Assembly (NCBI RefSeq): GCF_017549005.1
Contig: NZ_JAFYYT010000037.1
Location: 62,001-126,000, forward strand
Reading direction: 5' to 3'
DNA length: 64,000 bases
DNA from: Ruminococcus sp.
GTDB lineage: Bacteria > Bacillota > Clostridia > Oscillospirales > Ruminococcaceae
Part shown: one piece after another, positions 1 to 64,000 of the stretch
How positions within the stretch are numbered: position 1 is the first letter of the stretch
Layout: every line of letters begins with the position of its first letter
Made by a program: the position numbers and the translations under genes
The notes under the pieces: generated by a model
Databases searched by the model: none
What the model saw: the letters and a program-made list of their open reading frames with translations, nothing else
Told to the model about the DNA's origin: nothing

Positions 1-685
1 CCACAACTATCATAGCGGAAACGAACTGTCCGACAACTGTCGCGATAGCCGCTCCTTTCATTCCCCAGCCGAGACCGAGAACGAAAACAGCGTCCAGCAC
101 GGTATTTATGACCGCACCCGTGATACTGCATATCATTACCATTTTCGGACTGCCGTCCGCTCTCACGAGGTGACCTCCGCCTGTTGTAAGTATCAGGAAC
201 GGAAAGCCGAGAGCTGTTATCCTTACGTACTCCTCAGCATAAGGGAGTACCGCGTCCGTAGCTCCGAAACGCCTAAGAAGCGGCGTAAGGAAAATGAGCG
301 TTACAGCCGAAATGACAACTCCGCCTGCCACCAGGAGTGACAGGGCATTTCCTGCGAAGTACGGCGCTTTTTTCTTGTTTCCCATGCCAAGTGTAAGGTT
401 GAAGCACGAAGCTCCGCCTATTCCGAGAAGCAGGGCAAGAGCCATACAGGCAGTCGTAAACGGAAATGCTATGGAAGTAGCTGTATTTCCGAGAGTTCCC
501 ACAGCTTTTCCGATAAAGAGCTGATCAACCATATTATAAAGTGCGCCAACCAGCATACCAACGATACTTGGTATGGCAAACCTGAGCATAAGAGTCCTTA
601 CAGGCGCACTGCCAAGAGGATTTCCCACTTCTCCCTGATGTCCTTCCGCACTATCGGTTGCTCCGTCATGTGGTTTTTTATTCAT
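1..685 (-). CDS. MATE family efflux transporter (C-terminus cut by window edge)
   Basis: Translating the minus strand from the ATG at 685 gives 228 residues that run off the left edge without a stop. After a short polar N-terminus (MNKKPHDGATDS) come hydrophobic segments with the MATE pattern: a first helix with MLRFAIPSIVGML and YNMVDQLFIG, then GIGGASCFNLTLG, and a later PFLILTTGGGHLVRADG. MATE proteins are 12-helix antiporters of about 450 residues that export drugs or metabolites using a Na+ or H+ gradient, so about half is visible. A Shine-Dalgarno-like AGAAGGG lies just before the ATG. The substrate cannot be predicted. It is divergent from maf. Confidence 0.9.
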   Translation of the reverse strand, partial: MNKKPHDGATDSAEGHQGEVGNPLGSAPVRTLMLRFAIPSIVGMLVGALYNMVDQLFIGKAVGTLGNTATSIAFPFTTACMALALLLGIGGASCFNLTLGMGNKKKAPYFAGNALSLLVAGGVVISAVTLIFLTPLLRRFGATDAVLPYAEEYVRITALGFPFLILTTGGGHLVRADGSPKMVMICSITGAVINTVLDAVFVLGLGWGMKGAAIATVVGQFVSAMIVV

Positions 686-727
686 AAAAATTACCCTTCT
701 TTTTTGTTTTACATCAAATACTTAATA

Positions 728-756
728 ATTATACATCATTACAGGCAAAAATACAA
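728..756 (-). promoter_or_regulatory. Sigma-A-type promoter of the MATE gene
   Basis: On the minus strand, a -35 TTGTAT (756-751) and a perfect -10 TATAAT (733-728) are separated by 17 bases, about 40 bases upstream of the MATE start codon. Confidence 0.6.
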
Positions 757-844
757 TAGCGGTATAAAAAAATGATATGCCAATTTTATTTGATACTTTC
801 TGTTAAACATAATGCAATTTCAACAAATAGGATAAGATTAGTCC

Positions 845-873
845 TTGACAGTATGCACCGTGTGTGGTAAAAT
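845..873 (+). promoter_or_regulatory. Sigma-A-type promoter of maf
   Basis: A perfect -35 TTGACA (845-850), a 17-base spacer and a -10 TAAAAT (868-873) lie 38 bases before the maf start codon. This promoter and the MATE promoter fire away from each other. Confidence 0.7.
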
Positions 874-911
874 AATTCTTGTATATACTTTAAATCATAT
901 GGAGAAGCAAT

Positions 912-1466
912 ATGAAAATAATACTTGCTTCAGCTTCCCCGAGAAGACGGGAGCTGATGAGATACATAACCGAGGACTTTGAAGCAGTCTCCACTGACTG
1001 CGACGAGACTCTCCCCGAAGATATCGAGCCCATGAAGGCTTCCGAATACCTTGCTGTACTGAAAGCAAAGGCGGCTGCGGAGAAATATCCCGAATGCACA
1101 GTTATCGGCTGCGATACAACAGTCATCTGCGGCGGCGAGATACTTGGCAAGCCATGCGACAAAGCCCGGTGTATCGCGGATATAACCAAGCTTTCGGGCA
1201 GGACACATCAGGTAGTAACAGGCTGCTGCATTATCAGCGGAGGCAGAGTCAGCTCATTTTCCGAGGTGACAGACGTTACTTTCAGGGAGCTGACGGATTC
1301 CGAAATTGAAGCTTACGCCGATACCGACGAGCCTTACGACAAAGCAGGCGGCTACGGCATACAGGGGCTGGGGTCAGCCCTTATCTCCCACATTGACGGA
1401 GACTTCTTCAACGTGGTGGGACTGCCCGTGGGGCGACTTTTCAACGAGCTGAAAAGAGCCGTGTAG
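912..1466 (+). CDS. maf: Maf-like nucleoside triphosphate pyrophosphatase
   Basis: This 184-residue protein has the usual length of the Maf/YhdE family, house-cleaning enzymes that hydrolyse non-canonical or pyrimidine NTPs (dTTP, UTP) to the monophosphate and PPi. The signature SASPRRRELM is at residues 7-16, the DTT motif follows in VIGCDTTVI, and the C-terminal YDKAGGYGIQGLG block carries the conserved Lys and the substrate-binding loop. A GGAG lies 6 bases before the ATG. It is transcribed alone or with the DUF1015 gene; a perfect palindrome overlaps its stop codon. Family assignment is firm; the exact nucleotide preference is not readable. Confidence 0.95.
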   Translation: MKIILASASPRRRELMRYITEDFEAVSTDCDETLPEDIEPMKASEYLAVLKAKAAAEKYPECTVIGCDTTVICGGEILGKPCDKARCIADITKLSGRTHQVVTGCCIISGGRVSSFSEVTDVTFRELTDSEIEAYADTDEPYDKAGGYGIQGLGSALISHIDGDFFNVVGLPVGRLFNELKRAV

Positions 1467-1492
1467 GGAACGCCGCCCTCGGCGTTCCCTAC
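1463..1492. repeat. Perfect palindrome (13-bp arms), copy 1 of a dispersed element
   Basis: GTAGGGAACGCCG (1463-1475), a CCCT loop and its exact reverse complement (1480-1492) form a hairpin that starts inside the maf stop codon. The right arm CGGCGTTCCCTAC recurs exactly at 26169-26181 with a 9-bp inverted partner there. The spacer after this copy is a CACTAA-rich tract. There is no T-run after the hairpin, so it is not a classical terminator. Confidence 0.75.
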
Positions 1493-1541
1493 CACTAATC
1501 ACTAAGCACTAAAAACCAATAACTATAAAGGAGTATTTACC

Positions 1542-2810
1542 ATGAACTCAACTGCATTTCATTCTGCTGACATTCTTTTACCAAAGGACTGCGATATGCA
1601 CAAGTGGTCCGTTATCGCCTGCGACCAGTACACCAGCGAGCCTGAATACTGGGACGAGGTAAGCGCAACTGTAGGGAACGCTCCCTCAACACTGAACCTT
1701 ATCCTTCCCGAGCTCTATCTTGAACAGGACGGCGTTGCACAGCGTATCGACAATATACATAAATCAATGGACAAATACGTTTCCGACGGTATTTTCACCG
1801 AGTACAAGGACGCTATGGTGTACGTTGAGCGTACACAGAGCAACGGTATACTCCGTCAGGGCATAGTGGGAGCTATCGACCTCGAAAAGTACGAATTCTC
1901 AAAGGGCAGCACCTCAGAGGTAAGAGCTACCGAGGCTACAGTCATCGAGCGTATACCTCCCCGTATCAAAGTAAGACAGGGCGCTCCACTTGAACTCCCC
2001 CACATTATGATACTCATTGACGACCCTGACAATACAGTTATCGAGCCCCTTGCAAAATCTGCTTCCGACGACAGCAAGCTCTATGATTTTGAGCTCATGC
2101 AGAACGGCGGAAGCATAAAGGGCTGGCTTGTGGACAAGTCCGCACAGGAGGCTGTTGACAAAGCTCTCTGTGCTCTTGCAGACCCCGATACATTCTGCAA
2201 AAAGTACGGTCTTTCCGATACTCCCGTCCTCCTCTATGCTATGGGCGACGGAAATCACTCCCTCGCTACAGCAAAGGAATTCTACGAGCAGCTGAAAAAA
2301 GCAAATCCTGATAAGGACTTCTCAAATCACCCTGCCCGCTATGCACTTGCCGAGATAGTGAACCTCCACAGTGACGCTCTCAAATTCGAGGCTATCCACC
2401 GTCTTGTATACGATGTTGACTGCGATAAGCTTATAAGCGAGCTCACAGCTGCACTGGAGCTCTCAGAGACAAATACCTCCGACCAGTACGTTATCTGCTC
2501 ATGCAATGGTACTGAGAAGAAGCTCTACATCAACAGGAAGTCCTCAAATCTCTCCGTCGGTTCTCTCCAGAACTTCCTTGACGGCTACATCAAGGCAAAC
2601 GGCGGAAAGATCGACTATATTCACGGAGCCGATACAGTAAAGAGCCTTGCCGAGAAGCATAACGGCATTGCATTCATACTCCCCGATATGGACAAATCTC
2701 AGCTCTTCCCCACTGTTATCAAGGACGGAGCGCTCCCGAGAAAGACCTTCTCCATGGGACACGCCGAGGACAAGAGATTCTACATCGAAGCACGCAGGAT
2801 AACCGAATAA
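1542..2810 (+). CDS. DUF1015 family protein
   Basis: A 422-residue cytosolic protein that starts with a segment characteristic of DUF1015 (SADILLPKDCDM, then KWSVIACDQYTSEPEYW). A central GDGNHSLATAKEFYE segment and a C-terminal HGADTVKSLAEKHNG segment are also typical. DUF1015 proteins are widespread in anaerobes and have no established biochemical role known to me; the fold has been linked to the ParB/SerK-like superfamily, so a nucleotide-dependent kinase activity is possible but unproven. The ATG has an AAAGGAG 8 bases upstream. The stop overlaps the ATG of the DUF3781 gene by one base (TAATG), indicating translational coupling. Confidence 0.9.
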   Translation: MNSTAFHSADILLPKDCDMHKWSVIACDQYTSEPEYWDEVSATVGNAPSTLNLILPELYLEQDGVAQRIDNIHKSMDKYVSDGIFTEYKDAMVYVERTQSNGILRQGIVGAIDLEKYEFSKGSTSEVRATEATVIERIPPRIKVRQGAPLELPHIMILIDDPDNTVIEPLAKSASDDSKLYDFELMQNGGSIKGWLVDKSAQEAVDKALCALADPDTFCKKYGLSDTPVLLYAMGDGNHSLATAKEFYEQLKKANPDKDFSNHPARYALAEIVNLHSDALKFEAIHRLVYDVDCDKLISELTAALELSETNTSDQYVICSCNGTEKKLYINRKSSNLSVGSLQNFLDGYIKANGGKIDYIHGADTVKSLAEKHNGIAFILPDMDKSQLFPTVIKDGALPRKTFSMGHAEDKRFYIEARRITE

Positions 2811-3055
2811 TGGAATTACTGAACAATATCGCCAAGCTTCATACAACGGAGCTTGGCGCAGTTCGTATAAAGAGAAATCTTTCCCTTGACTGCGCCGATG
2901 TCGTTGAATGGTGCAGAGAGAAGATAAGCTCTCCAGAAGCCGTTACCGAGCGCAGAGGAAAGAACTGGTACGTGACCGTGAACGGCTGTATAATTACCGT
3001 AAATGCATACAGTTATACCATAATCACCGCCCATAAACTCAGAAAGGAGAAATAA
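2810..3055 (+). CDS. DUF3781 domain protein
   Basis: An 81-residue small protein. The N-terminal pattern LLNNIAKLHTTELGAVRIKRNL, the DVVEWCREKI block and the closing VNAYSYTIITAHK are those of DUF3781, a short conserved family of Firmicutes without known function. It starts at the ATG that overlaps the DUF1015 stop and is followed one base later by the GNAT gene, so DUF1015, DUF3781 and the GNAT gene look like one tight transcript. No catalytic motif or membrane segment is visible. Confidence 0.85.
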   Translation: MELLNNIAKLHTTELGAVRIKRNLSLDCADVVEWCREKISSPEAVTERRGKNWYVTVNGCIITVNAYSYTIITAHKLRKEK

Positions 3056-3056
3056 A

Positions 3057-4022
3057 ATGAACATAAGAAGATTTAAAGAATCAGACGCGGACGCAGTTTC
3101 GGCTGTTGTCATAAAAACTTTAAGGATATCCAATGTTAAGGACTACCCTGACGAGTCCATGGAAGAGTGGGTCAAAATCATGCAGCCTCAGAATATCCTC
3201 GAACGCGCCGGCTGGACGCACTTCTATGTAGTAGAGGATAACGATACTATCATCGGCTGCGGAGCTATCGGTCCTTACTGGGGCAAGGAAGATGAGAGCA
3301 GTCTGTTCACTATATTTGTTCTCCCCGAGTATCAGGGCAATGGCGTAGGCAGACTTATTATGGAAACTCTCGAAAATGATGAGTTCTTCCTCAGAGCAAA
3401 GCGTATAGAGATACCCTCGTCCATTACAGGCTGCCAGTTCTACAGGAAGTTTGGCTACGACTACAAGGACGGCATTGCCGAGGTAGACGACGAACACGTT
3501 TACCGTCTGGAAAAGTTCAGAGTGCCTTCAATACTTACGATAAAGGCTATAGAAAGAGATGATATTCCCGAATGTACGGAAGTCATAAGGACAAGCTTCA
3601 TGACTGTTGCAGACGAGTTCGGCTTCACTGTAGAAAACGCTCCCCGATTTGTTGCCTTTGCAACAACCGATGATAAACTGTACTCGCAGTTTGACAGCGA
3701 GCACCGTCCAATGTACGGCTATTTTTCCGAAAACGGAAGAATTATCGGATATTATTCCCTGCTTCTGCTTGAAAACAAAGAGTGCGAACTGAATAATCTC
3801 TGCGTTCTTCCCGAATACAGGCATAAAAGCATTGGCAGCGCTCTGTTCGCCGATGCCTGCACAAAAGCAAAGGATAAAGGCTGCGTGAAGCTTGTATTCA
3901 GCATAGTTGAAGAAAATGAGAAGCTCCGCAAATGGTACGAAAAGCAGGGAGCTGTACATACAGACACGAAAAAATTCGATTTCTTCCCGTTTACCTGCGG
4001 ATACATGGAAAAGTCACTGTAA
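3057..4022 (+). CDS. Tandem GNAT N-acetyltransferase
   Basis: This 321-residue protein holds two acetyl-CoA-dependent GNAT domains. The first (about 1-150) has the acetyl-CoA loop YQGNGVGRLIME after FTIFVLPE. The second (about 160-315) has YRHKSIGSALFADAC after LNNLCVLPE and the closing YEKQGAV. In the second loop a Lys and Ser replace part of the usual Q/R-x-x-G-x-G/A pattern, so one half may be regulatory. Substrates of such double GNATs (antibiotics, peptides, amino acids) cannot be read from the sequence. It follows DUF3781 by one base and precedes tcdA by 13 bases. Confidence 0.9.
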   Translation: MNIRRFKESDADAVSAVVIKTLRISNVKDYPDESMEEWVKIMQPQNILERAGWTHFYVVEDNDTIIGCGAIGPYWGKEDESSLFTIFVLPEYQGNGVGRLIMETLENDEFFLRAKRIEIPSSITGCQFYRKFGYDYKDGIAEVDDEHVYRLEKFRVPSILTIKAIERDDIPECTEVIRTSFMTVADEFGFTVENAPRFVAFATTDDKLYSQFDSEHRPMYGYFSENGRIIGYYSLLLLENKECELNNLCVLPEYRHKSIGSALFADACTKAKDKGCVKLVFSIVEENEKLRKWYEKQGAVHTDTKKFDFFPFTCGYMEKSL

Positions 4023-4035
4023 GAAGGAGTAAACT

Positions 4036-4785
4036 ATGTCTGACCGTTTTTCAAGAACCGGGCTTCTTTTCGGAGAAGAAGCCATGAAAGTCCTTGCAGG
4101 CTCACGTGTGGCAGTTTTCGGTGTGGGCGGCGTAGGCGGCTATGCCGTTGAAGCTCTTGCCCGCTCGGGCGTTGGCGCACTTGACCTCATTGACGACGAC
4201 AAAGTCTGCGTTACCAATATAAACCGTCAGATAATCGCCCTCAGCAGCACTGTCGGTATGTACAAGGTGGACGCTGCTGCTCAGCGCATACATGAGATAA
4301 ATCCAGACTGCAGAGTGACATGCCACAGAATGTTCTATATGCCCGATACTGCGGACAAGCTTGATTTTTCGCAGTATGACTACGTAATTGACGCAATCGA
4401 CACCGTAACGGGAAAGATTGAGATAATCATGCAGGCAAAAAGTGCAGGAGTTCCCGTTATAAGCTCAATGGGCGCAGGAAACAAGCTCGACCCCACCGCA
4501 TTTGAGGTCTCGGATATATACAAGACATCGGTATGTCCCCTTGCAAAGGTCATGCGCTATCAGCTGAAACGCCGCGGCGTGAAGAAGCTGAAAGTAGTAT
4601 ACTCCAGAGAGCAGCCAATAGTTCCGCAGGGGCAGGCAGCCGAGGACGGTTCTGGAGCAACGGATATGCGTACAGGCTCCGCAAGGCGCTCAACTCCGGG
4701 TTCTACCGCTTTTGTTCCCTCAGTTGTCGGACTTATCATAGCCGGCGAGGTCATAAAAGACCTGACAGGAACCGGCAAAAAGTAA
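4036..4785 (+). CDS. tcdA: tRNA threonylcarbamoyladenosine dehydratase (TcdA/CsdL)
   Basis: A 249-residue E1-like (ThiF superfamily) enzyme. TcdA uses ATP to cyclise N6-threonylcarbamoyladenosine at position 37 of tRNAs into ct6A. The adenylation motif GVGGVGGYAVEALARSG (about 30-46), DDDKVCVTNINRQI (about 53-66) and SSMGAGNKLDPT (about 146-157) match the family, and the C-terminal GSTAFVPSVVGLIIAGEV is typical. A GAAGGAG lies before the ATG. The t6A precursor is made by the Tsa proteins, two of which (tsaB, tsaE) are encoded near 30 kb. Confidence 0.93.
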   Translation: MSDRFSRTGLLFGEEAMKVLAGSRVAVFGVGGVGGYAVEALARSGVGALDLIDDDKVCVTNINRQIIALSSTVGMYKVDAAAQRIHEINPDCRVTCHRMFYMPDTADKLDFSQYDYVIDAIDTVTGKIEIIMQAKSAGVPVISSMGAGNKLDPTAFEVSDIYKTSVCPLAKVMRYQLKRRGVKKLKVVYSREQPIVPQGQAAEDGSGATDMRTGSARRSTPGSTAFVPSVVGLIIAGEVIKDLTGTGKK

Positions 4786-4797
4786 AGGTGTAATATT

Positions 4798-5553
4798 ATG
4801 TCAAACTCCGAAGAAATGATCTCCGCCGCAAAGCAGGGATTTGAAGCTGCTTTTTCCGAGAAGAGCTTCTACAACAGGCAGACGCAGGACAGTTCCCATA
4901 TTGAAGCTATACTCGGTATCCTTCCGGTAAAAAGGGACATGAGGATACTTGACCTTGGGACAGGCAGCGGCTATCTCGCCTTTGCAATTGCACAAAAGCA
5001 CCCCGACATAACCGTTGTCGGTCTCGATATCGTGGAAAAAGCCCTGGAACAGAACAGACAAAGGGCGGCTCATGAGGGACTGAACAATGTCAGCTTCGCA
5101 AGCTATGACGGCAGCACTTTCCCATTTGAAAGCCGCAGCTTCGACATGGTCGTTACAAGATATTCCCTCCACCATTTCCCCGATATAAACAGCAGCCTTT
5201 CAGAAGTGGACCGTATACTGTCAGGGAAAGGCTGCTTTTTCATTTCAGACCCCGCCCCAAATGAGGGAGATGAAAACGGCTTTGCCGACGAATATATGCA
5301 GGTAAAGCCCGACGGACATATAAAATTCCGCAGCCTTGCCGAGTGGAAGTCTCTTTGTGGGAACTGCGGCTTTCAGCTTGCAGATTCATTCATCAGCAGC
5401 ATTCGTTTTCCGCGAAAATACGAGGAAATATACGAAACTATAATGAAACGTCACCCGAAAGAGACTGTCAGCAGCTACGGTATCGAAGTCACTGGCGGAG
5501 AGATATTCATCACCGAACAGGTCAACAATATGCTTTTTTGCAGGGAAATCTGA
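4798..5553 (+). CDS. Class I SAM-dependent methyltransferase
   Basis: A 251-residue protein with a Rossmann methyltransferase core. Motif I is ILDLGTGSGYLAFAIA (about 45-60), motif II VVGLDIVEKALEQ, and FDMVVTRYSLHHFPD (about 117-131) is the motif IV region with the Tyr-Ser-Leu-His-His pattern of UbiE/type-11 methyltransferases. The C-terminal half carries KPDGHIKFRSLAEW and is less conserved, so the acceptor is unknown; small-molecule methyltransferases of this size are common and broad. It lies 12 bases after tcdA and seems to close the operon begun by DUF1015, since a new promoter follows. Confidence 0.85.
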   Translation: MSNSEEMISAAKQGFEAAFSEKSFYNRQTQDSSHIEAILGILPVKRDMRILDLGTGSGYLAFAIAQKHPDITVVGLDIVEKALEQNRQRAAHEGLNNVSFASYDGSTFPFESRSFDMVVTRYSLHHFPDINSSLSEVDRILSGKGCFFISDPAPNEGDENGFADEYMQVKPDGHIKFRSLAEWKSLCGNCGFQLADSFISSIRFPRKYEEIYETIMKRHPKETVSSYGIEVTGGEIFITEQVNNMLFCREI

Positions 5554-5572
5554 CATTTACTGTTAAATTCCC

Positions 5573-5601
5573 TTGACCTTTTCCGCTTTTTGTGCTATGA
5601 T
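5573..5601 (+). promoter_or_regulatory. Sigma-A-type promoter of the DEAD-box helicase gene
   Basis: TTGACC (5573-5578), a 17-base spacer and TATGAT (5596-5601) lie 38 bases upstream of the helicase ATG. An AAGAAAGG ribosome site follows. Confidence 0.65.
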
Positions 5602-5639
5602 AAATGGTATTGGAATAATCAAGGAAGAAAGGTAACAAA

Positions 5640-7361
5640 ATGCATTTTAATGAACTAAATCTGTCTCAGGAGCTTCTCCGCGCTGTAGATGAGCTGGGAT
5701 ACACTGAGATGACAGAGATACAGCAGCAGAGCATTCCCCTGCTGCTTGAGGGACGCGACGTTGTTGGGCGCTCAAATACGGGTACCGGCAAGACCGCCGC
5801 TTTCGGCATACCAGCCGTTGAGAGCATAACCGAAGCCGACAGGAAGTCAACAGTAATCCTTATCCTCTGCCCCACAAGAGAGCTTGCAATGCAGGCAAAC
5901 GAGGAGATACGCAAATTTGCGAAATTCAAGGAGGGCGTGAAATCCTCTGCCATATACGGCGGTGCGAGCATGGAAAAGCAGATCCATGAGCTGAAACGCG
6001 GCGCGAATATAGTCATCGGTACTCCGGGACGAGTAATGGACCATATCCGCAGAAGGACCCTCAAGCTCGACAATATCCGCACGGTAATACTGGACGAAGC
6101 TGACGAGATGCTGAATATGGGCTTCCGCGAGGATATCGAGTCCATACTTGCAGACGTCCCCGAGGACAGACAGACTGTCCTGTTTTCCGCAACAATGCCA
6201 AAGGAAATAATGGCAATAACGGAAAAATATCAGACCGATCCCGTACATATAAAGATAAAGACCGCACAGAAAACAGTTGAGCTAATAGAGCAGTTCTACT
6301 TTGAGGTTGCAATGGGCCGCAAGACCGACGCCCTGAAGCTTCTCCTCGCCGCATACCGACCTGCCTCCGCAATGGTTTTCTGCAACACAAAAGTAATGGT
6401 AGACCAGCTCACTGAGGAGCTCGTAAAAAGCGGTTTCCGCGCCGCAGGTCTTCACGGCGACATGAAGCAGATACAGCGCACGCAGGTGATGAACAGCTTC
6501 AAGAACAAGGCTGCCGAGATACTCGTGGCAACTGACGTTGCTGCAAGAGGTATCGACGTAAGCGGAGTAGACGCGGTCTTCAACTATGACCTGCCGCAGG
6601 ACAACGAGTACTACATACACAGAATAGGCAGAACAGGAAGAGCGGGAAGAACAGGCACAGCCTATACCCTCATAAGCGGCAGAAAGCAGCTTTACGACCT
6701 GAGAGCCATTGAGAAATACACACACGCTGAGATACGCGAAATGCCCCTGCCCGGAAAATCAGACATCATCGCCATGAAAAAGGAGTCCCTTACCAGCGAG
6801 ATATCCGAAGCGCAGGCAGGTCACAACGCATATGATATCCTCGACAGGCTTGCTGCACAGGGTATAGACTACCGCGAAGCTGCCGCAAGATTGATTGAGA
6901 AGCAGCTGAAATCCGAGACCGACGCACTTCCCGACCTCGAAAGCGCCCGTCCGCTCAAAAAGGGCAGGAACAGCGGCGCAAAAACAGTAAAGATAGTTAT
7001 AAACGTCGGCAGGAACCGCAGGATAGCTCCGAATTTCATACTCGGCGCCCTTGTTGACGCAACAGGCATGACGGGGCGTGATTTCGGCAAGATAGACATT
7101 TTCGACGAGCACACTACTGTTGAAGTTCCCGAGGCTGAATCCGAATACATCATAGACAGTACGGACTCAATGAAGATTAACGGCAACAAGGTGGAGGTGA
7201 AGCTCTACAAGGGCAGCGACAGCGACAGGTTCAAGAGCCGCCGCTCAGGCGAAAAGCCCCGTTTTGACCGAAAAAAGAAAGCATACGGAAACAAAAAGAG
7301 AGCGGAGATATTCTCCGATTACATACCAGACCGCAAAAAGCGCATGAAAAAAAGACATTAA
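5640..7361 (+). CDS. DEAD-box ATP-dependent RNA helicase with DbpA-type RNA-binding domain
   Basis: A 573-residue RNA helicase of the CshA/DeaD group. In order: Q motif FNELNLSQELL and EIQQQSIP (3-33), Walker A SNTGTGKTA (45-53), PTRELA (79-84), the DEAD box (152-155), SAT, the second RecA domain with VATDVAARGIDV and HRIGRTGRAGR, then a DbpA-like RNA-binding domain at about 440-515 (RNRRIAPNFILGALVD, IGKIDIFDEHTTVEV-like block) and a Lys/Arg-rich tail. These enzymes remodel rRNA during ribosome assembly and help mRNA turnover, often in the cold. It has its own promoter and is followed by a 31-codon reading frame. Confidence 0.94.
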   Translation: MHFNELNLSQELLRAVDELGYTEMTEIQQQSIPLLLEGRDVVGRSNTGTGKTAAFGIPAVESITEADRKSTVILILCPTRELAMQANEEIRKFAKFKEGVKSSAIYGGASMEKQIHELKRGANIVIGTPGRVMDHIRRRTLKLDNIRTVILDEADEMLNMGFREDIESILADVPEDRQTVLFSATMPKEIMAITEKYQTDPVHIKIKTAQKTVELIEQFYFEVAMGRKTDALKLLLAAYRPASAMVFCNTKVMVDQLTEELVKSGFRAAGLHGDMKQIQRTQVMNSFKNKAAEILVATDVAARGIDVSGVDAVFNYDLPQDNEYYIHRIGRTGRAGRTGTAYTLISGRKQLYDLRAIEKYTHAEIREMPLPGKSDIIAMKKESLTSEISEAQAGHNAYDILDRLAAQGIDYREAAARLIEKQLKSETDALPDLESARPLKKGRNSGAKTVKIVINVGRNRRIAPNFILGALVDATGMTGRDFGKIDIFDEHTTVEVPEAESEYIIDSTDSMKINGNKVEVKLYKGSDSDRFKSRRSGEKPRFDRKKKAYGNKKRAEIFSDYIPDRKKRMKKRH

Positions 7362-7373
7362 GGAGTGATACAA

Positions 7374-7469
7374 ATGAACAGAAATATGAAACCGTGGATG
7401 AGAGTTATCATTCTTGTTCTTGCAGGAATAATGATAATCGGAGCAATTGCACTGCCGTTTCTGAGGTAA
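7374..7469 (+). CDS. 31-residue single-span membrane peptide
   Basis: ATG at 7374 begins 11 bases after the helicase stop, with AAGGAG 8 bases upstream, and the frame ends at 7469. The predicted peptide starts MNRNMKPWMR, has one hydrophobic helix (VIILVLAGIMIIGAIALPF) and ends LR. The positive N-terminus and single helix suggest an inner-membrane microprotein with N-in orientation. A strong terminator follows at once, so it is the last gene of the helicase transcript. No family is recognised. It is below the length cut-off of most gene callers; the good ribosome site and position support it. Confidence 0.6.
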   Translation: MNRNMKPWMRVIILVLAGIMIIGAIALPFLR

Positions 7470-7483
7470 TAAACCTGCTTTTC

Positions 7484-7514
7484 AGGGAGTCCTTTTCAGG
7501 GCTCCCTTTTTCTG
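7484..7514 (+). terminator. Rho-independent terminator
   Basis: Stem AGGGAGTCC (7484-7492), loop TTTTCA, GGGCTCCCT (7499-7507), then a T-rich run. It closes the helicase-microprotein transcript. Confidence 0.85.
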
Positions 7515-7550
7515 TTTCTTCCTTAATTCCGTAAAGCCCCCTGATTTTTT

Positions 7551-7604
7551 ATATGTCATGCAGGACAGCTTATGACATATTCCGCGGACCTGCTGCATTA
7601 TAAT
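7551..7604 (+). promoter_or_regulatory. Candidate spoIIG promoter with a 9-bp inverted repeat
   Basis: ATATGTCAT (7551-7559) and ATGACATAT (7572-7580) are perfect inverted arms 12 bases apart. A -10 TATAAT lies at 7599-7604; the right arm supplies an ATGACA (7572-7577) 21 bases upstream of it. The B. subtilis spoIIG promoter is known for an unusually long 22-bp spacer and for Spo0A boxes near the -35, so the layout is reminiscent. The arms match the 0A-box consensus (TTCGACA) only partly. Confidence 0.45.
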
Positions 7605-7636
7605 AATACTACAGACAGCAGCTCAGGGGGTGTACC

Positions 7637-8449
7637 GTGAAGACAATATACGTCGATGTGCTCATAGTCCTGAATATCTATGTAAACTTCTTTCTGCTCC
7701 GTATTGCCGCAGGGCTAACGCATTCTCCCCTGCGGACGGGCAGATGTGCGGCGGCGTCGGTCTACGGCAGCCTTTTCTCACTGACCATACTCCTGCCCGA
7801 GCTCGGGAACCTCCTGTCGCTCCTGATAAAGCTTGCCGCAGCTGTGAGTATAGTTGCCCTTGCATTCGGTTTTCACGGAAAAAAGCGGCTTATGCTGAAC
7901 ACAACCGCATTCTTCGCGGCGAATTTCGTCCTTGCAGGGACGGTCTACGGCGTATACACTATGCTGAAGCCCGGGTTCATTCACTTCAACAACGCCTGCT
8001 TTTACATAGATTTTTCGCTCCTGATACTCGTCGTTACCACTGCGGCTCTGTATTTCGCCGTGAGAGCAGTACGTATATTCACGGACAGAACTCCCGACGG
8101 CGATTACAGGGTCTTTATCCGTGCAGGAGACAAGGTGCTGTCGCTTGCAGGGCTTGCAGATACGGGGAACGCCCTTGTTGACTATTTTACGGGAGCTCCC
8201 GTGATAATCTGCTCAGAGGAGAGCTTTTCCGAGCTAACAGGTGCGGAGCTCGATATATCGCTGCTCCCGAAAGGCTTTCGTCTGCTCCCCTGTACTGCGG
8301 TCTCGGGCAGCGGACTGATACCCGTGTTCCGCCCGGACGAAGTACTGATAAGCAGCTGCACAAGCGGCAGAAAGCCGGTGGACGCTGTCATAGGCTTCGG
8401 CAGATGCGGCGGAAAAGCCGTTTTCAACCCCAAGCTGCTGAAAATATAG
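7637..8449 (+). CDS. spoIIGA: Sigma-E processing peptidase SpoIIGA
   Basis: A 270-residue membrane protease. In sporulating Firmicutes SpoIIGA sits in the septal membrane and cleaves pro-sigma-E after a forespore signal. The N-terminal half has about five hydrophobic spans starting TIYVDVLIVLNIYVNFFLL; the C-terminal half is the aspartic-protease domain with the catalytic GLADTGNALVDYFTG block (Asp in DTGN) and the closing VDAVIGFGRC. The start is GTG at 7637, preceded by CAGGGGGTG. It is 16 bases upstream of sigE, the classic spoIIG operon arrangement. Confidence 0.93.
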   Translation: MKTIYVDVLIVLNIYVNFFLLRIAAGLTHSPLRTGRCAAASVYGSLFSLTILLPELGNLLSLLIKLAAAVSIVALAFGFHGKKRLMLNTTAFFAANFVLAGTVYGVYTMLKPGFIHFNNACFYIDFSLLILVVTTAALYFAVRAVRIFTDRTPDGDYRVFIRAGDKVLSLAGLADTGNALVDYFTGAPVIICSEESFSELTGAELDISLLPKGFRLLPCTAVSGSGLIPVFRPDEVLISSCTSGRKPVDAVIGFGRCGGKAVFNPKLLKI

Positions 8450-8465
8450 ATGAAGGAGAAAAGAC

Positions 8466-9164
8466 ATGAACATTATCAGTATCATAAGAAATTACCTGAA
8501 AAAACGTTTCACAGGCGAGGTCTTCTACGTAAACGGCTCGGATACGCTTCCGCCGCCCCTTACAAGAGAGGAAGAGAACGAAGTCTTTTCGCGGCTTGCC
8601 GCTCACGATTCAGAAGCAAGGAACTGCCTTATAGAGCACAATCTGCGGCTTGTGGTATACATAGCCAAGAAATTCGAGTCCACGGGCATCGGTATCGAGG
8701 ACCTGGTCTCCATAGGGACAATAGGGCTTATCAAAGCCGTTAACACCTTCTGTCCCACGAAGAATATCAAGCTTGCCACCTATGCTTCGAGATGTATCGA
8801 GAACGAGATACTCATGTTCCTGCGGAAGTCATCACAGTACCGCAACGACCTATCCATAGACGAGCCGCTGAATATCGACTACGACGGCAACGAGCTGCTG
8901 CTGTCGGACATACTCGGCACTGACGATGACATTGTCAACAAGGGTATCGAAAACGAAGCCGAGCGCGATATACTGCGCAACGCCGTTGCAGAGCTCTGCG
9001 ACCGTGAAAGGGAGATAATGGAAATGCGCTTCGGACTTATCGACGGCAAGGAGAAGACCCAGAAGGAGGTCGCCGACTGCATAGGCATATCCCAGTCCTA
9101 TATATCAAGGCTCGAAAAGAAGATAATCAAAAAGCTCCGTATCAAGATAGAAAGCGTATCCTGA
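8466..9164 (+). CDS. sigE: RNA polymerase sporulation sigma factor SigE
   Basis: A 232-residue sigma-70 family member. Region 2 is [26 protein letters not shown] with [19 protein letters not shown], the hallmark of sigma-E/F/G/K-type factors; region 4 is [11 protein letters not shown] followed by the helix-turn-helix [22 protein letters not shown]. The N-terminal about 28 residues before the first conserved helix ([10 protein letters not shown]) match the pro-sequence removed by SpoIIGA. GGAG is 7 bases before the ATG. In many sporulators sigG follows sigE; here recJ follows instead after 156 bases. Confidence 0.93.
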
Positions 9165-9255
9165 GAAATACCTTTTTCCGGGCGGCATTACGCCGCCCAT
9201 GCAGGCTGACGGCAGGAGACTGACAGCTTAATTTGTATTTTTTTATGCTTCGGTG

Positions 9256-9284
9256 TTGTAAAAAGGGCAGATCTGTGATATAAT
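9256..9284 (+). promoter_or_regulatory. Sigma-A-type promoter of the recJ operon
   Basis: TTGTAA (9256-9261), a 17-base spacer and a perfect TATAAT (9279-9284) lie 36 bases upstream of the recJ ATG. It separates the recJ-relA run from sigE. Confidence 0.65.
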
Positions 9285-9320
9285 GATTATATCTATATCT
9301 TTCTCATCAGGAGTCATTGT

Positions 9321-11378
9321 ATGAAAAAATGGAGCGTCGGAGTACCCGACAGAAAAATCGTTTCCGCACTTATGCTCAACTGCGGAGTAAGCTCCCTTGC
9401 GGCGGCTGCCCTTGCGGCAAAGGGCTACTCCTCAGCGGAATCTGTCATGGAAAGCCTTAATGCGGACGAGCTTTCCGACCCGTTCCTCATAAAGGATATG
9501 CAGGAGGCTGCGGACACGATAAACAGCGCCATCGAAAACGGCGAGCGCATATGCATTTACGGCGATTACGACTGCGACGGCATTATAGCCACAGTTATTC
9601 TATATTCCTATCTGCTGGAAACGGGCGCGGACGTGACCTATTACATACCCGAACGCTCGGAGGGCTACGGACTCAACATGAAAGCCGCCGACAGCATGGC
9701 AGCTGACGGAGTATCCCTCATAGTCACTGTGGATAACGGTATTTCCGCTATTCCCGAAGCCGAACACATATACTCTCTCGGCATGAGGCTGGTCGTTACC
9801 GACCACCACCGTCAGGGCGAACAGCTCCCATGTGCAGAGGCTGTAGTCGACCCTCACAGGCACGACTGTTTCTCCCCTTTCAAGGAGATGTGCGGCGCAG
9901 GGATAGCTCTCAAGCTTGTTGCTGCCCTTGACGGCGGCGACTGCACAATGGCTCTCGAGCAATTCGGCGACCTTGCCGCAATTGCCACAGTTGCCGATAT
10001 AGTTAGCCTTAAAGGCGAAAACCGCTTTCTCGTTTCATACGGTCTCGGGCTTATAAGCAACTCCGACCGTCATGCAATAATGGCTCTCAAAGAGGTCTGC
10101 GGACTTAACGGCAAGCCTGTGGATACGCGCTCCGTGGGATTCGGCATAGCTCCGAGGATAAACGCCTCGGGACGATTCGGCTCACCGAAAACTGCAGCGG
10201 AGCTTCTTCTCTGCGAGGACTTCGACGAAGCCCTTTCAATAGCCCGTGAACTGGACAGGCTCAATAATATGCGTAAAGACGCGGAAAACTCCATTATTTC
10301 CGAGATATACTCCATGATAGACAAAGACCCCGGAATTATCAGGAGCAGAGTCATCTTCCTCTGCGGAAAGGACTGGCACCACGGAGTTATCGGCATTGTT
10401 GCCGCCCGTATAGTGGAGCAGTTCGGAAAGCCCTGCTTCATAGCCTCGGAAGCTGAGGGCGAGATAAGAGGTTCAGCCCGTTCCTTCGGTGAATTTTCCG
10501 TGTTCGAGGCGCTCACTGCCGCCTCTGAAGCTCTTGAAAAATTCGGCGGACACCCCGGCGCAGGCGGCTTTACCATAAAGGAGGGAATGACGGAAAATTT
10601 CCGCAGTCTCCTTGAAAAATACGCCCTTGAAAATCACAGGAATATGCCTCTTGCGGAGCTTCACGCGGACAGTCCCGTTACTCCGCAGGAGCTTACAGTT
10701 GAAAACATAAGAGGTCTCGACGTTCTCGAGCCTTTCGGTACCGATAACGAAAAGCCTCTTTTCTACATAGAAAACGCACAGATAACCGATATAGTCCCTT
10801 TATCTGAGGGAGCTCATACGAAGCTCCGCATAAAGACGGGCTTCACTCAGGCTGACGCCCTCATGTTCAGGAAGTCCCCATCGGAACTTCCGTTCGCAAA
10901 GGGTGATGTCTGCGACATGATAGTTTCCCTCGGGGTCAACGAATTCCGCGGCAATGTCTCTCCAAACATCATCATCAGCGACATAAGGCCACATATGTTT
11001 GAGCAGAGCAGATACTTCGCGGCACAGCAAGCTTTTGAAGCTTTTCTGCGCGGTGAGGAGCTCCCGAAGAACTACTACCCCAGCATGAACCCGTCACGCG
11101 ACGATGTTGTAAAGATATACAAGGCCATACCTGAAGCCGGGATAAATACGGACTCCCTTTACATCAGGCTGAATGACAGGAACATCAACTACTGTAAATT
11201 CTGCGTTTCCGTCGAAGCTCTGAGACAGCTTGGACTTGTAGCTGTTTCATGCTCTGACTTCAGGATAAATAAGATCAGCGTCACTCAGAAAGCCGATCTG
11301 GACTCGGCTCCCGTACTCGTTTCCCTCAGAAGCAAGCTCGGACAAGCCATAGATAAGGAGAATAGATATGACAGATGA
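9321..11378 (+). CDS. recJ: Single-stranded-DNA-specific exonuclease RecJ
   Basis: A 685-residue DHH-family 5'-3' exonuclease that acts on single strands in recombination and mismatch or base-excision repair. Metal-binding motifs are clear: CIYGDYDCDGI (about 74-84), TVDNGIS (about 136), VVTDHHR (about 157-163) and the DPHRHD block; the DHHA1 domain holds GHPGAGGFTI (about 412-421). An OB-like region and a C-terminal extension (about 550-685) follow, which explains a length above the roughly 570 residues of the E. coli enzyme. Its end overlaps relA by 11 bases, so the two are translationally coupled. Confidence 0.95.
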   Translation: MKKWSVGVPDRKIVSALMLNCGVSSLAAAALAAKGYSSAESVMESLNADELSDPFLIKDMQEAADTINSAIENGERICIYGDYDCDGIIATVILYSYLLETGADVTYYIPERSEGYGLNMKAADSMAADGVSLIVTVDNGISAIPEAEHIYSLGMRLVVTDHHRQGEQLPCAEAVVDPHRHDCFSPFKEMCGAGIALKLVAALDGGDCTMALEQFGDLAAIATVADIVSLKGENRFLVSYGLGLISNSDRHAIMALKEVCGLNGKPVDTRSVGFGIAPRINASGRFGSPKTAAELLLCEDFDEALSIARELDRLNNMRKDAENSIISEIYSMIDKDPGIIRSRVIFLCGKDWHHGVIGIVAARIVEQFGKPCFIASEAEGEIRGSARSFGEFSVFEALTAASEALEKFGGHPGAGGFTIKEGMTENFRSLLEKYALENHRNMPLAELHADSPVTPQELTVENIRGLDVLEPFGTDNEKPLFYIENAQITDIVPLSEGAHTKLRIKTGFTQADALMFRKSPSELPFAKGDVCDMIVSLGVNEFRGNVSPNIIISDIRPHMFEQSRYFAAQQAFEAFLRGEELPKNYYPSMNPSRDDVVKIYKAIPEAGINTDSLYIRLNDRNINYCKFCVSVEALRQLGLVAVSCSDFRINKISVTQKADLDSAPVLVSLRSKLGQAIDKENRYDR

Positions 11379-13665
11379 CATGAATGTATCAAATCTCAAA
11401 CATCAGGAGGTAGAAATACCTATACCCGAATCGGCGCTTCCGAAGGATCCGACTGACTTTCTCAACGATATCCCCGATTTCAAGGACGATTACACCATTG
11501 AGAAGATAATACAGAAGATACTCACAGACGACAAGCAGTACGATCTCAGCAAGATCATTTCCGCCTATGAGTTTGCTGCAAAGGCTCACGAAGGACAGAC
11601 CCGTTCCTCGGGCCAGCCCTATATCACCCACCCCCTTGCGGTATCCTACACGCTCCTTGAGCTTGGAATGGACACGGATACTATCTGTGCAGCCCTGCTC
11701 CATGATGTAGTGGAGGACACGGACGCAACTCTTGACGATATAAAGAAGCGTTTCGGACAGGACGTGGCTCTCCTTGTTGACGGAGTCACAAAACTGAGCA
11801 AGATCCCCACTTCAAGCAAGGAGGAACAGCAGGCTGAGAATATCCGAAAGATACTCCTTGCTATGTCTCAGGATATCCGTGTAATGATTATCAAGCTCAG
11901 CGACCGTCTCCACAATATGCGTACACTCAAGTACCGCCCGCTCGAAAAGCAGAGGAACACCGCTCTTGAGACCATGAACATATATGCTCCCATAGCTCAC
12001 CGCCTTGGTATCAGAGCCATGAAAGAGGAATTGCAGGACCTTGCTTTCCACTTCCTCGACCCCTATGCCTATTCCGAGATAGAGAATATCCTGGAAAACA
12101 AGAAGGAAGAGCGAGAAGCCTTCATCGAGATCATCAAGAGCCGTATCGCTCAGCGCTTCAAGTCCGAGGAATTCGCACAGCCCCCCCAGATAGACGGAAG
12201 AGTAAAGAGCATATACAGCATATACCGGAAAATATTCATAAATCACAAGGATATCGACGAAATATACGATAAATATGCAGTCCGTATCATAGTTACGACT
12301 ATTGCGGAGTGCTATAACGTACTCGGACTTATCCACGATATGTTCAAGCCTCTGCCCAACCGTTTCAAGGACTATATCTCCACTCCTAAGAACAATATGT
12401 ACCAGTCTCTGCACACCACAGTTCTCGGAAAGGAAGGTATCCCCTTCGAGGTGCAGATACGCACATGGGATATGCACGAGACCGCTGAATACGGTATCGC
12501 CGCCCACTGGAAGTACAAGGAGGGCATACAGGGCAAGGACAAGATGGAACACCGCCTTGCATGGGTGCGACAGGTTATCGAAGCACAGCAGACCTCCGAC
12601 GACGTTGAGGAGATAGTCCGCATAATCAAGACCGACCTTGATCCCGAAGATATCGTCGTTATGACCCCCAAGGGAATGTCCGTGAGCCTGCCTATCAACT
12701 CCACGGTCATCGACTTTGCCTACCGCATACACACTCAGATCGGCCACAAGACCGTCGGCGCAAAGGTGGACGGCAGGATAGTCCCCCTTGACTACAAGCT
12801 CCAGACAGGCCAGATATGCGAGATAATCACCAGCAAGGACCCCGAAAAGGGCCCCAACCGTGCATGGCTCAATATCGTACAGACCAACGAAGCCCGTTCA
12901 AAGATACGCTCCTGGTTCAAAAAGGAGCGCCGCGACGAAAACATCACCGAGGGCAAGACCCAGCTTGAACGCGAATTCAAGCGTCACAGGATAAACCTCA
13001 AGGAGGAGCAGTATACCGAGTTCCTGCAGGACGACTTCAAGCGTCATAACTGCGAGACTCTCGAGGACTTCTACGCCTCCATAGGCTACGGCGGTATTTC
13101 CCTTTCAAAGATAATGCCGCGGCTCAAGGACAAATATGAGAAGCTCCACGAAAACGAGGACGAACCGTCTGTAGTTCCGCTAATTAAGCCAAAGCCCAAC
13201 GGCAGGAGCAGTATCGTTCTCGACCAGATAGACGATATGCTCATAAAGTTCGCACAGTGCTGCAATCCTCTCCCCGGAGATGACATCATCGGCTTCATAA
13301 CCCGCGGCTACGGTATTTCCGTACACACCACAAGCTGTACAAACTACAAGGCTGCCCTCGCAAGGAACAATCCCGAGGAGCTCGAACGCTGGGTTGAGAT
13401 ACAGTGGACTGACAACAGCGATACTCAGCTGCAGACAAGCTTTGAGGTCACTGCTGTGGACCGCGTCGGGCTCGTTTACGATATTTCCGCAGTATTGCTG
13501 GAAGCCCGTGTGCCTATCGTACATTCCGCTTCGAGAGTGCTCAAGAACGGAAACGCTCTTTTTGAGGGAACTATCGTTATTTCCAGCACTGAACAGCTCA
13601 AGAACCTCTTTGAGAAACTCAGAAAGATAAAGGGCGTTATCTCTGTCGAAAGAGCCGCCATTTAA
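11368..13665 (+). CDS. relA: Bifunctional (p)ppGpp synthetase/hydrolase (Rel)
   Basis: A 765-residue RelA/SpoT homologue that makes and degrades the stringent-response alarmones (p)ppGpp. The HD hydrolase domain shows ITHPLAVSYTLLELGMD and LHDVVEDTDAT (about 105-123) with the conserved His-Asp pair, the synthetase domain KDYISTPKNNMYQSLHTTV (about 331-349), a TGS domain (VVMTPKGMSVSLPINSTVIDFAY, about 430-452), a zinc-finger-like CCNPLPGDDIIGF segment and a C-terminal ACT domain. Both catalytic centres look intact. GGAG precedes the ATG, inside the end of recJ. Confidence 0.96.
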   Translation: MTDDMNVSNLKHQEVEIPIPESALPKDPTDFLNDIPDFKDDYTIEKIIQKILTDDKQYDLSKIISAYEFAAKAHEGQTRSSGQPYITHPLAVSYTLLELGMDTDTICAALLHDVVEDTDATLDDIKKRFGQDVALLVDGVTKLSKIPTSSKEEQQAENIRKILLAMSQDIRVMIIKLSDRLHNMRTLKYRPLEKQRNTALETMNIYAPIAHRLGIRAMKEELQDLAFHFLDPYAYSEIENILENKKEEREAFIEIIKSRIAQRFKSEEFAQPPQIDGRVKSIYSIYRKIFINHKDIDEIYDKYAVRIIVTTIAECYNVLGLIHDMFKPLPNRFKDYISTPKNNMYQSLHTTVLGKEGIPFEVQIRTWDMHETAEYGIAAHWKYKEGIQGKDKMEHRLAWVRQVIEAQQTSDDVEEIVRIIKTDLDPEDIVVMTPKGMSVSLPINSTVIDFAYRIHTQIGHKTVGAKVDGRIVPLDYKLQTGQICEIITSKDPEKGPNRAWLNIVQTNEARSKIRSWFKKERRDENITEGKTQLEREFKRHRINLKEEQYTEFLQDDFKRHNCETLEDFYASIGYGGISLSKIMPRLKDKYEKLHENEDEPSVVPLIKPKPNGRSSIVLDQIDDMLIKFAQCCNPLPGDDIIGFITRGYGISVHTTSCTNYKAALARNNPEELERWVEIQWTDNSDTQLQTSFEVTAVDRVGLVYDISAVLLEARVPIVHSASRVLKNGNALFEGTIVISSTEQLKNLFEKLRKIKGVISVERAAI

Positions 13666-13676
13666 GGAGAATATAC

Positions 13677-14318
13677 ATGAAAATACACCATTTACAGCTC
13701 GGACCGCTCCGTTCCAACTGCTATATAGTTGAAACTGCACCGGGGCGCTGCGTTGCCATAGATATAGGCGGAGACAGCAGGCTCCTGCTGGAATTCCTGA
13801 AAATGAAGAAGCTCCGTCTGGGAAAGATACTCCTCACTCACGGCCATTTTGACCACATAGGAGGCGCAGAGGAAGTACATCAGGCTACAGGGGCGGAGGT
13901 CTATATCCATGAGCTGGACGCTCATATGCTCACGAGCGAATCCGCTTCGCTTGCCTCGAATATGTCATTCATAGACTTTGTGCCCCTTACCGACTGGACC
14001 TGTATCTTCGGCGACTGCTACATAAACGACGGAGACTGCTCGTTCAGGGTCCTCCACACTCCCGGTCATTCAAGGGGAAGCGTTTGCTATATATGCGAGG
14101 ACGTTATTTTCTCGGGCGATACCCTGTTCTGCTGCTCTGTGGGAAGAACGGATTTCCCAGACAGCAGCGATGCAGCTATGGCTTATTCACTCAACACCCT
14201 GTATCACCTTCAGGGCGACTACAAAGTGCTCCCAGGACATAACGAGAGCACTACTCTCGGTTACGAACGTGAAGCAAATCCATATATGAAACAGTTCAGA
14301 GGGAAAAATGACGACTGA
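13677..14318 (+). CDS. MBL-fold metallo-hydrolase (glyoxalase II-like)
   Basis: A 213-residue metallo-beta-lactamase-fold hydrolase. The zinc ligand motif LTHGHFDHIGG (about 59-69), the later HTPGHSRGSVCY (about 128-139), SGDTLF and the closing LPGHNEST are the glyoxalase-II-like subgroup signatures. Such proteins hydrolyse thioesters such as S-lactoylglutathione or analogous bacillithiol adducts; the short length (no C-terminal glutathione domain) argues against a classical GloB. It starts 11 bases after relA, with AAGGAG upstream, and overlaps hemZ by 11 bases. Confidence 0.9.
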   Translation: MKIHHLQLGPLRSNCYIVETAPGRCVAIDIGGDSRLLLEFLKMKKLRLGKILLTHGHFDHIGGAEEVHQATGAEVYIHELDAHMLTSESASLASNMSFIDFVPLTDWTCIFGDCYINDGDCSFRVLHTPGHSRGSVCYICEDVIFSGDTLFCCSVGRTDFPDSSDAAMAYSLNTLYHLQGDYKVLPGHNESTTLGYEREANPYMKQFRGKNDD

Positions 14319-15792
14319 TAATACCAAAATGCCCATAATCCTCATCGGGAACTCCTTCAAATACGAAGTTGAAGCCACAATGAAGCTCTTTTTCAGCACG
14401 GCTCATTATACCTTCGGTACTTCCCGTGAGGACATAACAGGCGATGAATATGTGATAGCCGAGGTCTCGGAGGACGGTAACACCATTGCCGCAGAGGTTA
14501 AGCTGAAAGGCAGCGAAGCCGTATCAGAAAGTCTCCGCACCGACGACCCGTCTGTAAATGAACAGGAGCTTTGCAGGCTGATTTTCCATATCCTCTCAGA
14601 AAAGACAGGAATCAGGCCGCCCTGGGGACTTATGACGGGCATACGCCCCGTGAAAAAGGTACTGGAGCTCATGGATGCAGGGCTTTCAAAGGACGAGATA
14701 TTCAAAAGGCTGTCGGACAAATACGAGGTCACGGAGAAAAAGCTTCAGCTTGCCTATGATACGGCGGTAAACCAGCTCCCTATAGTCGAAAAGATAGACA
14801 GTTCGGCTGTCAGCCTCTATGTTTCCATACCTTTCTGCCCTACAAGGTGCAGCTACTGCTCCTTCGTATCACATTCAATGGACTCCGCAATGAAGCTCAT
14901 GCCCGAGTACGTTTCCGCACTCTGCCGCGAGCTTGAGATACTGGGCGATATCGTGAAGGAGACCGGCACAAAAATAGATACGATCTATTTCGGCGGCGGA
15001 ACTCCCACTTCCCTTTCGGCTCAGGACTTAAAAACGATAATGGAAGCAGTTGAAAAGAACTTCGATATCGGAAAAGTCCGCGAATACAGCGTGGAGGCAG
15101 GACGTCCCGACACCATAACCGAGGAAAAGCTCCATGTTATCAGGGAGCTTGGCGCAGGTCGGATATCCGTAAATCCGCAGACGCTCAACGATGAAGTGCT
15201 GAAAGTCATCGGCAGAAAGCACTCGGGAGCTGACGCACTTAAAGCCTTTGAGCTTGCAAGAAAGGTCGGCTTTACCAATATCAATACCGACCTTATCGCA
15301 GGACTTCCCACAGAGTCAGCGGAGAGCTTCCGCAATACCCTCGACAAGATGATAGAGCTCGACCCAGAGAGCATAACCGTGCATACACTGACTATAAAGC
15401 GCTCTGCTACGCTCTTTGCAGACGGAAATATGAACTGCTCAAATCCTGCGGCAGAAATGGTGGATTACAGCATTCCCGCACTGATGTCACACGGCTATCT
15501 GCCATACTATATGTATCGTCAGAAGAATACCGTGGACAACCTGGAAAACGTGGGATACGCGAAAAAAGGCTTTGAGAGCTACTACAACATCTTCATCATG
15601 GACGAGACACAGACTATCCTGGGCGCAGGCTGCGCGGCTTCAACGAAGCTTCTGTACGAAAACAACAGGATAGAACGCATACACAACTACAAATTCCCCT
15701 ATGAGTACATACGAAGCTTTGACAAGCTCATGAAAAAGAAACAGGAGGTCAGGGAATGCCTGAAAAAAATCAAATTTTTGAAGCTGAGATAA
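14308..15792 (+). CDS. hemZ: Oxygen-independent coproporphyrinogen dehydrogenase-type radical SAM protein (HemZ)
   Basis: A 494-residue radical SAM protein. The 4Fe-4S motif is CPTRCSYCSF (Cys-x3-Cys-x2-Cys, about 177-186), with the SAM-binding GGGTPTSL motif (about 229-236) and SVEAGRPDTI. The long N-terminal domain before the Fe-S motif and the end NYKFPYEYI are characteristic of the HemZ subfamily of Firmicutes. HemZ is annotated as coproporphyrinogen III oxidase-like, but many heme-auxotrophic Clostridia carry it and its substrate is uncertain. No other heme gene is present here. Its 3' end overlaps rlmD by 37 bases, an unusually long overlap. Confidence 0.9.
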   Translation: MTTDNTKMPIILIGNSFKYEVEATMKLFFSTAHYTFGTSREDITGDEYVIAEVSEDGNTIAAEVKLKGSEAVSESLRTDDPSVNEQELCRLIFHILSEKTGIRPPWGLMTGIRPVKKVLELMDAGLSKDEIFKRLSDKYEVTEKKLQLAYDTAVNQLPIVEKIDSSAVSLYVSIPFCPTRCSYCSFVSHSMDSAMKLMPEYVSALCRELEILGDIVKETGTKIDTIYFGGGTPTSLSAQDLKTIMEAVEKNFDIGKVREYSVEAGRPDTITEEKLHVIRELGAGRISVNPQTLNDEVLKVIGRKHSGADALKAFELARKVGFTNINTDLIAGLPTESAESFRNTLDKMIELDPESITVHTLTIKRSATLFADGNMNCSNPAAEMVDYSIPALMSHGYLPYYMYRQKNTVDNLENVGYAKKGFESYYNIFIMDETQTILGAGCAASTKLLYENNRIERIHNYKFPYEYIRSFDKLMKKKQEVRECLKKIKFLKLR

Positions 15793-17111
15793 CAGACCTG
15801 ACCGCAGAGGGAAATGGAGTCTGCCGTGCCGATGGTATGGCGGTATTCGTACCCGGAACAGCTGTCGGCGATATCGCAGAGATAAAAACGGTCAAGGTGC
15901 TGAAAAGCTATGCTTTCGGCATATTGGAAAAAATAATCGAGCCCTCCCCTGACCGCATTGAAAACTCCTGCGAGGTATATAAAAAATGCGGAGGCTGTCT
16001 TTTCAGACACATTTCCTACGAAGCCGAGTGCAGGACGAAAAACAAGCTCGTCCGCGACGCTTTTGAGCGTATAGGCGGTCTTTCTCCCGAGTTTGAGAGC
16101 TTTCTCTCCGCAGAAACTACAGAACATTACCGCAATAAGGCACAGTATCCCCTTGCAAATGAGAACGGCAGGGCTGTATGCGGATTTTATGCCCCGAGGA
16201 GCCACCGACTCGTTCCTGTAACGGACTGTGCTCTGCAGCCCGAGATCTTCAGCAAAATTCTCGAAGCTGTCCTCGCTTACATAAACGAGAAGAAACTACC
16301 GGTGTATGACGAAAGCAGAAATACTGGCATAATGCGGCATATCTACATTCGCAGGGGAGCTCACTCGGGAGAGATAATGGTCTGTCTTGTGGTGAGAAAG
16401 GACGTTTCACGTCAGCTCTCCGCGCTTTGCAGAGCTCTCACCGAAAAGTTCGGGGATATAAAAAGCATAGTCATGAACATCAACCCCGACAAGACAAACG
16501 TTATCCTCGGAAACCGCTGCATGACCTTATGGGGCAGCGATACCATTTCGGATACGATGTGCGGAAATAAAGTTAATATCTCTCCCCTTTCCTTTTATCA
16601 GGTCAATACATTGCAGGCGGAGAGACTTTACGCAAAAGCGCTGGAATATGCAGCTCCCGAGAAAAGCGATACCATTGCCGACCTTTACTGCGGCGCAGGT
16701 ACTATCGGACTTTCCATGGCTCATAAAGCGGCAAGAATAGTCGGCGTTGAGATAATTCCGCAGGCGGTGGAAAACGCTAAGTGTAATGCAGCTCTGAACA
16801 GTATTCCCAATGCGGAGTTTTACTGCGGCGACGCAGGCGAGTTTTTCGGAAAGCTGAGAATAGATGGGTGCAGTCCCGATATCATCGTGATTGACCCTCC
16901 GAGAAAGGGCTGCTCAGCCGAGACTATCGACGTTATCGCAGAGACTGCTCCCCGTAAGATAGTCATGATCTCCTGCAATCCCGCAACTGCCGCCCGTGAC
17001 GCAAAGCTCCTTGCGGATAAGGGTTACAGCGTGGACAAGGTCTGCGGCGTTGATCTGTTCCCGAGAACAGGACACGTTGAATGTGCAGTTTCGATGTCAA
17101 GGAAGAAATAA
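15756..17111 (+). CDS. rlmD: 23S rRNA (uracil-C5)-methyltransferase RlmD-type
   Basis: A 451-residue RumA/TrmA family enzyme that methylates C5 of a uridine, usually U1939 of 23S rRNA. An N-terminal TRAM domain (1-58) is followed by the Fe-S cysteines CEVYKKCGGC (about 68-77), the fold-conserved SFYQVNTLQAE (about 280), SAM motif DLYCGAGTIGL (about 309-319), DPPRKGC (about 375-381) and the nucleophile region SCNPATAARD (about 408-417). AGGAGG lies 8 bases before the ATG, inside hemZ, so the long overlap is real. The Firmicute paralogues RlmCD can also modify U747, so the target is inferred. Confidence 0.92.
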   Translation: MPEKNQIFEAEITDLTAEGNGVCRADGMAVFVPGTAVGDIAEIKTVKVLKSYAFGILEKIIEPSPDRIENSCEVYKKCGGCLFRHISYEAECRTKNKLVRDAFERIGGLSPEFESFLSAETTEHYRNKAQYPLANENGRAVCGFYAPRSHRLVPVTDCALQPEIFSKILEAVLAYINEKKLPVYDESRNTGIMRHIYIRRGAHSGEIMVCLVVRKDVSRQLSALCRALTEKFGDIKSIVMNINPDKTNVILGNRCMTLWGSDTISDTMCGNKVNISPLSFYQVNTLQAERLYAKALEYAAPEKSDTIADLYCGAGTIGLSMAHKAARIVGVEIIPQAVENAKCNAALNSIPNAEFYCGDAGEFFGKLRIDGCSPDIIVIDPPRKGCSAETIDVIAETAPRKIVMISCNPATAARDAKLLADKGYSVDKVCGVDLFPRTGHVECAVSMSRKK

Positions 17112-17112
17112 A

Positions 17113-17601
17113 ATGGCAAATTCTATAACAGGAAGCAGGATCATTCTAAGTATATTGCTGCTTTTTATCACTCCGTTTTCGCCTGCATTTTATGCTCTGT
17201 ACTTAACCGCAGGTCTGACTGATATGATCGACGGTGCAGTGGCAAGGAAAACAGATACAGTCAGTGAATTCGGAGCTAAGCTTGACACGATCGCAGATAT
17301 TGTATTCACAGCAGTTTGTATGATTAAATTTCTTCCACTGATAGAAATGCCGATCTGGATATATCCATGGATCGCCGGTATTGCATTTATCAAGCTTGCC
17401 AACTTCTTTATCAACTACATCAGACATAAAAAGCTCACCTCATTCCATTCTGTTATAAACAAGATCGCAGGAGCAGCATTATTCTTTTTTCCGCTTAGTT
17501 TCAACCTGATTAATACAACTCTTTTCGCAGCAGCTCTATGCGTTATCACAACGGTTGCAGCAATACACGAAAGTAATTATGTTTTGCGCCATACCGCCTA
17601 A
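17113..17601 (+). CDS. CDP-alcohol phosphatidyltransferase family protein
   Basis: A 162-residue polytopic membrane enzyme. The full family motif is present: DMIDGAVARK followed by GAKLDTIAD (about 35-60), giving the D-x2-DG-x2-AR-x8-G-x3-D-x3-D pattern that binds metal and the CDP-alcohol. Such enzymes exchange CMP of a CDP-diacylglycerol for an alcohol such as glycerol phosphate. Five to six helices are visible. I chose the ATG at 17113, one base after the rlmD stop, because the open frame upstream of it overlaps rlmD and has no ribosome site. Base composition is more AT-rich than the genes before it. A terminator follows. Confidence 0.88.
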   Translation: MANSITGSRIILSILLLFITPFSPAFYALYLTAGLTDMIDGAVARKTDTVSEFGAKLDTIADIVFTAVCMIKFLPLIEMPIWIYPWIAGIAFIKLANFFINYIRHKKLTSFHSVINKIAGAALFFFPLSFNLINTTLFAAALCVITTVAAIHESNYVLRHTA

Positions 17602-17619
17602 TATGCTGAATACCAAAAG

Positions 17620-17648
17620 AAAAGTGCCGTTTTTCGGCACTTTTTTCT
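17620..17648 (+). terminator. Rho-independent terminator of the recJ-relA-hemZ-rlmD run
   Basis: AAAAGTGCCG, loop TTTTT, CGGCACTTTT and further Ts. It lies 19 bases after the phosphatidyltransferase stop and marks the end of the forward operon. Confidence 0.88.
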
Positions 17649-17957
17649 TATGTAGTTATATCCTCAACAGGGACGGCACAAATAATTTCGGTAATGCCGA
17701 GGATATCGTAAACGAGGACAATATGAAAAAGTCCTTTTCCGTACAGGTATTCATTAATAATTTCAGCTACATGGGCAAGGATTATAAAAGCGTTACACCG
17801 CTTTATCTTGTTTAAATACCGCAATCTGGTCAAAAACTCTCCATATACAGGCAGCCGCTTCAATCTTTAAGGAGCGGCTGCTTTCTTTGGTTCTGAACTC
17901 AACCAACGGAAAGCGCATATGCTGAAAAGCTATACCGCCGCCCACTCCTTCATTCCC
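17649..17957. other. Gene-poor intergenic stretch
   Basis: No convincing gene. Short frames exist on both strands (a 71-codon minus frame from a TTG at 17863, and 30 codons from an ATG at 17723 on plus) but neither has a ribosome site or a family I recognise. A terminator-like hairpin with GCAGCCGCT/AGCGGCTGC arms (17851-17881) followed by TTTCTTT is present, which suggests the stretch is, or once was, transcribed forward. It may be the remains of a lost small gene. Confidence 0.5.
17851..17888 (+). terminator. Terminator-like hairpin without an obvious gene
   Basis: Nine-bp perfect stem (17851-17859 with 17873-17881), 13-base loop, then TTTCTTT. No upstream gene explains it. Confidence 0.55.
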
Positions 17958-17989
17958 TTGCTTTTTCGACAATAGTATGGTATACTATT
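17958..17989 (+). promoter_or_regulatory. Promoter with inverted repeat over the -10
   Basis: TTGCTT (17958-17963), 17 bases, TATACT (17981-17986). The -10 is embedded in a perfect 7-bp inverted repeat AATAGTA (17971-17977) / TACTATT (17983-17989), a plausible repressor site. It precedes the unknown gene at 18083 by about 95 bases. Confidence 0.5.
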
Positions 17990-18082
17990 CATATAAATCC
18001 ATTTTCCTTAAACTGAATATGCGCGTTGAATGCGTGGGCTCAATACAAAAAACAAAGATTTTTGAAATAAAAGGAACAGAAA

Positions 18083-18571
18083 ATGAACAATAAAGATATT
18101 TGCGATTACATATCCAAACTGCCAGAACATAAAACGGATAAAGACTATTATGCTGAAGAATTTGTAAAAAATGGTTTAGGCCAGACAACAGGCGGTTATC
18201 TCGGGAATGTCGAACCGGATGAGATTCCAAAGATAGGAATAACACAAAAAAAGCATTTCCAGGGTTACTATGGTAACATACCTGATAAAAAGCCGACTTA
18301 CAACTATCTTCGCTGCCCGCAGCTTATCCTTTTTATTGCCGAGGCTTTCGGAGTTCCACCTTCCACCCTTAAAGCTACATATGATCTCATAGAGAAATAT
18401 GAGAAAGATAAAAACTTAATTAAAACTCGGAAACACGGAAACTATTTATGGGGCGAGCAAGTTTTCAGAGACTTCAAAAGCACTCTGAAAATAGGTGAAG
18501 TTAACAGAATAATCCGCAATAACAACAATATCGAAGATATAAAGGAAAAAGTGAAAGAACTTTTTAAGTAA
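18083..18571 (+). CDS. Hypothetical protein, 162 residues
   Basis: I do not recognise this protein. It is soluble and charged, with a Tyr/Gly-rich N-terminal half (GLGQTTGGYLGN, KHFQGYYGNIPD) and a helical C-terminal half ending IKEKVKELFK. A segment LRCPQLILFIAEAFGVP is the only hydrophobic run and looks like a buried helix rather than a membrane span. It has an AAAAGGA upstream of the ATG, its own promoter with an inverted repeat over the -10, and is followed after 21 bases by the CpXC-domain gene, so the two are probably co-transcribed. AT-rich relative to its neighbours, which is consistent with accessory origin. Confidence 0.75.
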   Translation: MNNKDICDYISKLPEHKTDKDYYAEEFVKNGLGQTTGGYLGNVEPDEIPKIGITQKKHFQGYYGNIPDKKPTYNYLRCPQLILFIAEAFGVPPSTLKATYDLIEKYEKDKNLIKTRKHGNYLWGEQVFRDFKSTLKIGEVNRIIRNNNNIEDIKEKVKELFK

Positions 18572-18592
18572 AAAAGAAAAGAGGAAAAAACT

Positions 18593-19246
18593 ATGTCCAG
18601 AAATCACATTGAAAAGCTCAAATGTCCGAAATGCGGAAAAGAAGGCGATTTTACCGCATGGGAAAGCATCAGCACCGACGACGCTCCCGAAATGAAGGAG
18701 CGCATAAGAAACAATGACGCCTTTATGTGGAAATGTCCCGAATGCGGAAATGATTCTGTTGTTTTCTTCCCTGTGTACTACTATCAGCCCGATAAAAACT
18801 TCCTTATCCACTTTGTTCCCGAGTACTCACAGGCTGCCGAGAACTTCATGAAAAACCTCAGCCATGACCCGTATGACGAGAAAACTCCCCTCAAAAGCGG
18901 CTGTCATAAGCGCGTCGTTTTCAATATCAATCAGCTCCACGAAAAGCTCCTCATTCTCGACGAGGGCTTCGACGACCGCGTTATCGAGCTTATGAAGCTC
19001 TTCATCATCGCAGAGGTCATGAACAAGGACAAGGACAGCAAGGTCAATGAGATCTATCTCAATAAGGAAAAGGACGGCTCCATTAAATTCGCATTACTTT
19101 TCGACGGCGGCGACTGGGCAAGAACTGAGTTCATACGCGCCGATTACGACCTTATCGTGAAGAAATTCAAGGTCGAGCTCCTTTCGGATTCCGAAGTCGT
19201 TATAAATATACAGTGGGCTATGAATTTGCTCAATAAAAAAATGTAA
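18593..19246 (+). CDS. CpXC zinc-ribbon domain protein
   Basis: A 217-residue protein with two Cys pairs close to the N-terminus, KCPKCGKEG-type (LKCPKCGK, about 9-16) and WKCPECGND (about 44-52), with the Cys-Pro-x-Cys-Gly spelling of the CpXC family. The rest is an alpha/beta domain without membrane segments, ending VVINIQWAMNLLNKK. CpXC proteins occur scattered in gut Firmicutes and have no proven role; the ribbon suggests binding of zinc and perhaps nucleic acid or protein. AGGAAAAAAC precedes the ATG. It shares a likely transcript with the unknown gene at 18083. Confidence 0.8.
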   Translation: MSRNHIEKLKCPKCGKEGDFTAWESISTDDAPEMKERIRNNDAFMWKCPECGNDSVVFFPVYYYQPDKNFLIHFVPEYSQAAENFMKNLSHDPYDEKTPLKSGCHKRVVFNINQLHEKLLILDEGFDDRVIELMKLFIIAEVMNKDKDSKVNEIYLNKEKDGSIKFALLFDGGDWARTEFIRADYDLIVKKFKVELLSDSEVVINIQWAMNLLNKKM

Positions 19247-19356
19247 GCAGCAGCTTATATCTTTTTGTGCTTTTTTGAATACATATCGCATTTGGCTTGC
19301 CACTTTGTGCTATTATAACGCGGCAAAGTAAAAGTGACCAAAAGTTTTTTCAGTAC

Positions 19357-19385
19357 TTGCTATTTTTGACACAATATGGTATAAT
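19357..19385 (+). promoter_or_regulatory. Sigma-A-type promoter of the GGDEF gene
   Basis: TTGCTA (19357-19362), a 17-base spacer and a perfect TATAAT (19380-19385), giving a leader of about 140 bases before the preferred TTG start. Confidence 0.6.
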
Positions 19386-19466
19386 AATCATAATCGGGCA
19401 TTATAAATAATTTTTATACCTTTGCAGATAAGCAGATCAGAGAGCTGCTCACTGCATATCGGACAA

Positions 19467-19498
19467 TTGCAGCATGACGCTTCGATCATATGCTGCAA
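19467..19498 (+). promoter_or_regulatory. Leader hairpin upstream of the GGDEF gene
   Basis: TTGCAGCAT (19467-19475) and ATGCTGCAA (19490-19498) are perfect inverted arms in the mRNA leader. An in-frame ATG at 19474 is buried in the left arm. It does not fit a c-di-GMP riboswitch consensus that I can recognise. Confidence 0.5.
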
Positions 19499-19530
19499 CA
19501 GACAAGAGATCAAAAACAGGAGCTGATAAT

Positions 19531-20592
19531 TTGTTCAAGGATATTGTTCAGATGAGCTACCTCATAATTATTACGGATATTACTCTTTTCCTGTTTCTGC
19601 TGTTCAATTCGACCCTGTCCGTGAAAAGAAGATCAAAGTTCCTGCTTTGTACTCTCCTTTCTTTCGTCATGGTCATATGCAATATCATCGTCTATTCCCT
19701 GAATGACGCAGGAGGACACATATTGCTGATGAAGATAGTTTCGGCGATAAGCTTTTCTATCAGCGGAACTGTTACCCTGCCGTTCATATTCGTTACGGAC
19801 GTACTGAAAAAGCAGACCCGGCGTATTATTGAAAGTCTTGCGCTTTTCAATGTAGTACTTTGCATCACGAGTATCTTTAACGGCTGCGTTTTCAGGTTCG
19901 ACAGCGACGGGAACCGTATACTAGGACCGCTTGCTCCCGTGCCCTATATTTTCAGCTTTATATACATAACTGTTCTCCTTACTACAGCTATTATAAAGTT
20001 CAGGCTCGGATTCAAGCATGAAAGCGTGTTTATACTGACGCTTACGGTGGGTATCGTCATGGCGGTCATCATGAACGCCGTTTTCCACTACAAGTTCCTT
20101 ATAAGCGGTATGGCTTCCCTTTCGTGTACATTCTACTATATGTTCTATACCTCGGAGACACTGTCGCGCGACGCTCTTACGGACGCTTTCAACCGGCATT
20201 CGTTCTACAACGATATCAAGAACATGAGCAAGAAGCAGATGTACGTCATATCTATCGACCTTAACGGCCTCAAGCCGATAAACGATACCTATGGCCACGA
20301 CGCAGGCGACAAGGCTATACTTGCAGTTGCAGAGAGCGCAGGAGAGATACTTCCCGTAAGATGCCGCTTCTACAGAATGGGCGGCGATGAATTTGAGGTG
20401 CTTTTCCCTAATTCGACTTATACAGAAGTGGAGCTTACCGTACAGAAGCTCAAGGAAGACGTACACAAAAAGGGCTACAGCATTGCGGCAGGCTTCTGCG
20501 AGTTCAAGAAAGGCATGAGGCTGGACGACGTTTTAAGAGAGGTCGATGCTATAATGTATGAGGACAAGGCTCAGATGAAAGCTGCAAGCTGA
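19531..20592 (+). CDS. Membrane-bound diguanylate cyclase (GGDEF)
   Basis: The N-terminal about 210 residues contain six to seven hydrophobic helices (from MSYLIIITDITLFLFLLF on), followed by a cytoplasmic GGDEF domain starting DALTDAFNRHSFYND. The active-site loop reads RMGGDEFEVLF, so the catalytic signature is intact, and LNGLKPINDTYGHDAGD holds the metal-binding Asp region. It should make c-di-GMP from two GTP in response to a membrane or external cue. I place the start at TTG 19531, preceded by CAGGAGCTG at good spacing; an in-frame ATG at 19474 lies in a hairpin with no ribosome site. Length from TTG is 353 residues. No EAL or PilZ gene is nearby. Confidence 0.88.
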   Translation: MFKDIVQMSYLIIITDITLFLFLLFNSTLSVKRRSKFLLCTLLSFVMVICNIIVYSLNDAGGHILLMKIVSAISFSISGTVTLPFIFVTDVLKKQTRRIIESLALFNVVLCITSIFNGCVFRFDSDGNRILGPLAPVPYIFSFIYITVLLTTAIIKFRLGFKHESVFILTLTVGIVMAVIMNAVFHYKFLISGMASLSCTFYYMFYTSETLSRDALTDAFNRHSFYNDIKNMSKKQMYVISIDLNGLKPINDTYGHDAGDKAILAVAESAGEILPVRCRFYRMGGDEFEVLFPNSTYTEVELTVQKLKEDVHKKGYSIAAGFCEFKKGMRLDDVLREVDAIMYEDKAQMKAAS

Positions 20593-20632
20593 GACTTTAT
20601 ATGCCTTTCTGTAAGAGGGGCAAAAAAACATG

Positions 20633-20695
20633 AAATTAAACGCAAAACCGTTTAATAAGAAAAAAATAATTTTCAACTTTGTATACCTGCACAAA
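20633..20695. repeat. Dispersed intergenic repeat, copy A
   Basis: A 63-base tract containing AAACG-CAAAA-CCGTTT, TAATAAG, an A-run, TAATTTTCAACTTTGTA and TGCACAAA recurs almost unchanged at 54483-54544. The first part forms a small hairpin. Here it lies between the GGDEF stop and a bidirectional terminator. Confidence 0.8.
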
Positions 20696-20726
20696 AGCGC
20701 CCGGGATAATTCCCGGGCGCTTGTTT
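20695..20726. terminator. Bidirectional terminator
   Basis: AAGCGCCCGGGA (20695-20706), TAAT loop, TCCCGGGCGCTT (20711-20722), flanked by an A-run on one side and GTTTATTTG on the other. It separates the convergent GGDEF and anti-sigma genes. Confidence 0.85.
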
Positions 20727-21540
20727 ATTTGTTCAGATAGTCGCCCCATTTGTTCTGGGCGGCTTTTTTCATATCATTGAGCTCGTCTCTGTGTGTATTG
20801 ATGAACTCCCGCAATTCCGCAATCTTTTCATTATCTATATAATAGCTCTCCATTATAAAATTGAAGTCCGTATCGGTACGGAAGCCGAATATTTCCCTCG
20901 ACTCCTGCCCTTCAAAAATCCTTTCCCGCTGTGCCCCCACAAAGATAGTATCATCTGAAAACAGGTCATTGTAAAAGGCTATACGGAGTATAGGATCAGT
21001 TGTATCGTTGATATGCGTCATACCGTTCCCGTCTATAGTTATCGCCCCCTTTGGAGAAACTGTTATTCCGCCGGTCGAGAATTCAAGATACCGCGGCATA
21101 AACACTATATATTGGTATTTGTCGTCCTCGGCTGAATATACAGTCACCTTTCTGACATCTCTATCGTACTTTTCTTCATCATTAGGAGCTATCCTTTCCA
21201 TGCCACCGCAAAGCCTTTTCATTGGACGATAACTAAGAAAATACCATGCTCCGTTGACACCTGCGAACAGTACAAGACATATGCACATAAGCACTGACAT
21301 AACCTTTGTAAAGCGGCTCTTTTTCAGCTTCTTCCCTACTTTTTTAAAGGTCTCGTTCTCGGTGGGAGCTTCTTTTTTCCCGACTTCGGGTACTGTCACC
21401 TGCTCACTGATACGACGGCAATCCGCACACTCAGCAAGGTGCTCCTCCACAAGAACTTTTGTCTCCTCGCTGCATATCTCCTCCTTGTACAAGGGCAGAA
21501 GGTCAACTATGACATTACACGATATATCGCTGTTTTTCAT
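20725..21540 (-). CDS. Anti-sigma factor with N-terminal zinc-finger domain
   Basis: A 271-residue single-span membrane protein. The N-terminus has the anti-sigma zinc-finger pattern: CNVIVDLLPLYKE, then HLAECADC (His-x3-Cys-x2-Cys, about 34-41). A transmembrane helix follows at about 78-98 (VMSVLMCICLVLFAGVNGAWYF) and an extracytoplasmic domain of about 170 residues with no recognised family. It should hold the ECF sigma factor encoded just upstream in an inactive state until an envelope signal arrives. Its start codon overlaps the sigma gene stop by four bases, the usual coupling of such pairs. The signal is unknown. Confidence 0.9.
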   Translation of the reverse strand: MKNSDISCNVIVDLLPLYKEEICSEETKVLVEEHLAECADCRRISEQVTVPEVGKKEAPTENETFKKVGKKLKKSRFTKVMSVLMCICLVLFAGVNGAWYFLSYRPMKRLCGGMERIAPNDEEKYDRDVRKVTVYSAEDDKYQYIVFMPRYLEFSTGGITVSPKGAITIDGNGMTHINDTTDPILRIAFYNDLFSDDTIFVGAQRERIFEGQESREIFGFRTDTDFNFIMESYYIDNEKIAELREFINTHRDELNDMKKAAQNKWGDYLNK

Positions 21541-22034
21541 AAAAGTCTCTCCTTTCCGAGAAGCTGTATGAGCTTCTGTTTTGCGCGGTAATAGGTCACG
21601 CCTGCCCAGTTTTCTGACTTGCCGAATACCTTTGCGATGTCCGCAAACCTCAGCTCCGCAAAAACACGCAGGGTGAACACCTCGCGGTAGGGCTCTTCGA
21701 GCTCATGCAGAAGATGATGGATATGCAGGGCTGTTTCCCTGTCCGCAAAACAGCTTTCTATGCTCACTGGTGAAACGGGCTCGCTTATGCTGTCAAGGGA
21801 CTTATTGTGGTTCTCTGACTTTTTCAGGTGGTCGTACCACAGATTCTTCGCTATCGTATACAGCCACGTCCTTACAGAGCAGCTTCCATTAAAGCTTTCG
21901 GCGCTTGTCATCGCTTTCAGCATCGTGTCCTGCAGAATGTCCTTTGCAAGCTGCTCGTTGCAGCACATTCTCAGGATAAAGGAATACAGGTCGGAGCTGT
22001 ATTTTTCGTATATCTCGTGCAGTTCCTGCTTCAT
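21537..22034 (-). CDS. ECF-type RNA polymerase sigma factor
   Basis: A 165-residue group IV sigma factor. Region 2 spans about 10-75 (YSFILRMCCNEQLAKDILQDTMLKAM, then VRTWLYTIAKNLWYDHLKK) and region 4 about 100-160 (EPYREVFTLRVFAELRFADIAKVFGKSENWAGVTYYRAKQKL-type block, helix-turn-helix DIAKVFGKSENWA). There is no region 3 or 1.1, as expected for ECF factors. GGTGGTGAG precedes the ATG. An ECF-like promoter (TGTAAT, 16 bases, CGTCTAT) lies directly upstream, which suggests autoregulation. It is coupled to the zinc-finger anti-sigma gene. Confidence 0.92.
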   Translation of the reverse strand: MKQELHEIYEKYSSDLYSFILRMCCNEQLAKDILQDTMLKAMTSAESFNGSCSVRTWLYTIAKNLWYDHLKKSENHNKSLDSISEPVSPVSIESCFADRETALHIHHLLHELEEPYREVFTLRVFAELRFADIAKVFGKSENWAGVTYYRAKQKLIQLLGKERLL

Positions 22035-22055
22035 CTTCTCACCACCTTCATTTAT

Positions 22056-22084
22056 ATAGACGAATGACTTTGGAGTTTATTACA
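22056..22084 (-). promoter_or_regulatory. Candidate autoregulated ECF promoter
   Basis: On the minus strand TGTAAT (22084-22079), a 16-base spacer and CGTCTAT (22062-22056) match the TGTAAC / CGTC pattern of Firmicute ECF promoters, and lie 22 bases before the sigma-factor ATG. It has no sigma-A-like -35/-10 alternative at this spot. Confidence 0.6.
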
Positions 22085-22123
22085 GATTTTTCAAAAAATT
22101 TCTGTACAAAGTAAGACTTTCTA

Positions 22124-22152
22124 TTGACAAAAAAACATTCATGAGATATAAT
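22124..22152 (+). promoter_or_regulatory. Sigma-A consensus promoter of the 22205 gene
   Basis: Perfect TTGACA (22124-22129), exactly 17 bases, perfect TATAAT (22147-22152): the strongest-looking promoter in the window, facing away from the ECF promoter. Confidence 0.8.
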
Positions 22153-22204
22153 CTAAGCAAGAAAACGGAAGCAATTTATACTCGTTTATTTACAGGTGAT
22201 ATGA

Positions 22205-22522
22205 ATGGAAAATGAAAAACAAATCATAATGCTGGATAAGGGTAAACAGATAGGTTATTCGCATATGGACGGAGATATATTAATAATAGAATGCGGAATA
22301 CAAAAGAAAGATGATCTTTATTATGTATATTTCTTTGAAGGCAATCTGAAAAATGATCCGTTTGGAGAAAACGGCACATTCAAAGAAGAATTCTATTTGT
22401 TTACAGATATAAATAAGGCAATTAATTACATAAATTCAAGAGATTTTAATTTTAGTGAATTTACTCCACGAAAAGGCAATAAATATTTTTATATTGAAAA
22501 TAATAACTTTGTCCCCATGTAA
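22205..22522 (+). CDS. Hypothetical protein, 105 residues
   Basis: I do not recognise this protein. It is soluble and acidic with many aromatic residues (DLYYVYFFEGNL, EFYLFTDINKAINYI) and no Cys clusters, signal peptide or membrane span except an isolated Cys at about 31. It is markedly AT-rich compared with its neighbours and is flanked by a consensus promoter and a strong terminator, so it is a single-gene unit. ACAGGTG is 9 bases before the ATG. The codon use and isolation suggest an acquired gene; small immunity-like or regulatory proteins can look like this, but nothing specific supports that. Confidence 0.7.
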   Translation: MENEKQIIMLDKGKQIGYSHMDGDILIIECGIQKKDDLYYVYFFEGNLKNDPFGENGTFKEEFYLFTDINKAINYINSRDFNFSEFTPRKGNKYFYIENNNFVPM

Positions 22523-22533
22523 AGTATTTCTGT

Positions 22534-22570
22534 AAAAAAACCGAAGCATTTGAATATGCTTCGGTTTTTT
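22534..22570. terminator. Bidirectional terminator
   Basis: AAAAAACCGAAGCAT / ATGCTTCGGTTTTTT with a TTGAAT loop. It ends the 22205 gene on plus and ligA on minus. Confidence 0.9.
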
Positions 22571-22603
22571 ATAATGTGTACCCAATATCCGCACGTACAA
22601 AAA

Positions 22604-24559
22604 TCAAACATTGATAAGCGCCTGAAACTCTTCCTCGGTTATTATCGGTATGCCAAGCTCCTTTGCGGTCTTGTTCTTCGTGGAGTTCGACGTATTGTCG
22701 TTATTGATAAGGTAGTCTGTCTTTGAGGATACCGAACCTGCCGCCTTTCCGCCGTTCTGCTCGATAAAGGCTTTCAGCTCGTTGCGGTTCTTCCATATAT
22801 GCACCGCTCCCGTGATAACAAAGGTCTTGCCTGCTATGGCGGACTCGCTGTTTACTGCGGAGGATTCCTCTATCGTCAGCTCCGCAAGAAGGTTACGGAA
22901 CTCCGCAAGATTCTTCTCGTCAGCAAAGAACTTCACGTAATCGTTGGCGAGTACTTCGCCTATGCCGTCAATAGCTGTCAGCTCTGCGGCGGTAAGGTGC
23001 TCAAGCCTGTCGGCTGTGGGATACTCCGCACAGATAAGGCGCGAAGCCTGTCTGCCTATATTCGGTATGCCCATTGCGTAGAGCACACGGCTCAGCTCTG
23101 TTCTGCGCGAAGCTTCAACTGCGTCGGCAAGCTTCTGGTAGGACTTCTCTCCGAAGCCTTCAAGCACCACTATTTTGAACCTGTAGTCGTCAAGGTGGTA
23201 AAAGTCGCGGAATTCACGGACAAATCCCTCGGAAACAAGAGTCTCTATGGTCGCTGTGGACATTCCGACTATGTTCATGGCGTCGCGCTGCACGAAATGC
23301 TCGAATTTGCCGATATGCTTGGCGGCACAGTCCTTATTGGGGCATACGAGAGTTTCCACATCCTCGTCGGAAGTGCGTACCTCTGTGGCTTCTCCGCAGA
23401 CAGGACAGACTTTCGGTATTTCAAGCGTTCCCGAAGCTGTTTTGTTCTCAAGTACCTGCGGGATTATCATATTTGCCTTGAAAATGGTCAGTGTATCGCC
23501 GATACCCAGACGGAGCTGTTTAACTATGCTGAGATTGTGGACCGAAGCGCGTGATACCGTAGTTCCCTCAAGCTCAACAGGATCGAATATCGCCACAGGA
23601 TTGAGCAGTCCGGTACGGCTTGCCGACCACTCAACCTCGCGGAGCGCAGTATCAGCGGTCTCGTCGCGCCACTTGAAAGCGATGCCGTTCCTCGGAGCAT
23701 GGGAGGTCTCGCCGAGGCTCAGTCCATAGGCTACATCATCGTACATGAGGACAAGTCCGTCCGAGGGGAACTCGTTTTCGGATACAGCCTTTTCAAAGTC
23801 GGAAACAGCTCCCTCCAATGTTCCGGCAGTAACGGTCAGACCGTAAACGCGCTGAAAGCCCTGTGTTTCAAGCCAGTCAAGGCGCTTTATAAATGAATTT
23901 TCCTCGTATCCGTCGGCGGAAACAAGGTTGAATGCAAAAAAGTTTATGTTTCGCTGAGCAGTAACACGGGAATCGAGGTTCCGCACTGTTCCCACGCAGA
24001 GATTCCGGGGATTTTTGTACTTGGTACCGTCCTCTATCTCCGCATTCACACGCTCGAAGTCCTTGTACTTCATAAGTGATTCGCCGCGGACTACAAGACG
24101 TCCCGTGAAAGGGATACGCGCAGGGATACCCTTGATATGACGGGCGTTTGCGGTTATCTCCTCACCTATCTCGCCGTTTCCGCGGGTCACAGCCTGTACC
24201 AGCTCGCCGCCCTCATAGGTGAGTACAAGGGTAAGGCCGTCAAGCTTCCAGCTGAGAAAGCCTGTATGCTCTCCAAGCCAGCTTTTCAGCTCCTCAACGC
24301 TCTTTGTCTTGTCCAGTGACAGCATTTTCGAGGGGTGCTTTATCTTTTTCAGCCCTGATGATACCTCATAGCCCACCTGCTGTGTGCGGCTTCCGCTTAA
24401 TATGACACCTGTCTTCTTTTCAAGGGCTTCAAGCTCGTCGTATAGTTCGTCGTACTGCTTGTCGGACATTATCTCCACGCCCGTGTTGTAGTATGCGTCC
24501 GCTGCCTTTGCGAGGAGCTCGTTGAGCTCCTTCATTCTGTTTATATCATTTGTAGCCAT
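22604..24559 (-). CDS. ligA: NAD+-dependent DNA ligase LigA
   Basis: A 651-residue bacterial replicative ligase that seals nicks using NAD+. Domain order is normal: Ia helical domain (YYNTGVEIMSDKQYDELYDEL), adenylation domain with the nucleophilic Lys in LSWKLDGL (K105), OB domain, a Cys4 zinc finger (CPVCGEATEV and CPNKDC, about 392-415), helix-hairpin-helix repeats, and a C-terminal BRCT domain from about 568 (GKTFVITGAVHI). The protein is slightly shorter than typical (about 670) and KxDG reads KLDG. It is a single gene convergent with the 22205 gene, with an upstream TATAAT at about 24590. Confidence 0.95.
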   Translation of the reverse strand: MATNDINRMKELNELLAKAADAYYNTGVEIMSDKQYDELYDELEALEKKTGVILSGSRTQQVGYEVSSGLKKIKHPSKMLSLDKTKSVEELKSWLGEHTGFLSWKLDGLTLVLTYEGGELVQAVTRGNGEIGEEITANARHIKGIPARIPFTGRLVVRGESLMKYKDFERVNAEIEDGTKYKNPRNLCVGTVRNLDSRVTAQRNINFFAFNLVSADGYEENSFIKRLDWLETQGFQRVYGLTVTAGTLEGAVSDFEKAVSENEFPSDGLVLMYDDVAYGLSLGETSHAPRNGIAFKWRDETADTALREVEWSASRTGLLNPVAIFDPVELEGTTVSRASVHNLSIVKQLRLGIGDTLTIFKANMIIPQVLENKTASGTLEIPKVCPVCGEATEVRTSDEDVETLVCPNKDCAAKHIGKFEHFVQRDAMNIVGMSTATIETLVSEGFVREFRDFYHLDDYRFKIVVLEGFGEKSYQKLADAVEASRRTELSRVLYAMGIPNIGRQASRLICAEYPTADRLEHLTAAELTAIDGIGEVLANDYVKFFADEKNLAEFRNLLAELTIEESSAVNSESAIAGKTFVITGAVHIWKNRNELKAFIEQNGGKAAGSVSSKTDYLINNDNTSNSTKNKTAKELGIPIITEEEFQALINV

Positions 24560-24651
24560 GGCTGTTCTCCTTATTGAAATGTATTATTATTATACCATAT
24601 TTTATTAGAAAAAGCCATAGAAAAAGATAAAAAGAGTTATGACTGCGGATA

Positions 24652-24680
24652 TTGACGAAATTAAGTGAAACTGGTATAAT
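24652..24680 (+). promoter_or_regulatory. Sigma-A-type promoter of the zinc-ribbon membrane protein gene
   Basis: TTGACG (24652-24657), 17 bases, TATAAT (24675-24680), about 95 bases before the ATG at 24775. Confidence 0.7.
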
Positions 24681-24774
24681 TATTTCAAGCAGTTAGCTTT
24701 TTATGCTATGGCTTTATAGGATAATTCAGATCATATCATGACAATCATTAATTTTAAAGGCAGGGATAATTTTT

Positions 24775-26019
24775 ATGGGGTATAATTTTTTTAACATCAA
24801 AGAAGTTCCAGACGCTTTTAACTGCAAATTAAATGAGTTCAGAGCATCGCTCGGAGCTGCTGTAGGCAAGGGAAAAAACATAACCTTTGCAGATAATGAT
24901 ATTACATATACTCTGAAACTTCAACATGACAGGATATCCAGGAAAGGGCTTGAGCTTGACTATGATATCTATTCCAGAGATGACGGCAAAAACAAATTCA
25001 TAGCAGGCAGCAACTGGAGAGACGCTCACTATGAAAGTACCGTCTGCTTTAATCAAAGCGGAATAAAGCGAAAAGTCAAGATCGGCGGAAAGACCAAGTA
25101 CAGCGACGATCATAAGAGCGTTTTATACGAAACGATAACCGATGTGGTAACAGGTTCTCATCCGGATAATGATCCCTTCTGCTGTCCGAACTGCGGTGCG
25201 GTCTCAACTGTTGCCGGGCTTCAGAACGGCTGTCCTCACTGTGGAACAAGGTTTCAGATAGATGACCTTTTCCCTAAGGTAACATCATATTATTTTTTAG
25301 ATAGTCCCGGAATGACAAAAAAGGAGTTCATGTCAGGATATCTGGTTTCATATGCCATTACTCTTATCGCCATGTTTATTCTTTGCCTTATCCTTCACAA
25401 AAGTATAGGCTTTTATATCGGCTTTGCCATAGGAAGCATTTTTATTGCGTATATTTTGTATGCTTATTTTCTGTTAATGAAGCTTATCGTGGGAGCAATT
25501 TCCTCTGCGGGGAAAATGGGGACAGCAGGTTCACGAAGCAAATTTGAGAAACGAATGAAAAAGATCAGTCCCGAGTTTTCTTATGAGTATTTTACCAGCA
25601 AGACACTGTCCCTTATCAAAACGGCTGTGTTTTCCGAGGATGAGAGTGAGCTTTTGTTTTATGAAGGGGAAAAGCTTGATCCGAAGATGAAGGACATTAT
25701 AGACCTGAATTACGGCGGTGCGTTAGGCTGTAAGAGCATACGTGAAGAGGGACATTTCGTAACAGTCGAAACAAAGGCTTATTTTGATGTGCTTTATGCA
25801 AGCGGCGACAAGGTGTTTTTCAAAAAGCAGGTTTTTAGCGCAGTATTGAAGCGCCGCACTGATATCCCTGTGAATTTTAACTTTTCCATGACGAAGATCT
25901 CATGCCCGTCTTGTTGTGCGAGCTTTGATGCAACGAAAAACAGAAACTGTCCGTACTGCGGAAATAAGTATGAGATCACCACTGACGACTGGGCTTTAGC
26001 CGAGCTGAAATACATTTAA
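24775..26019 (+). CDS. Membrane protein with two zinc ribbons
   Basis: A 414-residue protein with an unusual build. A soluble N-terminal domain is followed by a zinc ribbon CCPNCGAVS...CPHCGTRF (about 138-163), two hydrophobic helices (about 188-245, YAITLIAMFILCLIL and IGFAIGSIFIAYILYAYFLL), a second soluble domain of about 140 residues containing YEYFTSKTLSLIKTAVF, and a C-terminal zinc ribbon CPSCCASFD...CPYCGNKYE (about 379-403). The second soluble domain resembles Tim44-like lipid-associated domains in helix pattern, but that is a weak impression. It has its own promoter. Function unknown; the paired ribbons may bring its two ends together. Confidence 0.78.
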   Translation: MGYNFFNIKEVPDAFNCKLNEFRASLGAAVGKGKNITFADNDITYTLKLQHDRISRKGLELDYDIYSRDDGKNKFIAGSNWRDAHYESTVCFNQSGIKRKVKIGGKTKYSDDHKSVLYETITDVVTGSHPDNDPFCCPNCGAVSTVAGLQNGCPHCGTRFQIDDLFPKVTSYYFLDSPGMTKKEFMSGYLVSYAITLIAMFILCLILHKSIGFYIGFAIGSIFIAYILYAYFLLMKLIVGAISSAGKMGTAGSRSKFEKRMKKISPEFSYEYFTSKTLSLIKTAVFSEDESELLFYEGEKLDPKMKDIIDLNYGGALGCKSIREEGHFVTVETKAYFDVLYASGDKVFFKKQVFSAVLKRRTDIPVNFNFSMTKISCPSCCASFDATKNRNCPYCGNKYEITTDDWALAELKYI

Positions 26020-26155
26020 GTCATTGAGCCGTAAGCCTTTAGCTTTTTGCGCTACAGCTTGATAATATAAATCGCAATTGAATGGATGAACGAGATAATA
26101 AAACCGTTCATGCACAATTCTGATTTACCTCAGCAGTTCATAACTTTCAACTCAT

Positions 26156-26181
26156 GGAACGCCGAGAGCGGCGTTCCCTAC
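26156..26181. repeat. GGAACGCCG palindrome, copy 2
   Basis: GGAACGCCG (26156-26164), AGAG, CGGCGTTCC (26169-26177) then CTAC. The right 13 bases are identical to copy 1 at 1480-1492, while the loop differs. It lies 17 bases before the methyltransferase ATG, close to its ribosome site. Confidence 0.7.
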
Positions 26182-26198
26182 AGACAGAAAGGCAAACT

Positions 26199-27020
26199 AT
26201 GTCAAATATAATTGAAATAAACGACAGCATAAAGGACAAGCTCAATATATTCACGTCGCTGTCTGAGCCGCAGCTGCTCCACTTTTTCGAGCCCGGGCCG
26301 GGACTCTTCATAGCGGAAAGCCCCAAGGTCATCGAGCGCGCTCTCAGCGCAGGATATGTTCCATATTCTCTGCTTATGGAACGCAAGGACATCAACGGTC
26401 AGATGAAGGAGCTGCTCCCTCTTGTAGGTAAAGTTCCTGTATATACCGGCGATTTCGACTATATTACAGAGATCACAGGCTTCAAGCTTATACGAGGTGC
26501 GCTATGTGCTTTCAGACGTGCGGAGCTTCCCGCTGTTGAAAATCTGTGCAGCAATGCGCGGCGTGTGGCTGTACTCGAAAACGTGGTCAATCCCACAAAT
26601 ATCGGAGCAATCTTCCGCAGCGCCGCCGCTCTTGACATGGACGCGGTACTGCTCACTCCTGCGTGCAGCGACCCTCTGTACAGGCGCTCATCCCGTGTGA
26701 GCATGGGTACTGTTTTTCAGATACCGTGGACTTATCTTGCAAGCGACCGCGATTATCCGCAGCAGCTCCGCGAAATGGGGTTCAGGACTGCTGCTATGGC
26801 ACTCAGCGACGATTCGGTAAGTATCGACGCTCCCGAGCTTGCAGATATACCGAAGCTTGCTGTCGTTCTCGGAACCGAGGGCGAGGGGCTTGCGGACAAA
26901 ACAGTAGCGGACTGCGATTATACCGTGAAAATACCGATGTCTCACGGCGTTGATTCGCTGAATGTTGCCGCCGCAAGTGCAGTTGCTTTCTGGCAGCTGG
27001 GCAGGAAACACAGCTCATAA
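26199..27020 (+). CDS. SpoU/TrmH-family RNA 2'-O-ribose methyltransferase
   Basis: A 273-residue SPOUT methyltransferase. The C-terminal trefoil-knot domain is clear: motif 1 LENVVNPTNIGAIFRSAAAL (about 129-148), motif 2 LAVVLGTEGEGL (about 226-237) and motif 3 KIPMSHGVDSLNVAAASAV (about 250-268). The N-terminal about 120 residues form an RNA substrate-binding domain with GLFIAESPKVIERAL. The target nucleotide in rRNA or tRNA cannot be read. I use the ATG at 26199 with AGAAAGG six bases upstream; an in-frame codon 45 bases earlier would translate through the palindrome and has no ribosome site. Confidence 0.9.
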   Translation: MSNIIEINDSIKDKLNIFTSLSEPQLLHFFEPGPGLFIAESPKVIERALSAGYVPYSLLMERKDINGQMKELLPLVGKVPVYTGDFDYITEITGFKLIRGALCAFRRAELPAVENLCSNARRVAVLENVVNPTNIGAIFRSAAALDMDAVLLTPACSDPLYRRSSRVSMGTVFQIPWTYLASDRDYPQQLREMGFRTAAMALSDDSVSIDAPELADIPKLAVVLGTEGEGLADKTVADCDYTVKIPMSHGVDSLNVAAASAVAFWQLGRKHSS

Positions 27021-27061
27021 CTCTCCGGAGTATGAATATATAATGATATGGGGTAATCAAT

Positions 27062-27538
27062 ATGAAACTTTATTTTAAGCAAAGGTTATTTTCTTTCAGA
27101 CAGTGCACCGACATTTTCGACGAGCACGGAAACGTAATGTTCACAGCTGAGGGCGAGATATTCTCACTTGGCAGAAAAATGCACATCTACGACATGGACC
27201 GCTGCGAAGTCGGATTCGTACAGCAGAAGCTCCTGCACTTTATGCCGCGGTTCTCCGTTTTTATAAATGGTCAGTACATGGCGGACGTAGTCAAGGAGTT
27301 CACGCTGTTTAGTCAGAATTACTGTGTAGAGGGGCTGGGCTGGCACATCGACGGAAACGTCTTTGCTCACGACTACAGGATAACCTGCGGCGGCTCTTAT
27401 ATAGCTTCAATACACAAGCATTGGATGTCATGGGGCGACAGTTATGAGATAGACATAGCATACGAACAGGATATAGTTATGGCTCTTGCTGTGATAATCG
27501 CTATCGACTGCGTTATTGATCAGGCACAGGTAAGCTGA
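27062..27538 (+). CDS. LURP-one-related (LOR) family protein
   Basis: A 158-residue protein with the Tubby-like LOR fold pattern: MKLYFKQRLFSFRQ at the start, the FDEHGNVMFTAEGEIFSLGRK strand pair, FTLFSQNYCVEGLGWHIDGN and the closing DIAYEQDIVMALAVIIAIDCVIDQ helix that runs through the beta-barrel. Tubby-C-like proteins may bind lipids; the bacterial members have no firm role. It starts 41 bases after the SpoU gene and 19 bases before the oxidoreductase gene, so the three may share a transcript. Confidence 0.85.
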   Translation: MKLYFKQRLFSFRQCTDIFDEHGNVMFTAEGEIFSLGRKMHIYDMDRCEVGFVQQKLLHFMPRFSVFINGQYMADVVKEFTLFSQNYCVEGLGWHIDGNVFAHDYRITCGGSYIASIHKHWMSWGDSYEIDIAYEQDIVMALAVIIAIDCVIDQAQVS

Positions 27539-27557
27539 TAACGAAAGGAGTATCATC

Positions 27558-28538
27558 ATGAGAAAATTCAGATGGGGCGTGATCGGAACAGGTAAGATCG
27601 CCCACACATTCGCAACTGCCCTCAAACACAGTGAATATGCGGAATTATGCGCCGTAGCTTCAAGAAGCGATGAAAAAGCCAGGGATTTTGCTGAAAAGTT
27701 CGGTTTTTCCGAGTACTACGGAAGCTATAAGGAATTCGCCGAAAAAAGCGGAGCAGAGATAGTTTATATCGCAACTCCTATGGCTTCACACCTCAGCGAC
27801 GCATGGCTCTGCCTTGAAAACGGCAAAAACGTGCTCTGTGAAAAGTCCCTCACCCTCAACACACCTCAGACGGAGAAGCTCCTTGCATTTGCCAAGGAAA
27901 AGGATCTCTTCTTCATGGAGGCTATGTGGATGAAGTGCCGCCCTGTCTACAGGAAGATGAAAGAGTGGATAGCTTCGGGACTTATCGGCGATATCGAGTA
28001 CATCAAGGCTGATTTCAGCAACTTTATCCCCTATAATGAAAATGACAGGCTTTTCCGCTCCGACTGCGGCGGCGGCTGCCTGCTTGATCTGGGTATCTAC
28101 CCTATAACTCTCACACACGATCTGCTTGGTGTGCCTGACGAGATAATCAGCTCCGCACATATGATGTACGGCATTGATATGAGCAATTCTATCCTTTTCA
28201 GGTACAAAAACGGCGCTTTCTCGTCAATGGACAACGGCTTCGAGATACAGCTCCGCAATAATGCCATTATTTCAGGTACCAAGGGCTTCATCACCCTCGG
28301 TAACTGGTTCCACTGCACGGACGAGGGCATACTCTATGACCGCAGCGGCAGCGAGGTCGAGCGTTTTGTGCGTAAGGACGATATCAACGGCTATGAGTAC
28401 GAAGTCGATGAAGTTCACCGCTGTCTTGAGAGCGGTATTAAGGAAAGTCCTCTCGTTCCGCACAGTGATACCGTGGCAGTTATGAAGCTCATGGATCAGT
28501 GCCGCGCTCAGTGGGGAATGAAATTTCCGGAAGAGTGA
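27558..28538 (+). CDS. Gfo/Idh/MocA family NAD(P)-dependent oxidoreductase
   Basis: A 326-residue oxidoreductase. The N-terminal Rossmann motif GVIGTGKIAHTFATAL (about 7-22) binds NAD(P), and NVLCEKSLTLN (about 90-100) provides the conserved EK(P/S) with the catalytic Lys. The C-terminal alpha/beta domain has CGGGCLLDLGIYPI (about 170-183), where the Asp-x3-Tyr-Pro pattern is typical. Members oxidise or reduce sugars, inositols and related dehydrogenase substrates; this one resembles the dihydrodiol/xylose dehydrogenase-like branch, but the substrate is uncertain. GAAAGGAG lies upstream of its ATG. Confidence 0.9.
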   Translation: MRKFRWGVIGTGKIAHTFATALKHSEYAELCAVASRSDEKARDFAEKFGFSEYYGSYKEFAEKSGAEIVYIATPMASHLSDAWLCLENGKNVLCEKSLTLNTPQTEKLLAFAKEKDLFFMEAMWMKCRPVYRKMKEWIASGLIGDIEYIKADFSNFIPYNENDRLFRSDCGGGCLLDLGIYPITLTHDLLGVPDEIISSAHMMYGIDMSNSILFRYKNGAFSSMDNGFEIQLRNNAIISGTKGFITLGNWFHCTDEGILYDRSGSEVERFVRKDDINGYEYEVDEVHRCLESGIKESPLVPHSDTVAVMKLMDQCRAQWGMKFPEE

Positions 28539-28553
28539 ATAGTGATCAGATCT

Positions 28554-28594
28554 GTAGGGAACACCGTACTACAGGGAGTCACCCGGCGTTACGA
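28554..28594. repeat. Degenerate copy of the GGAACGCCG element
   Basis: GTAGGGAACACCG (28554-28566) matches 12 of 13 bases of the left arm at 1463, and CCGGCGTTAC follows nearby as a broken right arm. The palindrome is no longer perfect. Confidence 0.45.
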
Positions 28595-28598
28595 AAAA

Positions 28599-28657
28599 GG
28601 GCGCACAATGTGCGCCAGTAAAAAAGGAGCACATTGTGCTCCTTTTGTTTTTATTTT
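28599..28657. terminator. Paired hairpins, bidirectional terminator
   Basis: GGCGCAC/GTGCGCC is followed by AAAAGGAGCAC, ATT, GTGCTCCTTTT (28622-28646) with Ts on both sides. It ends the oxidoreductase gene on plus and upp on minus. The two hairpins resemble each other (GCGCACA/GAGCACA), as if duplicated. Confidence 0.85.
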
Positions 28658-29280
28658 GTACCGAAAATACGGTCTCCTGCGTCGCCTACACCGGGGACGA
28701 TGTACTTGTCCTCGTTGAGCTTCTCGTCCATAACGCCTGCATATATCTCAACGTCTGGGTGTGCGGTCTGAAGCGCCTTTACACCCTCGGGAGAGCATAT
28801 GATACACATGAACTTTATGTGCTTTACGCCGAGGTCTTTCAGCTCTGTAACTGCTGCAACTGCCGAATTACCCGTTGCGAGCATAGGATCGACTATTATA
28901 GCGTCACGCTCGTGGATATCATCAGGCATTTTTGCATAGTACTTTACAGGCTCCTTTGTGACAGGATCGCGGAAAAGTCCGATATGTCCTATCTTTGCGG
29001 CAGGTACAAGAGTCGTAACGCCCTCGACCATGCCCAGTCCTGCACGGAGGATCGGTATAAAAGCAAGCTTTCTTCCCGAAATAATCTTTGTTTTAGCCAC
29101 AGCAAGAGGAGTTTCAAGCTCTATCTCCTTCAGCGGAAGGTCTCTTGTTGCCTCATAGCATATGAACATTGCTATCTCGGATACAAGCTCGCGGAACTCC
29201 TTTGTACCTGTATTCTTGTCTCTCAGCAGCGAGATCTTATGCTGTACCAGCGGATGGTCAATTATGTGCAGCTCTGCCAT
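28651..29280 (-). CDS. upp: Uracil phosphoribosyltransferase
   Basis: A 209-residue salvage enzyme that converts uracil plus PRPP to UMP. The start [23 protein letters not shown], the [16 protein letters not shown] segment, the PRPP-binding [14 protein letters not shown] loop (about 131-144) and the C-terminal [14 protein letters not shown] uracil-binding end are all intact. It is the last gene of the minus-strand run fhs-tsaE-tsaB-rpiB-upp and is 16 bases downstream of rpiB. No pyrimidine riboswitch or PyrR site is seen upstream. Confidence 0.96.
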
Positions 29281-29296
29281 TTTTTAACAGCCCCTT

Positions 29297-29734
29297 TCAG
29301 TTTTTGGCTTCTATAGCCGATATAAGGTCGATACGTCTCTGATGACGACCGCCCTCGAATTCAGTTGTAAGGAATATCTCGGCAAGCTCGCAGGCAAGTC
29401 CCTGTCCGAGAGTTCTTGCGCCCATACACATTACGTTTGCATTGTTGTGCAGACGTGTGAAGCGTGTTGAGAATGAGTCCGAGCAGAGTGCAGCGCGGAT
29501 ACCCTTGAACTTATTTGCGGCTATGGACATTCCTATGCCCGTTCCGCAGATGAGTATGCCCTTTTCGCAGTTGCCCGCAAGTACTTCCTTGCAGAGCTTT
29601 TCTGCCATATCAGGGTAATCGCAGGGCTCTCCGTCCGTGCCTAAGTCCCTGAACTCAAAGCCCTTTGCAGAAAGAGCCTCTATTATCGCCTTTTTCATTT
29701 CCACGCCGGCGTGGTCGCAGCCTATTGCTATCAT
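29297..29734 (-). CDS. rpiB: Ribose-5-phosphate isomerase B
   Basis: A 145-residue RpiB/LacAB-type isomerase that interconverts ribose-5-phosphate and ribulose-5-phosphate. IAIGCDHAGVEMKKAI (2-17), the active-site Cys region CEKGILICGTGIGMSIAANK (about 64-83) and NNANVMCMGARTLG (about 97-110) are intact. I start at the ATG at 29734 because a GGAG sits nine bases before it; an ATG 15 bases upstream lies directly against the end of tsaB without a site. In this pentose-rich gene set the enzyme feeds the pentose phosphate pathway. Confidence 0.92.
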   Translation of the reverse strand: MIAIGCDHAGVEMKKAIIEALSAKGFEFRDLGTDGEPCDYPDMAEKLCKEVLAGNCEKGILICGTGIGMSIAANKFKGIRAALCSDSFSTRFTRLHNNANVMCMGARTLGQGLACELAEIFLTTEFEGGRHQRRIDLISAIEAKN

Positions 29735-29750
29735 ATTAAACATCTCCATA

Positions 29751-30446
29751 TTATTTGTTTTTATTCTCTAAGTCCTTCTCAGCCTTTACCTTCTGAAGGT
29801 AAGAAACTTCAAGCTGATCGGGCTCTGAAAGCTTTTTCGATATGCCTGCAAGACATACTCCGACTGCGCTTTGCAGCCGTCCCTGAGGAGGGGCGATCAT
29901 GAATGCAGGCGAGCTGTATGCATTGTAGAATTCGGCAGCTCCGTCGCCGCAGAGCATTGCCTCCTTTACGTTGAATGCGAGGTACTCCGCAAGCTCGTCA
30001 CGGGAGATAATCTGCTCCTCAGTGACCTGTTCCACGCAGTAGCCGTCGCTCTTATAGGTGCAGGTGTAAACAAGCTCTCCCCTTGCCTTCATTATGGCGC
30101 ATATATGCCCCTTATAGGCAAGATTGCTGCAGGCAAGCCCTAAAAGGGTGGATACTCCGCAGCATTTTATGCCAAGTCCGAAGCTGAGGGCCTTTACTGC
30201 CGCCACGCCTATGCGGAGTCCCGTATAGGAACCCGGTCCGTTGGCAACGGCGATCCCTCCAAGATCGGAGAGTTCCTTTCCTGCCTGAGCCATAATGTCC
30301 TTGACTATTGGCATTATCACCTGTGAGTGAGTCTTCTGCGTATATACTGTCGTCTGAGCCAGAAAGAGCTCGTTTTCCGAATCAAAAAGCGCTGCGGAAG
30401 CTGTCTTTCCCGAAGTATCAATCCCAAGCAGCAGCAAATCTTCCAC
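29751..30446 (-). CDS. tsaB: tRNA t6A biosynthesis protein TsaB
   Basis: A 231-residue ASKHA-fold protein that, with TsaD and TsaE, transfers threonylcarbamoyl to A37 of ANN-decoding tRNAs. The N-terminal LLLGIDTSGKTASAAL and the GGIAVANGPGSYTGLRIGVAAVKAL block (about 64-88) are the family hallmarks. The start appears to be GTG at 30446, inside the end of tsaE (29-base overlap); the ribosome site is tsaE coding sequence GGAGAT/GAGG-like, so a TTG three codons later is an alternative. tsaD is not in the window. Confidence 0.93.
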   Translation of the reverse strand: MEDLLLLGIDTSGKTASAALFDSENELFLAQTTVYTQKTHSQVIMPIVKDIMAQAGKELSDLGGIAVANGPGSYTGLRIGVAAVKALSFGLGIKCCGVSTLLGLACSNLAYKGHICAIMKARGELVYTCTYKSDGYCVEQVTEEQIISRDELAEYLAFNVKEAMLCGDGAAEFYNAYSSPAFMIAPPQGRLQSAVGVCLAGISKKLSEPDQLEVSYLQKVKAEKDLENKNK

Positions 30447-30858
30447 CGTCCTCGATCATTATTTCCCTGTCATTTTCTCCCAGACTGCTTATGGTCACGA
30501 ATATAGTATTCTCAGGGAGAAATTCCGCGATATTTTCAGACCATTCCACAGCAGCGACGTTATCCTCAAAGGGATAGTCGTAAAAGCCTGTGGACTCAAG
30601 GTCCTCCTCGGAACCGATACGGTACATATCAAAATGATAAAGAGTTATTTTTTCACCGCGGTACTCGTTTACCAGCGCAAAAGTGGGAGAGGTAACACTG
30701 TCACCGAGCCCCATTCCTATGGCGATACCGCGTGTAAAGGTTGTCTTTCCTGCGCCGAGTCCGCCCTTATAGGCGATCATGTCCCCTGCCCTGAGGAGTC
30801 CGCCAAGCTTCTCGGCTGCCTTGATAGTCTCCTGAGGAGAATGAGTTATTATCTTCAT
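30418..30858 (-). CDS. tsaE: tRNA t6A biosynthesis ATPase TsaE
   Basis: A 146-residue P-loop ATPase. Walker A is GGLGAGKTTFTRG (about 32-44), with SPTFALVNEY (about 58-67) and the LYHFDMYRIGSEEDLESTGFYDY segment (about 73-95) typical of TsaE. It binds the TsaB-TsaD dimer and its ATPase resets the complex. It lies six bases downstream of fhs and overlaps tsaB, so t6A genes are coupled here to one-carbon metabolism. Confidence 0.94.
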   Translation of the reverse strand: MKIITHSPQETIKAAEKLGGLLRAGDMIAYKGGLGAGKTTFTRGIAIGMGLGDSVTSPTFALVNEYRGEKITLYHFDMYRIGSEEDLESTGFYDYPFEDNVAAVEWSENIAEFLPENTIFVTISSLGENDREIMIEDGGRFAAAWD

Positions 30859-30864
30859 ATCCCG

Positions 30865-32538
30865 TCAGAAAAGTCCTGTGATACTGCCGTTTTCGTCGCA
30901 GTCGATGTTAAGGGCCGCAGGAGCCTTTGGAAGTCCGGGCATAGTAAGGATATCGCCTGTGTATATAACTACGAAGCCTGCGCCTGCGGAAAGTCTCGCG
31001 TCACGAACAGTGATCTTGAAATTCTTAGGCTTTCCGAGAAGATTCGGATTGTCCGAAAGCGAATACTGTGTCTTTGCAACGCATATCGGCAGATCCCAGA
31101 ATCCGATGTTCTCGATCTCCTTGATAGCCTTTTCAGCCTGAGCTGTAAATGTTACGCCCTCGGCACGGTATATCTCCTTTGCAATCTTCTCGACCTTGTC
31201 CTTTATAGTAGCATGAGTATCGTAAAGAGGTCTGAACTTGTTCTCGCCGCAGAGGTCGATAGTCTCGCACACCTTCTTTGCAAGGTCTGTTCCGCCCTCG
31301 CCGCCCTTTGCGAATACCTCGCACATGGACACCTCAACTCCCATATCGGAGCAGAAGTTCTCGACGAATTTTACTTCCTCGTCCGTATCTGTTGCAAACC
31401 TGTTTATGGCAACAACTACGGGCACATGGTACTTGTGCATATTCTCGATGTGAGTTCTGAGGTTCTCGATACCCTTTTCAAGAGCCCACATATTTTCCTT
31501 GCCGAGGTCCTGTTTCTGAACGCCTCCGTTGTACTTGAGAGCCTTTATGGTAGCCACAAGGACCACACATGATGGCGCAAGTCCGCCTACACGGCACTTG
31601 ATATCCAGGAACTTCTCAGCTCCCAGGTCAGAACCGAAGCCTGCCTCGGTAACTACATAGTCGCCCAGCTTCAGTGCCAGCTTTGTTGCGCGCATGGAGT
31701 TGCAGCCGTGAGCGATATTTGCAAATGGTCCTCCGTGTATGAACGCAGGAGTATTCTCGAGAGTCTGCACGAGATTAGGCTTGAGAGCGTCCTTGAGTAG
31801 AGCAGTCATCGCTCCTGTGCAGCCGAGTTCCTTTGCATATACAGGCTCGCCGCTGAGATTATAGGCAACAAGGATATTTCCAAGTCTTTCCTTGAGGTCC
31901 GAAATATCGGAAGCAAGGCAAAGTATAGCCATTACTTCGGAAGCAACGGTTATATTGAAGCCGTCCTCACGGGGAACACCGTTGGCTTTGCCGCCGAGAC
32001 CGATGAGGATATTTCTCAGGGCGCGGTCGTTCATATCCATACAGCGCTTGAAAAGTATGCGGCGCTGGTCAATTTTAAGCTCGTTTCCCTGCTGGAGGTG
32101 ATTGTCTATCATTGCGCAGAGAAGGTTGTTTGCAGCTGTGATAGCGTGCATATCACCTGTAAAATGGAGATTTATATCCTCCATCGGTACTACCTGTGCA
32201 TAGCCGCCGCCTGCAGCTCCGCCCTTCATGCCGAAAACAGGTCCCAGTGAGGGCTCGCGGAGTGCGAGCACTGATTTCTTTCCGATCTTGCGGAGAGCGT
32301 CGGAAAGTCCCACGCTTATGGTAGTCTTGCCCTCTCCTGCAGGAGTCGGATTTATAGCTGTAACAAGTATGAGCTTGCCGTTTTCTTTATCTGCAAGTTT
32401 TGTAAAAAGAGCTTCCGAAAGCTTAGCTTTATAATGTCCGTAGGGTTCAATGTCCACTTCATCTATGCCGAGACCTGCAGCGATCTCGGTAATGCGCTTC
32501 ATATCGGCGCTCTGAGCGATTTCGATATCTGATAACAT
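30865..32538 (-). CDS. fhs: Formate-tetrahydrofolate ligase
   Basis: A 557-residue enzyme that makes 10-formyl-tetrahydrofolate from formate, THF and ATP, feeding purine and one-carbon metabolism and the methyl branch of the Wood-Ljungdahl route. Motifs are intact: the P-loop-like [14 protein letters not shown] (about 65-78), [18 protein letters not shown] (about 92-109), [15 protein letters not shown]-type block, and the closing [14 protein letters not shown]. The start ATG at 32538 has GGAGGA eight bases upstream and gives the family length; the frame is open further upstream but runs over the promoter. Confidence 0.95.
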
Positions 32539-32571
32539 ATCAAGGTCCTCCGTGTCAGTATTAATAAGAAT

Positions 32572-32600
32572 ATTATACCACGTTTTTTCACCAAATGCAA
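32572..32600 (-). promoter_or_regulatory. Sigma-A-type promoter of the fhs operon
   Basis: On the minus strand TTGCAT (32600-32595), 17 bases, TATAAT (32577-32572), 34 bases upstream of the fhs ATG. It should drive fhs-tsaE-tsaB-rpiB-upp. Confidence 0.7.
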
Positions 32601-32621
32601 GCAATGCGCCAAAATAATGGC

Positions 32622-32664
32622 ACAAAAACAACAAAGAAGGCTGCACTGAGAGAGTGCAGCCTTC
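32622..32664 (-). terminator. Terminator of the xylan-uptake operon
   Basis: GAAGGCTGCACT (32636-32647) pairs with AGTGCAGCCTTC (32653-32664); on the minus strand the hairpin is followed by TTTGTTGTTTTT. It lies 40 bases past the last permease gene. Confidence 0.85.
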
Positions 32665-32704
32665 AATGATTTAAGAAAGAAAATGTGATAACTTCTGAAT
32701 TAAA

Positions 32705-33556
32705 TTAACCCTTTACACCGCCAAGTGCAACGCCTTCGATGATGTACTTTGAAAGGAAGAAGTATGCGATGAGGATAGGCAGAACTGTCAGGAAAAGTCC
32801 CAGATAAACAGTACCGTACTGTGTCTTGTAGGAGTCACCGTTAAGTAATGCTACCATCTGCGGCATAGTGAACTTCTCAGTCTTGGTATTGAGGATAGAA
32901 GGCATGAACAGTGAGTTCCAGCTGGTTACGAAGGCAAAGATAGCCTGTGTAGCCATAGCGGGCTTCATCATAGGTATAACTATCTGATTGAAGATCCTGA
33001 ACTCGCCTGCACCGTCGATTCTTGCCGACTGGAGTATCTCCATAGGCAGCGACGGTATCATGTATTGCCTCATAAAGAAGACGACCGTTGGCGCAGCGAT
33101 TGCGGGGAGAATAAGTGGTAACAGGGAGTTGGTCCAGTGCCACTTATACATCATGTTATAGAAACCGATACTCGATACCTGTGCAGGGATCATGAGTACA
33201 GCCATGATAAATGTGAAGAATCCCTTTTTGAGCTTCCAGTCATAAGCAACGATAGCAAAAGCTGTCATTGTCGAGAAATAAACCGTACAAAGAGTTGTAC
33301 ATACAGCTACTATGATAGAGTTCTTGAATCCGGTGAAAGGATTGAAGGACTGGCTTGCAAAGTAGCCCCAGTTAAATCTGAGATTATGACCGGGGATAAG
33401 TGAAAGAGCGTGCTGCTGGATCTGTTCCGAGCTTCTTGTTGCGTTTACAAGCATGATAACGAATGGGAAGATACTAAGAAAAGTGAGAAGAATACATACA
33501 GCATAAGCAACTATTTTAAATGCAAAATTACCTGCACTCTTTTTTACAACTGCCAT
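32705..33556 (-). CDS. Carbohydrate ABC transporter permease (MalG type)
   Basis: A 283-residue inner-membrane permease with six helices, starting VAYAVCILLTFLSIFPFVIML. The cytoplasmic EAA loop, which docks the ATPase, reads EILQSARIDGAGEFRIFNQIVIPMMKP (conserved Ala-x-x-Asp-Gly-Ala). It partners the MalF-type permease encoded immediately upstream; the two genes overlap by 13 bases. With the solute-binding lipoprotein it forms a CUT1-type oligosaccharide importer. No ATPase gene is present, so it must use a shared MsmX/MalK-type ATPase encoded elsewhere. Being next to xylA and GH3, the likely cargo is xylo-oligosaccharides. Confidence 0.92.
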   Translation of the reverse strand: MAVVKKSAGNFAFKIVAYAVCILLTFLSIFPFVIMLVNATRSSEQIQQHALSLIPGHNLRFNWGYFASQSFNPFTGFKNSIIVAVCTTLCTVYFSTMTAFAIVAYDWKLKKGFFTFIMAVLMIPAQVSSIGFYNMMYKWHWTNSLLPLILPAIAAPTVVFFMRQYMIPSLPMEILQSARIDGAGEFRIFNQIVIPMMKPAMATQAIFAFVTSWNSLFMPSILNTKTEKFTMPQMVALLNGDSYKTQYGTVYLGLFLTVLPILIAYFFLSKYIIEGVALGGVKG

Positions 33557-34536
33557 TGATCTATTCCTCCCTTGGAAGCTCTCATAGCTTCCTTCTTTGC
33601 TTTCTTAACTTCCTTATCAAGCTTGATCTGTTCCTTATCACGCATTATGAAGAACAATACAGCTGAACACAATGCTATGATCACCCACATGATCATACTT
33701 GCAGCGGCTGCTCTGTTATATATCCATTTGCCCGAGAAGGCTTGCTTGAAGATGAACACACTGGTCGTGAGTGTTGCATTATCAGGCTTACCATCGTTGA
33801 AGCACTTAGGAATATCATACATATTAAGACCGCCGACAAGGCTGGTAACGAGTGTATACAGTAAAACTGTCTTAAGATTTGGTATAGTAATACGGAAGAA
33901 GGTCTGAACACCATTTGCACCGTCGATCTGTGCCGCTTCATAGATATCAGGGCTTATACCAAGAACGCCCGATATAAGAACTATCATTGTATTTCCGTAC
34001 CATGTCCAGAACTGGATAAATGCAACTATAAGCTTAGATGCCATTTTATGCTGCAGGAAGTAGTATCCTGAGTCCCTTAATCCTGTACTGATAAGGAAAT
34101 CGTTGACAGGTCCTCTTGGGTAAGCAAAGAGCGCCTGGAATAAGATCGCAACTGTTGCAGCTGTGATAATGTTCGGCATATAGAAAACGACTTTAAAGAA
34201 ACCCTTACATTTGATCTCATTACTGTGTGAGGTGAACCACGCAGTAAGAAGAAGTGCGAGAGTGATCTGCGGGATAAAGTTCATTATCCAGATAACTATC
34301 GTGTTTGTTATGGAAGTTTTAAAGGATTCCATACTTAATACCTTCTTGAAGACATCGAACGGGTGCTCCAGGAAATGATAATTTTCCGGGCCGTTGATAC
34401 CTTTACAGTCGGTAAAGCCGAGGATAGCTGTATAAATAGTAGGATACAGCGTAAAAATCAAAAAAGCAACAACAAAAGGAATACTGAATAGATATCCGTA
34501 TTTCGAATAACTAATACCCTTGAGCTTCGTTTTCAA
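33544..34536 (-). CDS. Sugar ABC transporter permease (MalF type)
   Basis: A 330-residue permease with an N-terminal helix (YLFSIPFVVAFLIFTLYPTIY), five further helices and the EAA loop YEAAQIDGANGVQTFFRITIPNL. The C-terminus is a charged tail (KEQIKLDKEVKKAKKEAMRASKGG), longer than usual. It lies 72 bases downstream of the binding-protein gene, and that gap holds a strong hairpin, and it overlaps the MalG-type gene. It should form the heterodimeric channel of the importer. Confidence 0.92.
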   Translation of the reverse strand: MKTKLKGISYSKYGYLFSIPFVVAFLIFTLYPTIYTAILGFTDCKGINGPENYHFLEHPFDVFKKVLSMESFKTSITNTIVIWIMNFIPQITLALLLTAWFTSHSNEIKCKGFFKVVFYMPNIITAATVAILFQALFAYPRGPVNDFLISTGLRDSGYYFLQHKMASKLIVAFIQFWTWYGNTMIVLISGVLGISPDIYEAAQIDGANGVQTFFRITIPNLKTVLLYTLVTSLVGGLNMYDIPKCFNDGKPDNATLTTSVFIFKQAFSGKWIYNRAAAASMIMWVIIALCSAVLFFIMRDKEQIKLDKEVKKAKKEAMRASKGGIDQWQL

Positions 34537-34566
34537 AGCCGTGAGCCTCCTTTATTTTTTAAAGAG

Positions 34567-34595
34567 TGCTGTACCGCATTATCTGCGGTACAGCA
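34567..34595. promoter_or_regulatory. Intercistronic hairpin between binding protein and permease genes
   Basis: TGCTGTACCGCA (34567-34578), TTATC, TGCGGTACAGCA (34584-34595), a perfect 12-bp stem. On the minus-strand mRNA it is followed by CTCTTTAAAAAAT, a poor terminator tract. It most likely acts as a partial terminator or an RNA stabiliser that keeps binding-protein mRNA above permease mRNA. Confidence 0.7.
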
Positions 34596-34608
34596 AACTA
34601 AACAATTA

Positions 34609-36096
34609 TTATTCTGCCTCAAAGTCGAGAGTTTCCTCTACATCGGTCTTGAAGTCCTTGATAGCGTCTTCTCTTGACTTGTTGCCTTCAACATACTGAC
34701 CAACCTGATCACGCCATGACTTGTTGATGTGCTCATCGTATGGAGTGAGGTTCTTACCGCTTGCATAAGCGTTACCCTTAACGAATACTTCGTTCATATT
34801 CTGTCCGCCGAGGAAGTCGAGTGTTCCGTCAGACATATTAAGAACTGTCTCAGAAGCAACGCAGTCCTTTGTCGGGTTGTCAGGATCATATGTACCGTTA
34901 GCCCACATGTACTGGAGACCGTCCTTAGTGCAGTCGAGAGTTATCCAGTCAATGATCTTACCAACAGCTTCCTTCTTTGTGCTGTCCTTGTTGCACATGA
35001 GCCATGTACCGCCCCAGAAGAAGCCTACAGGAGGTGTACAAACAGCCCAGTCGCCCCATGTACCAACTGAAGTATCGAGCTTCTGCTTAGGATTGCCGTC
35101 TTCGTCCTTCTCATCTGTGTCAACCCATGAACCGCAGTTCTTAGCGATTGTATAGTTGATGAGCCAAGCAGGTCCGAAGAATCCGAGAACCTTCTTAGGT
35201 CCTTCGTCTCTCATATCAGCGAACCATGTATCCTGCCAGTCAGTTGACTCGTTGTAGTAGTCATTGTCCTTGAGCTTCTTAGCGAGGTCGATGAATGCCT
35301 CACGCTTAGGATCGATGTGGAGCTTATCGTCAACGATCCAGCCCTTGTCAGAGCTGTTCTCAACAGCGTGCCAGAGGTCGCCGTCGCCGGAGATGATAGC
35401 ATAGCCCTTGCCCTTAAGTGTCTCAGCAGCCTCGAAGAACTTATCCCAGTTGCCTGTACCTGCACCGATTGCTGCCTCTACTGCGCTTGGCTCCTCTGAA
35501 CCGAAAGCGTCCTTAGCGATGGAACGTCTGTAGATGAAAGCACCGCCTGTAGCCTGGTAACCGAGAGCAACCTTTTCGCCGCTTGGGTTTGTACCGATCT
35601 CTACAGCGTAGTCAGCGATCTTAGCCTCAGCGATCTTATTGTCAACATCAAGACCGAGATCCTTGTAAGGTGTAGCATAGCTTGACATATCGCCCTGTGT
35701 ATACTTAAGTACGAATGCAGCCTCTGCACAGTAAAGGTCAGGAGCGTCCTTGCCGCCAGCCTGAAGAGCCTTATCAAGAGCAGGTGTGTACTCGTTGTTT
35801 GTTGTAGGAATATTTGTTACATTGATGTCATACTGTGCAGCGAAGTCAGGGTTGAGCTTGAGGAACTTCTCAACCATGCCTGGTACTTCAGCAGTGAAAG
35901 ACCAAACATTGATTGTTTCCTTCTTGCCGTCGCCCTTCTTTTCGCCGTCGTCCTTGGTAGTTGTTTCAGCGTCATCCTTGGCAGCTGTAGTTGTCTTGCT
36001 GCTGGAATCATCCTTCTGATCGTTTGTCTTATCGCCGCAAGCGGTGAAAGATGTGAGGATTGCAAGTGCTGAAATGACCGATAATACTTTTTTCAT
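34609..36096 (-). CDS. Extracellular solute-binding lipoprotein of the oligosaccharide importer
   Basis: A 495-residue binding protein. The start MKKVLSVISALAILTSFTACGDK has a lipoprotein signal with Cys at the lipobox (LTSFTAC, Cys20), followed by a Thr/Asp/Lys-rich linker and a family 1 solute-binding domain beginning ETINVWSFTAEVPGMVEKF. I chose the ATG at 36096, eight bases after GGAGG; an ATG five codons earlier overlaps that site. The protein is larger than typical (about 420-450), which fits binding of longer oligosaccharides. Trp- and Tyr-rich segments (FFGPAWLINYTIAK, GFFWGGTWLMCNK) may stack on sugar rings. The cargo is inferred from its neighbours. Confidence 0.9.
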   Translation of the reverse strand: MKKVLSVISALAILTSFTACGDKTNDQKDDSSSKTTTAAKDDAETTTKDDGEKKGDGKKETINVWSFTAEVPGMVEKFLKLNPDFAAQYDINVTNIPTTNNEYTPALDKALQAGGKDAPDLYCAEAAFVLKYTQGDMSSYATPYKDLGLDVDNKIAEAKIADYAVEIGTNPSGEKVALGYQATGGAFIYRRSIAKDAFGSEEPSAVEAAIGAGTGNWDKFFEAAETLKGKGYAIISGDGDLWHAVENSSDKGWIVDDKLHIDPKREAFIDLAKKLKDNDYYNESTDWQDTWFADMRDEGPKKVLGFFGPAWLINYTIAKNCGSWVDTDEKDEDGNPKQKLDTSVGTWGDWAVCTPPVGFFWGGTWLMCNKDSTKKEAVGKIIDWITLDCTKDGLQYMWANGTYDPDNPTKDCVASETVLNMSDGTLDFLGGQNMNEVFVKGNAYASGKNLTPYDEHINKSWRDQVGQYVEGNKSREDAIKDFKTDVEETLDFEAE

Positions 36097-36140
36097 ATTC
36101 TTGACCTCCATTTGAAAAATAGAATTGATTTATTTCCAAT

Positions 36141-36161
36141 CAGCCTTTGAATTAAAGGCTG
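36141..36161. promoter_or_regulatory. Hairpin at the xylA stop codon
   Basis: CAGCCTTT (36141-36148), GAATT, AAAGGCTG (36154-36161). The xylA stop codon (36152-36154 on minus) falls in the loop and stem edge. With the hairpin at 34567 it brackets the binding-protein gene, consistent with mRNA processing around it. Confidence 0.5.
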
Positions 36162-37465
36162 AAAAGAACGTTATTTACGATGGACTCGAGCATTTCCTGT
36201 CTGCCGCTTGAGAGTGAAGCTGTAACCTCGCCCTTTTCAAGCGCATACTTTTCGAGTGCTGCGAAATCTGCCTTGCCGGCAATGATATCTGCACCGATAC
36301 CTGTGTTCCATGAAGCATATCTGTCAGCAACGAACTTGTCGATACGACCGTCGTCGATGAGCTTGAGAGCTGCTCTGAAGCCGAGTGCGAATGCATCCAT
36401 ACCTGCGATGTAGCTGTAGAAGATGTCCTCAGGTGTGAAGCTGCCTCTTCTTGCCTTAGCGTCGAAGTTGAGACCGCCGTTTGTGAAGCCGCCTGCCTTG
36501 ATAACTTCGTACATACACATTGTTGTGTCATAGATGTTTGTCGGGAACTGATCTGTATCCCATCCGAGGAGCATATCGCCCTGGTTAGCGTCGATAGAAC
36601 CGAATACGCCGTTGTCTCTTGCAACACGGAGCTCGTGCTGGAATGTGTGCTGAGCAAGTGTAGCGTGGTTAGCCTCGATGTTCATCTTGAAGTCCTTGTC
36701 GAGACCGTACTTTCTCAGGAATCCGAGAACAGTAGCAGTATCGAAGTCGTACTGGTGCTTTGTAGGCTCCTTTGGCTTGGGCTCGATGTAGAAGTCGCCC
36801 TTGAAGCCGATCGAACGTCCGTACTCAACAGCCATCTTCATAAGACGAGCCATATTGTCGAGCTCAAGACCCATGTTTGTATTGAGGAGAGTCTCATAAC
36901 CCTCACGGCCGCCCCAGAATACGTATCCGTTACCGCCGAGCTTTACTGTAGACTCGAGAGCCTTCTTGATCTGTGCAGCAGAGAATGCGAATACATCAGC
37001 AGAAGGAGATGTACCTGCACCGTGCATGAATCTCGGATGATCGAAGCACTTGGCTGTACCCCAGAGACACTTCTTGTCGCCCATAGCAGACTTCATGTAG
37101 TCTGTAACGATATCGAGCTGAGCGTTTGTGTCCTTTAAGCTGCCGTACTCAGGAGAAAGGTCACGGTCGTGGAAGCAGTAGTAGTCAATGGAAAGCTTAT
37201 CCATAATCTCCTTTGCTGCGTCTACCTTAGCCTTAGCTCTTGCGGCGGGATCAGCCTGACCCCATGTCTTGTCAGTTGTGCCGCAGCCGAACATATCTGT
37301 TCCGTCGCCGCCCATTGTGTGCCACCAGGAAAGTGCGAACTTAAGGTGATCGCGCATCTTCTTTCCGTTGATCATTTCATCAGGGTTGTAGTACTTGAAT
37401 GAAAGGGGATCTGTACTATCCTTGCCCTTGTACTCGATTTTTCCGATGTTGCTGAAAAATTCCAT
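36152..37465 (-). CDS. xylA: Xylose isomerase
   Basis: A 437-residue class II xylose isomerase that converts D-xylose to D-xylulose with two divalent metals. Signatures are intact: [12 protein letters not shown] (about 96-107, catalytic His), [15 protein letters not shown] (about 181-195), [18 protein letters not shown] (about 223-240, metal-binding Glu and Lys), [17 protein letters not shown], and [19 protein letters not shown] (about 289-307). The start at 37465 has GGAGG seven bases upstream. It lies between the GH3 beta-xylosidase and the importer genes, so the operon covers uptake, hydrolysis and isomerisation. Xylulokinase is absent from the window. Confidence 0.96.
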
Positions 37466-37483
37466 TTTATCCTCCATTAAATG

Positions 37484-39562
37484 TTATAAATTTATTTTCA
37501 GAGTGGTGCATTTCTTACCTGTCAGCTTTTCACTGAGCTCGTCAGGCTGTGAAGTTCCTGCGTAGAGGGTGAACTCACTGCCTTCCTTTACCCACTCGCC
37601 CTTTTCATTGACTGCCATTGTAGACCTTTCGGGAAGAGTGATCTGTACGACCTGACTCTCGCCCGCGTCAAGTGCGACTCTCTTGAAGCCGCAGAGGCTG
37701 TGGTTGGGAACTGCGTTCTCCGAATAACCTTTGATATAGAACTGAACTACGTCTTCCGTAGCGCGGCTGCCCGTATTTGTAACCTTTACGGAAACAACGC
37801 CGTTTTCAAATCTGAGATCGGAACATTCCGTCTCGGAGTAGGTCAGTCCGAAGCCGAAGGGATAAAGAATATTGCCCTTCGCGTATCTGTATGTACGGCC
37901 CTTCATGCTGTAGTCCGAGAAATCGGGCAGCTTTGAAGCGTCCTCATAGAATGTAACAGGGAGCTTACCGGAAGGAGATACCTTGCCGAAAAGGATATTG
38001 GCAAGAGCTCTTCCGCCCAGCTGTCCCGGATACCAGGCGTGTATAAGTGCGTCGCAGTCTGCCTCGACATTTATCGCGCTGCCTGCGGCAGTAACGATGA
38101 TAACGGGCTTGCCCTTGGACATTACAGTCTTTACAAGCTTTCTCTGCGACTCAGGGAGTCTAAGGTCGTTCTTGTCACCTGAGGAGAACTCGTTGCCTGT
38201 ATCGCCCTCTTCGCCCTCGATAGTAGCGTCAAGTCCGACACAAAGCACAACAAGATCGGAATGCTCTGCAATGATCTCTGCCTCGGCGAGTCTGTCGTCG
38301 GGGAGACCGAGCTGCATACATCTGTCCTTGTAGAGGTGACAACCCTCTGAGAAGATGACCCTGCCGTCGAATGCCTCACGGATTCCTCTGAGGAATGTGA
38401 CATATTCGTCAGCCTTGCCGTTGTAGTTGCCCTCAAGTGCGGGAACGCTGTCGGCATTGGGTCCGATGACTCCGATAGTTTTATATTTTCCCTCTGCAAG
38501 AGGTAAAATACCGTTATTTCTGAGGAGCACCATTGAACGCTCGGAACATTTGAGTGAGAACGCCTTGTGCTCGTCGCAGGCTACGATATCGTAATCAAGT
38601 CCGTCAAATTCTGTGGACTTGTCGAACATACCGAGCCTTACTCTTGTTCTCATCAGCTTCACGCAGGATCTTCTGAGATCCTCCTTGGTGATGAGTCCTT
38701 CATTATATGCAATAAGAAGGTGGAGATATGTATTTCCGCAGTTGAGGTCGCAGCCTGCCTTGAGAGCCATAGCTGCCGACTCGGGAGCGGTCTTTGTTAC
38801 GCCGTGATTTGTGTGGAAATCTCTGAGAGCCCAGCAGTCGGAAACGAAATGTCCGTCGAAGCCCCATTCCTTGAGCTTTCCCATAAGGAAACTGCTTGCA
38901 CAGGCAGGCTCACCGTTTACGCGGTTGTAAGCGCCCATTACGCTCTCGACCTTTGCTTCCTTGACAAGAGCCTCGAAAGCTGCGGTATAGGTCTCTGTCA
39001 TGTCCTTCATATTTGACTTTGCGTCAAATTCATGTCTTGTGGCTTCAGGGCCGCTGTGAACTGCGAAATGCTTTGCACAGGCAGCTGTTCTGAGGACCTT
39101 GCCGTCTCCCTGAAGTCCCTTTGCATACGCAACGCCGAGTCTGGAAGTAAGGAACGGATCCTCACCGTAGGTCTCCTGACCTCTTCCCCATCTCGGGTCT
39201 CTGAATATATTAACATTCGGTGACCAGAGTGTAAGTCCCTTATAGATATCGCGGTCACCGTGCGCCGAATATTCATTATACTTGGCACGTGCCTCCACAG
39301 AAGTTATCTCTCCTGCCTTGTGCACAGCCTCCTCGTCAAACATTGCTGCAAGACCTATGGTCTGAGGGAACATTGTAGCTGTTCCGGCTCTTGCAACGCC
39401 GTGAAGTCCTTCACTCCACCAGTTGTAAGCAGGTATCCCCAGCCTATCGACCTTGGGAGCATCATACTTGAGCTGTTCAGCCTGTTCTTCGACTGAAAGC
39501 CTGTCCGTGATGTCCTCGGCTCTTTCAAGTGCGGATAATGCTTCATTCATATACTTTTCCAC
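37484..39562 (-). CDS. GH3 beta-xylosidase/glycosidase
   Basis: A 692-residue glycoside hydrolase family 3 enzyme without signal peptide, so cytoplasmic. The GIPAYNWWSEGLHGVARAG block (about 43-61) is typical of beta-xylosidases and arabinofuranosidases of GH3, followed by PNVNIFRDPRWGRGQETYGEDP, KHFAVHSGPEATRHEFD and the nucleophile Asp in FVSDCWAL (about residue 242). The C-terminal part carries the (alpha/beta)6 domain (LVVLCVGLDATIEGEEGD, acid/base region) and a fibronectin III-like domain. I choose the GTG at 39562, seven bases after GGAG; an ATG six bases earlier touches the site. It should split imported xylo-oligosaccharides. Confidence 0.93.
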   Translation of the reverse strand: MEKYMNEALSALERAEDITDRLSVEEQAEQLKYDAPKVDRLGIPAYNWWSEGLHGVARAGTATMFPQTIGLAAMFDEEAVHKAGEITSVEARAKYNEYSAHGDRDIYKGLTLWSPNVNIFRDPRWGRGQETYGEDPFLTSRLGVAYAKGLQGDGKVLRTAACAKHFAVHSGPEATRHEFDAKSNMKDMTETYTAAFEALVKEAKVESVMGAYNRVNGEPACASSFLMGKLKEWGFDGHFVSDCWALRDFHTNHGVTKTAPESAAMALKAGCDLNCGNTYLHLLIAYNEGLITKEDLRRSCVKLMRTRVRLGMFDKSTEFDGLDYDIVACDEHKAFSLKCSERSMVLLRNNGILPLAEGKYKTIGVIGPNADSVPALEGNYNGKADEYVTFLRGIREAFDGRVIFSEGCHLYKDRCMQLGLPDDRLAEAEIIAEHSDLVVLCVGLDATIEGEEGDTGNEFSSGDKNDLRLPESQRKLVKTVMSKGKPVIIVTAAGSAINVEADCDALIHAWYPGQLGGRALANILFGKVSPSGKLPVTFYEDASKLPDFSDYSMKGRTYRYAKGNILYPFGFGLTYSETECSDLRFENGVVSVKVTNTGSRATEDVVQFYIKGYSENAVPNHSLCGFKRVALDAGESQVVQITLPERSTMAVNEKGEWVKEGSEFTLYAGTSQPDELSEKLTGKKCTTLKINL

Positions 39563-39578
39563 AAGCATTCTCCTTTCA

Positions 39579-40469
39579 TTATAATTTGCTTACAAATTCG
39601 TCTATGAATTTTTCAGGAGAACCTTCTGTACCTGATATCTCCCATACTTCCCTTATCGAAGCGGTCTCTCCCGGCTGATAGCTTCTCAGCTCGCCGAGTA
39701 TCTCGCATTCAAGGAAAAGATCGTTTGTATATGTCTCAAAATTGCAGCAGAAATCAGGGTAAACTATTTCCTTATAGTCATCAAAGGTAACTTTCAGTAC
39801 CTGTTGATCCTTTATGTAAACTATCTGTTTTCCTGTTACATTGAACCCTGCCTTGAACGGCTGTTTTTTCTTCGGATCCTGCCTGAGTACAGCGTACCCG
39901 TTATTGAGCCCGAAACGCTCGTCCTTTATATCGGAATAGCTCCAGAGCGCCATAGTCCTGTTGGGGAGGAAACCGTTATCGTCCTTGCAGAGAGGGATTA
40001 CCTCGGTTCCGCCAGCCACAAGTCCCGTAACGGACCAGGGAGCGAATTCGGCAGGTTTGTCAGAGCAATTGGTGATCTTATTTTCTATGATCACTGAGTT
40101 ATCTTCACCCATGGTCACAACGATCTCGAACTGCTTGTCAAATTTTGTCATCGCAGGTCTGAGAGTAAGGACTCCGTCCGCAAAAAGCGCCTCGATCCTG
40201 TCGTTATCGGGCAGGTAAGTCTCAGGCATAACTTCGGGCGCGAGCCACATTCTATGACCACCATAAGCGTACCAGACGCCATAGCCGTTATTCATCTCAT
40301 AGAAGTTTCTGTCGATGTCCTCGAAAAGCATATTTGCACCGTCAGAGGGTCCGAAGAAAACAATTCTCGGTCCAACATCTATAGTTGCAATGAGCTTAAT
40401 CTTCCCATTATCGAGACAGGCGCACTTTCCATAGTTTTTAAAGTCGATTTCTTTGTAGTTAGTAGACAT
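39579..40469 (-). CDS. DUF4380-type beta-sandwich protein (aldose-mutarotase-like)
   Basis: A 296-residue soluble protein. IATIDVGPRIVFFGPSDGANM (about 28-48), GGHRMWLAPE (about 69-78) and FAPWSVTGLVAGGTEVIPL (about 141-159) match DUF4380, whose fold pattern resembles galactose mutarotase-like domains; a conserved His-Arg-x-Trp-x-Ala-Pro-Glu is the probable active site. It is the first gene of the xylan operon, 16 bases before GH3. A mutarotase acting on xylose or another sugar would fit: GH3 releases beta-xylose while XylA uses the alpha anomer. That role is inference; no biochemical evidence is known to me. Confidence 0.82.
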   Translation of the reverse strand: MSTNYKEIDFKNYGKCACLDNGKIKLIATIDVGPRIVFFGPSDGANMLFEDIDRNFYEMNNGYGVWYAYGGHRMWLAPEVMPETYLPDNDRIEALFADGVLTLRPAMTKFDKQFEIVVTMGEDNSVIIENKITNCSDKPAEFAPWSVTGLVAGGTEVIPLCKDDNGFLPNRTMALWSYSDIKDERFGLNNGYAVLRQDPKKKQPFKAGFNVTGKQIVYIKDQQVLKVTFDDYKEIVYPDFCCNFETYTNDLFLECEILGELRSYQPGETASIREVWEISGTEGSPEKFIDEFVSKL

Positions 40470-40500
40470 CGTATTTCACCTTTCGTTTACTCTGTAAATA

Positions 40501-40506
40501 ATTATA
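40501..40506 (-). promoter_or_regulatory. -10 element of the xylan operon
   Basis: A perfect TATAAT on the minus strand (40506-40501) lies 31 bases before the DUF4380 start. The hexamer 17 bases upstream is TAGTAT, a poor -35, which suggests dependence on an activator such as the divergent AraC protein. Confidence 0.5.
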
Positions 40507-40602
40507 ATACACTTAAACAATTAATACTAATCAAATATTGCGACTTTTTTTATAGTTTTTGCTCATGAATTGCTAACATTTTCAGTTTTTTATCCAACCC
40601 AC

Positions 40603-40632
40603 TTTACAAATGATATGGTTATAGTGTATAAT
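40603..40632 (+). promoter_or_regulatory. Promoter of the divergent AraC gene
   Basis: TTTACA (40603-40608), 18 bases, TATAAT (40627-40632), about 105 bases before the AraC ATG. A TTGCTAA motif (40570-40576) sits just upstream, between the two divergent promoters. Confidence 0.55.
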
Positions 40633-40737
40633 ATAGCTGAAAAAATGAGGTTTGTATCGTGAAAGCAAACCGATTGTACGGACAAATCAGGCTCTTTTCA
40701 ACATTTTTTTGGTTACCATTAATTAAGGAGGTCAGTC

Positions 40738-41604
40738 ATGATCAAAAACCTGTCAGGCGATTATGAGACCGTCGAGTATGAAAACCAACGCTTCGTCATG
40801 CTTTATGACAATGACGAAGTGGAGGAATATCCTACTCACTGGCATAACGCCGTGGAAGTCATTATCCCTCTTCACAATGGCTTCACAGTGACTATTGGCG
40901 GAACGAATTATCATCTGAACGAAAAAGAGATAATAATCATACCGCCGGGCGAGCTCCATTCAATGCCCGCCCAGGAAGGCAGACGTATAATATTCCAGTG
41001 TGAAAACAACATTATAAGCGATGTTCCGGCACTTGAAGCGCTTATACCAGTTTTCTCCTGCCCGTTCCACATTACTCCGGCACTGAGTAAGGAGCTTTAC
41101 GTTCTCGCCCGCAAGAATATACTCGATATCTATTCCGAGTACTACTCAAAATCCTCGCTTGCCGACGTAAGGATATATCTCTCCCTCGTGAATATCCTTG
41201 CAGCCGTCAGAGAGTATCAACTCACTATGGCAGCTGACGCTTTCTCCACCGAAGCAACGGGACGCGACGACACAAGAAAGTTCGGAATGGTCATGAAGTA
41301 CATCAATCAGAATTATATGGAAGAGATACCTCTCGAGAAGATCGCCTATATCGCAGGCTACAGCAAGTACCACTTCTCCCGTCTTTTCAAGAAATACAAC
41401 AACGTTTCCTATATACAATATATAAACAGCAAGCGTATCAAGGCAGCCGAAAGACTGCTTATCGACCCGAATCTCTCCGTTACCGAGGTCGCAATGCGTG
41501 CAGGCTTTGCAAGCCTCACCACATTCAACCGTGCATTCAAAAAGGCTAAGAACTGCACTCCAACGGAGTTCAAGACGCTTTACAAAATATCGGATCATAC
41601 ATAA
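40738..41604 (+). CDS. AraC-family regulator of the xylan operon
   Basis: A 288-residue regulator with an N-terminal cupin-type sensor (YPTHWHNAVEVIIPL, then NEKEIIIIPPGELHSMPA) and a C-terminal pair of helix-turn-helix motifs (IPLEKIAYIAGYSKYHFSRLFKK and LSVTEVAMRAGFASLTTFNRAFKKA, about 200-275). The cupin probably binds a sugar. Divergent orientation from the DUF4380-GH3-xylA-importer operon, with a shared 268-base control region, makes it the likely activator. AAGGAGG lies before the ATG. A strong terminator follows. Confidence 0.93.
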   Translation: MIKNLSGDYETVEYENQRFVMLYDNDEVEEYPTHWHNAVEVIIPLHNGFTVTIGGTNYHLNEKEIIIIPPGELHSMPAQEGRRIIFQCENNIISDVPALEALIPVFSCPFHITPALSKELYVLARKNILDIYSEYYSKSSLADVRIYLSLVNILAAVREYQLTMAADAFSTEATGRDDTRKFGMVMKYINQNYMEEIPLEKIAYIAGYSKYHFSRLFKKYNNVSYIQYINSKRIKAAERLLIDPNLSVTEVAMRAGFASLTTFNRAFKKAKNCTPTEFKTLYKISDHT

Positions 41605-41611
41605 AACAGTC

Positions 41612-41650
41612 ACAGGGCGCGGCAAAGTTTTGCCGCGCCCTGTTATTTTT
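41612..41650 (+). terminator. Terminator of the AraC gene
   Basis: A perfect 15-bp stem ACAGGGCGCGGCAAA (41612-41626) with its complement (41629-41643), then TATTTTTGT. Confidence 0.92.
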
Positions 41651-41662
41651 GTATATAACAAC

Positions 41663-41690
41663 GGGCGGTACTCTCGTATCGCCCTTTTGT
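41663..41690. terminator. Second hairpin, likely end of the GH16 transcript
   Basis: GGGCGGTAC, TCTC, GTATCGCCC (41663-41684) then TTTTGTT on plus and GTTGTTAT on minus. It lies 45 bases past the GH16 stop codon. Confidence 0.6.
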
Positions 41691-41734
41691 TATGTATAAT
41701 GGAAGGATTTATCAAACAAGCAAATGCTTATTGA

Positions 41735-44500
41735 TCACTGCTTATTGTATGTAGCCCACTGATAACGAGCTGTAAGAGGAGTCTTGCCATTGTAGTGGTT
41801 GAGCCACTCGTCAACGCCTCTGCCGGGCCATGTGTTCATCATGATCTTGCCGGGAGTCTGCGGGATATTCTGATTTGCCGTGTATACAGCCTTTCCGTCA
41901 ACGTACCATGTGATGTGGTCGCGCTGCCAGTCGAAGCCGTAGGTATGATATCCCTGCGAAGCGTCAAATCCGAGGTTATACATGAACTCGTGATTGCCCT
42001 GACCGTTTGTATAGTAATTGAACTGTACCTTTGTGGTATCCTTGCCGAGGATCTCGATATCTATCTCGTCCCACGGATTGTTGTCGGAAGGACCTGTGTA
42101 GGTGAAGAATGATGATACAACGCCGTCATTCTTTATAGCCTGCATTGATGTTTCATAGTAGCCGAAGCCGTAGAATTCATTTGTCCTGTACTCAGCGCCT
42201 GCATAGTTGTACTTGCCCGAGTAGTCCTTGTCGATACTGAGGGTAAGAGCTCCGTCCTTGAAAGCTGTCTGTGACTTATACCAGCCGCAGTCAAAAGGAT
42301 CGCCGTTCTCCCAGCCGTCGGAAGCAATGAAATAACGTGATGAACCCTTTCTGAAGTCATCAGCCATTGTAGCTGATGTATTCATAGCAGTACCGTAGTC
42401 TGTGAGACCGGAAGCTGTCTTGCCGCCTGACTGCTGATTGTTGTTATTGTTATTGTTGTTATTATTGTTGCCCTGTTCCCATGGATTCTGCCAGGGGTTC
42501 TGGTTCTGATTGTTATTATTATTGTTATTGTTTGATGAATCGCTCTTCTTATATGTAGCCCACTGATAGCGAGCTGTAAGAGGAGTATTTCCGTTGTAGT
42601 GGTTGAGCCAGCCGTCAACGCCTCTGCCGGGCCATGCATTCATCATGATCTTGCCGGCTGTCTTCGGGATATTCTGATTTGCCGTGTATACAGGCTTTCC
42701 GTCAACATACCATGTGATGTGATCGGGCTGCCAGTCAAATCCGTATGTATGGAATGCCTGTGAAGCGTCAAATCCGAGATCATACATCTTCTCGTGATTG
42801 CCCTGACCGTTGGTATAGTAGTTGAACTGTACCTTTGTAGTATCCTTGCCGAGGATCTCGATGTCTATCTCGTCCCACGGATTATTGTCGGACTCACCTG
42901 TGTAGGTAAAGAATGATGATACAACGCCGTCATTCTTTATAGCCTGCATAGAGGTCTCGTAGTAGCCGTAGTGATAGAAGTCATTTGTTCTGTACTCAGC
43001 ACCTGCGTAGTTGTACTTTCCTGTTTTGTCCTTGTCGATGGAAAGTGTCAGATATCCCTTGTCAAGAGATGTCTGCGAAGCATACCAGCCGCAGTCGAAG
43101 GGATCGCCGTTCTCCCAGCCGTCGGAAGCTATGAAGTACTTGGACGAACCGTCGCGGAAGTCCTCAACCATAGTAGCGGAAGAATCCATCTTCGTGCCGA
43201 GATCCTGGATAGTTCCCTGCTGCTGGTTGTTATTATTGTTATTATTGTTCTGTTCCCATGGATTCTGGTTCTGGTTGTTGTTATTGTTGTTATTATTATT
43301 ATTGTTGTTATTTCCGTCGGGAGCTCCGTTCTTATTATAAGTTACATACTGATAGTAAGCTGTGAGAGGAGTATTTCCGTTGTAGTGGTTGAGCCAGCCG
43401 TCAACGCCTCTGCCCGGCCATGTGTTCATCATGATCTTTCCGGCTGTCTTCGGGATATTCTGATTTGCCGTGTATACAGCCTTTCCGTCGATGTACCAGG
43501 TGATATGATCGGGCTGCCAGTCGAAGCCGTAGGTGTGGAAGCCCTGTGAAGCGTCAAATCCGAGATCGTACATCTTCTCGTGATTGCCCTGACCGCTTGT
43601 ATAGTAGTTGAACTGTACCTTTGTAGTGTCCTTGCCGAGAACTTCGATATCGATCTCGTCCCACGGATTATCGTCGGAAGGACCGGTGTATGTGAAGAAC
43701 GAAGAAACAACGCCGTCGTTCTTTATAGCCTGCATCGAGGTCTCATAGTAGCCGTAGTGATAGAAGTCATTCGTTCTGTACTCAGCGCCTGCGTAGTTGT
43801 ACTTTCCTGTTTTGTCCTTATCTATGGAAAGTGTCAGGCAGCCCTTGTCCAGAGATGTCTGTGAAGCGTACCAGCCGCAGTCGAATGGATCGCCGTTCTC
43901 CCAGCCGTCGGAAGCTATGAAGTACTTGGACGAACCGTCGCGGAAGTCTTCAACCATAGTAGCCGAAGAATTCATAGGTGTACCGTAGTCCTTGATATTC
44001 AGCTGCTGCTTTGGAGCTGTTGTTGTGGTGGTAGTAGTTGTTGTCGAAGTAGTAGTTGTTGTGGTCTTCGATGTTGTAGTGGTCGTAGTTGTGGTAGTAG
44101 TTGTTGTAGTGGTATTCTCGTTGTTTACGGGATCGTCATTGTTTTTCGGGAGATAAGACTCAGGAAGCTCCTTAACGATATTGAGCAGATACTTCTGGAT
44201 AGTGAGCGCGTCATTTGAGGTAACTGACGAGCCGTTCTCATAAACGTCCGCATTGAGCTTTCCTGTCTCTGTGATATGGTGCTGATCCGAACCGTTAACG
44301 CCGTACTTGTTCGGATTTGCAAGCGACTGCATAATGGTAACAGCGTCGCCCATATCAACTGTTCCGTCGCAGTTTGCGTCGCCCCATTTTGTAACAGCCT
44401 CAGCAGCATTTGCAGCCATAGGCATTGCAGTCATGGGGAAAGTCATCATCGCGCATGCTGCAAACACAGCAGCGCAGCGCCTGAATGTGTGCTTTTTCAT
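41735..44500 (-). CDS. Secreted N-dockerin, triple-GH16 beta-glucanase (lichenase type)
   Basis: A 921-residue exported enzyme. Order: signal peptide (1-32), an N-terminal dockerin (about 38-112; first loop GDANCDGTVDMGDAV, second loop ADVYENGSSVTSND degenerate), a Thr linker (130-162), then three GH16 modules (about 168-390, 430-651, 698-919) joined by Asn-rich linkers. Each module has the lichenase motif WDEIDIE (Glu pairs at 282/286, 544/548 and 812/816), giving nucleophile and acid/base for cleaving mixed-linkage beta-1,3-1,4-glucan. Modules 1 and 2 differ at only about 16 of 220 positions by my count. The dockerin should anchor it to a scaffoldin. A terminal dockerin at the N-end is uncommon. 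Confidence 0.93.
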   Translation of the reverse strand: MKKHTFRRCAAVFAACAMMTFPMTAMPMAANAAEAVTKWGDANCDGTVDMGDAVTIMQSLANPNKYGVNGSDQHHITETGKLNADVYENGSSVTSNDALTIQKYLLNIVKELPESYLPKNNDDPVNNENTTTTTTTTTTTTTTSKTTTTTTSTTTTTTTTTAPKQQLNIKDYGTPMNSSATMVEDFRDGSSKYFIASDGWENGDPFDCGWYASQTSLDKGCLTLSIDKDKTGKYNYAGAEYRTNDFYHYGYYETSMQAIKNDGVVSSFFTYTGPSDDNPWDEIDIEVLGKDTTKVQFNYYTSGQGNHEKMYDLGFDASQGFHTYGFDWQPDHITWYIDGKAVYTANQNIPKTAGKIMMNTWPGRGVDGWLNHYNGNTPLTAYYQYVTYNKNGAPDGNNNNNNNNNNNNNQNQNPWEQNNNNNNNNQQQGTIQDLGTKMDSSATMVEDFRDGSSKYFIASDGWENGDPFDCGWYASQTSLDKGYLTLSIDKDKTGKYNYAGAEYRTNDFYHYGYYETSMQAIKNDGVVSSFFTYTGESDNNPWDEIDIEILGKDTTKVQFNYYTNGQGNHEKMYDLGFDASQAFHTYGFDWQPDHITWYVDGKPVYTANQNIPKTAGKIMMNAWPGRGVDGWLNHYNGNTPLTARYQWATYKKSDSSNNNNNNNNQNQNPWQNPWEQGNNNNNNNNNNNQQSGGKTASGLTDYGTAMNTSATMADDFRKGSSRYFIASDGWENGDPFDCGWYKSQTAFKDGALTLSIDKDYSGKYNYAGAEYRTNEFYGFGYYETSMQAIKNDGVVSSFFTYTGPSDNNPWDEIDIEILGKDTTKVQFNYYTNGQGNHEFMYNLGFDASQGYHTYGFDWQRDHITWYVDGKAVYTANQNIPQTPGKIMMNTWPGRGVDEWLNHYNGKTPLTARYQWATYNKQ
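42440..42530 (-). repeat. Asn-codon repeat linker between GH16 modules 2 and 3
   Basis: Runs of ATT/GTT triplets (Asn codons on minus) around a NQNPWQNPWEQ spacer. A second such tract lies at about 43218-43315, with NQNPWEQ between two Asn runs. The AAT/AAC triplet arrays are prone to length change. Confidence 0.8.
44018..44115 (-). repeat. Thr-codon repeat linker
   Basis: A run of about 30 Thr codons (ACA/ACT/ACC on minus) with two interrupting Ser/Lys residues, joining the dockerin to GH16 module 1. Similar Thr runs occur in the GH43 and GH11 proteins. Confidence 0.85.
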
Positions 44501-44519
44501 AAATCTTCCCTCTCATTCC

Positions 44520-44571
44520 GTGACAAAGGTCACTAAAAATAAATTTATACATTTGAAACAGAACGCGCCAA
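44520..44571 (-). promoter_or_regulatory. Possible GH16 promoter and leader palindrome
   Basis: Minus strand: TTGGCG (44571-44566), 16 bases, TATAAA (44549-44544), followed by the palindrome GTGAC-CTTT-GTCAC (44533-44520) in the leader. The spacing is acceptable and the hexamers are weak. Confidence 0.4.
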
Positions 44572-44597
44572 AGCACACATTGCGCTTGAACGGCACG

Positions 44598-45395
44598 TTA
44601 TGTCACATCCTGTGATATCCTGCGGAACTCCGACGGAGTATAGCCCGTCTGCTCCTTGAACTGCCTTGCGAAATGAACGTAGCTGCGGTATCCGCTGCTT
44701 GCGGAGATATCGTTTATATTCATATTCGTTGTTGAAAGCAGCATTTTCGCGTAGGTCACGCGGCTTTTTACGAGGTCTTCGATAAAGGTGACGCCGAAAT
44801 GCTTCTTATAGGCGTGCTGGAAAGCCGAGCGGCTCATTCTCACCTCATGAGCGGTGCTGTCAACGCTGCGCTGCTCATAGGGGCGGCTGTATATTTTATT
44901 GCGGACAGTGGATATGAGCTCGAACTGAGTACTTCTCCTGCCCGATACACTGTTCTGAGTGTTTTCCTTGATCTTTATGAACATAAGTCTCATGAAGAGC
45001 TCTGCCGATTCCACCCTGCAGGGGTTGTCGGAATACCGCTCATAAGCGATTGACTTCACGCAGTAGCTGAGGAACTCCAGCGGCATAGGTATAGCCGTTT
45101 CGAGAGGCAGGTTCATTTTCAGGAACTCCTCTTCCTCGCCGGCATCGTCAAAGTCGAAATGAACCCAGTCATTCTCGAACACGTTCAGTGGGACACAGCG
45201 GTAGCGCTGGGGTCTGCCCTTCGGATAGATAAACACCGTACCTGCCGGTGTCTGTGTCTCCCTGCCGTCCACCTCAAAAACAGCGGGCGTGCGGACAAGA
45301 AGGAGCAGATAATCTCCGCTTCCGTCGGGACGGTCGATGAAAAAGTCTGCGTCATGGCAGTGGTCAAAGCCAACATTATTAATGATCATTGTCAA
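44598..45395 (-). CDS. AraC-family transcriptional regulator
   Basis: A 265-residue protein with an N-terminal cupin-like domain (YLLLLVRTPAVFEVDG, AGTVFIYPKGRPQRY) and a C-terminal AraC DNA-binding domain (STAHEVRMSRSAFQHAYKKHFG, then NINDISASSGYRSYVHFARQFKEQTGYTPSEFR-type block, about 170-262). It lies immediately upstream of the GH16 gene in the same direction, 97 bases away, which makes the GH16 gene its most likely target. The next gene upstream is another AraC regulator. The effector is unknown. Confidence 0.9.
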   Translation of the reverse strand: MTMIINNVGFDHCHDADFFIDRPDGSGDYLLLLVRTPAVFEVDGRETQTPAGTVFIYPKGRPQRYRCVPLNVFENDWVHFDFDDAGEEEEFLKMNLPLETAIPMPLEFLSYCVKSIAYERYSDNPCRVESAELFMRLMFIKIKENTQNSVSGRRSTQFELISTVRNKIYSRPYEQRSVDSTAHEVRMSRSAFQHAYKKHFGVTFIEDLVKSRVTYAKMLLSTTNMNINDISASSGYRSYVHFARQFKEQTGYTPSEFRRISQDVT

Positions 45396-45518
45396 TTCTC
45401 CGTTTTCTAAAGATTCCGTTTTATGACAGATCTATAATTCAACACTCACGAGCCTTTTTATTCATTGTGTAGATTATAACATTTTCAAATCTGTTTTTAT
45501 ATTATTATATTGTCAAAA

Positions 45519-45525
45519 TTAGCAA
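45519..45525 (-). promoter_or_regulatory. TTGCTAA motif upstream of the AraC gene
   Basis: TTGCTAA on minus (45525-45519), in an AT-rich leader about 125 bases before the 45395 start. The same seven bases occur at 40570 and 49645. Confidence 0.3.
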
Positions 45526-45544
45526 TATAATGATATCTGCATAA

Positions 45545-45578
45545 AACGTTATCCCCCGCATAGGCGAGGGATAATGGT
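45545..45578 (-). terminator. Terminator after the second AraC gene
   Basis: Imperfect hairpin CATTATCCCTCGCC / GGGGGATAACG followed by TTTTAT on the minus strand, directly after the stop at 45581. Confidence 0.6.
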
Positions 45579-45580
45579 TT

Positions 45581-46342
45581 TTACTTGTTCTCTTTCATGA
45601 AATCAGGAAATTTGTAGCGTTTTTTGTACTCTTTCGGAGTAACGCCCAGGTATTTCTTGAATATCTTGATAAAATAGCTCTGGGAGCTGAAACCCAGAAG
45701 GTTGCTTATCTCAGAATCGGTATACTCGGAAAAGGTCAGAAGATTTGCAGCTTCCTCTGCTTTCGTCTTGCTTACATAATTACTGAAAGCGATGCCCGTT
45801 TCCGACTTGAAAAGCCTTGAAAGGTACGCAGGACTTATTTTAAGGAAGTCCGCGGCGTCTTCTATCATGATCTTTCCGTGGAGATGATCGCTTATGTAGT
45901 CGAGAGCGCGTACTATCTGCTTGGAGTAGATACCGCTGTTGCGGACTCTTCTCATATGCCTCGTATAGCCCTCTATCATTTCCTGATGTACTGCATGGAC
46001 CTCGTCCTCCGTCCTGCATTCATCAGCCTTCATTATGTAAATATCGCTGAGATTATAGGCTTCTTCAAGTGTCATGCCGCTGTTTATGCAGAATCTTGCA
46101 ATAAGTGCGGCTGAAATTGAAAAATGGTATTTTAAGTTTCTGAGAGGATCCTTACTCAGGATACCGTAGCCCTCGCTGCAAAGCGGAGTCGCAAACACCT
46201 TCACAAGCTCGATATTACCCGAACAGATGCTCTCATAGCACGCTATCTCACGGTCAAAGGGCGCGTGCTCGAAACCCTCCTCGCGTTTAAGGAAAAGATG
46301 GGATGAAATATACTTCTCTGTATAATCGCTCATGTAGGACAC
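45581..46342 (-). CDS. AraC-family transcriptional regulator
   Basis: A 253-residue regulator. The N-terminal 140 residues are helical and do not show a cupin signature, unlike the other two AraC proteins here; they contain CINSGMTLEEAYNLSDIYIMKADEC, a pattern I associate with regulators carrying a helical sensor. The C-terminal DNA-binding domain has KIMIEDAADFLKISPAYLSRLFKSETG and SEISNLLGFSSQSYFIKIFKKYLG (about 155-240). It sits between the first AraC gene and the GH43-CE1 gene, all minus. AGGTGTCCTAC precedes the ATG. Target not evident. Confidence 0.88.
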   Translation of the reverse strand: MSYMSDYTEKYISSHLFLKREEGFEHAPFDREIACYESICSGNIELVKVFATPLCSEGYGILSKDPLRNLKYHFSISAALIARFCINSGMTLEEAYNLSDIYIMKADECRTEDEVHAVHQEMIEGYTRHMRRVRNSGIYSKQIVRALDYISDHLHGKIMIEDAADFLKISPAYLSRLFKSETGIAFSNYVSKTKAEEAANLLTFSEYTDSEISNLLGFSSQSYFIKIFKKYLGVTPKEYKKRYKFPDFMKENK

Positions 46343-46478
46343 CTCACTTATATGGTACTTTAATTACATTATATCATCAAAATATGAATTAATCAAGCAC
46401 AATATGTTACTTGTGCTATTTGAATCAAGCCCACTGCACACAGAGCGCAGTGAGCTTGACGAAATGATATTTCAGTTA

Positions 46479-49457
46479 TTAAGTACCTGTTTCATGGAAG
46501 AAGTAAGGAAGTGCGTCATAAACGTAATGCCTTACATAGCCCCACCAGTGAGTCTTGCCTGGAGCGACCAGCCAGTAGAGGTTGCCGTTTGAGAAATCCG
46601 AAGTATATGTAAAGTACTTCGTGCGTGTCTTGAGGTCCTCCATTTCGGGCTTCATGTTGGGATATGCGATATCATCGGAACCTGTAGCCGCAAAGATGAA
46701 GTACTGATTCTTCTTGAGACCGAGTCTGTCGATAGTTCCTGTCAGAGCGTCCATGCCCTCCCAGTTATTGCCCGAAAGCGGCATCAGGTAGCCGACGATG
46801 TCCATATCGTGGTCTGCAACGCACCATGTCGAGAGACCTCCCATTGAGAAGCCGCCGTATGCACGGTGCATTCTTGTAGCCTGGAGATTCGACTCGGAAA
46901 CGTCGCCCTTGGCGTATGTTGAATACTTCTTCTCAACGAAAGGAACCACGCTCTTCTTGAACTCGTCCCAGAACTTGTCTGCTCCGCTCTTGTTGAATGT
47001 AGGAGTTACCACGATCATAGGCTCAAGCTCGCCGTTCATTATCATATGGTCGAGGATCTTGTTGAGCTTTACGTCGTCGCTGAAGATCGTATTCTCGTTC
47101 TCTCCGCCGCCGTGCATGATGTAGAAAATGTTGTACTGCTTGCTCTCATCATAGCCGTAAGGGAGATAAACATTGAGAGTATTGCTGCCGTTTATGCCGT
47201 TATAGGTCTCCTTGACTATCCTGCCCGACTGCGAACAGGAATTGAGGTAGTCACCCGGCGCTTCCTTGTAGGAAACAGCGGGATTGTAGTCGAAAGGCGT
47301 TACCTGCGGCTCCGGAGAGTTATCCGGGAATTCCTTTATCTTGCCGAGAACGAAATTCTGCATAAGGATAAGGTCATTCACCTCAAACTCAGTGCTCTTG
47401 TCAACGTCTGCGAGTTTCTCCAGAGAAGCATCCCTGCTGCTTGAAAGAATGAGCTTTCTTGCAGCGCTTATGTCCATCGCGTTCAGACGTCCGTCGGAGT
47501 TTACATCGCCGAGTATGAACTGTCCGCCGACTGCGCCCTCGATAGCCGTGCCGGCCGCTGCGACAGCCACATCGTCAACATAGAAGCTCGTCGAACCGCT
47601 TTCTGTCTCGACATAGACCATTATATCGGAAGCGTCGGCAGGTACGGTAAAGCTGGTATTTGCCAGCTGGACCCACTTGCCCTTCATAGGAACAGCCTTA
47701 GCGATCTTCTCGTATTTTGTATCTGTTCCGTCGCTGTACTGCATAGTCAGGTAGAATACTTCAGAGTCTCTGCCCTCATTCTGCATTACATTAGCGCTGA
47801 AGCTGTAGGACTTGCCTGCGCTTATGCTGCTTCCCGGTTTGAAAGCCGCGCCGTTCCACGAATCCGATCTGCCTGAGCAGTAGAGCGAACCGCTGCCCTC
47901 GAAGGCCGCCTTGGATGATGCTGCTACAGAAGCTCCGCCTCTGCCTTCCCAATTTTCATCGCTGCTTTCGAATGTATAACGCAGCAGATAATCCCCTGAA
48001 ACGACAGTCTTTCCAATAGTAGTAGTCGTTGTATTATTCCTGGGTGCAGTGGTCGAAGTTGTTGTAACAGAAGGCTGAACGCCCTCATCTCCGCCGAATT
48101 TCCACCAGTCGATGTTGAAGAGGTAGTCATTGCCGCCTGTATATTTGAAGTAAAGGTCGTGCTCGCCGCTTGCGCCGCTGACGCTGCAGGATACTTCTTC
48201 CCAGCTCTGCCAGCCGCCCGTCACGGGAACTTCGCAGGTACCTACCTTCTTGCCGTTGAGGCCGTCAAGATAGATCTCTATGCTGCCGCCGCTTCCTGCC
48301 GAAGCAACGCTTGCTGTGAATTTATCGGCACCGCTGCCGAAATCGACGCCGCTCACCTTGACGTAGCTGCCGTTTCGGATATTTGAAAGATCCATGCCGA
48401 CATTGTCGCAGGCTTCCGTCTTTACGCCTGACGAGAAGCACATAGTCTCGGCTTCAACGCGCTTGAACGGGTCAAGAGCTTCCAGCTGCTCAGGCCCCTG
48501 CTTTGTAGGCGAGATAGTCGGTATAGAACCGTCCGAGCCGTACTGAAATTCGTCAACGCATACGCTTCTGTCGAAGCTGCCGCCTCCCGGGAGACTTGCG
48601 TCGTGATAGAACAGGTACGAATGGCCCTTGAAGTCGATAACTCCGGGGTGATTTGTGAAGCAGTTGTGCTTCTTCATTACCTGTCCGCCGTATTTCCACG
48701 GACCTGTAGGTGAAGGCGCTGTAGAGTAGCCTATGCTCTCAGAGTCCTCTCCGTTGTAGAATGCAGCGAAAACAAGATAATAGAGATCGCCGCGCTTGTA
48801 GAACCACGGTCCCTCGCCGTAGGAGGACGCTTTTCCGCCTCCGGGACCGAATGTGGAGGAGTTCATGTCAAAGTGACCGATAGGACCGTCAAGAGTTACC
48901 ATGTCCTCCTTGAGCTTGACATAGTAACAGGTCGGATTTCCGAACATGAGCCAGGCCTGTCCGTCATCGTCGATGAACACCGTCGGGTCAATGTAATCCC
49001 AGTTGGGACCGCAAAGAGGCTTGCCTAAAGCGTCCTTGAAAGGTCCCGTCGGCGAATCGGCAACTGCAACGCCTATGCCTCTGCCGCCGCCTGATTTGTT
49101 CTCGAGAGTCACATAGTAATAGAACTTACCGTTACGCTCTATACACTGTGACGCCCAGGCGGAATCTTCCTTGCCCCATGAAAACGAGTTCCACGAAAGC
49201 AGCATACCGTGATCTGTCCAGTTCTGCATATCCTGCGAGGAATAGCAGTGCCAGTCAGGCATATAGTAGAAGTCCGAGTTGTCTTTGTCACGTCCGGTGT
49301 ATACATATACCGTATCATTATACACCATCGGTGCAGGGTCAGTGCTGTAAATCGTCTGGATACAGGGATTATCAGCCATGACCTGAGCTGTCGGGACTGT
49401 CGCCAGCGCAGTCAGTGACATTGCAGCGGCAGTCGCAAAAGATAATAATCTTTTCAT
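46479..49457 (-). CDS. Secreted GH43-CBM6-CBM22-dockerin-CE1 arabinoxylan enzyme
   Basis: A 992-residue multi-domain enzyme. Signal peptide (1-29); GH43 five-bladed propeller (about 33-325) with general base D40 in STDPAP, D157 in YIDPTVF and acid E215 in YGEGPW; CBM6 (about 330-455, ending FNIDWWKFG); Thr linker (about 463-482); CBM4/22-like module (about 488-635); dockerin (647-710, loops GDVNSDGRLNAMD and ADVDKSTEFEVND); and a CE1 esterase (about 735-985) with nucleophile S871 in GGFSMGG and a His near GKTHWWGY. GH43-CBM6 proteins are usually arabinofuranosidases or xylosidases; CE1 fits feruloyl or acetylxylan esterase. GGGGG lies before the ATG. Confidence 0.93.
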   Translation of the reverse strand: MKRLLSFATAAAMSLTALATVPTAQVMADNPCIQTIYSTDPAPMVYNDTVYVYTGRDKDNSDFYYMPDWHCYSSQDMQNWTDHGMLLSWNSFSWGKEDSAWASQCIERNGKFYYYVTLENKSGGGRGIGVAVADSPTGPFKDALGKPLCGPNWDYIDPTVFIDDDGQAWLMFGNPTCYYVKLKEDMVTLDGPIGHFDMNSSTFGPGGGKASSYGEGPWFYKRGDLYYLVFAAFYNGEDSESIGYSTAPSPTGPWKYGGQVMKKHNCFTNHPGVIDFKGHSYLFYHDASLPGGGSFDRSVCVDEFQYGSDGSIPTISPTKQGPEQLEALDPFKRVEAETMCFSSGVKTEACDNVGMDLSNIRNGSYVKVSGVDFGSGADKFTASVASAGSGGSIEIYLDGLNGKKVGTCEVPVTGGWQSWEEVSCSVSGASGEHDLYFKYTGGNDYLFNIDWWKFGGDEGVQPSVTTTSTTAPRNNTTTTTIGKTVVSGDYLLRYTFESSDENWEGRGGASVAASSKAAFEGSGSLYCSGRSDSWNGAAFKPGSSISAGKSYSFSANVMQNEGRDSEVFYLTMQYSDGTDTKYEKIAKAVPMKGKWVQLANTSFTVPADASDIMVYVETESGSTSFYVDDVAVAAAGTAIEGAVGGQFILGDVNSDGRLNAMDISAARKLILSSSRDASLEKLADVDKSTEFEVNDLILMQNFVLGKIKEFPDNSPEPQVTPFDYNPAVSYKEAPGDYLNSCSQSGRIVKETYNGINGSNTLNVYLPYGYDESKQYNIFYIMHGGGENENTIFSDDVKLNKILDHMIMNGELEPMIVVTPTFNKSGADKFWDEFKKSVVPFVEKKYSTYAKGDVSESNLQATRMHRAYGGFSMGGLSTWCVADHDMDIVGYLMPLSGNNWEGMDALTGTIDRLGLKKNQYFIFAATGSDDIAYPNMKPEMEDLKTRTKYFTYTSDFSNGNLYWLVAPGKTHWWGYVRHYVYDALPYFFHETGT

Positions 49458-49943
49458 AAGTCTGCCCCCATTATTAAGTTTTTTGGATTTTGCCTATTAT
49501 TTCCCTTCTGATTGAGCGTGAACCTTTAACGGTCAAAGTTCACAATTTCTTTATATTTTATCTACAGTATAATGTAAATTTAGACTTTTCTTATACCAAA
49601 ATTATGATATTTATGGTAATATTACTACCATTTATGTTCGTTTTTTGCTAAACTTATCATTTATTGCTATCCATACTAAAATATCTCTACATTTTGCTGT
49701 TTTGTTCATTATTTTCTTTATTTTTCGGCAATTTCACGTAAAAAATCTTCCATTTACATGAGTCCATTGCGGCCATGAACAATATTATTTTTGTGCTGCT
49801 GTCAGCAATTTTTAGCTATGATCCACAATTACCACAAAAAACGACTTGCATTTAAATACTTGTTCATTTTACAATGAAGTCACAGATATCTTCGGGCACT
49901 TTTACAATTGTTTTTTATGATTTGAAAAAAGGAGTGATCCACC
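49458..49943. promoter_or_regulatory. Divergent control region between GH43-CE1 and GH11 genes
   Basis: A 486-base, very AT-rich stretch without a gene. It holds an imperfect leader hairpin for the GH43 gene (GTGAACCTTT/AAAGTTCAC, 49518-49543), a TTGCTAA motif (49645-49651), a second similar AGCAATTTTTAGCTA tract near 49803, and a plausible GH11 promoter TTGCAT (49846-49851), 18 bases, TACAAT (49870-49875). No strong sigma-A promoter for the GH43 gene is evident, as expected for an activated promoter. Confidence 0.5.
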
Positions 49944-52058
49944 ATGAGATCAAAGATTTTCAGCAAAGTCACAGGCGCAGCTGTTTCCGCAGCGCTGCTC
50001 CTTTCGTCCGTTCCCTTCGCCGCTTCGGCAGCAGACGATCAGAAGCTCGGCAAGATCGGCGGTTTTGACTATGAGATGTGGAACATGAACTGTGCAGGTG
50101 AAATAGAATACGAACCGGGCGAGAGCACTTTTACCTGTAAATGGTCAAACATAGATAACTGCCTTGCAATGATGGGCAGAAAGTATGACACGTCCAAAAA
50201 GAATTACTATGACTTTGGCAGGATATCACTTACATATGATATCGACATTACACCGCAAGGCAATGCGACATACGGCGCATACGGCTGGACGCGTAACCCG
50301 CTTTCCGAGTACTATATTGTCGAAGGCTGGGGCAACTGGAGACCATGCCCGGATTCAAAAGATCATTACGCCGGTTCTTCAACCGTTAACGGTCACGAAT
50401 ACGACGTATTCCGTTATTACCGCTATAATCAGCCATCTATCATGGGAACAATGAGCTTTCCCACTTACTACTGCGTAAGAAAGGAAAGCGCCATAGAGGA
50501 TAATGTGCTCAACCAGGTAACGGATTCTATTGACATTACCAAGCATTTCAAGTCTATGGAGGCTCTCGGCTTCGATCTTTCTGGAGAGCTGTATGAAACA
50601 ATGTTTTATGTTGAAGGCTACAGATCAAGCGGAAGTGCTCAGCTGAAAAAACTTCATTTCGGCAGCGGCATGGACACCACTCCCCTGAAGATAGATCCAC
50701 GCAAGTACTGTGAAGAAGTTAACGCCATAGCTGACGCTTACGGCTACATATACAAATACGATTTTGATTACAGTATATATGACTGGCAGCCTCGTGTTGA
50801 CGAGAAACTGAAACTAAGTCAGATAAGCTACAAGGGCGGCGGCTCGATGAGTGTTTCCGGGCGCACTTCATCATGGCAGGGACCTGTTTTCCCGATTTCC
50901 AGATCAAACTTATTTGCAGGAGATTGCTACAGCATAGGCGCTGTTGTTATGCAGTGTGAAACCGAAAAAGCTGATTTTTCCATTGTATGCCAGTATCTTG
51001 ACGAAAACGGTCAGTATCAGTTTGAAAATGTCGCAGAGGTCAAAGCTTACACAGGAGTATGGACAGATCTTTCCAACACCTGCTACAAAATACCGGAAAA
51101 TGCCAGAAACTTCTCATTCTTTATCGAAACTCCAGATTATGTCGGAGATTTCTATGTTGACAGTGCATACACAGCCTTAGACGGCGTCGAAGCTTATGCA
51201 CGTTTTGCTCCAGACCCTGTTCCGACTTTACGCGGTGATATCAACTGCGACGGTCTCATAGACGTATTTGACCTTGCTTCGTTCAGAAAGGGACTGCTCG
51301 GCATGATATCAGGCAAAGGAAAAGCTCCTGCAAACTCCGACATAAACGAAGACGGCATGATAAACGTTGCAGACCTTGTATGCCTGCAAAGATATCTTCT
51401 CGGCGCCGAAAAGTTCCCTGATACTGCAGCAGAAACGACTACCACAACCACTTCCACAACAACAACACCACCAACAACAACTACTACTACCACGTCTGCT
51501 TCATCAACGACTTTCAAAACGACCGAAAAGAAAACTTCAACTACTACATCACAGAGCACAACGACTACACCTGCTGCAACAACGACCACAACTACAACAG
51601 CGGAAAAGGACTCCTATGAGTTCAATGCTCAGTATATAAACACAAACGGAGAATATGACAGTACCTACCCTATGACAACAATCATAACAAACCGCGACGA
51701 GCTTGACAGCTATATGACCGATTATATGGAATCTTTGCGAATCAATCCTCTTTTCTCATATTCATTCGATGCGGAAACATTTTTAAAGAACTCCGATAAT
51801 TATACTGATGAATGGTTCAGCAGCAACAAGCTTGTCGTTGTACTCTTGCGTGAAGCATTCTTAGCTCGCGACATCCATAAGGTAGCTTACATCAATAAGG
51901 ACGAAGTCGGAATTGAACGCCTTAAAAACGGCGGCGATATGGTTTGCTCTTACTGGCACATTTTTATTGAAGTTGATAAGGACGCCGAAATAAATGATGA
52001 TCTTAAAGTAAGTGTTACAGATTCACCCGATATGGATCTTCGCTATCCATTTGGTTAA
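49944..52058 (+). CDS. Secreted GH11 xylanase with CBM22, internal dockerin and unknown C-terminal domain
   Basis: A 704-residue exported xylanase. Signal peptide (1-30); GH11 jelly roll (about 40-240) with nucleophile E122 in NPLSEYYIV, the WRP thumb base, QPSIMGT and acid/base E224 in YVEGYRSSG; a CBM22/CBM4-like module (about 268-415, YKGGGSMSVSGR to FYVDSAY); dockerin (about 429-491, both loops intact, GDINCDGLID and SDINEDGMIN); a Thr/Ser linker (497-553); and a C-terminal domain (about 557-704) I do not recognise, which resembles PrcB-type domains in its strand pattern and has SYWHIFIEVDKD. The dockerin is therefore internal. AAAAAGGAGTG precedes the ATG. Confidence 0.93.
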   Translation: MRSKIFSKVTGAAVSAALLLSSVPFAASAADDQKLGKIGGFDYEMWNMNCAGEIEYEPGESTFTCKWSNIDNCLAMMGRKYDTSKKNYYDFGRISLTYDIDITPQGNATYGAYGWTRNPLSEYYIVEGWGNWRPCPDSKDHYAGSSTVNGHEYDVFRYYRYNQPSIMGTMSFPTYYCVRKESAIEDNVLNQVTDSIDITKHFKSMEALGFDLSGELYETMFYVEGYRSSGSAQLKKLHFGSGMDTTPLKIDPRKYCEEVNAIADAYGYIYKYDFDYSIYDWQPRVDEKLKLSQISYKGGGSMSVSGRTSSWQGPVFPISRSNLFAGDCYSIGAVVMQCETEKADFSIVCQYLDENGQYQFENVAEVKAYTGVWTDLSNTCYKIPENARNFSFFIETPDYVGDFYVDSAYTALDGVEAYARFAPDPVPTLRGDINCDGLIDVFDLASFRKGLLGMISGKGKAPANSDINEDGMINVADLVCLQRYLLGAEKFPDTAAETTTTTTSTTTTPPTTTTTTTSASSTTFKTTEKKTSTTTSQSTTTTPAATTTTTTTAEKDSYEFNAQYINTNGEYDSTYPMTTIITNRDELDSYMTDYMESLRINPLFSYSFDAETFLKNSDNYTDEWFSSNKLVVVLLREAFLARDIHKVAYINKDEVGIERLKNGGDMVCSYWHIFIEVDKDAEINDDLKVSVTDSPDMDLRYPFG

Positions 52059-52076
52059 ACTAATATTACCATAAAA

Positions 52077-52110
52077 GCAAAGCAGAGCTCTTAAGAGCTC
52101 TGCTTTTCAC
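52077..52110. terminator. Bidirectional terminator
   Basis: A fully palindromic stem AAAGCAGAGCTCTT/AAGAGCTCTGCTTT (52079-52106) without a loop gap, flanked by A and T tracts. It ends GH11 on plus and the HIT gene on minus. Confidence 0.85.
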
Positions 52111-52518
52111 TCATATCATTGATATTTTTCGGAAAATATCTTCCGTTTCATGTACAGCGCCCTCAAAATGAGGCCATGCGTCAATATTGTCTCCGTTTTT
52201 TCTCGGGATAATATGTATATGAAAGTGAGGAACGGACTGCCCTGCGCTCTCATCGCTTGCATTCAGCAGATTTACGCCGCTGTACCCGCATTTTTCAACA
52301 AGGTGGAGCGCGACCTTTTTCACAGTTTTCATAAGATATGAAAGTTCCTCTTCACCGCAGTCGAGGATATTTTTTGCGTGTTTTTTCGGTATCACAAGGA
52401 TATGTCCGTCAACGTCCCCGGCTGTATCCATAAAAGCTAAGGTATGCTCGTCATCAAAAACCTTCATGGAAGGCAGGGAACCGCCTGCGATACTGCAAAA
52501 AATACAGTTATTCATCAT
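52111..52518 (-). CDS. HIT-family nucleotide hydrolase/transferase
   Basis: A 135-residue histidine-triad protein of the Hint/HinT-YcfF type, which hydrolyses AMP-lysine or other nucleoside phosphoramidates. NCIFCSIAGGSLPS at the start, VDGHILVIPKKHAKNI and the triad HFHIHIIPR (about 98-106) are intact, with Cys pair CIFC as a possible zinc site. Two ATGs are adjacent at the start; the second (52515) has better spacing from AAGGAG. It is convergent with the GH11 gene and has no functional link to it that I can see. Confidence 0.93.
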   Translation of the reverse strand: MMNNCIFCSIAGGSLPSMKVFDDEHTLAFMDTAGDVDGHILVIPKKHAKNILDCGEEELSYLMKTVKKVALHLVEKCGYSGVNLLNASDESAGQSVPHFHIHIIPRKNGDNIDAWPHFEGAVHETEDIFRKISMI

Positions 52519-52548
52519 TATTTCTCCTTTATATCCGTAAAATCAAAG

Positions 52549-52584
52549 AAAAGCCATAGTACCCGGAAATACTATGGCTTTTTT
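52549..52584. terminator. Terminator between M23 and HIT genes
   Basis: AAAAGCCATAGTA (52549-52561), CCCGGAAA, TACTATGGCTTTT (52570-52582) with T tracts on both strands. It ends the M23-dockerin transcript on minus. Confidence 0.88.
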
Positions 52585-52602
52585 ATCCGTAAAGCTGTAA
52601 TG

Positions 52603-53940
52603 TCAGTTTGAAGCGCTGATTATCGCTTTTTTCATCTCAACGAGGTCAAAAACATCGGAATTTCCGTCCTTATTGAGATCGGAAGCCTCAAACTGAGCCT
52701 TTGTGAAGTCCCCTGACTTTTTAAGCAGATGATCCTGCAAAATAACGAGATCGGCCGTATCGAGCTTTTTGTCGCCGTTAAGATCTCCTGCAACGGTCTC
52801 GGTATTTGCCGTATTTCCGCTGCCCTTGCCGATTATGAAATCACTCTTCACAAGCTCGAACTTGCCGCCGTTCTTATCCTCGGCAATGATCTTGTAGGTG
52901 TAATCGCCGTCATTAAGGGCGTTGAACACGATATTCCTGTCAAAATACGAGGAAAGGTCGTATTTTACCGCATTCGGAGCAGCTTCCGCATACTGGCTCG
53001 TAGCTTCTCCGTTCCGGAAATAAACTCCGCCGTAAACTTTCGTAATGCTGAAGTTGGAAGTAATGACTCCCTTTATGGAGAATACCTTTCCTTTGGCGAT
53101 TGTACCTGTAGGAGAGGTAGCTCCCGTTATTTTCATATCGGACTTCATATCCTCTTTCTTCTGCATATAAGCCATTGAAGAAAAGCCGCTCTTGCCGTTG
53201 TACTCAACGTGAGCCCACTCGCCGTTTCCCTTTGTTACGGTAAATTCAGCTCCTGCAGGTATCTCTCCCACAACTGCCGAGCTGGTACTGTGACCTGCCC
53301 TGATATTGAGAACTGTCACAACTCCCTTTGTAGTGTAAAGTCCTGCACAGTCGGCAGTACAGCTGCAATCGTTCTCCACAGCTGTCGGAGGAGCCACAGT
53401 CGTTCCGCCGCCCACATTGTCTGAATATGTGAAATAAGACAGCGGATCGTAGTATGTTTTCGCAGGCCAGCCTGACGATAAACTTGTGCATATTCCGAAG
53501 TGCAGATGATTTCCCGAGGAATTGCCGGTACTTCCGACCTTAGCAATGATATCGCCCTGTTTTACAGCCGCACCGCCGCTTACGAGAAGCTGCGAAGCAT
53601 GGGCGTAGAAGGTATAAACTCCCAGATCAGCATGATAGATTATGACCGTGTAGCCGTAACCGTCCTTCCATTCCGCGGAAGTGACCTGACCGCCGTATGC
53701 TGCAAAAATACTGGTTCCGCCGTTTGCTTCGATGTCGATACCGTTGTGATATCCAGAAGCATCGCTGATATTGCGGTTAGCGTCAAAATAAGTGGTTATG
53801 TTTTTGTACTGCGGCTCAGTAGGCCATACAGCATATACGGCTGCATAAACTTTATTGGCCGAAGGAAGCCTTATCTGTGCTGTGAATATCAATGCTATGG
53901 CAACAAGGACAGCCGAAGCTCTCCTGATAGTATTTTTCAT
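52603..53940 (-). CDS. Secreted M23 peptidase with SH3 and dockerin domains
   Basis: A 445-residue exported protein. Signal peptide (1-34); LytM/M23 metallopeptidase domain (about 42-165) with zinc ligands H65 and D69 in YHNGIDI, H114 in YAHAS and H145/H147 in GNHLHFG; a bacterial SH3-like domain (about 203-260, VTVLNIRAGHSTSS and GKSGFSSMAYM); an Ig-like segment (about 270-370) and a C-terminal dockerin (about 384-442, loops GDLNGDKKLDTADL and SDLNKDGNSDVFDL). M23 enzymes cut peptide crosslinks of peptidoglycan. A dockerin on such an enzyme suggests scaffoldin-bound cell-wall remodelling. GGAG lies eight bases before the ATG. Confidence 0.93.
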   Translation of the reverse strand: MKNTIRRASAVLVAIALIFTAQIRLPSANKVYAAVYAVWPTEPQYKNITTYFDANRNISDASGYHNGIDIEANGGTSIFAAYGGQVTSAEWKDGYGYTVIIYHADLGVYTFYAHASQLLVSGGAAVKQGDIIAKVGSTGNSSGNHLHFGICTSLSSGWPAKTYYDPLSYFTYSDNVGGGTTVAPPTAVENDCSCTADCAGLYTTKGVVTVLNIRAGHSTSSAVVGEIPAGAEFTVTKGNGEWAHVEYNGKSGFSSMAYMQKKEDMKSDMKITGATSPTGTIAKGKVFSIKGVITSNFSITKVYGGVYFRNGEATSQYAEAAPNAVKYDLSSYFDRNIVFNALNDGDYTYKIIAEDKNGGKFELVKSDFIIGKGSGNTANTETVAGDLNGDKKLDTADLVILQDHLLKKSGDFTKAQFEASDLNKDGNSDVFDLVEMKKAIISASN

Positions 53941-54065
53941 ATGTAAAACTCCTTTTTAAGAGGCAGATTCAATTGTCCGAAATACATATTACCATATTTT
54001 CACAAAAAAGTCAATCCGCGCTCACATGACGCTCCCCTTTCGGAGCTGTGTAAACGTAAAAACTC

Positions 54066-54094
54066 TTGACTTTTGTATCAAAATGAGCTAAAAT
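54066..54094 (+). promoter_or_regulatory. Sigma-A-type promoter of the HMA gene
   Basis: TTGACT (54066-54071), 17 bases, TAAAAT (54089-54094), 39 bases before the ATG. Confidence 0.65.
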
Positions 54095-54133
54095 TAATTC
54101 GTAATTATATGCTAACCGGAAGGAGTTTTATAT

Positions 54134-54385
54134 ATGTTCAAAACTACTATAAAGATCGATGGCATGATGTGCAATATGTGCGAGGCTCACGTAAATGATG
54201 CCGTTCGTGCAGCTGTTTCCGCTTCAAAGGTGAATTCTTCCCACAAAAAGGGCATAACAGAGGTCATTACCGACAAAGAACCGGATGAGACAGTCCTCAG
54301 GGAGGCTGTTGAAAAAGACGGATATAAGGTCCTCGGAATAACCACTGAGCCCTATGAGAAAAAAGGACTTTTCGGCAGAAAATAA
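54134..54385 (+). CDS. Heavy-metal-associated (HMA) domain protein
   Basis: An 83-residue ferredoxin-fold protein. KIDGMMCNMCEAHV (about 7-20) has the CxxC metal site of the HMA family, where both Cys bind Cu(I), Zn or similar. KKGITEVITDKE and AVEKDGYKVLGI follow the family pattern, although the middle is longer than in CopZ and contains a Lys-rich segment. It could be a copper chaperone, but there is no copper ATPase beside it; the P-type ATPase at 58.7 kb lacks HMA and CPC motifs. AAGGAG precedes the ATG. Confidence 0.88.
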   Translation: MFKTTIKIDGMMCNMCEAHVNDAVRAAVSASKVNSSHKKGITEVITDKEPDETVLREAVEKDGYKVLGITTEPYEKKGLFGRK

Positions 54386-54482
54386 CTTCATACAGCTGCG
54401 GCTGAAGCTTTGCCCGTCAGAAAAAGGGCAGCAGCATCTCCTTTTTGAAATTGCTTTTTCACTATAGGGTCAAAATCGGCTC

Positions 54483-54544
54483 AAATTAAACGGAAAACCG
54501 TTTAATAAGAAAAAATAATTTTCAACTTTGTAGGAATGCACAAA
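54483..54544. repeat. Dispersed intergenic repeat, copy B
   Basis: Matches 20633-20695 at about 57 of 63 positions by my count (one indel, one substitution in the hairpin loop and a four-base block). The AAACGG-AAAA-CCGTTT hairpin is perfect here. It ends about 40 bases before the ATG at 54585, so it could lie in a promoter or leader. Confidence 0.8.
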
Positions 54545-54584
54545 TCAAACTGATAAAAATTGTTGGCATTTAACAGGAGCAGTC

Positions 54585-55481
54585 ATGGATACACTAAAAA
54601 CCGAAGAATTTATAAAAGCTAATGCAAGACCGCTTGAAAAAGCGCTTTTCAACTATTATTTCGGAAACGGAACTCGTCAGCAGGTAGTTCATAGAGTCAT
54701 GGAATTTCAGAACGACGACTGCGGCTTCGGAAACGCTATCGAGCCCGACTGCTGGAACCCGAACTCCACACCCATCGCCACGAACGACGCTGTATTCACT
54801 CTTTTCAGAGTGGGAGCTCTCGATGAGAAAAGCAGAATGACCGACAGGATAGTTCATTATCTCAGCTCGCACGACTCCTTTGACGAGGAAAAGAAGCGCT
54901 GGCTTTTTGCGATAGACAGCAATAAGGACTTCCCTCATGCAGTATGGTGGGAGAAGCAGGGGGACGGCATAAGAGCTTTCAATCCTTCTGTATCACTTGC
55001 TGCGTTTATGTGCTGTTTCTGCGAGGAAAAGCAGTTTTACGTTCAGATCTGCCTTGACGCATTTAATGAAATTGCCGAGCAGAATGAAATGATAGCAGAC
55101 GACCTCAAGTGCTATCTCCTTGCATATGAGCTTATGGAAAGGCATAATATTTCTCTTATCGGCAGCAATTTCAATGCCAAGGCTCTGCTGTGCGAAAAGC
55201 TGGAACAGGTGATATGCAGCGATACTTCAAAATATGCGTCGGAATACGTCCCTAAGCCCTCCGACTTCTTCTGCGGTATGTTCGGACAGTTCATAACCGA
55301 TAAGATACGTCCGCTGATAAAGGCGGAACGGGAGATACTGGCTGAGGTACAGCAGGAGGACGGCGGCTTCGATATCCCGTGGCAGTGGCACACGGACTAT
55401 AAGGAGTTCGCACAGGCAAGAGAAATGTGGAGACCGAGAGTAACACTTGATAAGCTGCTTTTTTACAGATATAATGCCTGA
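54585..55481 (+). CDS. Prenyltransferase/squalene-cyclase repeat-like protein
   Basis: A 298-residue, apparently cytosolic helical protein. FQNDDCGFGNAIEPDCWNPNSTPIATNDAVF (about 42-72) and QQEDGGFDIPWQWHTDYKEF (about 265-284) are the D-G-G-F/C-G-F repeats found in the alpha/alpha toroid of prenyltransferases and terpene cyclases. There is no DxDD cyclase motif and the protein is too short for a squalene cyclase, so it probably binds rather than cyclises a substrate. Such proteins are seen as orphan genes in Firmicutes. It lies after the repeat and is followed by an inverted repeat and the patatin gene. Confidence 0.82.
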   Translation: MDTLKTEEFIKANARPLEKALFNYYFGNGTRQQVVHRVMEFQNDDCGFGNAIEPDCWNPNSTPIATNDAVFTLFRVGALDEKSRMTDRIVHYLSSHDSFDEEKKRWLFAIDSNKDFPHAVWWEKQGDGIRAFNPSVSLAAFMCCFCEEKQFYVQICLDAFNEIAEQNEMIADDLKCYLLAYELMERHNISLIGSNFNAKALLCEKLEQVICSDTSKYASEYVPKPSDFFCGMFGQFITDKIRPLIKAEREILAEVQQEDGGFDIPWQWHTDYKEFAQAREMWRPRVTLDKLLFYRYNA

Positions 55482-55565
55482 GAGTTGTTAGTTATCAGTG
55501 CATTGTCCGGACATTTTCCACTGCTTACTATTTACTGATCACTAATAACTAACTACCGGCAACTC
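55482..55565. repeat. Long imperfect inverted repeat
   Basis: GAGTTG then TTAGTTATCAGTG (55488-55500) pair with CACTAATAACTAA (55540-55552) and CAACTC (55560-55565), 12 of 13 in the main arm. The loop is about 39 bases. The CACTAA-rich text resembles the spacer at 1493-1525 after the palindrome. Confidence 0.5.
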
Positions 55566-55579
55566 ACAAGGAGAAAAAA

Positions 55580-56431
55580 ATGAAATACGGACTTGTTCTT
55601 GAGGGAGGCGCTATGCGCGGTCTTTTTACCGCAGGCGTCATCGACGTCCTCATGGAAAATAATATCAGATTCGACGCGGCTGTGGGAGTTTCAGCAGGCG
55701 CTTGCTTCGGCTGCAACTACAAATCCGGTCAGATCCGCAGAGCCATCCGCTATAATACAAGATTCTGCAGGGACAAACGCTATTGCAGCACCCTTTCCCT
55801 CATAAAAACGGGAGATATGTTCGGAGCGGAGTTCTGCTATCACACTATCCCAGAAAAGCTCGATATATTTGACAAAAAAGCCTTTGATTCTTCGCCTATG
55901 GACTTCTGGGTGGTCTGTACCGACGTTCATACGGGCAAGGCTGTCTATCACAGGTGCGGTCCGATAAACTCGGAGGAAATGGAGTGGATCAGGGCTTCCG
56001 CTTCAATGCCTATCGCTGCGAGGATAGTCGATGTAGGCGGATACAAAATGCTGGACGGCGGCATTTCCGACTCGATACCTTTGAAGTTCATGGAGAGCAG
56101 AGGCTGCGGCAAAAACGTGGTTGTCCTCACTCAGCCACGCGACTACGTTAAAAAGCCTTCGGGCGCAATGAGGCTCATGAAGCTCAAGTACCGCAGATAC
56201 CCCGAGCTTCTGAAAGCCGTTGCCAACAGGCATAAGATGTACAACAGCGAGCTGAAATATATACGCGGCGCCGAGGAAAACGGCTCCGCTTTCGTTATGG
56301 CTCCCCCTGAGAAGCTGCCCGTGGGTCATATCGAACACGACCCCGATGTTATGCGCGAGGTCTACCGCATAGGCAGACGTATTGCCAATGAGAACCTCGA
56401 AGCGCTCAATAGATTTCTTGCAGATGAATAA
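55580..56431 (+). CDS. Patatin-like phospholipase
   Basis: A 283-residue serine hydrolase. The oxyanion loop LVLEGGAMRGLFTAGV (5-20), nucleophile Ser in GVSAGACFG (GxSxG, about 37-45) and the catalytic Asp in MLDGGISDSIPL (about 155-166, DG[GA]) form the Ser-Asp dyad of the patatin/YjjU type. No signal peptide is present, so it acts inside the cell on lipids or acyl esters. CACAAGGAG is close upstream of the ATG. A terminator follows. Confidence 0.93.
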   Translation: MKYGLVLEGGAMRGLFTAGVIDVLMENNIRFDAAVGVSAGACFGCNYKSGQIRRAIRYNTRFCRDKRYCSTLSLIKTGDMFGAEFCYHTIPEKLDIFDKKAFDSSPMDFWVVCTDVHTGKAVYHRCGPINSEEMEWIRASASMPIAARIVDVGGYKMLDGGISDSIPLKFMESRGCGKNVVVLTQPRDYVKKPSGAMRLMKLKYRRYPELLKAVANRHKMYNSELKYIRGAEENGSAFVMAPPEKLPVGHIEHDPDVMREVYRIGRRIANENLEALNRFLADE

Positions 56432-56435
56432 GATC

Positions 56436-56466
56436 AAGACCTGTTCGGCTGAACAGGTCTTTTTTG
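56436..56466 (+). terminator. Terminator of the patatin gene
   Basis: AAGACCTGTTC, GGCT, GAACAGGTCTT then TTTT; also usable by the convergent gene. Confidence 0.9.
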
Positions 56467-57216
56467 CTAATATTTTATTGCTGCGATGTCGGGAGGAGTG
56501 CCGTTTACCATGGCGGAAACAGTATCCGAAAGTCTTTGGCTCAGCTGTTCGCTTTCCTCCTCGTCCCCTGCAAGCTCTAAATATACGGAGGTTCCGTTTA
56601 TTGCAAATTCGGAAAAGAATACTATCCGTTTTATGCCTTTGCTGTTTGGTTTTGATATGGAATAGCCCGTTTTTACTGTTGTTCCGTTTATATCTGCCGT
56701 GCTCTCCTCGCCTGTTATGATACAGTCAGTGAGAGGAAGTCCCATTTTGGCAAGATGTATATGGACATCATCGGCTGTCAGCTCTGTGCGGAGCATTTCC
56801 CCTGTTTCTGATTTGAATACGGCATAAGGGAGACCGTTTTCTTCCGGAACTGCTAATGACGGCAGAAGATCGTGGAGTTCCTCCACGGTAAGACGCCTGT
56901 CTGTGACCTCGTAATCGTATGCGTAACAGGCTTCACCTTTGACATCTGATCTGCCGTATATGAGCTTTTCGCCGCTTTCGAGTAATACGGTGTAGTTTTT
57001 TGATACGAACCAGTTATTGCGTATACCTAAAAAAGCCGCGAATGATATTACAACTGCAAGGCAGGCTGCAAGCGGAAGAAGCCTTTTCACAGCGGCTGTA
57101 ACAGGTGCTTTTCTATTTTTGCGGCTGTACTCCATGATATCGGAGAGCATTCGGCGGTTTGCGGCTTCATCGGGAAGTATCCTGTCCCATGATGCAACGA
57201 TGACGTCATTTTTCAT
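56467..57216 (-). CDS. Membrane anti-sigma-like protein
   Basis: A 249-residue protein with one transmembrane helix at about 44-63 (LLPLAACLAVVISFAAFLGI) after a cytosolic N-terminus without zinc ligands, and an extracytoplasmic domain of about 180 residues with repeats of short strands. Coupled after an ECF sigma gene, it should be its anti-sigma factor, of a different family from the zinc-finger type at 20.7 kb. I start at the ATG at 57216, which overlaps the sigma-gene stop by 11 bases and has GGTGAG seven bases upstream; a GTG at 57228 is an alternative. Confidence 0.85.
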   Translation of the reverse strand: MKNDVIVASWDRILPDEAANRRMLSDIMEYSRKNRKAPVTAAVKRLLPLAACLAVVISFAAFLGIRNNWFVSKNYTVLLESGEKLIYGRSDVKGEACYAYDYEVTDRRLTVEELHDLLPSLAVPEENGLPYAVFKSETGEMLRTELTADDVHIHLAKMGLPLTDCIITGEESTADINGTTVKTGYSISKPNSKGIKRIVFFSEFAINGTSVYLELAGDEEESEQLSQRLSDTVSAMVNGTPPDIAAIKY

Positions 57217-57703
57217 TGAAATACTCACCTAACCTTTCCTTGAGAAGTCCGCGGGCTTCGTGAAGATGATTACGCACAGTCGATCCCGGCTTTTTGAGGA
57301 TTTCGGCGATCTCGGCACTGTTATAGCCCTCGTAGTAATACAGGTATATCACCGTCTTGTACTTGTCGGGGAGCTCCATAACAGCTTCGAGAACTTCGTC
57401 CGTTTCAATGCTGTCCCCTGTCCGGAGCTCTGTGTGTTCGTCGATATCCTCACATTTCCGCCGCCAGTGTTTCAGCTCGTCCTTGCAGATGTTGGCAGCC
57501 GTCCTTATGAGCCAGGCTTTTTCATGCTCAGCGCTTTTGAACCAAGGCCCTTTGTTTATGAGCCTGTAAAAGGTCTCCTGTACTGCGTCTTCCGTGTCCG
57601 CGGGATTTTTCATATAGGCATAGCAGACGCGGTATACGGTCTTGCTGTGCCGTTCGTATAATTCTTCTATTTCCTTGTCCGTACGCAACAAAGATCTGAA
57701 CAT
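57206..57703 (-). CDS. ECF-type RNA polymerase sigma factor
   Basis: A 165-residue group IV sigma factor. Region 2 (about 14-80) reads YERHSKTVYRVCYAYMKNPADTEDAVQETFYRL and WLIRTAANICKDELKH; region 4 (about 105-160) reads LPDKYKTVIYLYYYEGYNSAEIAEILKKPGSTVRNHLHEARGLLKERL-type helix-turn-helix. I choose the ATG at 57703 with AAAGGGGG upstream over the GTG six codons earlier, which would translate the ribosome site. A weak ECF-like promoter (CGACAC, 15 bases, CGTATT) lies just before. Confidence 0.9.
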   Translation of the reverse strand: MFRSLLRTDKEIEELYERHSKTVYRVCYAYMKNPADTEDAVQETFYRLINKGPWFKSAEHEKAWLIRTAANICKDELKHWRRKCEDIDEHTELRTGDSIETDEVLEAVMELPDKYKTVIYLYYYEGYNSAEIAEILKKPGSTVRNHLHEARGLLKERLGEYFNEK

Positions 57704-57725
57704 CGTCCCGCCCCCTTTCACTCAT

Positions 57726-57752
57726 AATACGATCGAGACCGCCGAAGTGTCG
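57726..57752 (-). promoter_or_regulatory. Weak candidate ECF promoter
   Basis: On minus CGACAC (57752-57747), 15 bases, CGTATT (57731-57726), 22 bases before the sigma-factor ATG. Confidence 0.35.
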
Positions 57753-57762
57753 GATAAATTTA

Positions 57763-57792
57763 AAAAGCGGCGAAATGTTCGCCGCTTTTAAC
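57763..57792 (-). terminator. Terminator downstream of bioY
   Basis: AAAAGCGGCGAA, ATG loop, TTCGCCGCTTTT, then TTAAATTT on minus. It lies about 180 bases past the bioY stop, with the structured element between. Confidence 0.75.
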
Positions 57793-57794
57793 TG

Positions 57795-57967
57795 TCAAAA
57801 AAACTGTCTTATTTAAGGAGACGCCCTCACTTGCGGAGCGCCTGTTGAATGCGGCGCTTTGCCCCACTCCCCACAATGGCTTTCACCCTTGACCTGACCA
57901 AAGGGTTGTAGCCCATTTGGAATCCCTTACATGGGTAAAGCGGCTTTTGGGACAAGCTAAGCTATTT
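57795..57967. other. Structured non-coding element between sigma and bioY genes
   Basis: No gene. The segment 57830-57960 contains several short inverted repeats (GGCGC/GCGCC around a TTGAATGCG, CCCTTG/AAAGGG, GCCCAT/ATGGGT) and reads like a gut-Firmicute intergenic element. It is richer in GC than the flanks. It may be a relic of a mobile element or a small RNA; I cannot decide. Confidence 0.4.
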
Positions 57968-58531
57968 TTACAGCTTTACGTGCTTTCTTATACGGTAGGA
58001 TATCACAAAGGCAAGCACCATTTTCAGAAGATCAAAGGGTACGAACGGAAATACGCATATCTCCGCAGCTTTTTTGAAGCTCATGACGCTTTCGCCGTTT
58101 GAATAGCCGTATACGAACCATAATGTTCCGAATGCATAGCAAACAAGAAGCCCCACTATAAGCAGCGCGATGCGCGCTAACAGCTTTTCACCGAAAAGCT
58201 TCGTTCCTGCCCAGTATATGAGCGCCATGAATATGAAGCCGAGTATATATCCGCCCGTGGGTCCGAGAAGAACTCCTGCGCCCCCCTTGAAGCCGTTGAA
58301 TACGGGAAGTCCGATAGCTCCGAGAAGTATGTATGCAAGACATGAGAAAAGTCCGTTTTTGCCGCCAAGAGTCAGCAGCGCACAGAATATCGCAAAGGTC
58401 TGCATGGTAAAGGATATGGCTCCGAAAGGAACGGATATCCATGCACATACCGCCGTTATTGCCGTAAAAAGTGCCGTAAGTACTATTTCCTTGGTGGAAA
58501 AACTCCTTTTTGCCGTGTTCTGTTCTGTCAT
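57968..58531 (-). CDS. bioY: Biotin transporter substrate-binding subunit BioY
   Basis: A 187-residue S-component of an ECF-type vitamin transporter. FTAITAVCAWISVPFGAISFTMQTFAIFCALLTLG (about 22-56) and GLPVFNGFKGGAGVLLGPTGGYILGF (about 74-99) are BioY signatures, the latter contributing to biotin binding. Six helices are visible. The energising EcfA/A'/T units are not in the window, so it uses the shared module. Translation starts at the ATG at 58531, nine bases after AGGAG; an ATG three codons earlier touches the site. No biotin synthesis gene is present, so the cell probably depends on uptake. Confidence 0.94.
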   Translation of the reverse strand: MTEQNTAKRSFSTKEIVLTALFTAITAVCAWISVPFGAISFTMQTFAIFCALLTLGGKNGLFSCLAYILLGAIGLPVFNGFKGGAGVLLGPTGGYILGFIFMALIYWAGTKLFGEKLLARIALLIVGLLVCYAFGTLWFVYGYSNGESVMSFKKAAEICVFPFVPFDLLKMVLAFVISYRIRKHVKL

Positions 58532-58561
58532 CTGTAACATCTCCTATGTTTTTGTATCTGT

Positions 58562-58616
58562 ATTATAGCACATTCAATTCCGTTTGTCAACTAGTTTCTT
58601 GAAATTTGGTTGACAT
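58562..58616 (-). promoter_or_regulatory. BirA-type operator overlapping the bioY promoter
   Basis: Plus-strand TTGTCAACT (58584-58592) and GGTTGACAT (58608-58616) form an inverted repeat with a 15-base spacer, matching the BirA operator TTGTAAACC-N-GGTTTACAA. On minus, a consensus -35 TTGACA (58590-58585), 17 bases and TATAAT (58567-58562) overlap the downstream arm, so holo-BirA would block RNA polymerase directly. Confidence 0.85.
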
Positions 58617-58646
58617 TTTTGCACACACGTTTTTTACCCTCATATC

Positions 58647-58675
58647 TTGCTATTTTAATTATATTATGTTATAAT
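58647..58675 (+). promoter_or_regulatory. Promoter of the P-type ATPase gene
   Basis: TTGCTA (58647-58652), 17 bases, TATAAT (58670-58675), only 36 bases before the ATG. GAGGTG precedes the ATG with longer than normal spacing. Confidence 0.55.
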
Positions 58676-58710
58676 AAAATAAGTATTTTACGCGAGGTGT
58701 TTTTAACATA

Positions 58711-61104
58711 ATGAAAACCAGTGAATTTCGGGACATCGTTGATTATAAACGCATAAAAGCGGATTTCGACACGGGTCTTACCTCCGAACAGGTAAAGCAG
58801 CGGTTGGAAGAAGGTCTGGACAACCAGCCTGTCGAAGCTCCGTCCAAGACTGTAAAAGATATACTCTGCGATAATATCTTTACCTACTTCAACCTTATTT
58901 TCGTTATCCTGTCAGTGCTTCTGATACTTGTGGGCTCGTACCGTGACCTTACTTTCATGCCCGTCATCATCGCAAACGCTCTGACGGGTATCATTCAGGA
59001 GCTGCGCTCAAAGTCCGTGCTGGACAAGATATCCATGCTTAACGCTCCCGTTTCTACGGTGGTCCGCGACGGAGAAGTGCAGAAGGTCCCCTCAAAGGAG
59101 CTCGTTCTCGATGATATCGTCATATTCAAGGCAGGTAATCAGATATGCGCCGACGCTATCGTTGTGGACGGAAACGTTTCCGTAAACGAGTCGCTCCTCA
59201 CGGGTGAATCCGACGAGGTAAGCAAGAAACCCGGCGATACACTTATGTCGGGAAGTTACATCGTTTCAGGCTCCTGCCGCGCAAGACTTGAAAAAGTGGG
59301 CAGGGAATCCTATATCTCAAAGCTGACAATACAGGCAAAAAAGACCAAGAAGGGCGAGCAGTCGGAAATGATACGCTCACTCAACAGGATAGTTAAATTT
59401 GCGGGCTTCGCTATCATTCCTATCGGTATCATTCTTTTCTATCAGGCTTACTACCTCAACCATGAGACTATCAGAGCCAGCGTGCAGTCAATGGTCGCCG
59501 CTGTCATCGGAATGATACCTGAGGGACTGTTCCTCCTTGCCAGCGTGGCTCTCGTTATAAGTACCATGAAGCTCGCTCTCGGCAAGGTCCTCGTTCACGA
59601 CATGAAATGTATCGAGACTCTTGCGCGGGTCGACGTTCTCTGCGTGGACAAGACCGGTACTATCACCGAAAATACCATGTCCGTATCGGCTGTCGTAAAC
59701 GCCGCGGAGGGCAACGATGACGACCGTATACAGGGACTTCTCAGCGACTTTGCTGCCGCTCAGGACTCCGATAACGAGACTATGGCTGCGATAAAGAGCC
59801 ATTTCCACTGTCCTGCAGGCCGCACGGCAGTTGCCGCAACAGGCTTTTCCTCTGAGTTCAAGTACAGCAGCGTTACCTTTGACAAGGATTCCTATGTTCT
59901 CGGAGCTCCCGAGTTCGTGCTGAAAGAGAATATCAGGGAACACAGGGAGCTTATCGACTCATACAGCCGCAAGGGCTACCGTGTGCTAGCTTTCGGAAAG
60001 TACAGGGGCATTCCCGACGGCAAGGAACTCACATCGGCTGCTGAACCTGTGTGCTTCGTGATAATGTCGAACCCAATAAGGGAAAAAGCTCCCGAAACAT
60101 TCAGATATTTCGCGGAACAGGGTGTGGAGATAAAGGTAATATCGGGAGATAACCCAGTTACCGTTTCGGAAGTCGCAAAAAGGGCAGGTATCAGGAACGC
60201 AGGCGACTATGTGGACGCTGCTACCCTTACGACTGACAGCGCTATCAGGGAGGCTGTTACAAAATACACCGTCTTCGGACGAGTTACCCCCGAACAGAAG
60301 AGAAAGTTCGTAAGAGCTCTCAAAAAAGCAGGCAAGACCGTTGCTATGACGGGCGACGGCGTCAACGACGTACTTGCTCTGAAGGACGCGGACTGCTCCG
60401 TGGCTATGGCTTCGGGAAGCGACGTTGCCGCTCAGGCAGCTCAGCTCGTGCTCCTCGAATCGGACTTCTCAAAAATGCCCGATGTTGTTGCAGAAGGACG
60501 AAAGGTCGTCAATAACCTTGAACGCTCGGGAAGCCTTTTCATAGTAAAGAACATCTTCTCGCTGATAATCGCTATCCTTTCCATATGCTTCGGCATGAAA
60601 TATCCGCTGCTCCCCGCACAGATATCACTCATAAGCGTATTCACTATCGGACTTCCTGCGTTTTTCCTGTCGTTCATGCCGAACCGCGACCTCATACGCG
60701 GTAGGTTCATCATGAATATCCTGCTGAAGGCTCTGCCTGCGGCGCTGACGGACGTGCTTGTGGTCGGTGCTATGATATATTTCGGCAATATCTTCAGCGT
60801 CGGTCAGAACGACATAGCAACAGCTTCGACCATACTCATGAGCATTGTGGGCATGATGATACTCTATCAGATATCAAAGCCCCTCGATGTGCTGAAAATG
60901 GGCATATGGGTGGGCTGCGGACTCGGTCTCATATGCTGTATGGTATTTGTCAGCGACCTTTTCGCTATATCGTCAATGTCAAACAGATGTATCATTCTCT
61001 GCATAAACTTCTCTATCATCGCAGAACCGTGCCTGAGGTACCTGACGCTCATAACCAAAAAGATACAGAACTTCTTCATCAGGGAAGAATCTCACAACGA
61101 ATAA
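58711..61104 (+). CDS. Cation-translocating P-type ATPase (CtpE-like)
   Basis: A 797-residue P-type ATPase. The actuator TGES is at 164-167, the ion-pathway motif PEGL at 270-273, the phosphorylated Asp at D313 in DKTGTIT, the nucleotide domain near KRGYRVLAFGK-like text, and the hinge TGDGVNDVLALKDADCSVAM at about 549-568. There is no heavy-metal CPC motif or HMA domain, so it is not a copper pump. The short nucleotide domain and PEGL resemble the CtpE group, which moves Ca2+ in mycobacteria; Mg2+ or Ca2+ is likely here. Ten membrane helices are visible. Stand-alone gene. Confidence 0.92.
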   Translation: MKTSEFRDIVDYKRIKADFDTGLTSEQVKQRLEEGLDNQPVEAPSKTVKDILCDNIFTYFNLIFVILSVLLILVGSYRDLTFMPVIIANALTGIIQELRSKSVLDKISMLNAPVSTVVRDGEVQKVPSKELVLDDIVIFKAGNQICADAIVVDGNVSVNESLLTGESDEVSKKPGDTLMSGSYIVSGSCRARLEKVGRESYISKLTIQAKKTKKGEQSEMIRSLNRIVKFAGFAIIPIGIILFYQAYYLNHETIRASVQSMVAAVIGMIPEGLFLLASVALVISTMKLALGKVLVHDMKCIETLARVDVLCVDKTGTITENTMSVSAVVNAAEGNDDDRIQGLLSDFAAAQDSDNETMAAIKSHFHCPAGRTAVAATGFSSEFKYSSVTFDKDSYVLGAPEFVLKENIREHRELIDSYSRKGYRVLAFGKYRGIPDGKELTSAAEPVCFVIMSNPIREKAPETFRYFAEQGVEIKVISGDNPVTVSEVAKRAGIRNAGDYVDAATLTTDSAIREAVTKYTVFGRVTPEQKRKFVRALKKAGKTVAMTGDGVNDVLALKDADCSVAMASGSDVAAQAAQLVLLESDFSKMPDVVAEGRKVVNNLERSGSLFIVKNIFSLIIAILSICFGMKYPLLPAQISLISVFTIGLPAFFLSFMPNRDLIRGRFIMNILLKALPAALTDVLVVGAMIYFGNIFSVGQNDIATASTILMSIVGMMILYQISKPLDVLKMGIWVGCGLGLICCMVFVSDLFAISSMSNRCIILCINFSIIAEPCLRYLTLITKKIQNFFIREESHNE

Positions 61105-61111
61105 AAAATCT

Positions 61112-61152
61112 CCCGGAAGCAGCAAAAAACTGCTTTCGGGAGTTGTTTTTTT
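61112..61152. terminator. Terminator between ATPase and DUF4364 genes
   Basis: CTCCCGGAAGCAG, CAAAAAA loop, CTGCTTTCGGGAG, then TTGTTTTTTT. It terminates the ATPase gene on plus. Confidence 0.9.
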
Positions 61153-61745
61153 CAGTTATCTGTAAGGTCGTAGGGCGGCTCCTCGTTGGAGAGGGCTACT
61201 TCTATGACCTTTCCGTAAAATCCGGCAGGATTGAGAAGTATCTTCTCGCCTATGAGCTTCGCCTGTGTCAGGTCGGGGGCGTAAAGTCTCAGGTCCATAA
61301 GGTCAAATCCTGTATCCACGCACCTTACGTGGGTATAATAGCCGTTTCCCACAGGCTCGTACTCTATCTTCAGCTCCTTTTCGTACTTTATCCTTGTAAA
61401 ATAACGCAGAGCTGCAAGTACAAGCTTGTCCCTGTAGGACTTGGGAGCGTAGTTTTTCAGCTGCTTGGCACATTCCCTGCCCTTCGGGTCAAGTACATAG
61501 GTCTCGCTTCCGTTTTCGTCCTTCCGTGAGGAAACCAGTCCGTTTTTCAGGAGATAGCCGATAGAATCCTGATAGTAGAAATAGTTTATTATCCCCGTGC
61601 CGATAGCTATATCATATAGCTGCTCGGGACTTACGGGGCGGTCTATTTTGTAAAGCAGATAGCAAAGAAGAATATTCAGCGTAGGAACGTCCCTTATCTC
61701 GGTATCGGCGCGTTCCGCCATTTTCATTATATTTTCGTCCTGCAT
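61152..61745 (-). CDS. DUF4364 family protein
   Basis: A 197-residue protein with a winged-helix-like N-terminal half: DVPTLNILLCYLLYKIDRPVSPEQLYDIAI then GIINYFYYQDSIGYLLKNGLV is the DUF4364 pattern, and the wing carries SSRKDENGSETYVLDPKGREC. The C-terminal half ends with EEPPYDLTDN. It probably binds DNA and acts as a regulator, though the family is uncharacterised as far as I know. It lies 11 bases after aroC, the last gene of the aroA-aroC run. AAGGTG precedes the ATG. Confidence 0.88.
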   Translation of the reverse strand: MQDENIMKMAERADTEIRDVPTLNILLCYLLYKIDRPVSPEQLYDIAIGTGIINYFYYQDSIGYLLKNGLVSSRKDENGSETYVLDPKGRECAKQLKNYAPKSYRDKLVLAALRYFTRIKYEKELKIEYEPVGNGYYTHVRCVDTGFDLMDLRLYAPDLTQAKLIGEKILLNPAGFYGKVIEVALSNEEPPYDLTDN

Positions 61746-61756
61746 AGTTTTTCACC

Positions 61757-62836
61757 TTAACAGAAATTCGGATAATCCAGCATATGCGACAGAAGCGCGA
61801 TGTTCACAGCAGCCTCCACACACGGAACTGCCGCAGGTACTGTGCATGGGATATGCTGCTCGCTCTCGACGGTCTCGCTGGTCATTTCACGGTAATTCAC
61901 GGCTGTCTGAGCGCCTGCGGTGTACTCCGAGGGCTTCATGGCAACTCTCAGGGTTATCGGCATACCCGAGGATATACCGCCGATTATGCCACCGTGATTG
62001 TTTGTCTTTGTGAGCACATGGCCGTGGTCGTTGACATAGAACTCGTCGTTGTTCTGACTTCCTACCATTTTCGCCGATGTGAAGCCTGCGCCGAACTCAA
62101 GTCCGCGTACTCCCGGGATACCGAAAACAAGCTGTGCGATGTTGTTTTCAAGTCCATCGAATACGGGAGAGCCTATTCCTGCAGGGACGTTGACTGCCGC
62201 GCACTCGATGACTCCGCCGAGGGACTCGCCGCCCTCATGTGCCTTATTTATGTCCTCTATCATATCCCAGCCCTTGCGGTCGTTTATTACGGGGAACTTC
62301 TTGGCTCTCACGCTGAGAACGCCGTCACGGGTGATATTTACGGGGTCAAAGGGATTATCCTTTATATTGTGTATCTGAAGTATATGCGCGCCAGTGTAGA
62401 TACCGCGCCTTTCAAGTATCTGAGCGCATACAGCTCCCGCAAAGCAGAGCGGAGCCGTAAGTCTGTCGGAAAAATGTCCGCCGCCGCGCACGTCGTTGAA
62501 GCCCTTGTAGCGGACAGCTCCCGTATAATCGGCGTGTCCGGGACGTACAAGGTTGTCCGGCTCTTCATGCTGAGGGGCTGAGGTCCCGGTATTCTGCAGG
62601 AAGGCACAGAGCGGAGAGCCCGTTGTGCGGTCGTTGAATACTCCCGACATTATATGCGGAATGGAATTAACAGGAGAAGAGCTTCCGCCCGAATACCGCC
62701 TCGCCATAAACTCTCCGAGGGCCTCGGCGTCGATGTACTCCCCTGCGGGAAGGTTGTCAACGGTCACGCCTATTGCGGGACCGTGAGCTTCTCCGAACAT
62801 GGAAATTGATATCCTGTTATTCCATACTGATGACAT
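61757..62836 (-). CDS. aroC: Chorismate synthase
   Basis: A 359-residue FMN-dependent enzyme that removes phosphate from EPSP to give chorismate, the last step of the shikimate pathway. ISMFGEAHGPAIGVTVDNLPAG (about 11-32), RPGHADYTGAVRYKGFNDVRGGGHFSDRLTA (about 96-126) and the C-terminal GGISSGMPITLRVAMKP block with the conserved Arg-Ala-x-Lys-Pro are intact. I start at the ATG at 62836, after GGAGG at 8 bases; it overlaps aroA by 20 bases. Upstream frame is inside aroA. Confidence 0.95.
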   Translation of the reverse strand: MSSVWNNRISISMFGEAHGPAIGVTVDNLPAGEYIDAEALGEFMARRYSGGSSSPVNSIPHIMSGVFNDRTTGSPLCAFLQNTGTSAPQHEEPDNLVRPGHADYTGAVRYKGFNDVRGGGHFSDRLTAPLCFAGAVCAQILERRGIYTGAHILQIHNIKDNPFDPVNITRDGVLSVRAKKFPVINDRKGWDMIEDINKAHEGGESLGGVIECAAVNVPAGIGSPVFDGLENNIAQLVFGIPGVRGLEFGAGFTSAKMVGSQNNDEFYVNDHGHVLTKTNNHGGIIGGISSGMPITLRVAMKPSEYTAGAQTAVNYREMTSETVESEQHIPCTVPAAVPCVEAAVNIALLSHMLDYPNFC

Positions 62837-64000
62837 TTGCTTTACCTCCGAGCATTCTGTAGTCGTCAAAGAAAGCAGGATAGGACTTTTCGGCAGCCTC
62901 CGCGCCCTTTATGACTACCTCGCCGTCTATGCGCGTTGCAGCAACGGCAGCAGCCATAACTATCCTGTGGTCGCCGCAGCTGTCGACTGTTCCGCCGTGC
63001 ATGGCGTTTGTGGGGCGGATAATAAGTCCGTCATCGGTAACAGTGACATCTCCGCCCAGTGCATTCAGCATGGCAGAGGTACTTTCAAGGCGATCGCTTT
63101 CCTTTATTTTAAGTCTTTTAGCGTTATAAATGACAGAGTCGCCGCTTCCGAAAGCTCCCAGGACAGCCAGTATAGGCACAAGGTCGGGAATGTCCGAGCA
63201 GTCGGCTCTGTAATGTCCGATATTGCCATTATAACACATATTGCTGATAATTTCAAGGATTTTCTTGTCGCCCTGAACACTGTTTTCATTCAGATTGTGC
63301 AGCTCCACCTCCGAACCGAGGGCGTTTGCCACGCAGAAAAAGGCTGCCTGGGAATAATCTCCCTCTATTTTTTCGTCTCGGGCAGTATATCTCTGTCCCC
63401 CCTTTATGTGGAAACCGCGGTCGGTCTCCTCAGCGGAAACGCCGAAACGACGGAGTGTTTCAATGGTTATATCCACATAGGGACGGGATTCGAGGTGAGA
63501 GGTGAGGACTATCTCGGAATCCCCTTCAAGTAGAGGAAGAGCAAAGAGAAGTCCTGTTATGAACTGTGAGGAGACGTTGCCCTCTATCTCAAAAGTCCCG
63601 CTTTCAAGTCCGCCGCTTACAGTAAAAGGCATGGTATTGTGATAATCAAAGCGGACTCCGTTTTTTCCGAGCTCGCGGATAAATATATCTATGGGACGCT
63701 GCGGCAGACGTCCTCTGCCGCGAAATTCCGTGCTTTTTCCTATGGCAGCTGCAACGGGTATGATAAAACGAAGGGTCGAACCGCTCTCGTTGCAGTCGAT
63801 AACGCAGCTGTCAGCGCTTTTTCCGCCTGTTCCCCTGACGGTTATGTCTCCGCCGTTCACGGTGAATTCAGCTTCGAGAGCAGTCATTGCGCCGATTGTT
63901 GCCTCAATGTCCTTCGACATCGTAACGCCGCTCAGATGTGAGACTCCCTCCGCAAGAGCAGCGCAGATTATAGAACGGTGAGCGCAGCTCTTTGACGCAG
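62817..64000 (-). CDS. aroA: 3-phosphoshikimate 1-carboxyvinyltransferase (EPSP synthase), 5' end cut
   Basis: The frame stays open to the right edge, giving about 394 residues with only some 15-20 N-terminal residues missing. The edge sequence reads ASKSCAHRSIICAALAEG, the conserved substrate-binding SKSxAHR. Further down are DCNESGSTLRFIIPVAAA (the LxxGNxGTxxR counterpart) and GRLPQRPIDIF, then the catalytic KESDRLESTSAML block. It adds enolpyruvyl from PEP to shikimate-3-phosphate. The AESGSTLR version with Ala/Ser at the usual Gly position suggests a class II, glyphosate-tolerant-like form, but that is only an impression. It is coupled to aroC. Confidence 0.95.
   Translation of the reverse strand, partial: ASKSCAHRSIICAALAEGVSHLSGVTMSKDIEATIGAMTALEAEFTVNGGDITVRGTGGKSADSCVIDCNESGSTLRFIIPVAAAIGKSTEFRGRGRLPQRPIDIFIRELGKNGVRFDYHNTMPFTVSGGLESGTFEIEGNVSSQFITGLLFALPLLEGDSEIVLTSHLESRPYVDITIETLRRFGVSAEETDRGFHIKGGQRYTARDEKIEGDYSQAAFFCVANALGSEVELHNLNENSVQGDKKILEIISNMCYNGNIGHYRADCSDIPDLVPILAVLGAFGSGDSVIYNAKRLKIKESDRLESTSAMLNALGGDVTVTDDGLIIRPTNAMHGGTVDSCGDHRIVMAAAVAATRIDGEVVIKGAEAAEKSYPAFFDDYRMLGGKANVISME

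Follow-up and report, generated by a model that had tools for sequence, protein, structure and literature searches.

Whether a single switch governs a hemicellulose locus in which cellulosomal enzymes, an importer, xylose isomerase and three AraC-family regulators lie together within about 21 kb is the question raised by the 64,000-nucleotide stretch of DNA analysed here (the window), whose source genome was placed in the Ruminococcus flavefaciens group. To our knowledge, the matching of enzyme sets to substrate by rumen cellulosome producers is little worked out for Ruminococcus. A sequence-only reading had proposed one regulon, with a layout unusual for such bacteria. Our results indicate that this is the R. 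flavefaciens xylan-utilisation locus, and that it consists of two modules. The gene cluster itself is already known; the possible novelty is a short DNA switch, apparently shared in two related variants by the uptake operon and many scattered xylanase genes.

The original paper on the R. flavefaciens xylan operon is reportedly that of Aurilia et al. (2000, Anaerobe 6:333). According to the operon passages of PMC2721979, the operon of strains FD-1 and 17 consists of GH3, xylose isomerase and three ABC genes (ugpA, B and E), with dockerin genes on its flanks and xylulokinase elsewhere. The window agrees with those passages in that GH3, xylA, the binding protein (counted by position, signal and PDB match) and two permeases are contiguous and codirectional, that xylulokinase lies elsewhere in the genome, and that dockerin-enzyme genes stand on the flanks. 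The layout is hence in print for both strains and not unusual. A further likeness is that the same passages put XynD ahead of GH3 in strain 17; what differs is the upstream slot, which here holds a Doc-GH16x3 gene. An AraC gene and a mutarotase gene are present here, two words absent from the PMC2721979 text, whose operon passages also describe no operator. A literature search, made mostly without opening the papers, found no published operator, and Rfam (gathering scores) and tRNA searches of the window gave no match.

Clusters of this kind are not confined to Ruminococcus, and this too speaks against an unusual layout. The xyl-doc cluster of Clostridium (Ruminiclostridium) cellulolyticum, 14 hemicellulase genes under two-component XydS/R control, resembles the locus in grouping hemicellulase genes with a regulator of AraC type, in the ABC transporter genes up- and downstream and in having its control extend to one further gene outside it; unlike this locus, xyl-doc has no xylose isomerase in the passages of PMC3572039 that deal with it. 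The xyloglucan oligosaccharide cluster of R. cellulolyticum likewise couples an extracellular cellulosome to ABC import and cytoplasmic cleavage with an AraC-like regulator adjoining, but, in the parts of PMC4780118 that describe it, it differs in its substrate (xyloglucan), in its two-component system and in holding cytoplasmic enzymes and transporter within the cluster.

Profile searches bore out the gene list of the sequence-only reading (GH16x3, GH43-CBM6-CBM22-CE1, GH11-CBM22, GH3, xylA, the importer and three AraC genes), and gene content backs the functions it had ascribed to them, from depolymerisation and debranching through uptake to pentose phosphate entry. In the first module, AraC1 (40738..41604, + strand; weak cupin match) is divergent from an operon on the − strand, which begins with a mutarotase-like gene (39579..40469; NF052227, 221 bits, below its cut-off of 550) and continues with a GH3 gene of beta-xylosidase type (37484..39568), xylA (36152..37477; TIGR02630, 711.7 bits, cut-off 533.25), the solute-binding lipoprotein of the importer (34609..36111) and the CUT1-type permeases A (33544..34536) and B (32705..33556). 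No signal peptide was seen in the GH3 sequence, and the enzyme is therefore probably cytoplasmic. The binding protein has a lipoprotein-like signal and no Pfam or NCBIfam match; its one PDB match is to a cellobiose-binding protein (9.5e-11). As the sequence-only reading had stated, the cluster holds no ATPase gene for the importer, and the genome (93.8% complete) has one MalK-type OB match (PF17912, C40:14189). The xylulokinase gene xylB lies outside the cluster, at C22:28063. Permease B is followed by a terminator-like hairpin (32664-32636; 28 such hairpins were found against 16.1 expected) that separates it from FTHFS (30865-32646, its 5′ end inside the range 32622..53940), which is thus probably a separate unit.

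The second module comprises Doc-GH16-GH16-GH16 of beta-glucanase (BglS) type (41735..44500, −), the regulators AraC2 (44598..45395, −) and AraC3 (45581..46342, −), GH43-CBM6-CBM22-Doc-CE1 (46479..49457, −), the xylanase GH11-CBM22-Doc (49944..52058, +), whose C-terminal stretch has no Pfam match, and, at the cluster edge, an M23 peptidase-SH3-dockerin gene (52603..53940, −), all identified by profile searches. The last of these and the mutarotase-like gene were absent from the earlier list. The modules called CBM22 here carry the Pfam name CBM_4_9; that of the GH43 protein also matches the solved module of xylanase Y, while its GH43 domain is near xylosidase/arabinofuranosidase structures and its CE1 domain near the esterase module of xylanase Y. 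The GH16x3 slot is occupied by other enzymes in relatives, and, with full-length counterparts in G034 and L004, a triplication peculiar to this strain is not supported. Directly before the GH16x3 start lies a GTGAC-N4-GTCAC element (44518..44533, −) that is present in each of the 6 loci compared, one copy differing by a base. It is not a general cellulosome element, the genome having one exact 20-base copy and four matches with two mismatches. Dockerin matches number at least 141 in the genome (150 of 245 candidates scored). Among 129 positions (tandem matches merged, single-match contigs excluded), four within 8.5 kb were found only at this locus; a 12-kb span yielded three stretches with four positions, and twelve stretches had three within 8.5 kb, so that a degree of clustering is normal for the dockerin genes of this genome.

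Conservation in close relatives was borne out, and it differs between the modules. The core (AraC1, mutarotase, GH3, xylA and importer) recurs across Ruminococcus, also in its more distant members, with AraC1 adjoining the operon even in relatives where its identity falls to 46%, whereas the dockerin-enzyme block was found in the flavefaciens group only; there the long block of GH43, AraC3, AraC2, GH16 slot, AraC1 and operon is present in L002, L004, L005, L006 and G034. The binding protein lies near xylA in 25 of the 80 named loci, many of whose contigs are short.

A conserved direct-repeat operator stands beside AraC1. In relatives the core operon is preceded by the direct repeat GCAAN4TGATTAGT, usually at a spacing of 21 bp; in the window, the proximal half-site GCAATATTTGATTAGTAT (40524..40541, −) of the mutarotase operon and the distal half-site GCAATTCATGA (40563-40573, −) are 32 bp apart, an 11-bp insertion, with a degenerate middle copy GCAAAAACTAT (40552-40562, −) between them. 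Two GCAA half-sites were exactly 21 bp apart in 12 of 14 rows (13 distinct loci), the 32-bp spacing being that of the window and L001. When the set was widened to 36 rows (31 of them distinct), spanning AraC1 identities from 97% down to 46%, every row had at least one GCAA site and 25 (20/31 distinct loci) had the 21-bp pair. In E. coli the AraC operator araI1-araI2 likewise consists of direct repeats that adjoin the promoter and are spaced by two helical turns (21 bp); the operator described here has another sequence, and spacings of 29-32 bp are also found. By themselves, genome-wide counts do not reveal the operator: reversing the pattern changed the half-site matches (up to two mismatches) from 18+24 to 16+15 and the paired matches (up to three mismatches) from 25+47 to 29+14.

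The GH11 gene of the locus, many dispersed GH11 genes and, rarely, GH9 genes are preceded by a related motif, GCAAN4TGACTTGT. The link to GH11 was first spotted by reading the genes downstream of some matches, and the tests were done afterwards. With a matrix from the mutarotase operators of 11 relatives and free spacing, 10/17 own-genome GH11 promoters scored higher than every one of 14 GH9 promoters (p=0.001); with the spacing fixed at 21, GH11 was not separated from GH9 (p=0.07). GH11 pairs are mostly 29-31 bp apart, 29 being out of phase with 21, and 21-bp pairs also occur at GH11 genes (G000:C37 and G018:C11). The de novo motif from the 17 own-genome GH11 promoters, CNGCAANAAWTGACTTGY, reached 12 bits at 13 of them and at 1/14 GH9 promoters. 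In the held-out genomes G034 and G031, of the same genus and outside training, the counts at 12 bits were 13/18 for GH11 and 2/17 for GH9 (Fisher 4e-4), a difference matched by none of 500 column-permuted matrices; the contrast weakened at 15 bits (8/18 against 2/17) and 17 bits (7/18 against 1/17). The GH11 site of the locus is kept in G018 (exact) and G034 (17.5 bits, L271).

An exact pattern was then derived from the motif of the own genome and counted in the 500 bp that precede the first GH11 domain. It occurred there in 10/18 genes of the own genome (G000) and, in genomes outside its building, 9/11 (G018), 3/14 (G034) and 1/4 (G031); at GH9 it was found at none of 48 domains, with about 0.08 expected. 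Genome-wide matches compared with those of the reversed pattern numbered 30 against 10 (G000), 24 against 2 (G034), 19 against 11 (G018) and 13 against 10 (G031), the last showing therefore little excess. Away from the counted GH11 genes, 23 of 29 exact matches in G000 and G018 fell inside ORFs of at least 160 aa; G034 and G031 have a further 33 such matches away from counted GH11 genes. The site was not in the expected place in a GH11 subgroup (L178, L179, L267, L274 and L276) or in GH10 genes (0/2). Weak GH11 rows, scored apart and in G000 only, reached 12 bits in 3/5 cases, and G018 promoters were tested by the exact pattern alone. The GH11 gene L189 (a miss in the exact-pattern count) and the GH10 gene L199 were excluded at contig edges, as were the GH9 gene L292 (no stop upstream) and the GH9 fragment C41:5; each ORF was counted once even with a second domain, and one G034 GH9 gene was placed by its far domain end, which leaves the exact-pattern count at 0, as no match lies near either end.

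These matrices allow the claim of one regulon to be weighed promoter by promoter. Sequence lends it support for the core operon and for GH11, which is faced by two half-sites 29 bp apart (49803..49849, +; proximal CCACAAAAAACGACTTGC at 49832-49849), along with many unlinked GH11 genes. With the GH11-derived matrix, xylB has a 15.6-bit site, and the 12-bit line was passed by none of the seven other window promoters. That the whole 21 kb forms one arabinoxylan regulon under the three AraC proteins together seems to us quite unlikely, even though the gene order is conserved in the flavefaciens group. No operator common to every promoter of the 21 kb was found: neither motif was detected with either matrix at the GH16x3, AraC2 and AraC3 promoters, which show other conserved elements, and none was found at the M23-SH3-dockerin gene. 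A terminator-like hairpin moreover stands between AraC3 and AraC2, and the GH16 modules match a beta-glucanase family rather than an arabinoxylan enzyme. GH43-CE1 is intermediate: the mutarotase matrix gives its promoter 11.4, more than any of the 14 GH9 controls, and this speaks for its inclusion, but the possible half-site facing it (49650..49667, −) has two mismatches and is not conserved in the two relatives aligned. Because module 2 promoters differ, we do not keep the single regulon as the main reading.

It is conceivable, though on the whole unlikely, that the GH11 motif merely resembles the AraC1 operator and is read by another regulator, for instance an XydR-like two-component AraC response regulator. 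XydR, of AraC type, controls xyl-doc in C. cellulolyticum in the account of PMC3572039, and the present genome has 16 AraC-like matches. The motifs differ at TTAGT/CTTGT and in spacing, and the mutarotase operator reaches no more than 10.6 bits with the GH11-derived matrix, below the 12-bit line, so that the two may have different readers. Against this, the common GCAA-N4-TGA core was found independently in both motifs, the L182 promoter carries one half-site of each type, and AraC1 has a 56% paralog on C42, itself preceded by a TTAGT-type site, 2.8 kb from a GH11-GH10 gene. Far less probable is that the motif is a relic of gene duplication and not a working operator: GH11 genes are paralogs and 18/595 promoter pairs still align, but the motif is found in a member of 19/23 non-aligning promoter groups, and the same core occurs at the unrelated mutarotase operon, with a site also at xylB.

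The explanation that we consider probable as a whole is a two-module xylan locus with an AraC1-driven operon and a GH11 gene that belongs to a dispersed xylan regulon. AraC1 would bind the direct repeats just upstream of the promoter of the divergent operon (mutarotase, GH3 beta-xylosidase, xylA, binding protein and two permeases). Imported xylo-oligosaccharides would be cut by GH3, and the resulting xylose epimerised, isomerised and phosphorylated by the unlinked xylB product, while the importer would borrow a MalK-type ATPase encoded elsewhere. Module 2 would comprise dockerin-enzyme genes, transcribed separately, and the other two AraC genes; through its related operator, GH11 would join many scattered GH11 genes in a single xylan regulon with AraC1 or its paralog as reader, and GH16x3 would be under other control. 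Judging from sequence, AraC1 and this paralog are the likely readers of the motifs, and we infer that the two motifs form one system. Which protein binds the operators, that it activates, the inducer, the transcription units and the ATPase sharing are likewise what we infer. On gels of strain 007C grown on cellulose, a legend in PMC3672088 labels a binding protein as 'involved in xylan utilization'; if it is the one described here, induction is not xylan-only.

We propose more tentatively, as a possibility short of a favoured conclusion, a dispersed Ruminococcus xylan regulon with two paralogous AraC activators and related but distinct direct-repeat operators, those of TTAGT type serving uptake and catabolism and those of CTTGT type serving GH11 xylanases along with one or more esterases. 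Two candidate regulators and an operator open to test would offer a direct way to learn which dispersed xylanase genes answer to xylan, and they would tie xylanase secretion to the uptake of xylanase products. If the proposal of two activators is true, the import of xylan products and the secretion of cellulosomal xylanases could be tuned together and yet separately.

Profile searches bore out every gene that the sequence-only reading had listed in this cluster. On the minus strand the core operon runs in the order mutarotase-like gene, GH3, xylA, binding protein, permease A and permease B, with AraC1 (40738..41604, plus strand) divergent from it, and a terminator-like hairpin separates the operon end from FTHFS. 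Because no signal peptide is visible in the GH3 sequence, which matches xylan 1,4-beta-xylosidases best (NF041776, 722 bits, below the cut-off of 1250; PDB 7vc7), we read it as a putative cytoplasmic beta-xylosidase. In the GH43-CBM6-CBM22-Doc-CE1 protein (GH43-CE1), the GH43 domain is near PDB 8hcj and Xsa43E (4nov), and the CE1 part is near a module of xylanase Y (PDB 1gkk, 1.3e-116) that functions as a feruloyl esterase. The DEIDIE motif, which has a catalytic role in GH16, is kept in all three GH16 modules of Doc-GH16x3 (41735-44500). Repeats 1 and 2 of this gene are 93% identical, each being 88-89% identical to its counterparts in the relative G034, which hints at within-gene homogenisation. 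At its C-terminal end (51500-52058) the GH11 protein has a threonine-rich linker and then about 140 residues that match no Pfam family. The gene at 52603-53940 encodes an M23 peptidase with SH3 and dockerin domains, possibly a wall-acting enzyme on the cellulosome; a counterpart (65%) lies beyond GH11 in the relative G018 (region L116).

The window xylA is closest to genes of R. flavefaciens ATCC 19208, 007c and XPD3002 and of Ruminococcus MAGs, and the genome (3.33 Mb, 56 contigs, 141 or more dockerin matches) therefore belongs to the R. flavefaciens group. Its xylulokinase gene is located away from the cluster, and it contains one single MalK-type OB match (PF17912), a count that at 93.8% completeness leaves room for another ATPase gene. 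Neighbourhood comparison confirmed that the cluster is conserved in close relatives: the block GH43-AraC3-AraC2-GH16 slot-AraC1-operon is present in four other loci (L002, L004, L005 and L006) and in G034, and a GH11 gene adjoins GH43 in G034 and G018. The core is found without the dockerin block in XPD3002 (L007, and L113-L114 of the relative G031, probably the same genome), and the binding protein lies near xylA in at least 25 of 80 named xylA loci, many of them on short contigs. The slot before AraC1 holds Doc-GH16x3 in the window, with full-length counterparts in L004 and G034; in 007c and L002 it contains a GH11-like part and then a single GH16. In G018 (L115-L116, contig C2) one GH16 stands beside a GH9 domain in a frame of 1100 residues, probably as a single protein, so the slot accepts quite different enzymes; in strain 17 it is occupied by XynD (PMC2721979).

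The layout had been thought unusual, a claim that does not hold, since layout and function are already in print. According to PMC2721979, the GH3 gene is part of an operon for xylan utilisation that was known from strain 17, homology around it reaches xylose isomerase and three ABC genes, xylulokinase is located elsewhere, and cellulosomal genes flank the xylan region in both strains (FD-1 and 17); the words AraC and mutarotase are absent from its text. In PMC3672088, the legend to a figure of gels from 007C grown on cellulose labels an AraC regulator and a substrate-binding protein 'involved in xylan utilization'. The locus is thus ordinary for R. flavefaciens.

We aligned the AraC1-mutarotase intergenic region in 14 rows (13 distinct). 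Two GCAA half-sites precede the operon promoter, 21 bp apart in 12 of the 14 rows and 32 bp apart in the window and L001, both of which carry an 11-bp insertion. A wider set with more distant loci (36 rows, 31 distinct once contigs present twice were dropped) spans AraC1 identities from 97% to 46%; the GCAA site was found in 36/36 rows and the 21-bp pair in 25/36 (20/31 distinct), with a lax pattern for which occasional chance matches are expected. The araI site of AraC is the comparison for direct-repeat operators and, by this analogy, the half-site pair has the anatomy of an AraC-type operator.

Elsewhere in the genome some half-site matches precede GH11 genes, and total match counts hardly exceed those of reversed patterns. 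With free spacing, a matrix trained solely on the mutarotase operators of 11 relatives gave 10 of the 17 GH11 promoters a higher score than any of the 14 GH9 control promoters (p=0.001); with spacing fixed at 21 bp it did not separate the two sets (p=0.07), and GH11 half-site pairs are mostly 29-31 bp apart. De novo search of the 17 GH11 promoters yielded CNGCAANAAWTGACTTGY, whose core is the same as that of the mutarotase operator. At 12 bits or more, this motif was found in the source genome before 13/17 GH11, 3/5 weak GH11, 0/2 GH10 and 1/14 GH9 genes. In the held-out genomes G034 and G031 the same threshold separated GH11 (13/18) from GH9 (2/17; Fisher 4e-4), as did, more weakly, 15 bits (8/18 versus 2/17, p=0.04) and 17 bits (7/18 versus 1/17, p=0.02), and none of 500 column-permuted matrices matched the held-out contrast. 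Of 23 mutually non-aligning promoter groups, 19 have at least one member with the motif. The exact pattern lies within 500 bp upstream of GH11 genes in 10/18 cases in the source genome, 9/11 in G018, 3/14 in G034 and 1/4 in G031, and of 0/48 GH9 domains. Other exact matches number 33 in G034 and G031 and 29 in the source genome and G018. Of the latter 29, 23 fall within ORFs of at least 160 aa; the remaining ones precede two further GH11-like genes (L235, L244), an esterase (L243), a leucine-rich-repeat protein (L249) and a kinase-like ORF (L257), or, at L255, have no close gene downstream. The GH11 matrix also finds a 15.6-bit site at xylB.

The GH43-CE1 half-site, a possible operator, carries two mismatches and scores 11.4 with the mutarotase matrix (GH9 controls, at most 4.0); neither of the two aligned relatives keeps it. 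The GH43-facing promoter (49458-49943) has its own element, approximately ATTACCATN4ATCAN2ATTTTGNTATA, which, unlike the GCAA operator, is kept in the three loci aligned. AraC2 and AraC3 are each preceded by their own conserved promoter region, in which matrix scoring found no GCAA-type site. Directly before the GH16x3 start, GTGAC-N4-GTCAC (44518-44533) is kept in 6/6 loci compared (one base changed in one), although the enzyme downstream differs between loci; it may act as an operator where transcription begins, or form a 5′ hairpin.

Scored with the GH11 matrix, the mutarotase operator reaches 10.6 bits, and the relatedness of the two motifs is therefore not one of a common matrix score. 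They appear to be related through their core, the mutarotase-matrix test on GH11 promoters and the L182 promoter, which has one half-site of each type. AraC1 stays adjacent to the core operator, which makes it the natural putative reader. The genome holds one close AraC1 paralog (56% identical, C42:47044-47898, L302:9039-9899), a solitary gene 2.8 kb from a GH11-GH10-dockerin gene and preceded by a GCAA...GGTTAGT site. The TTAGT and CTTGT types would be accounted for if two regulators each read an operator variant. No published operator was found in a literature search that reached few subscription papers; the operator may be new, as may the dispersed xylan regulon that it defines.
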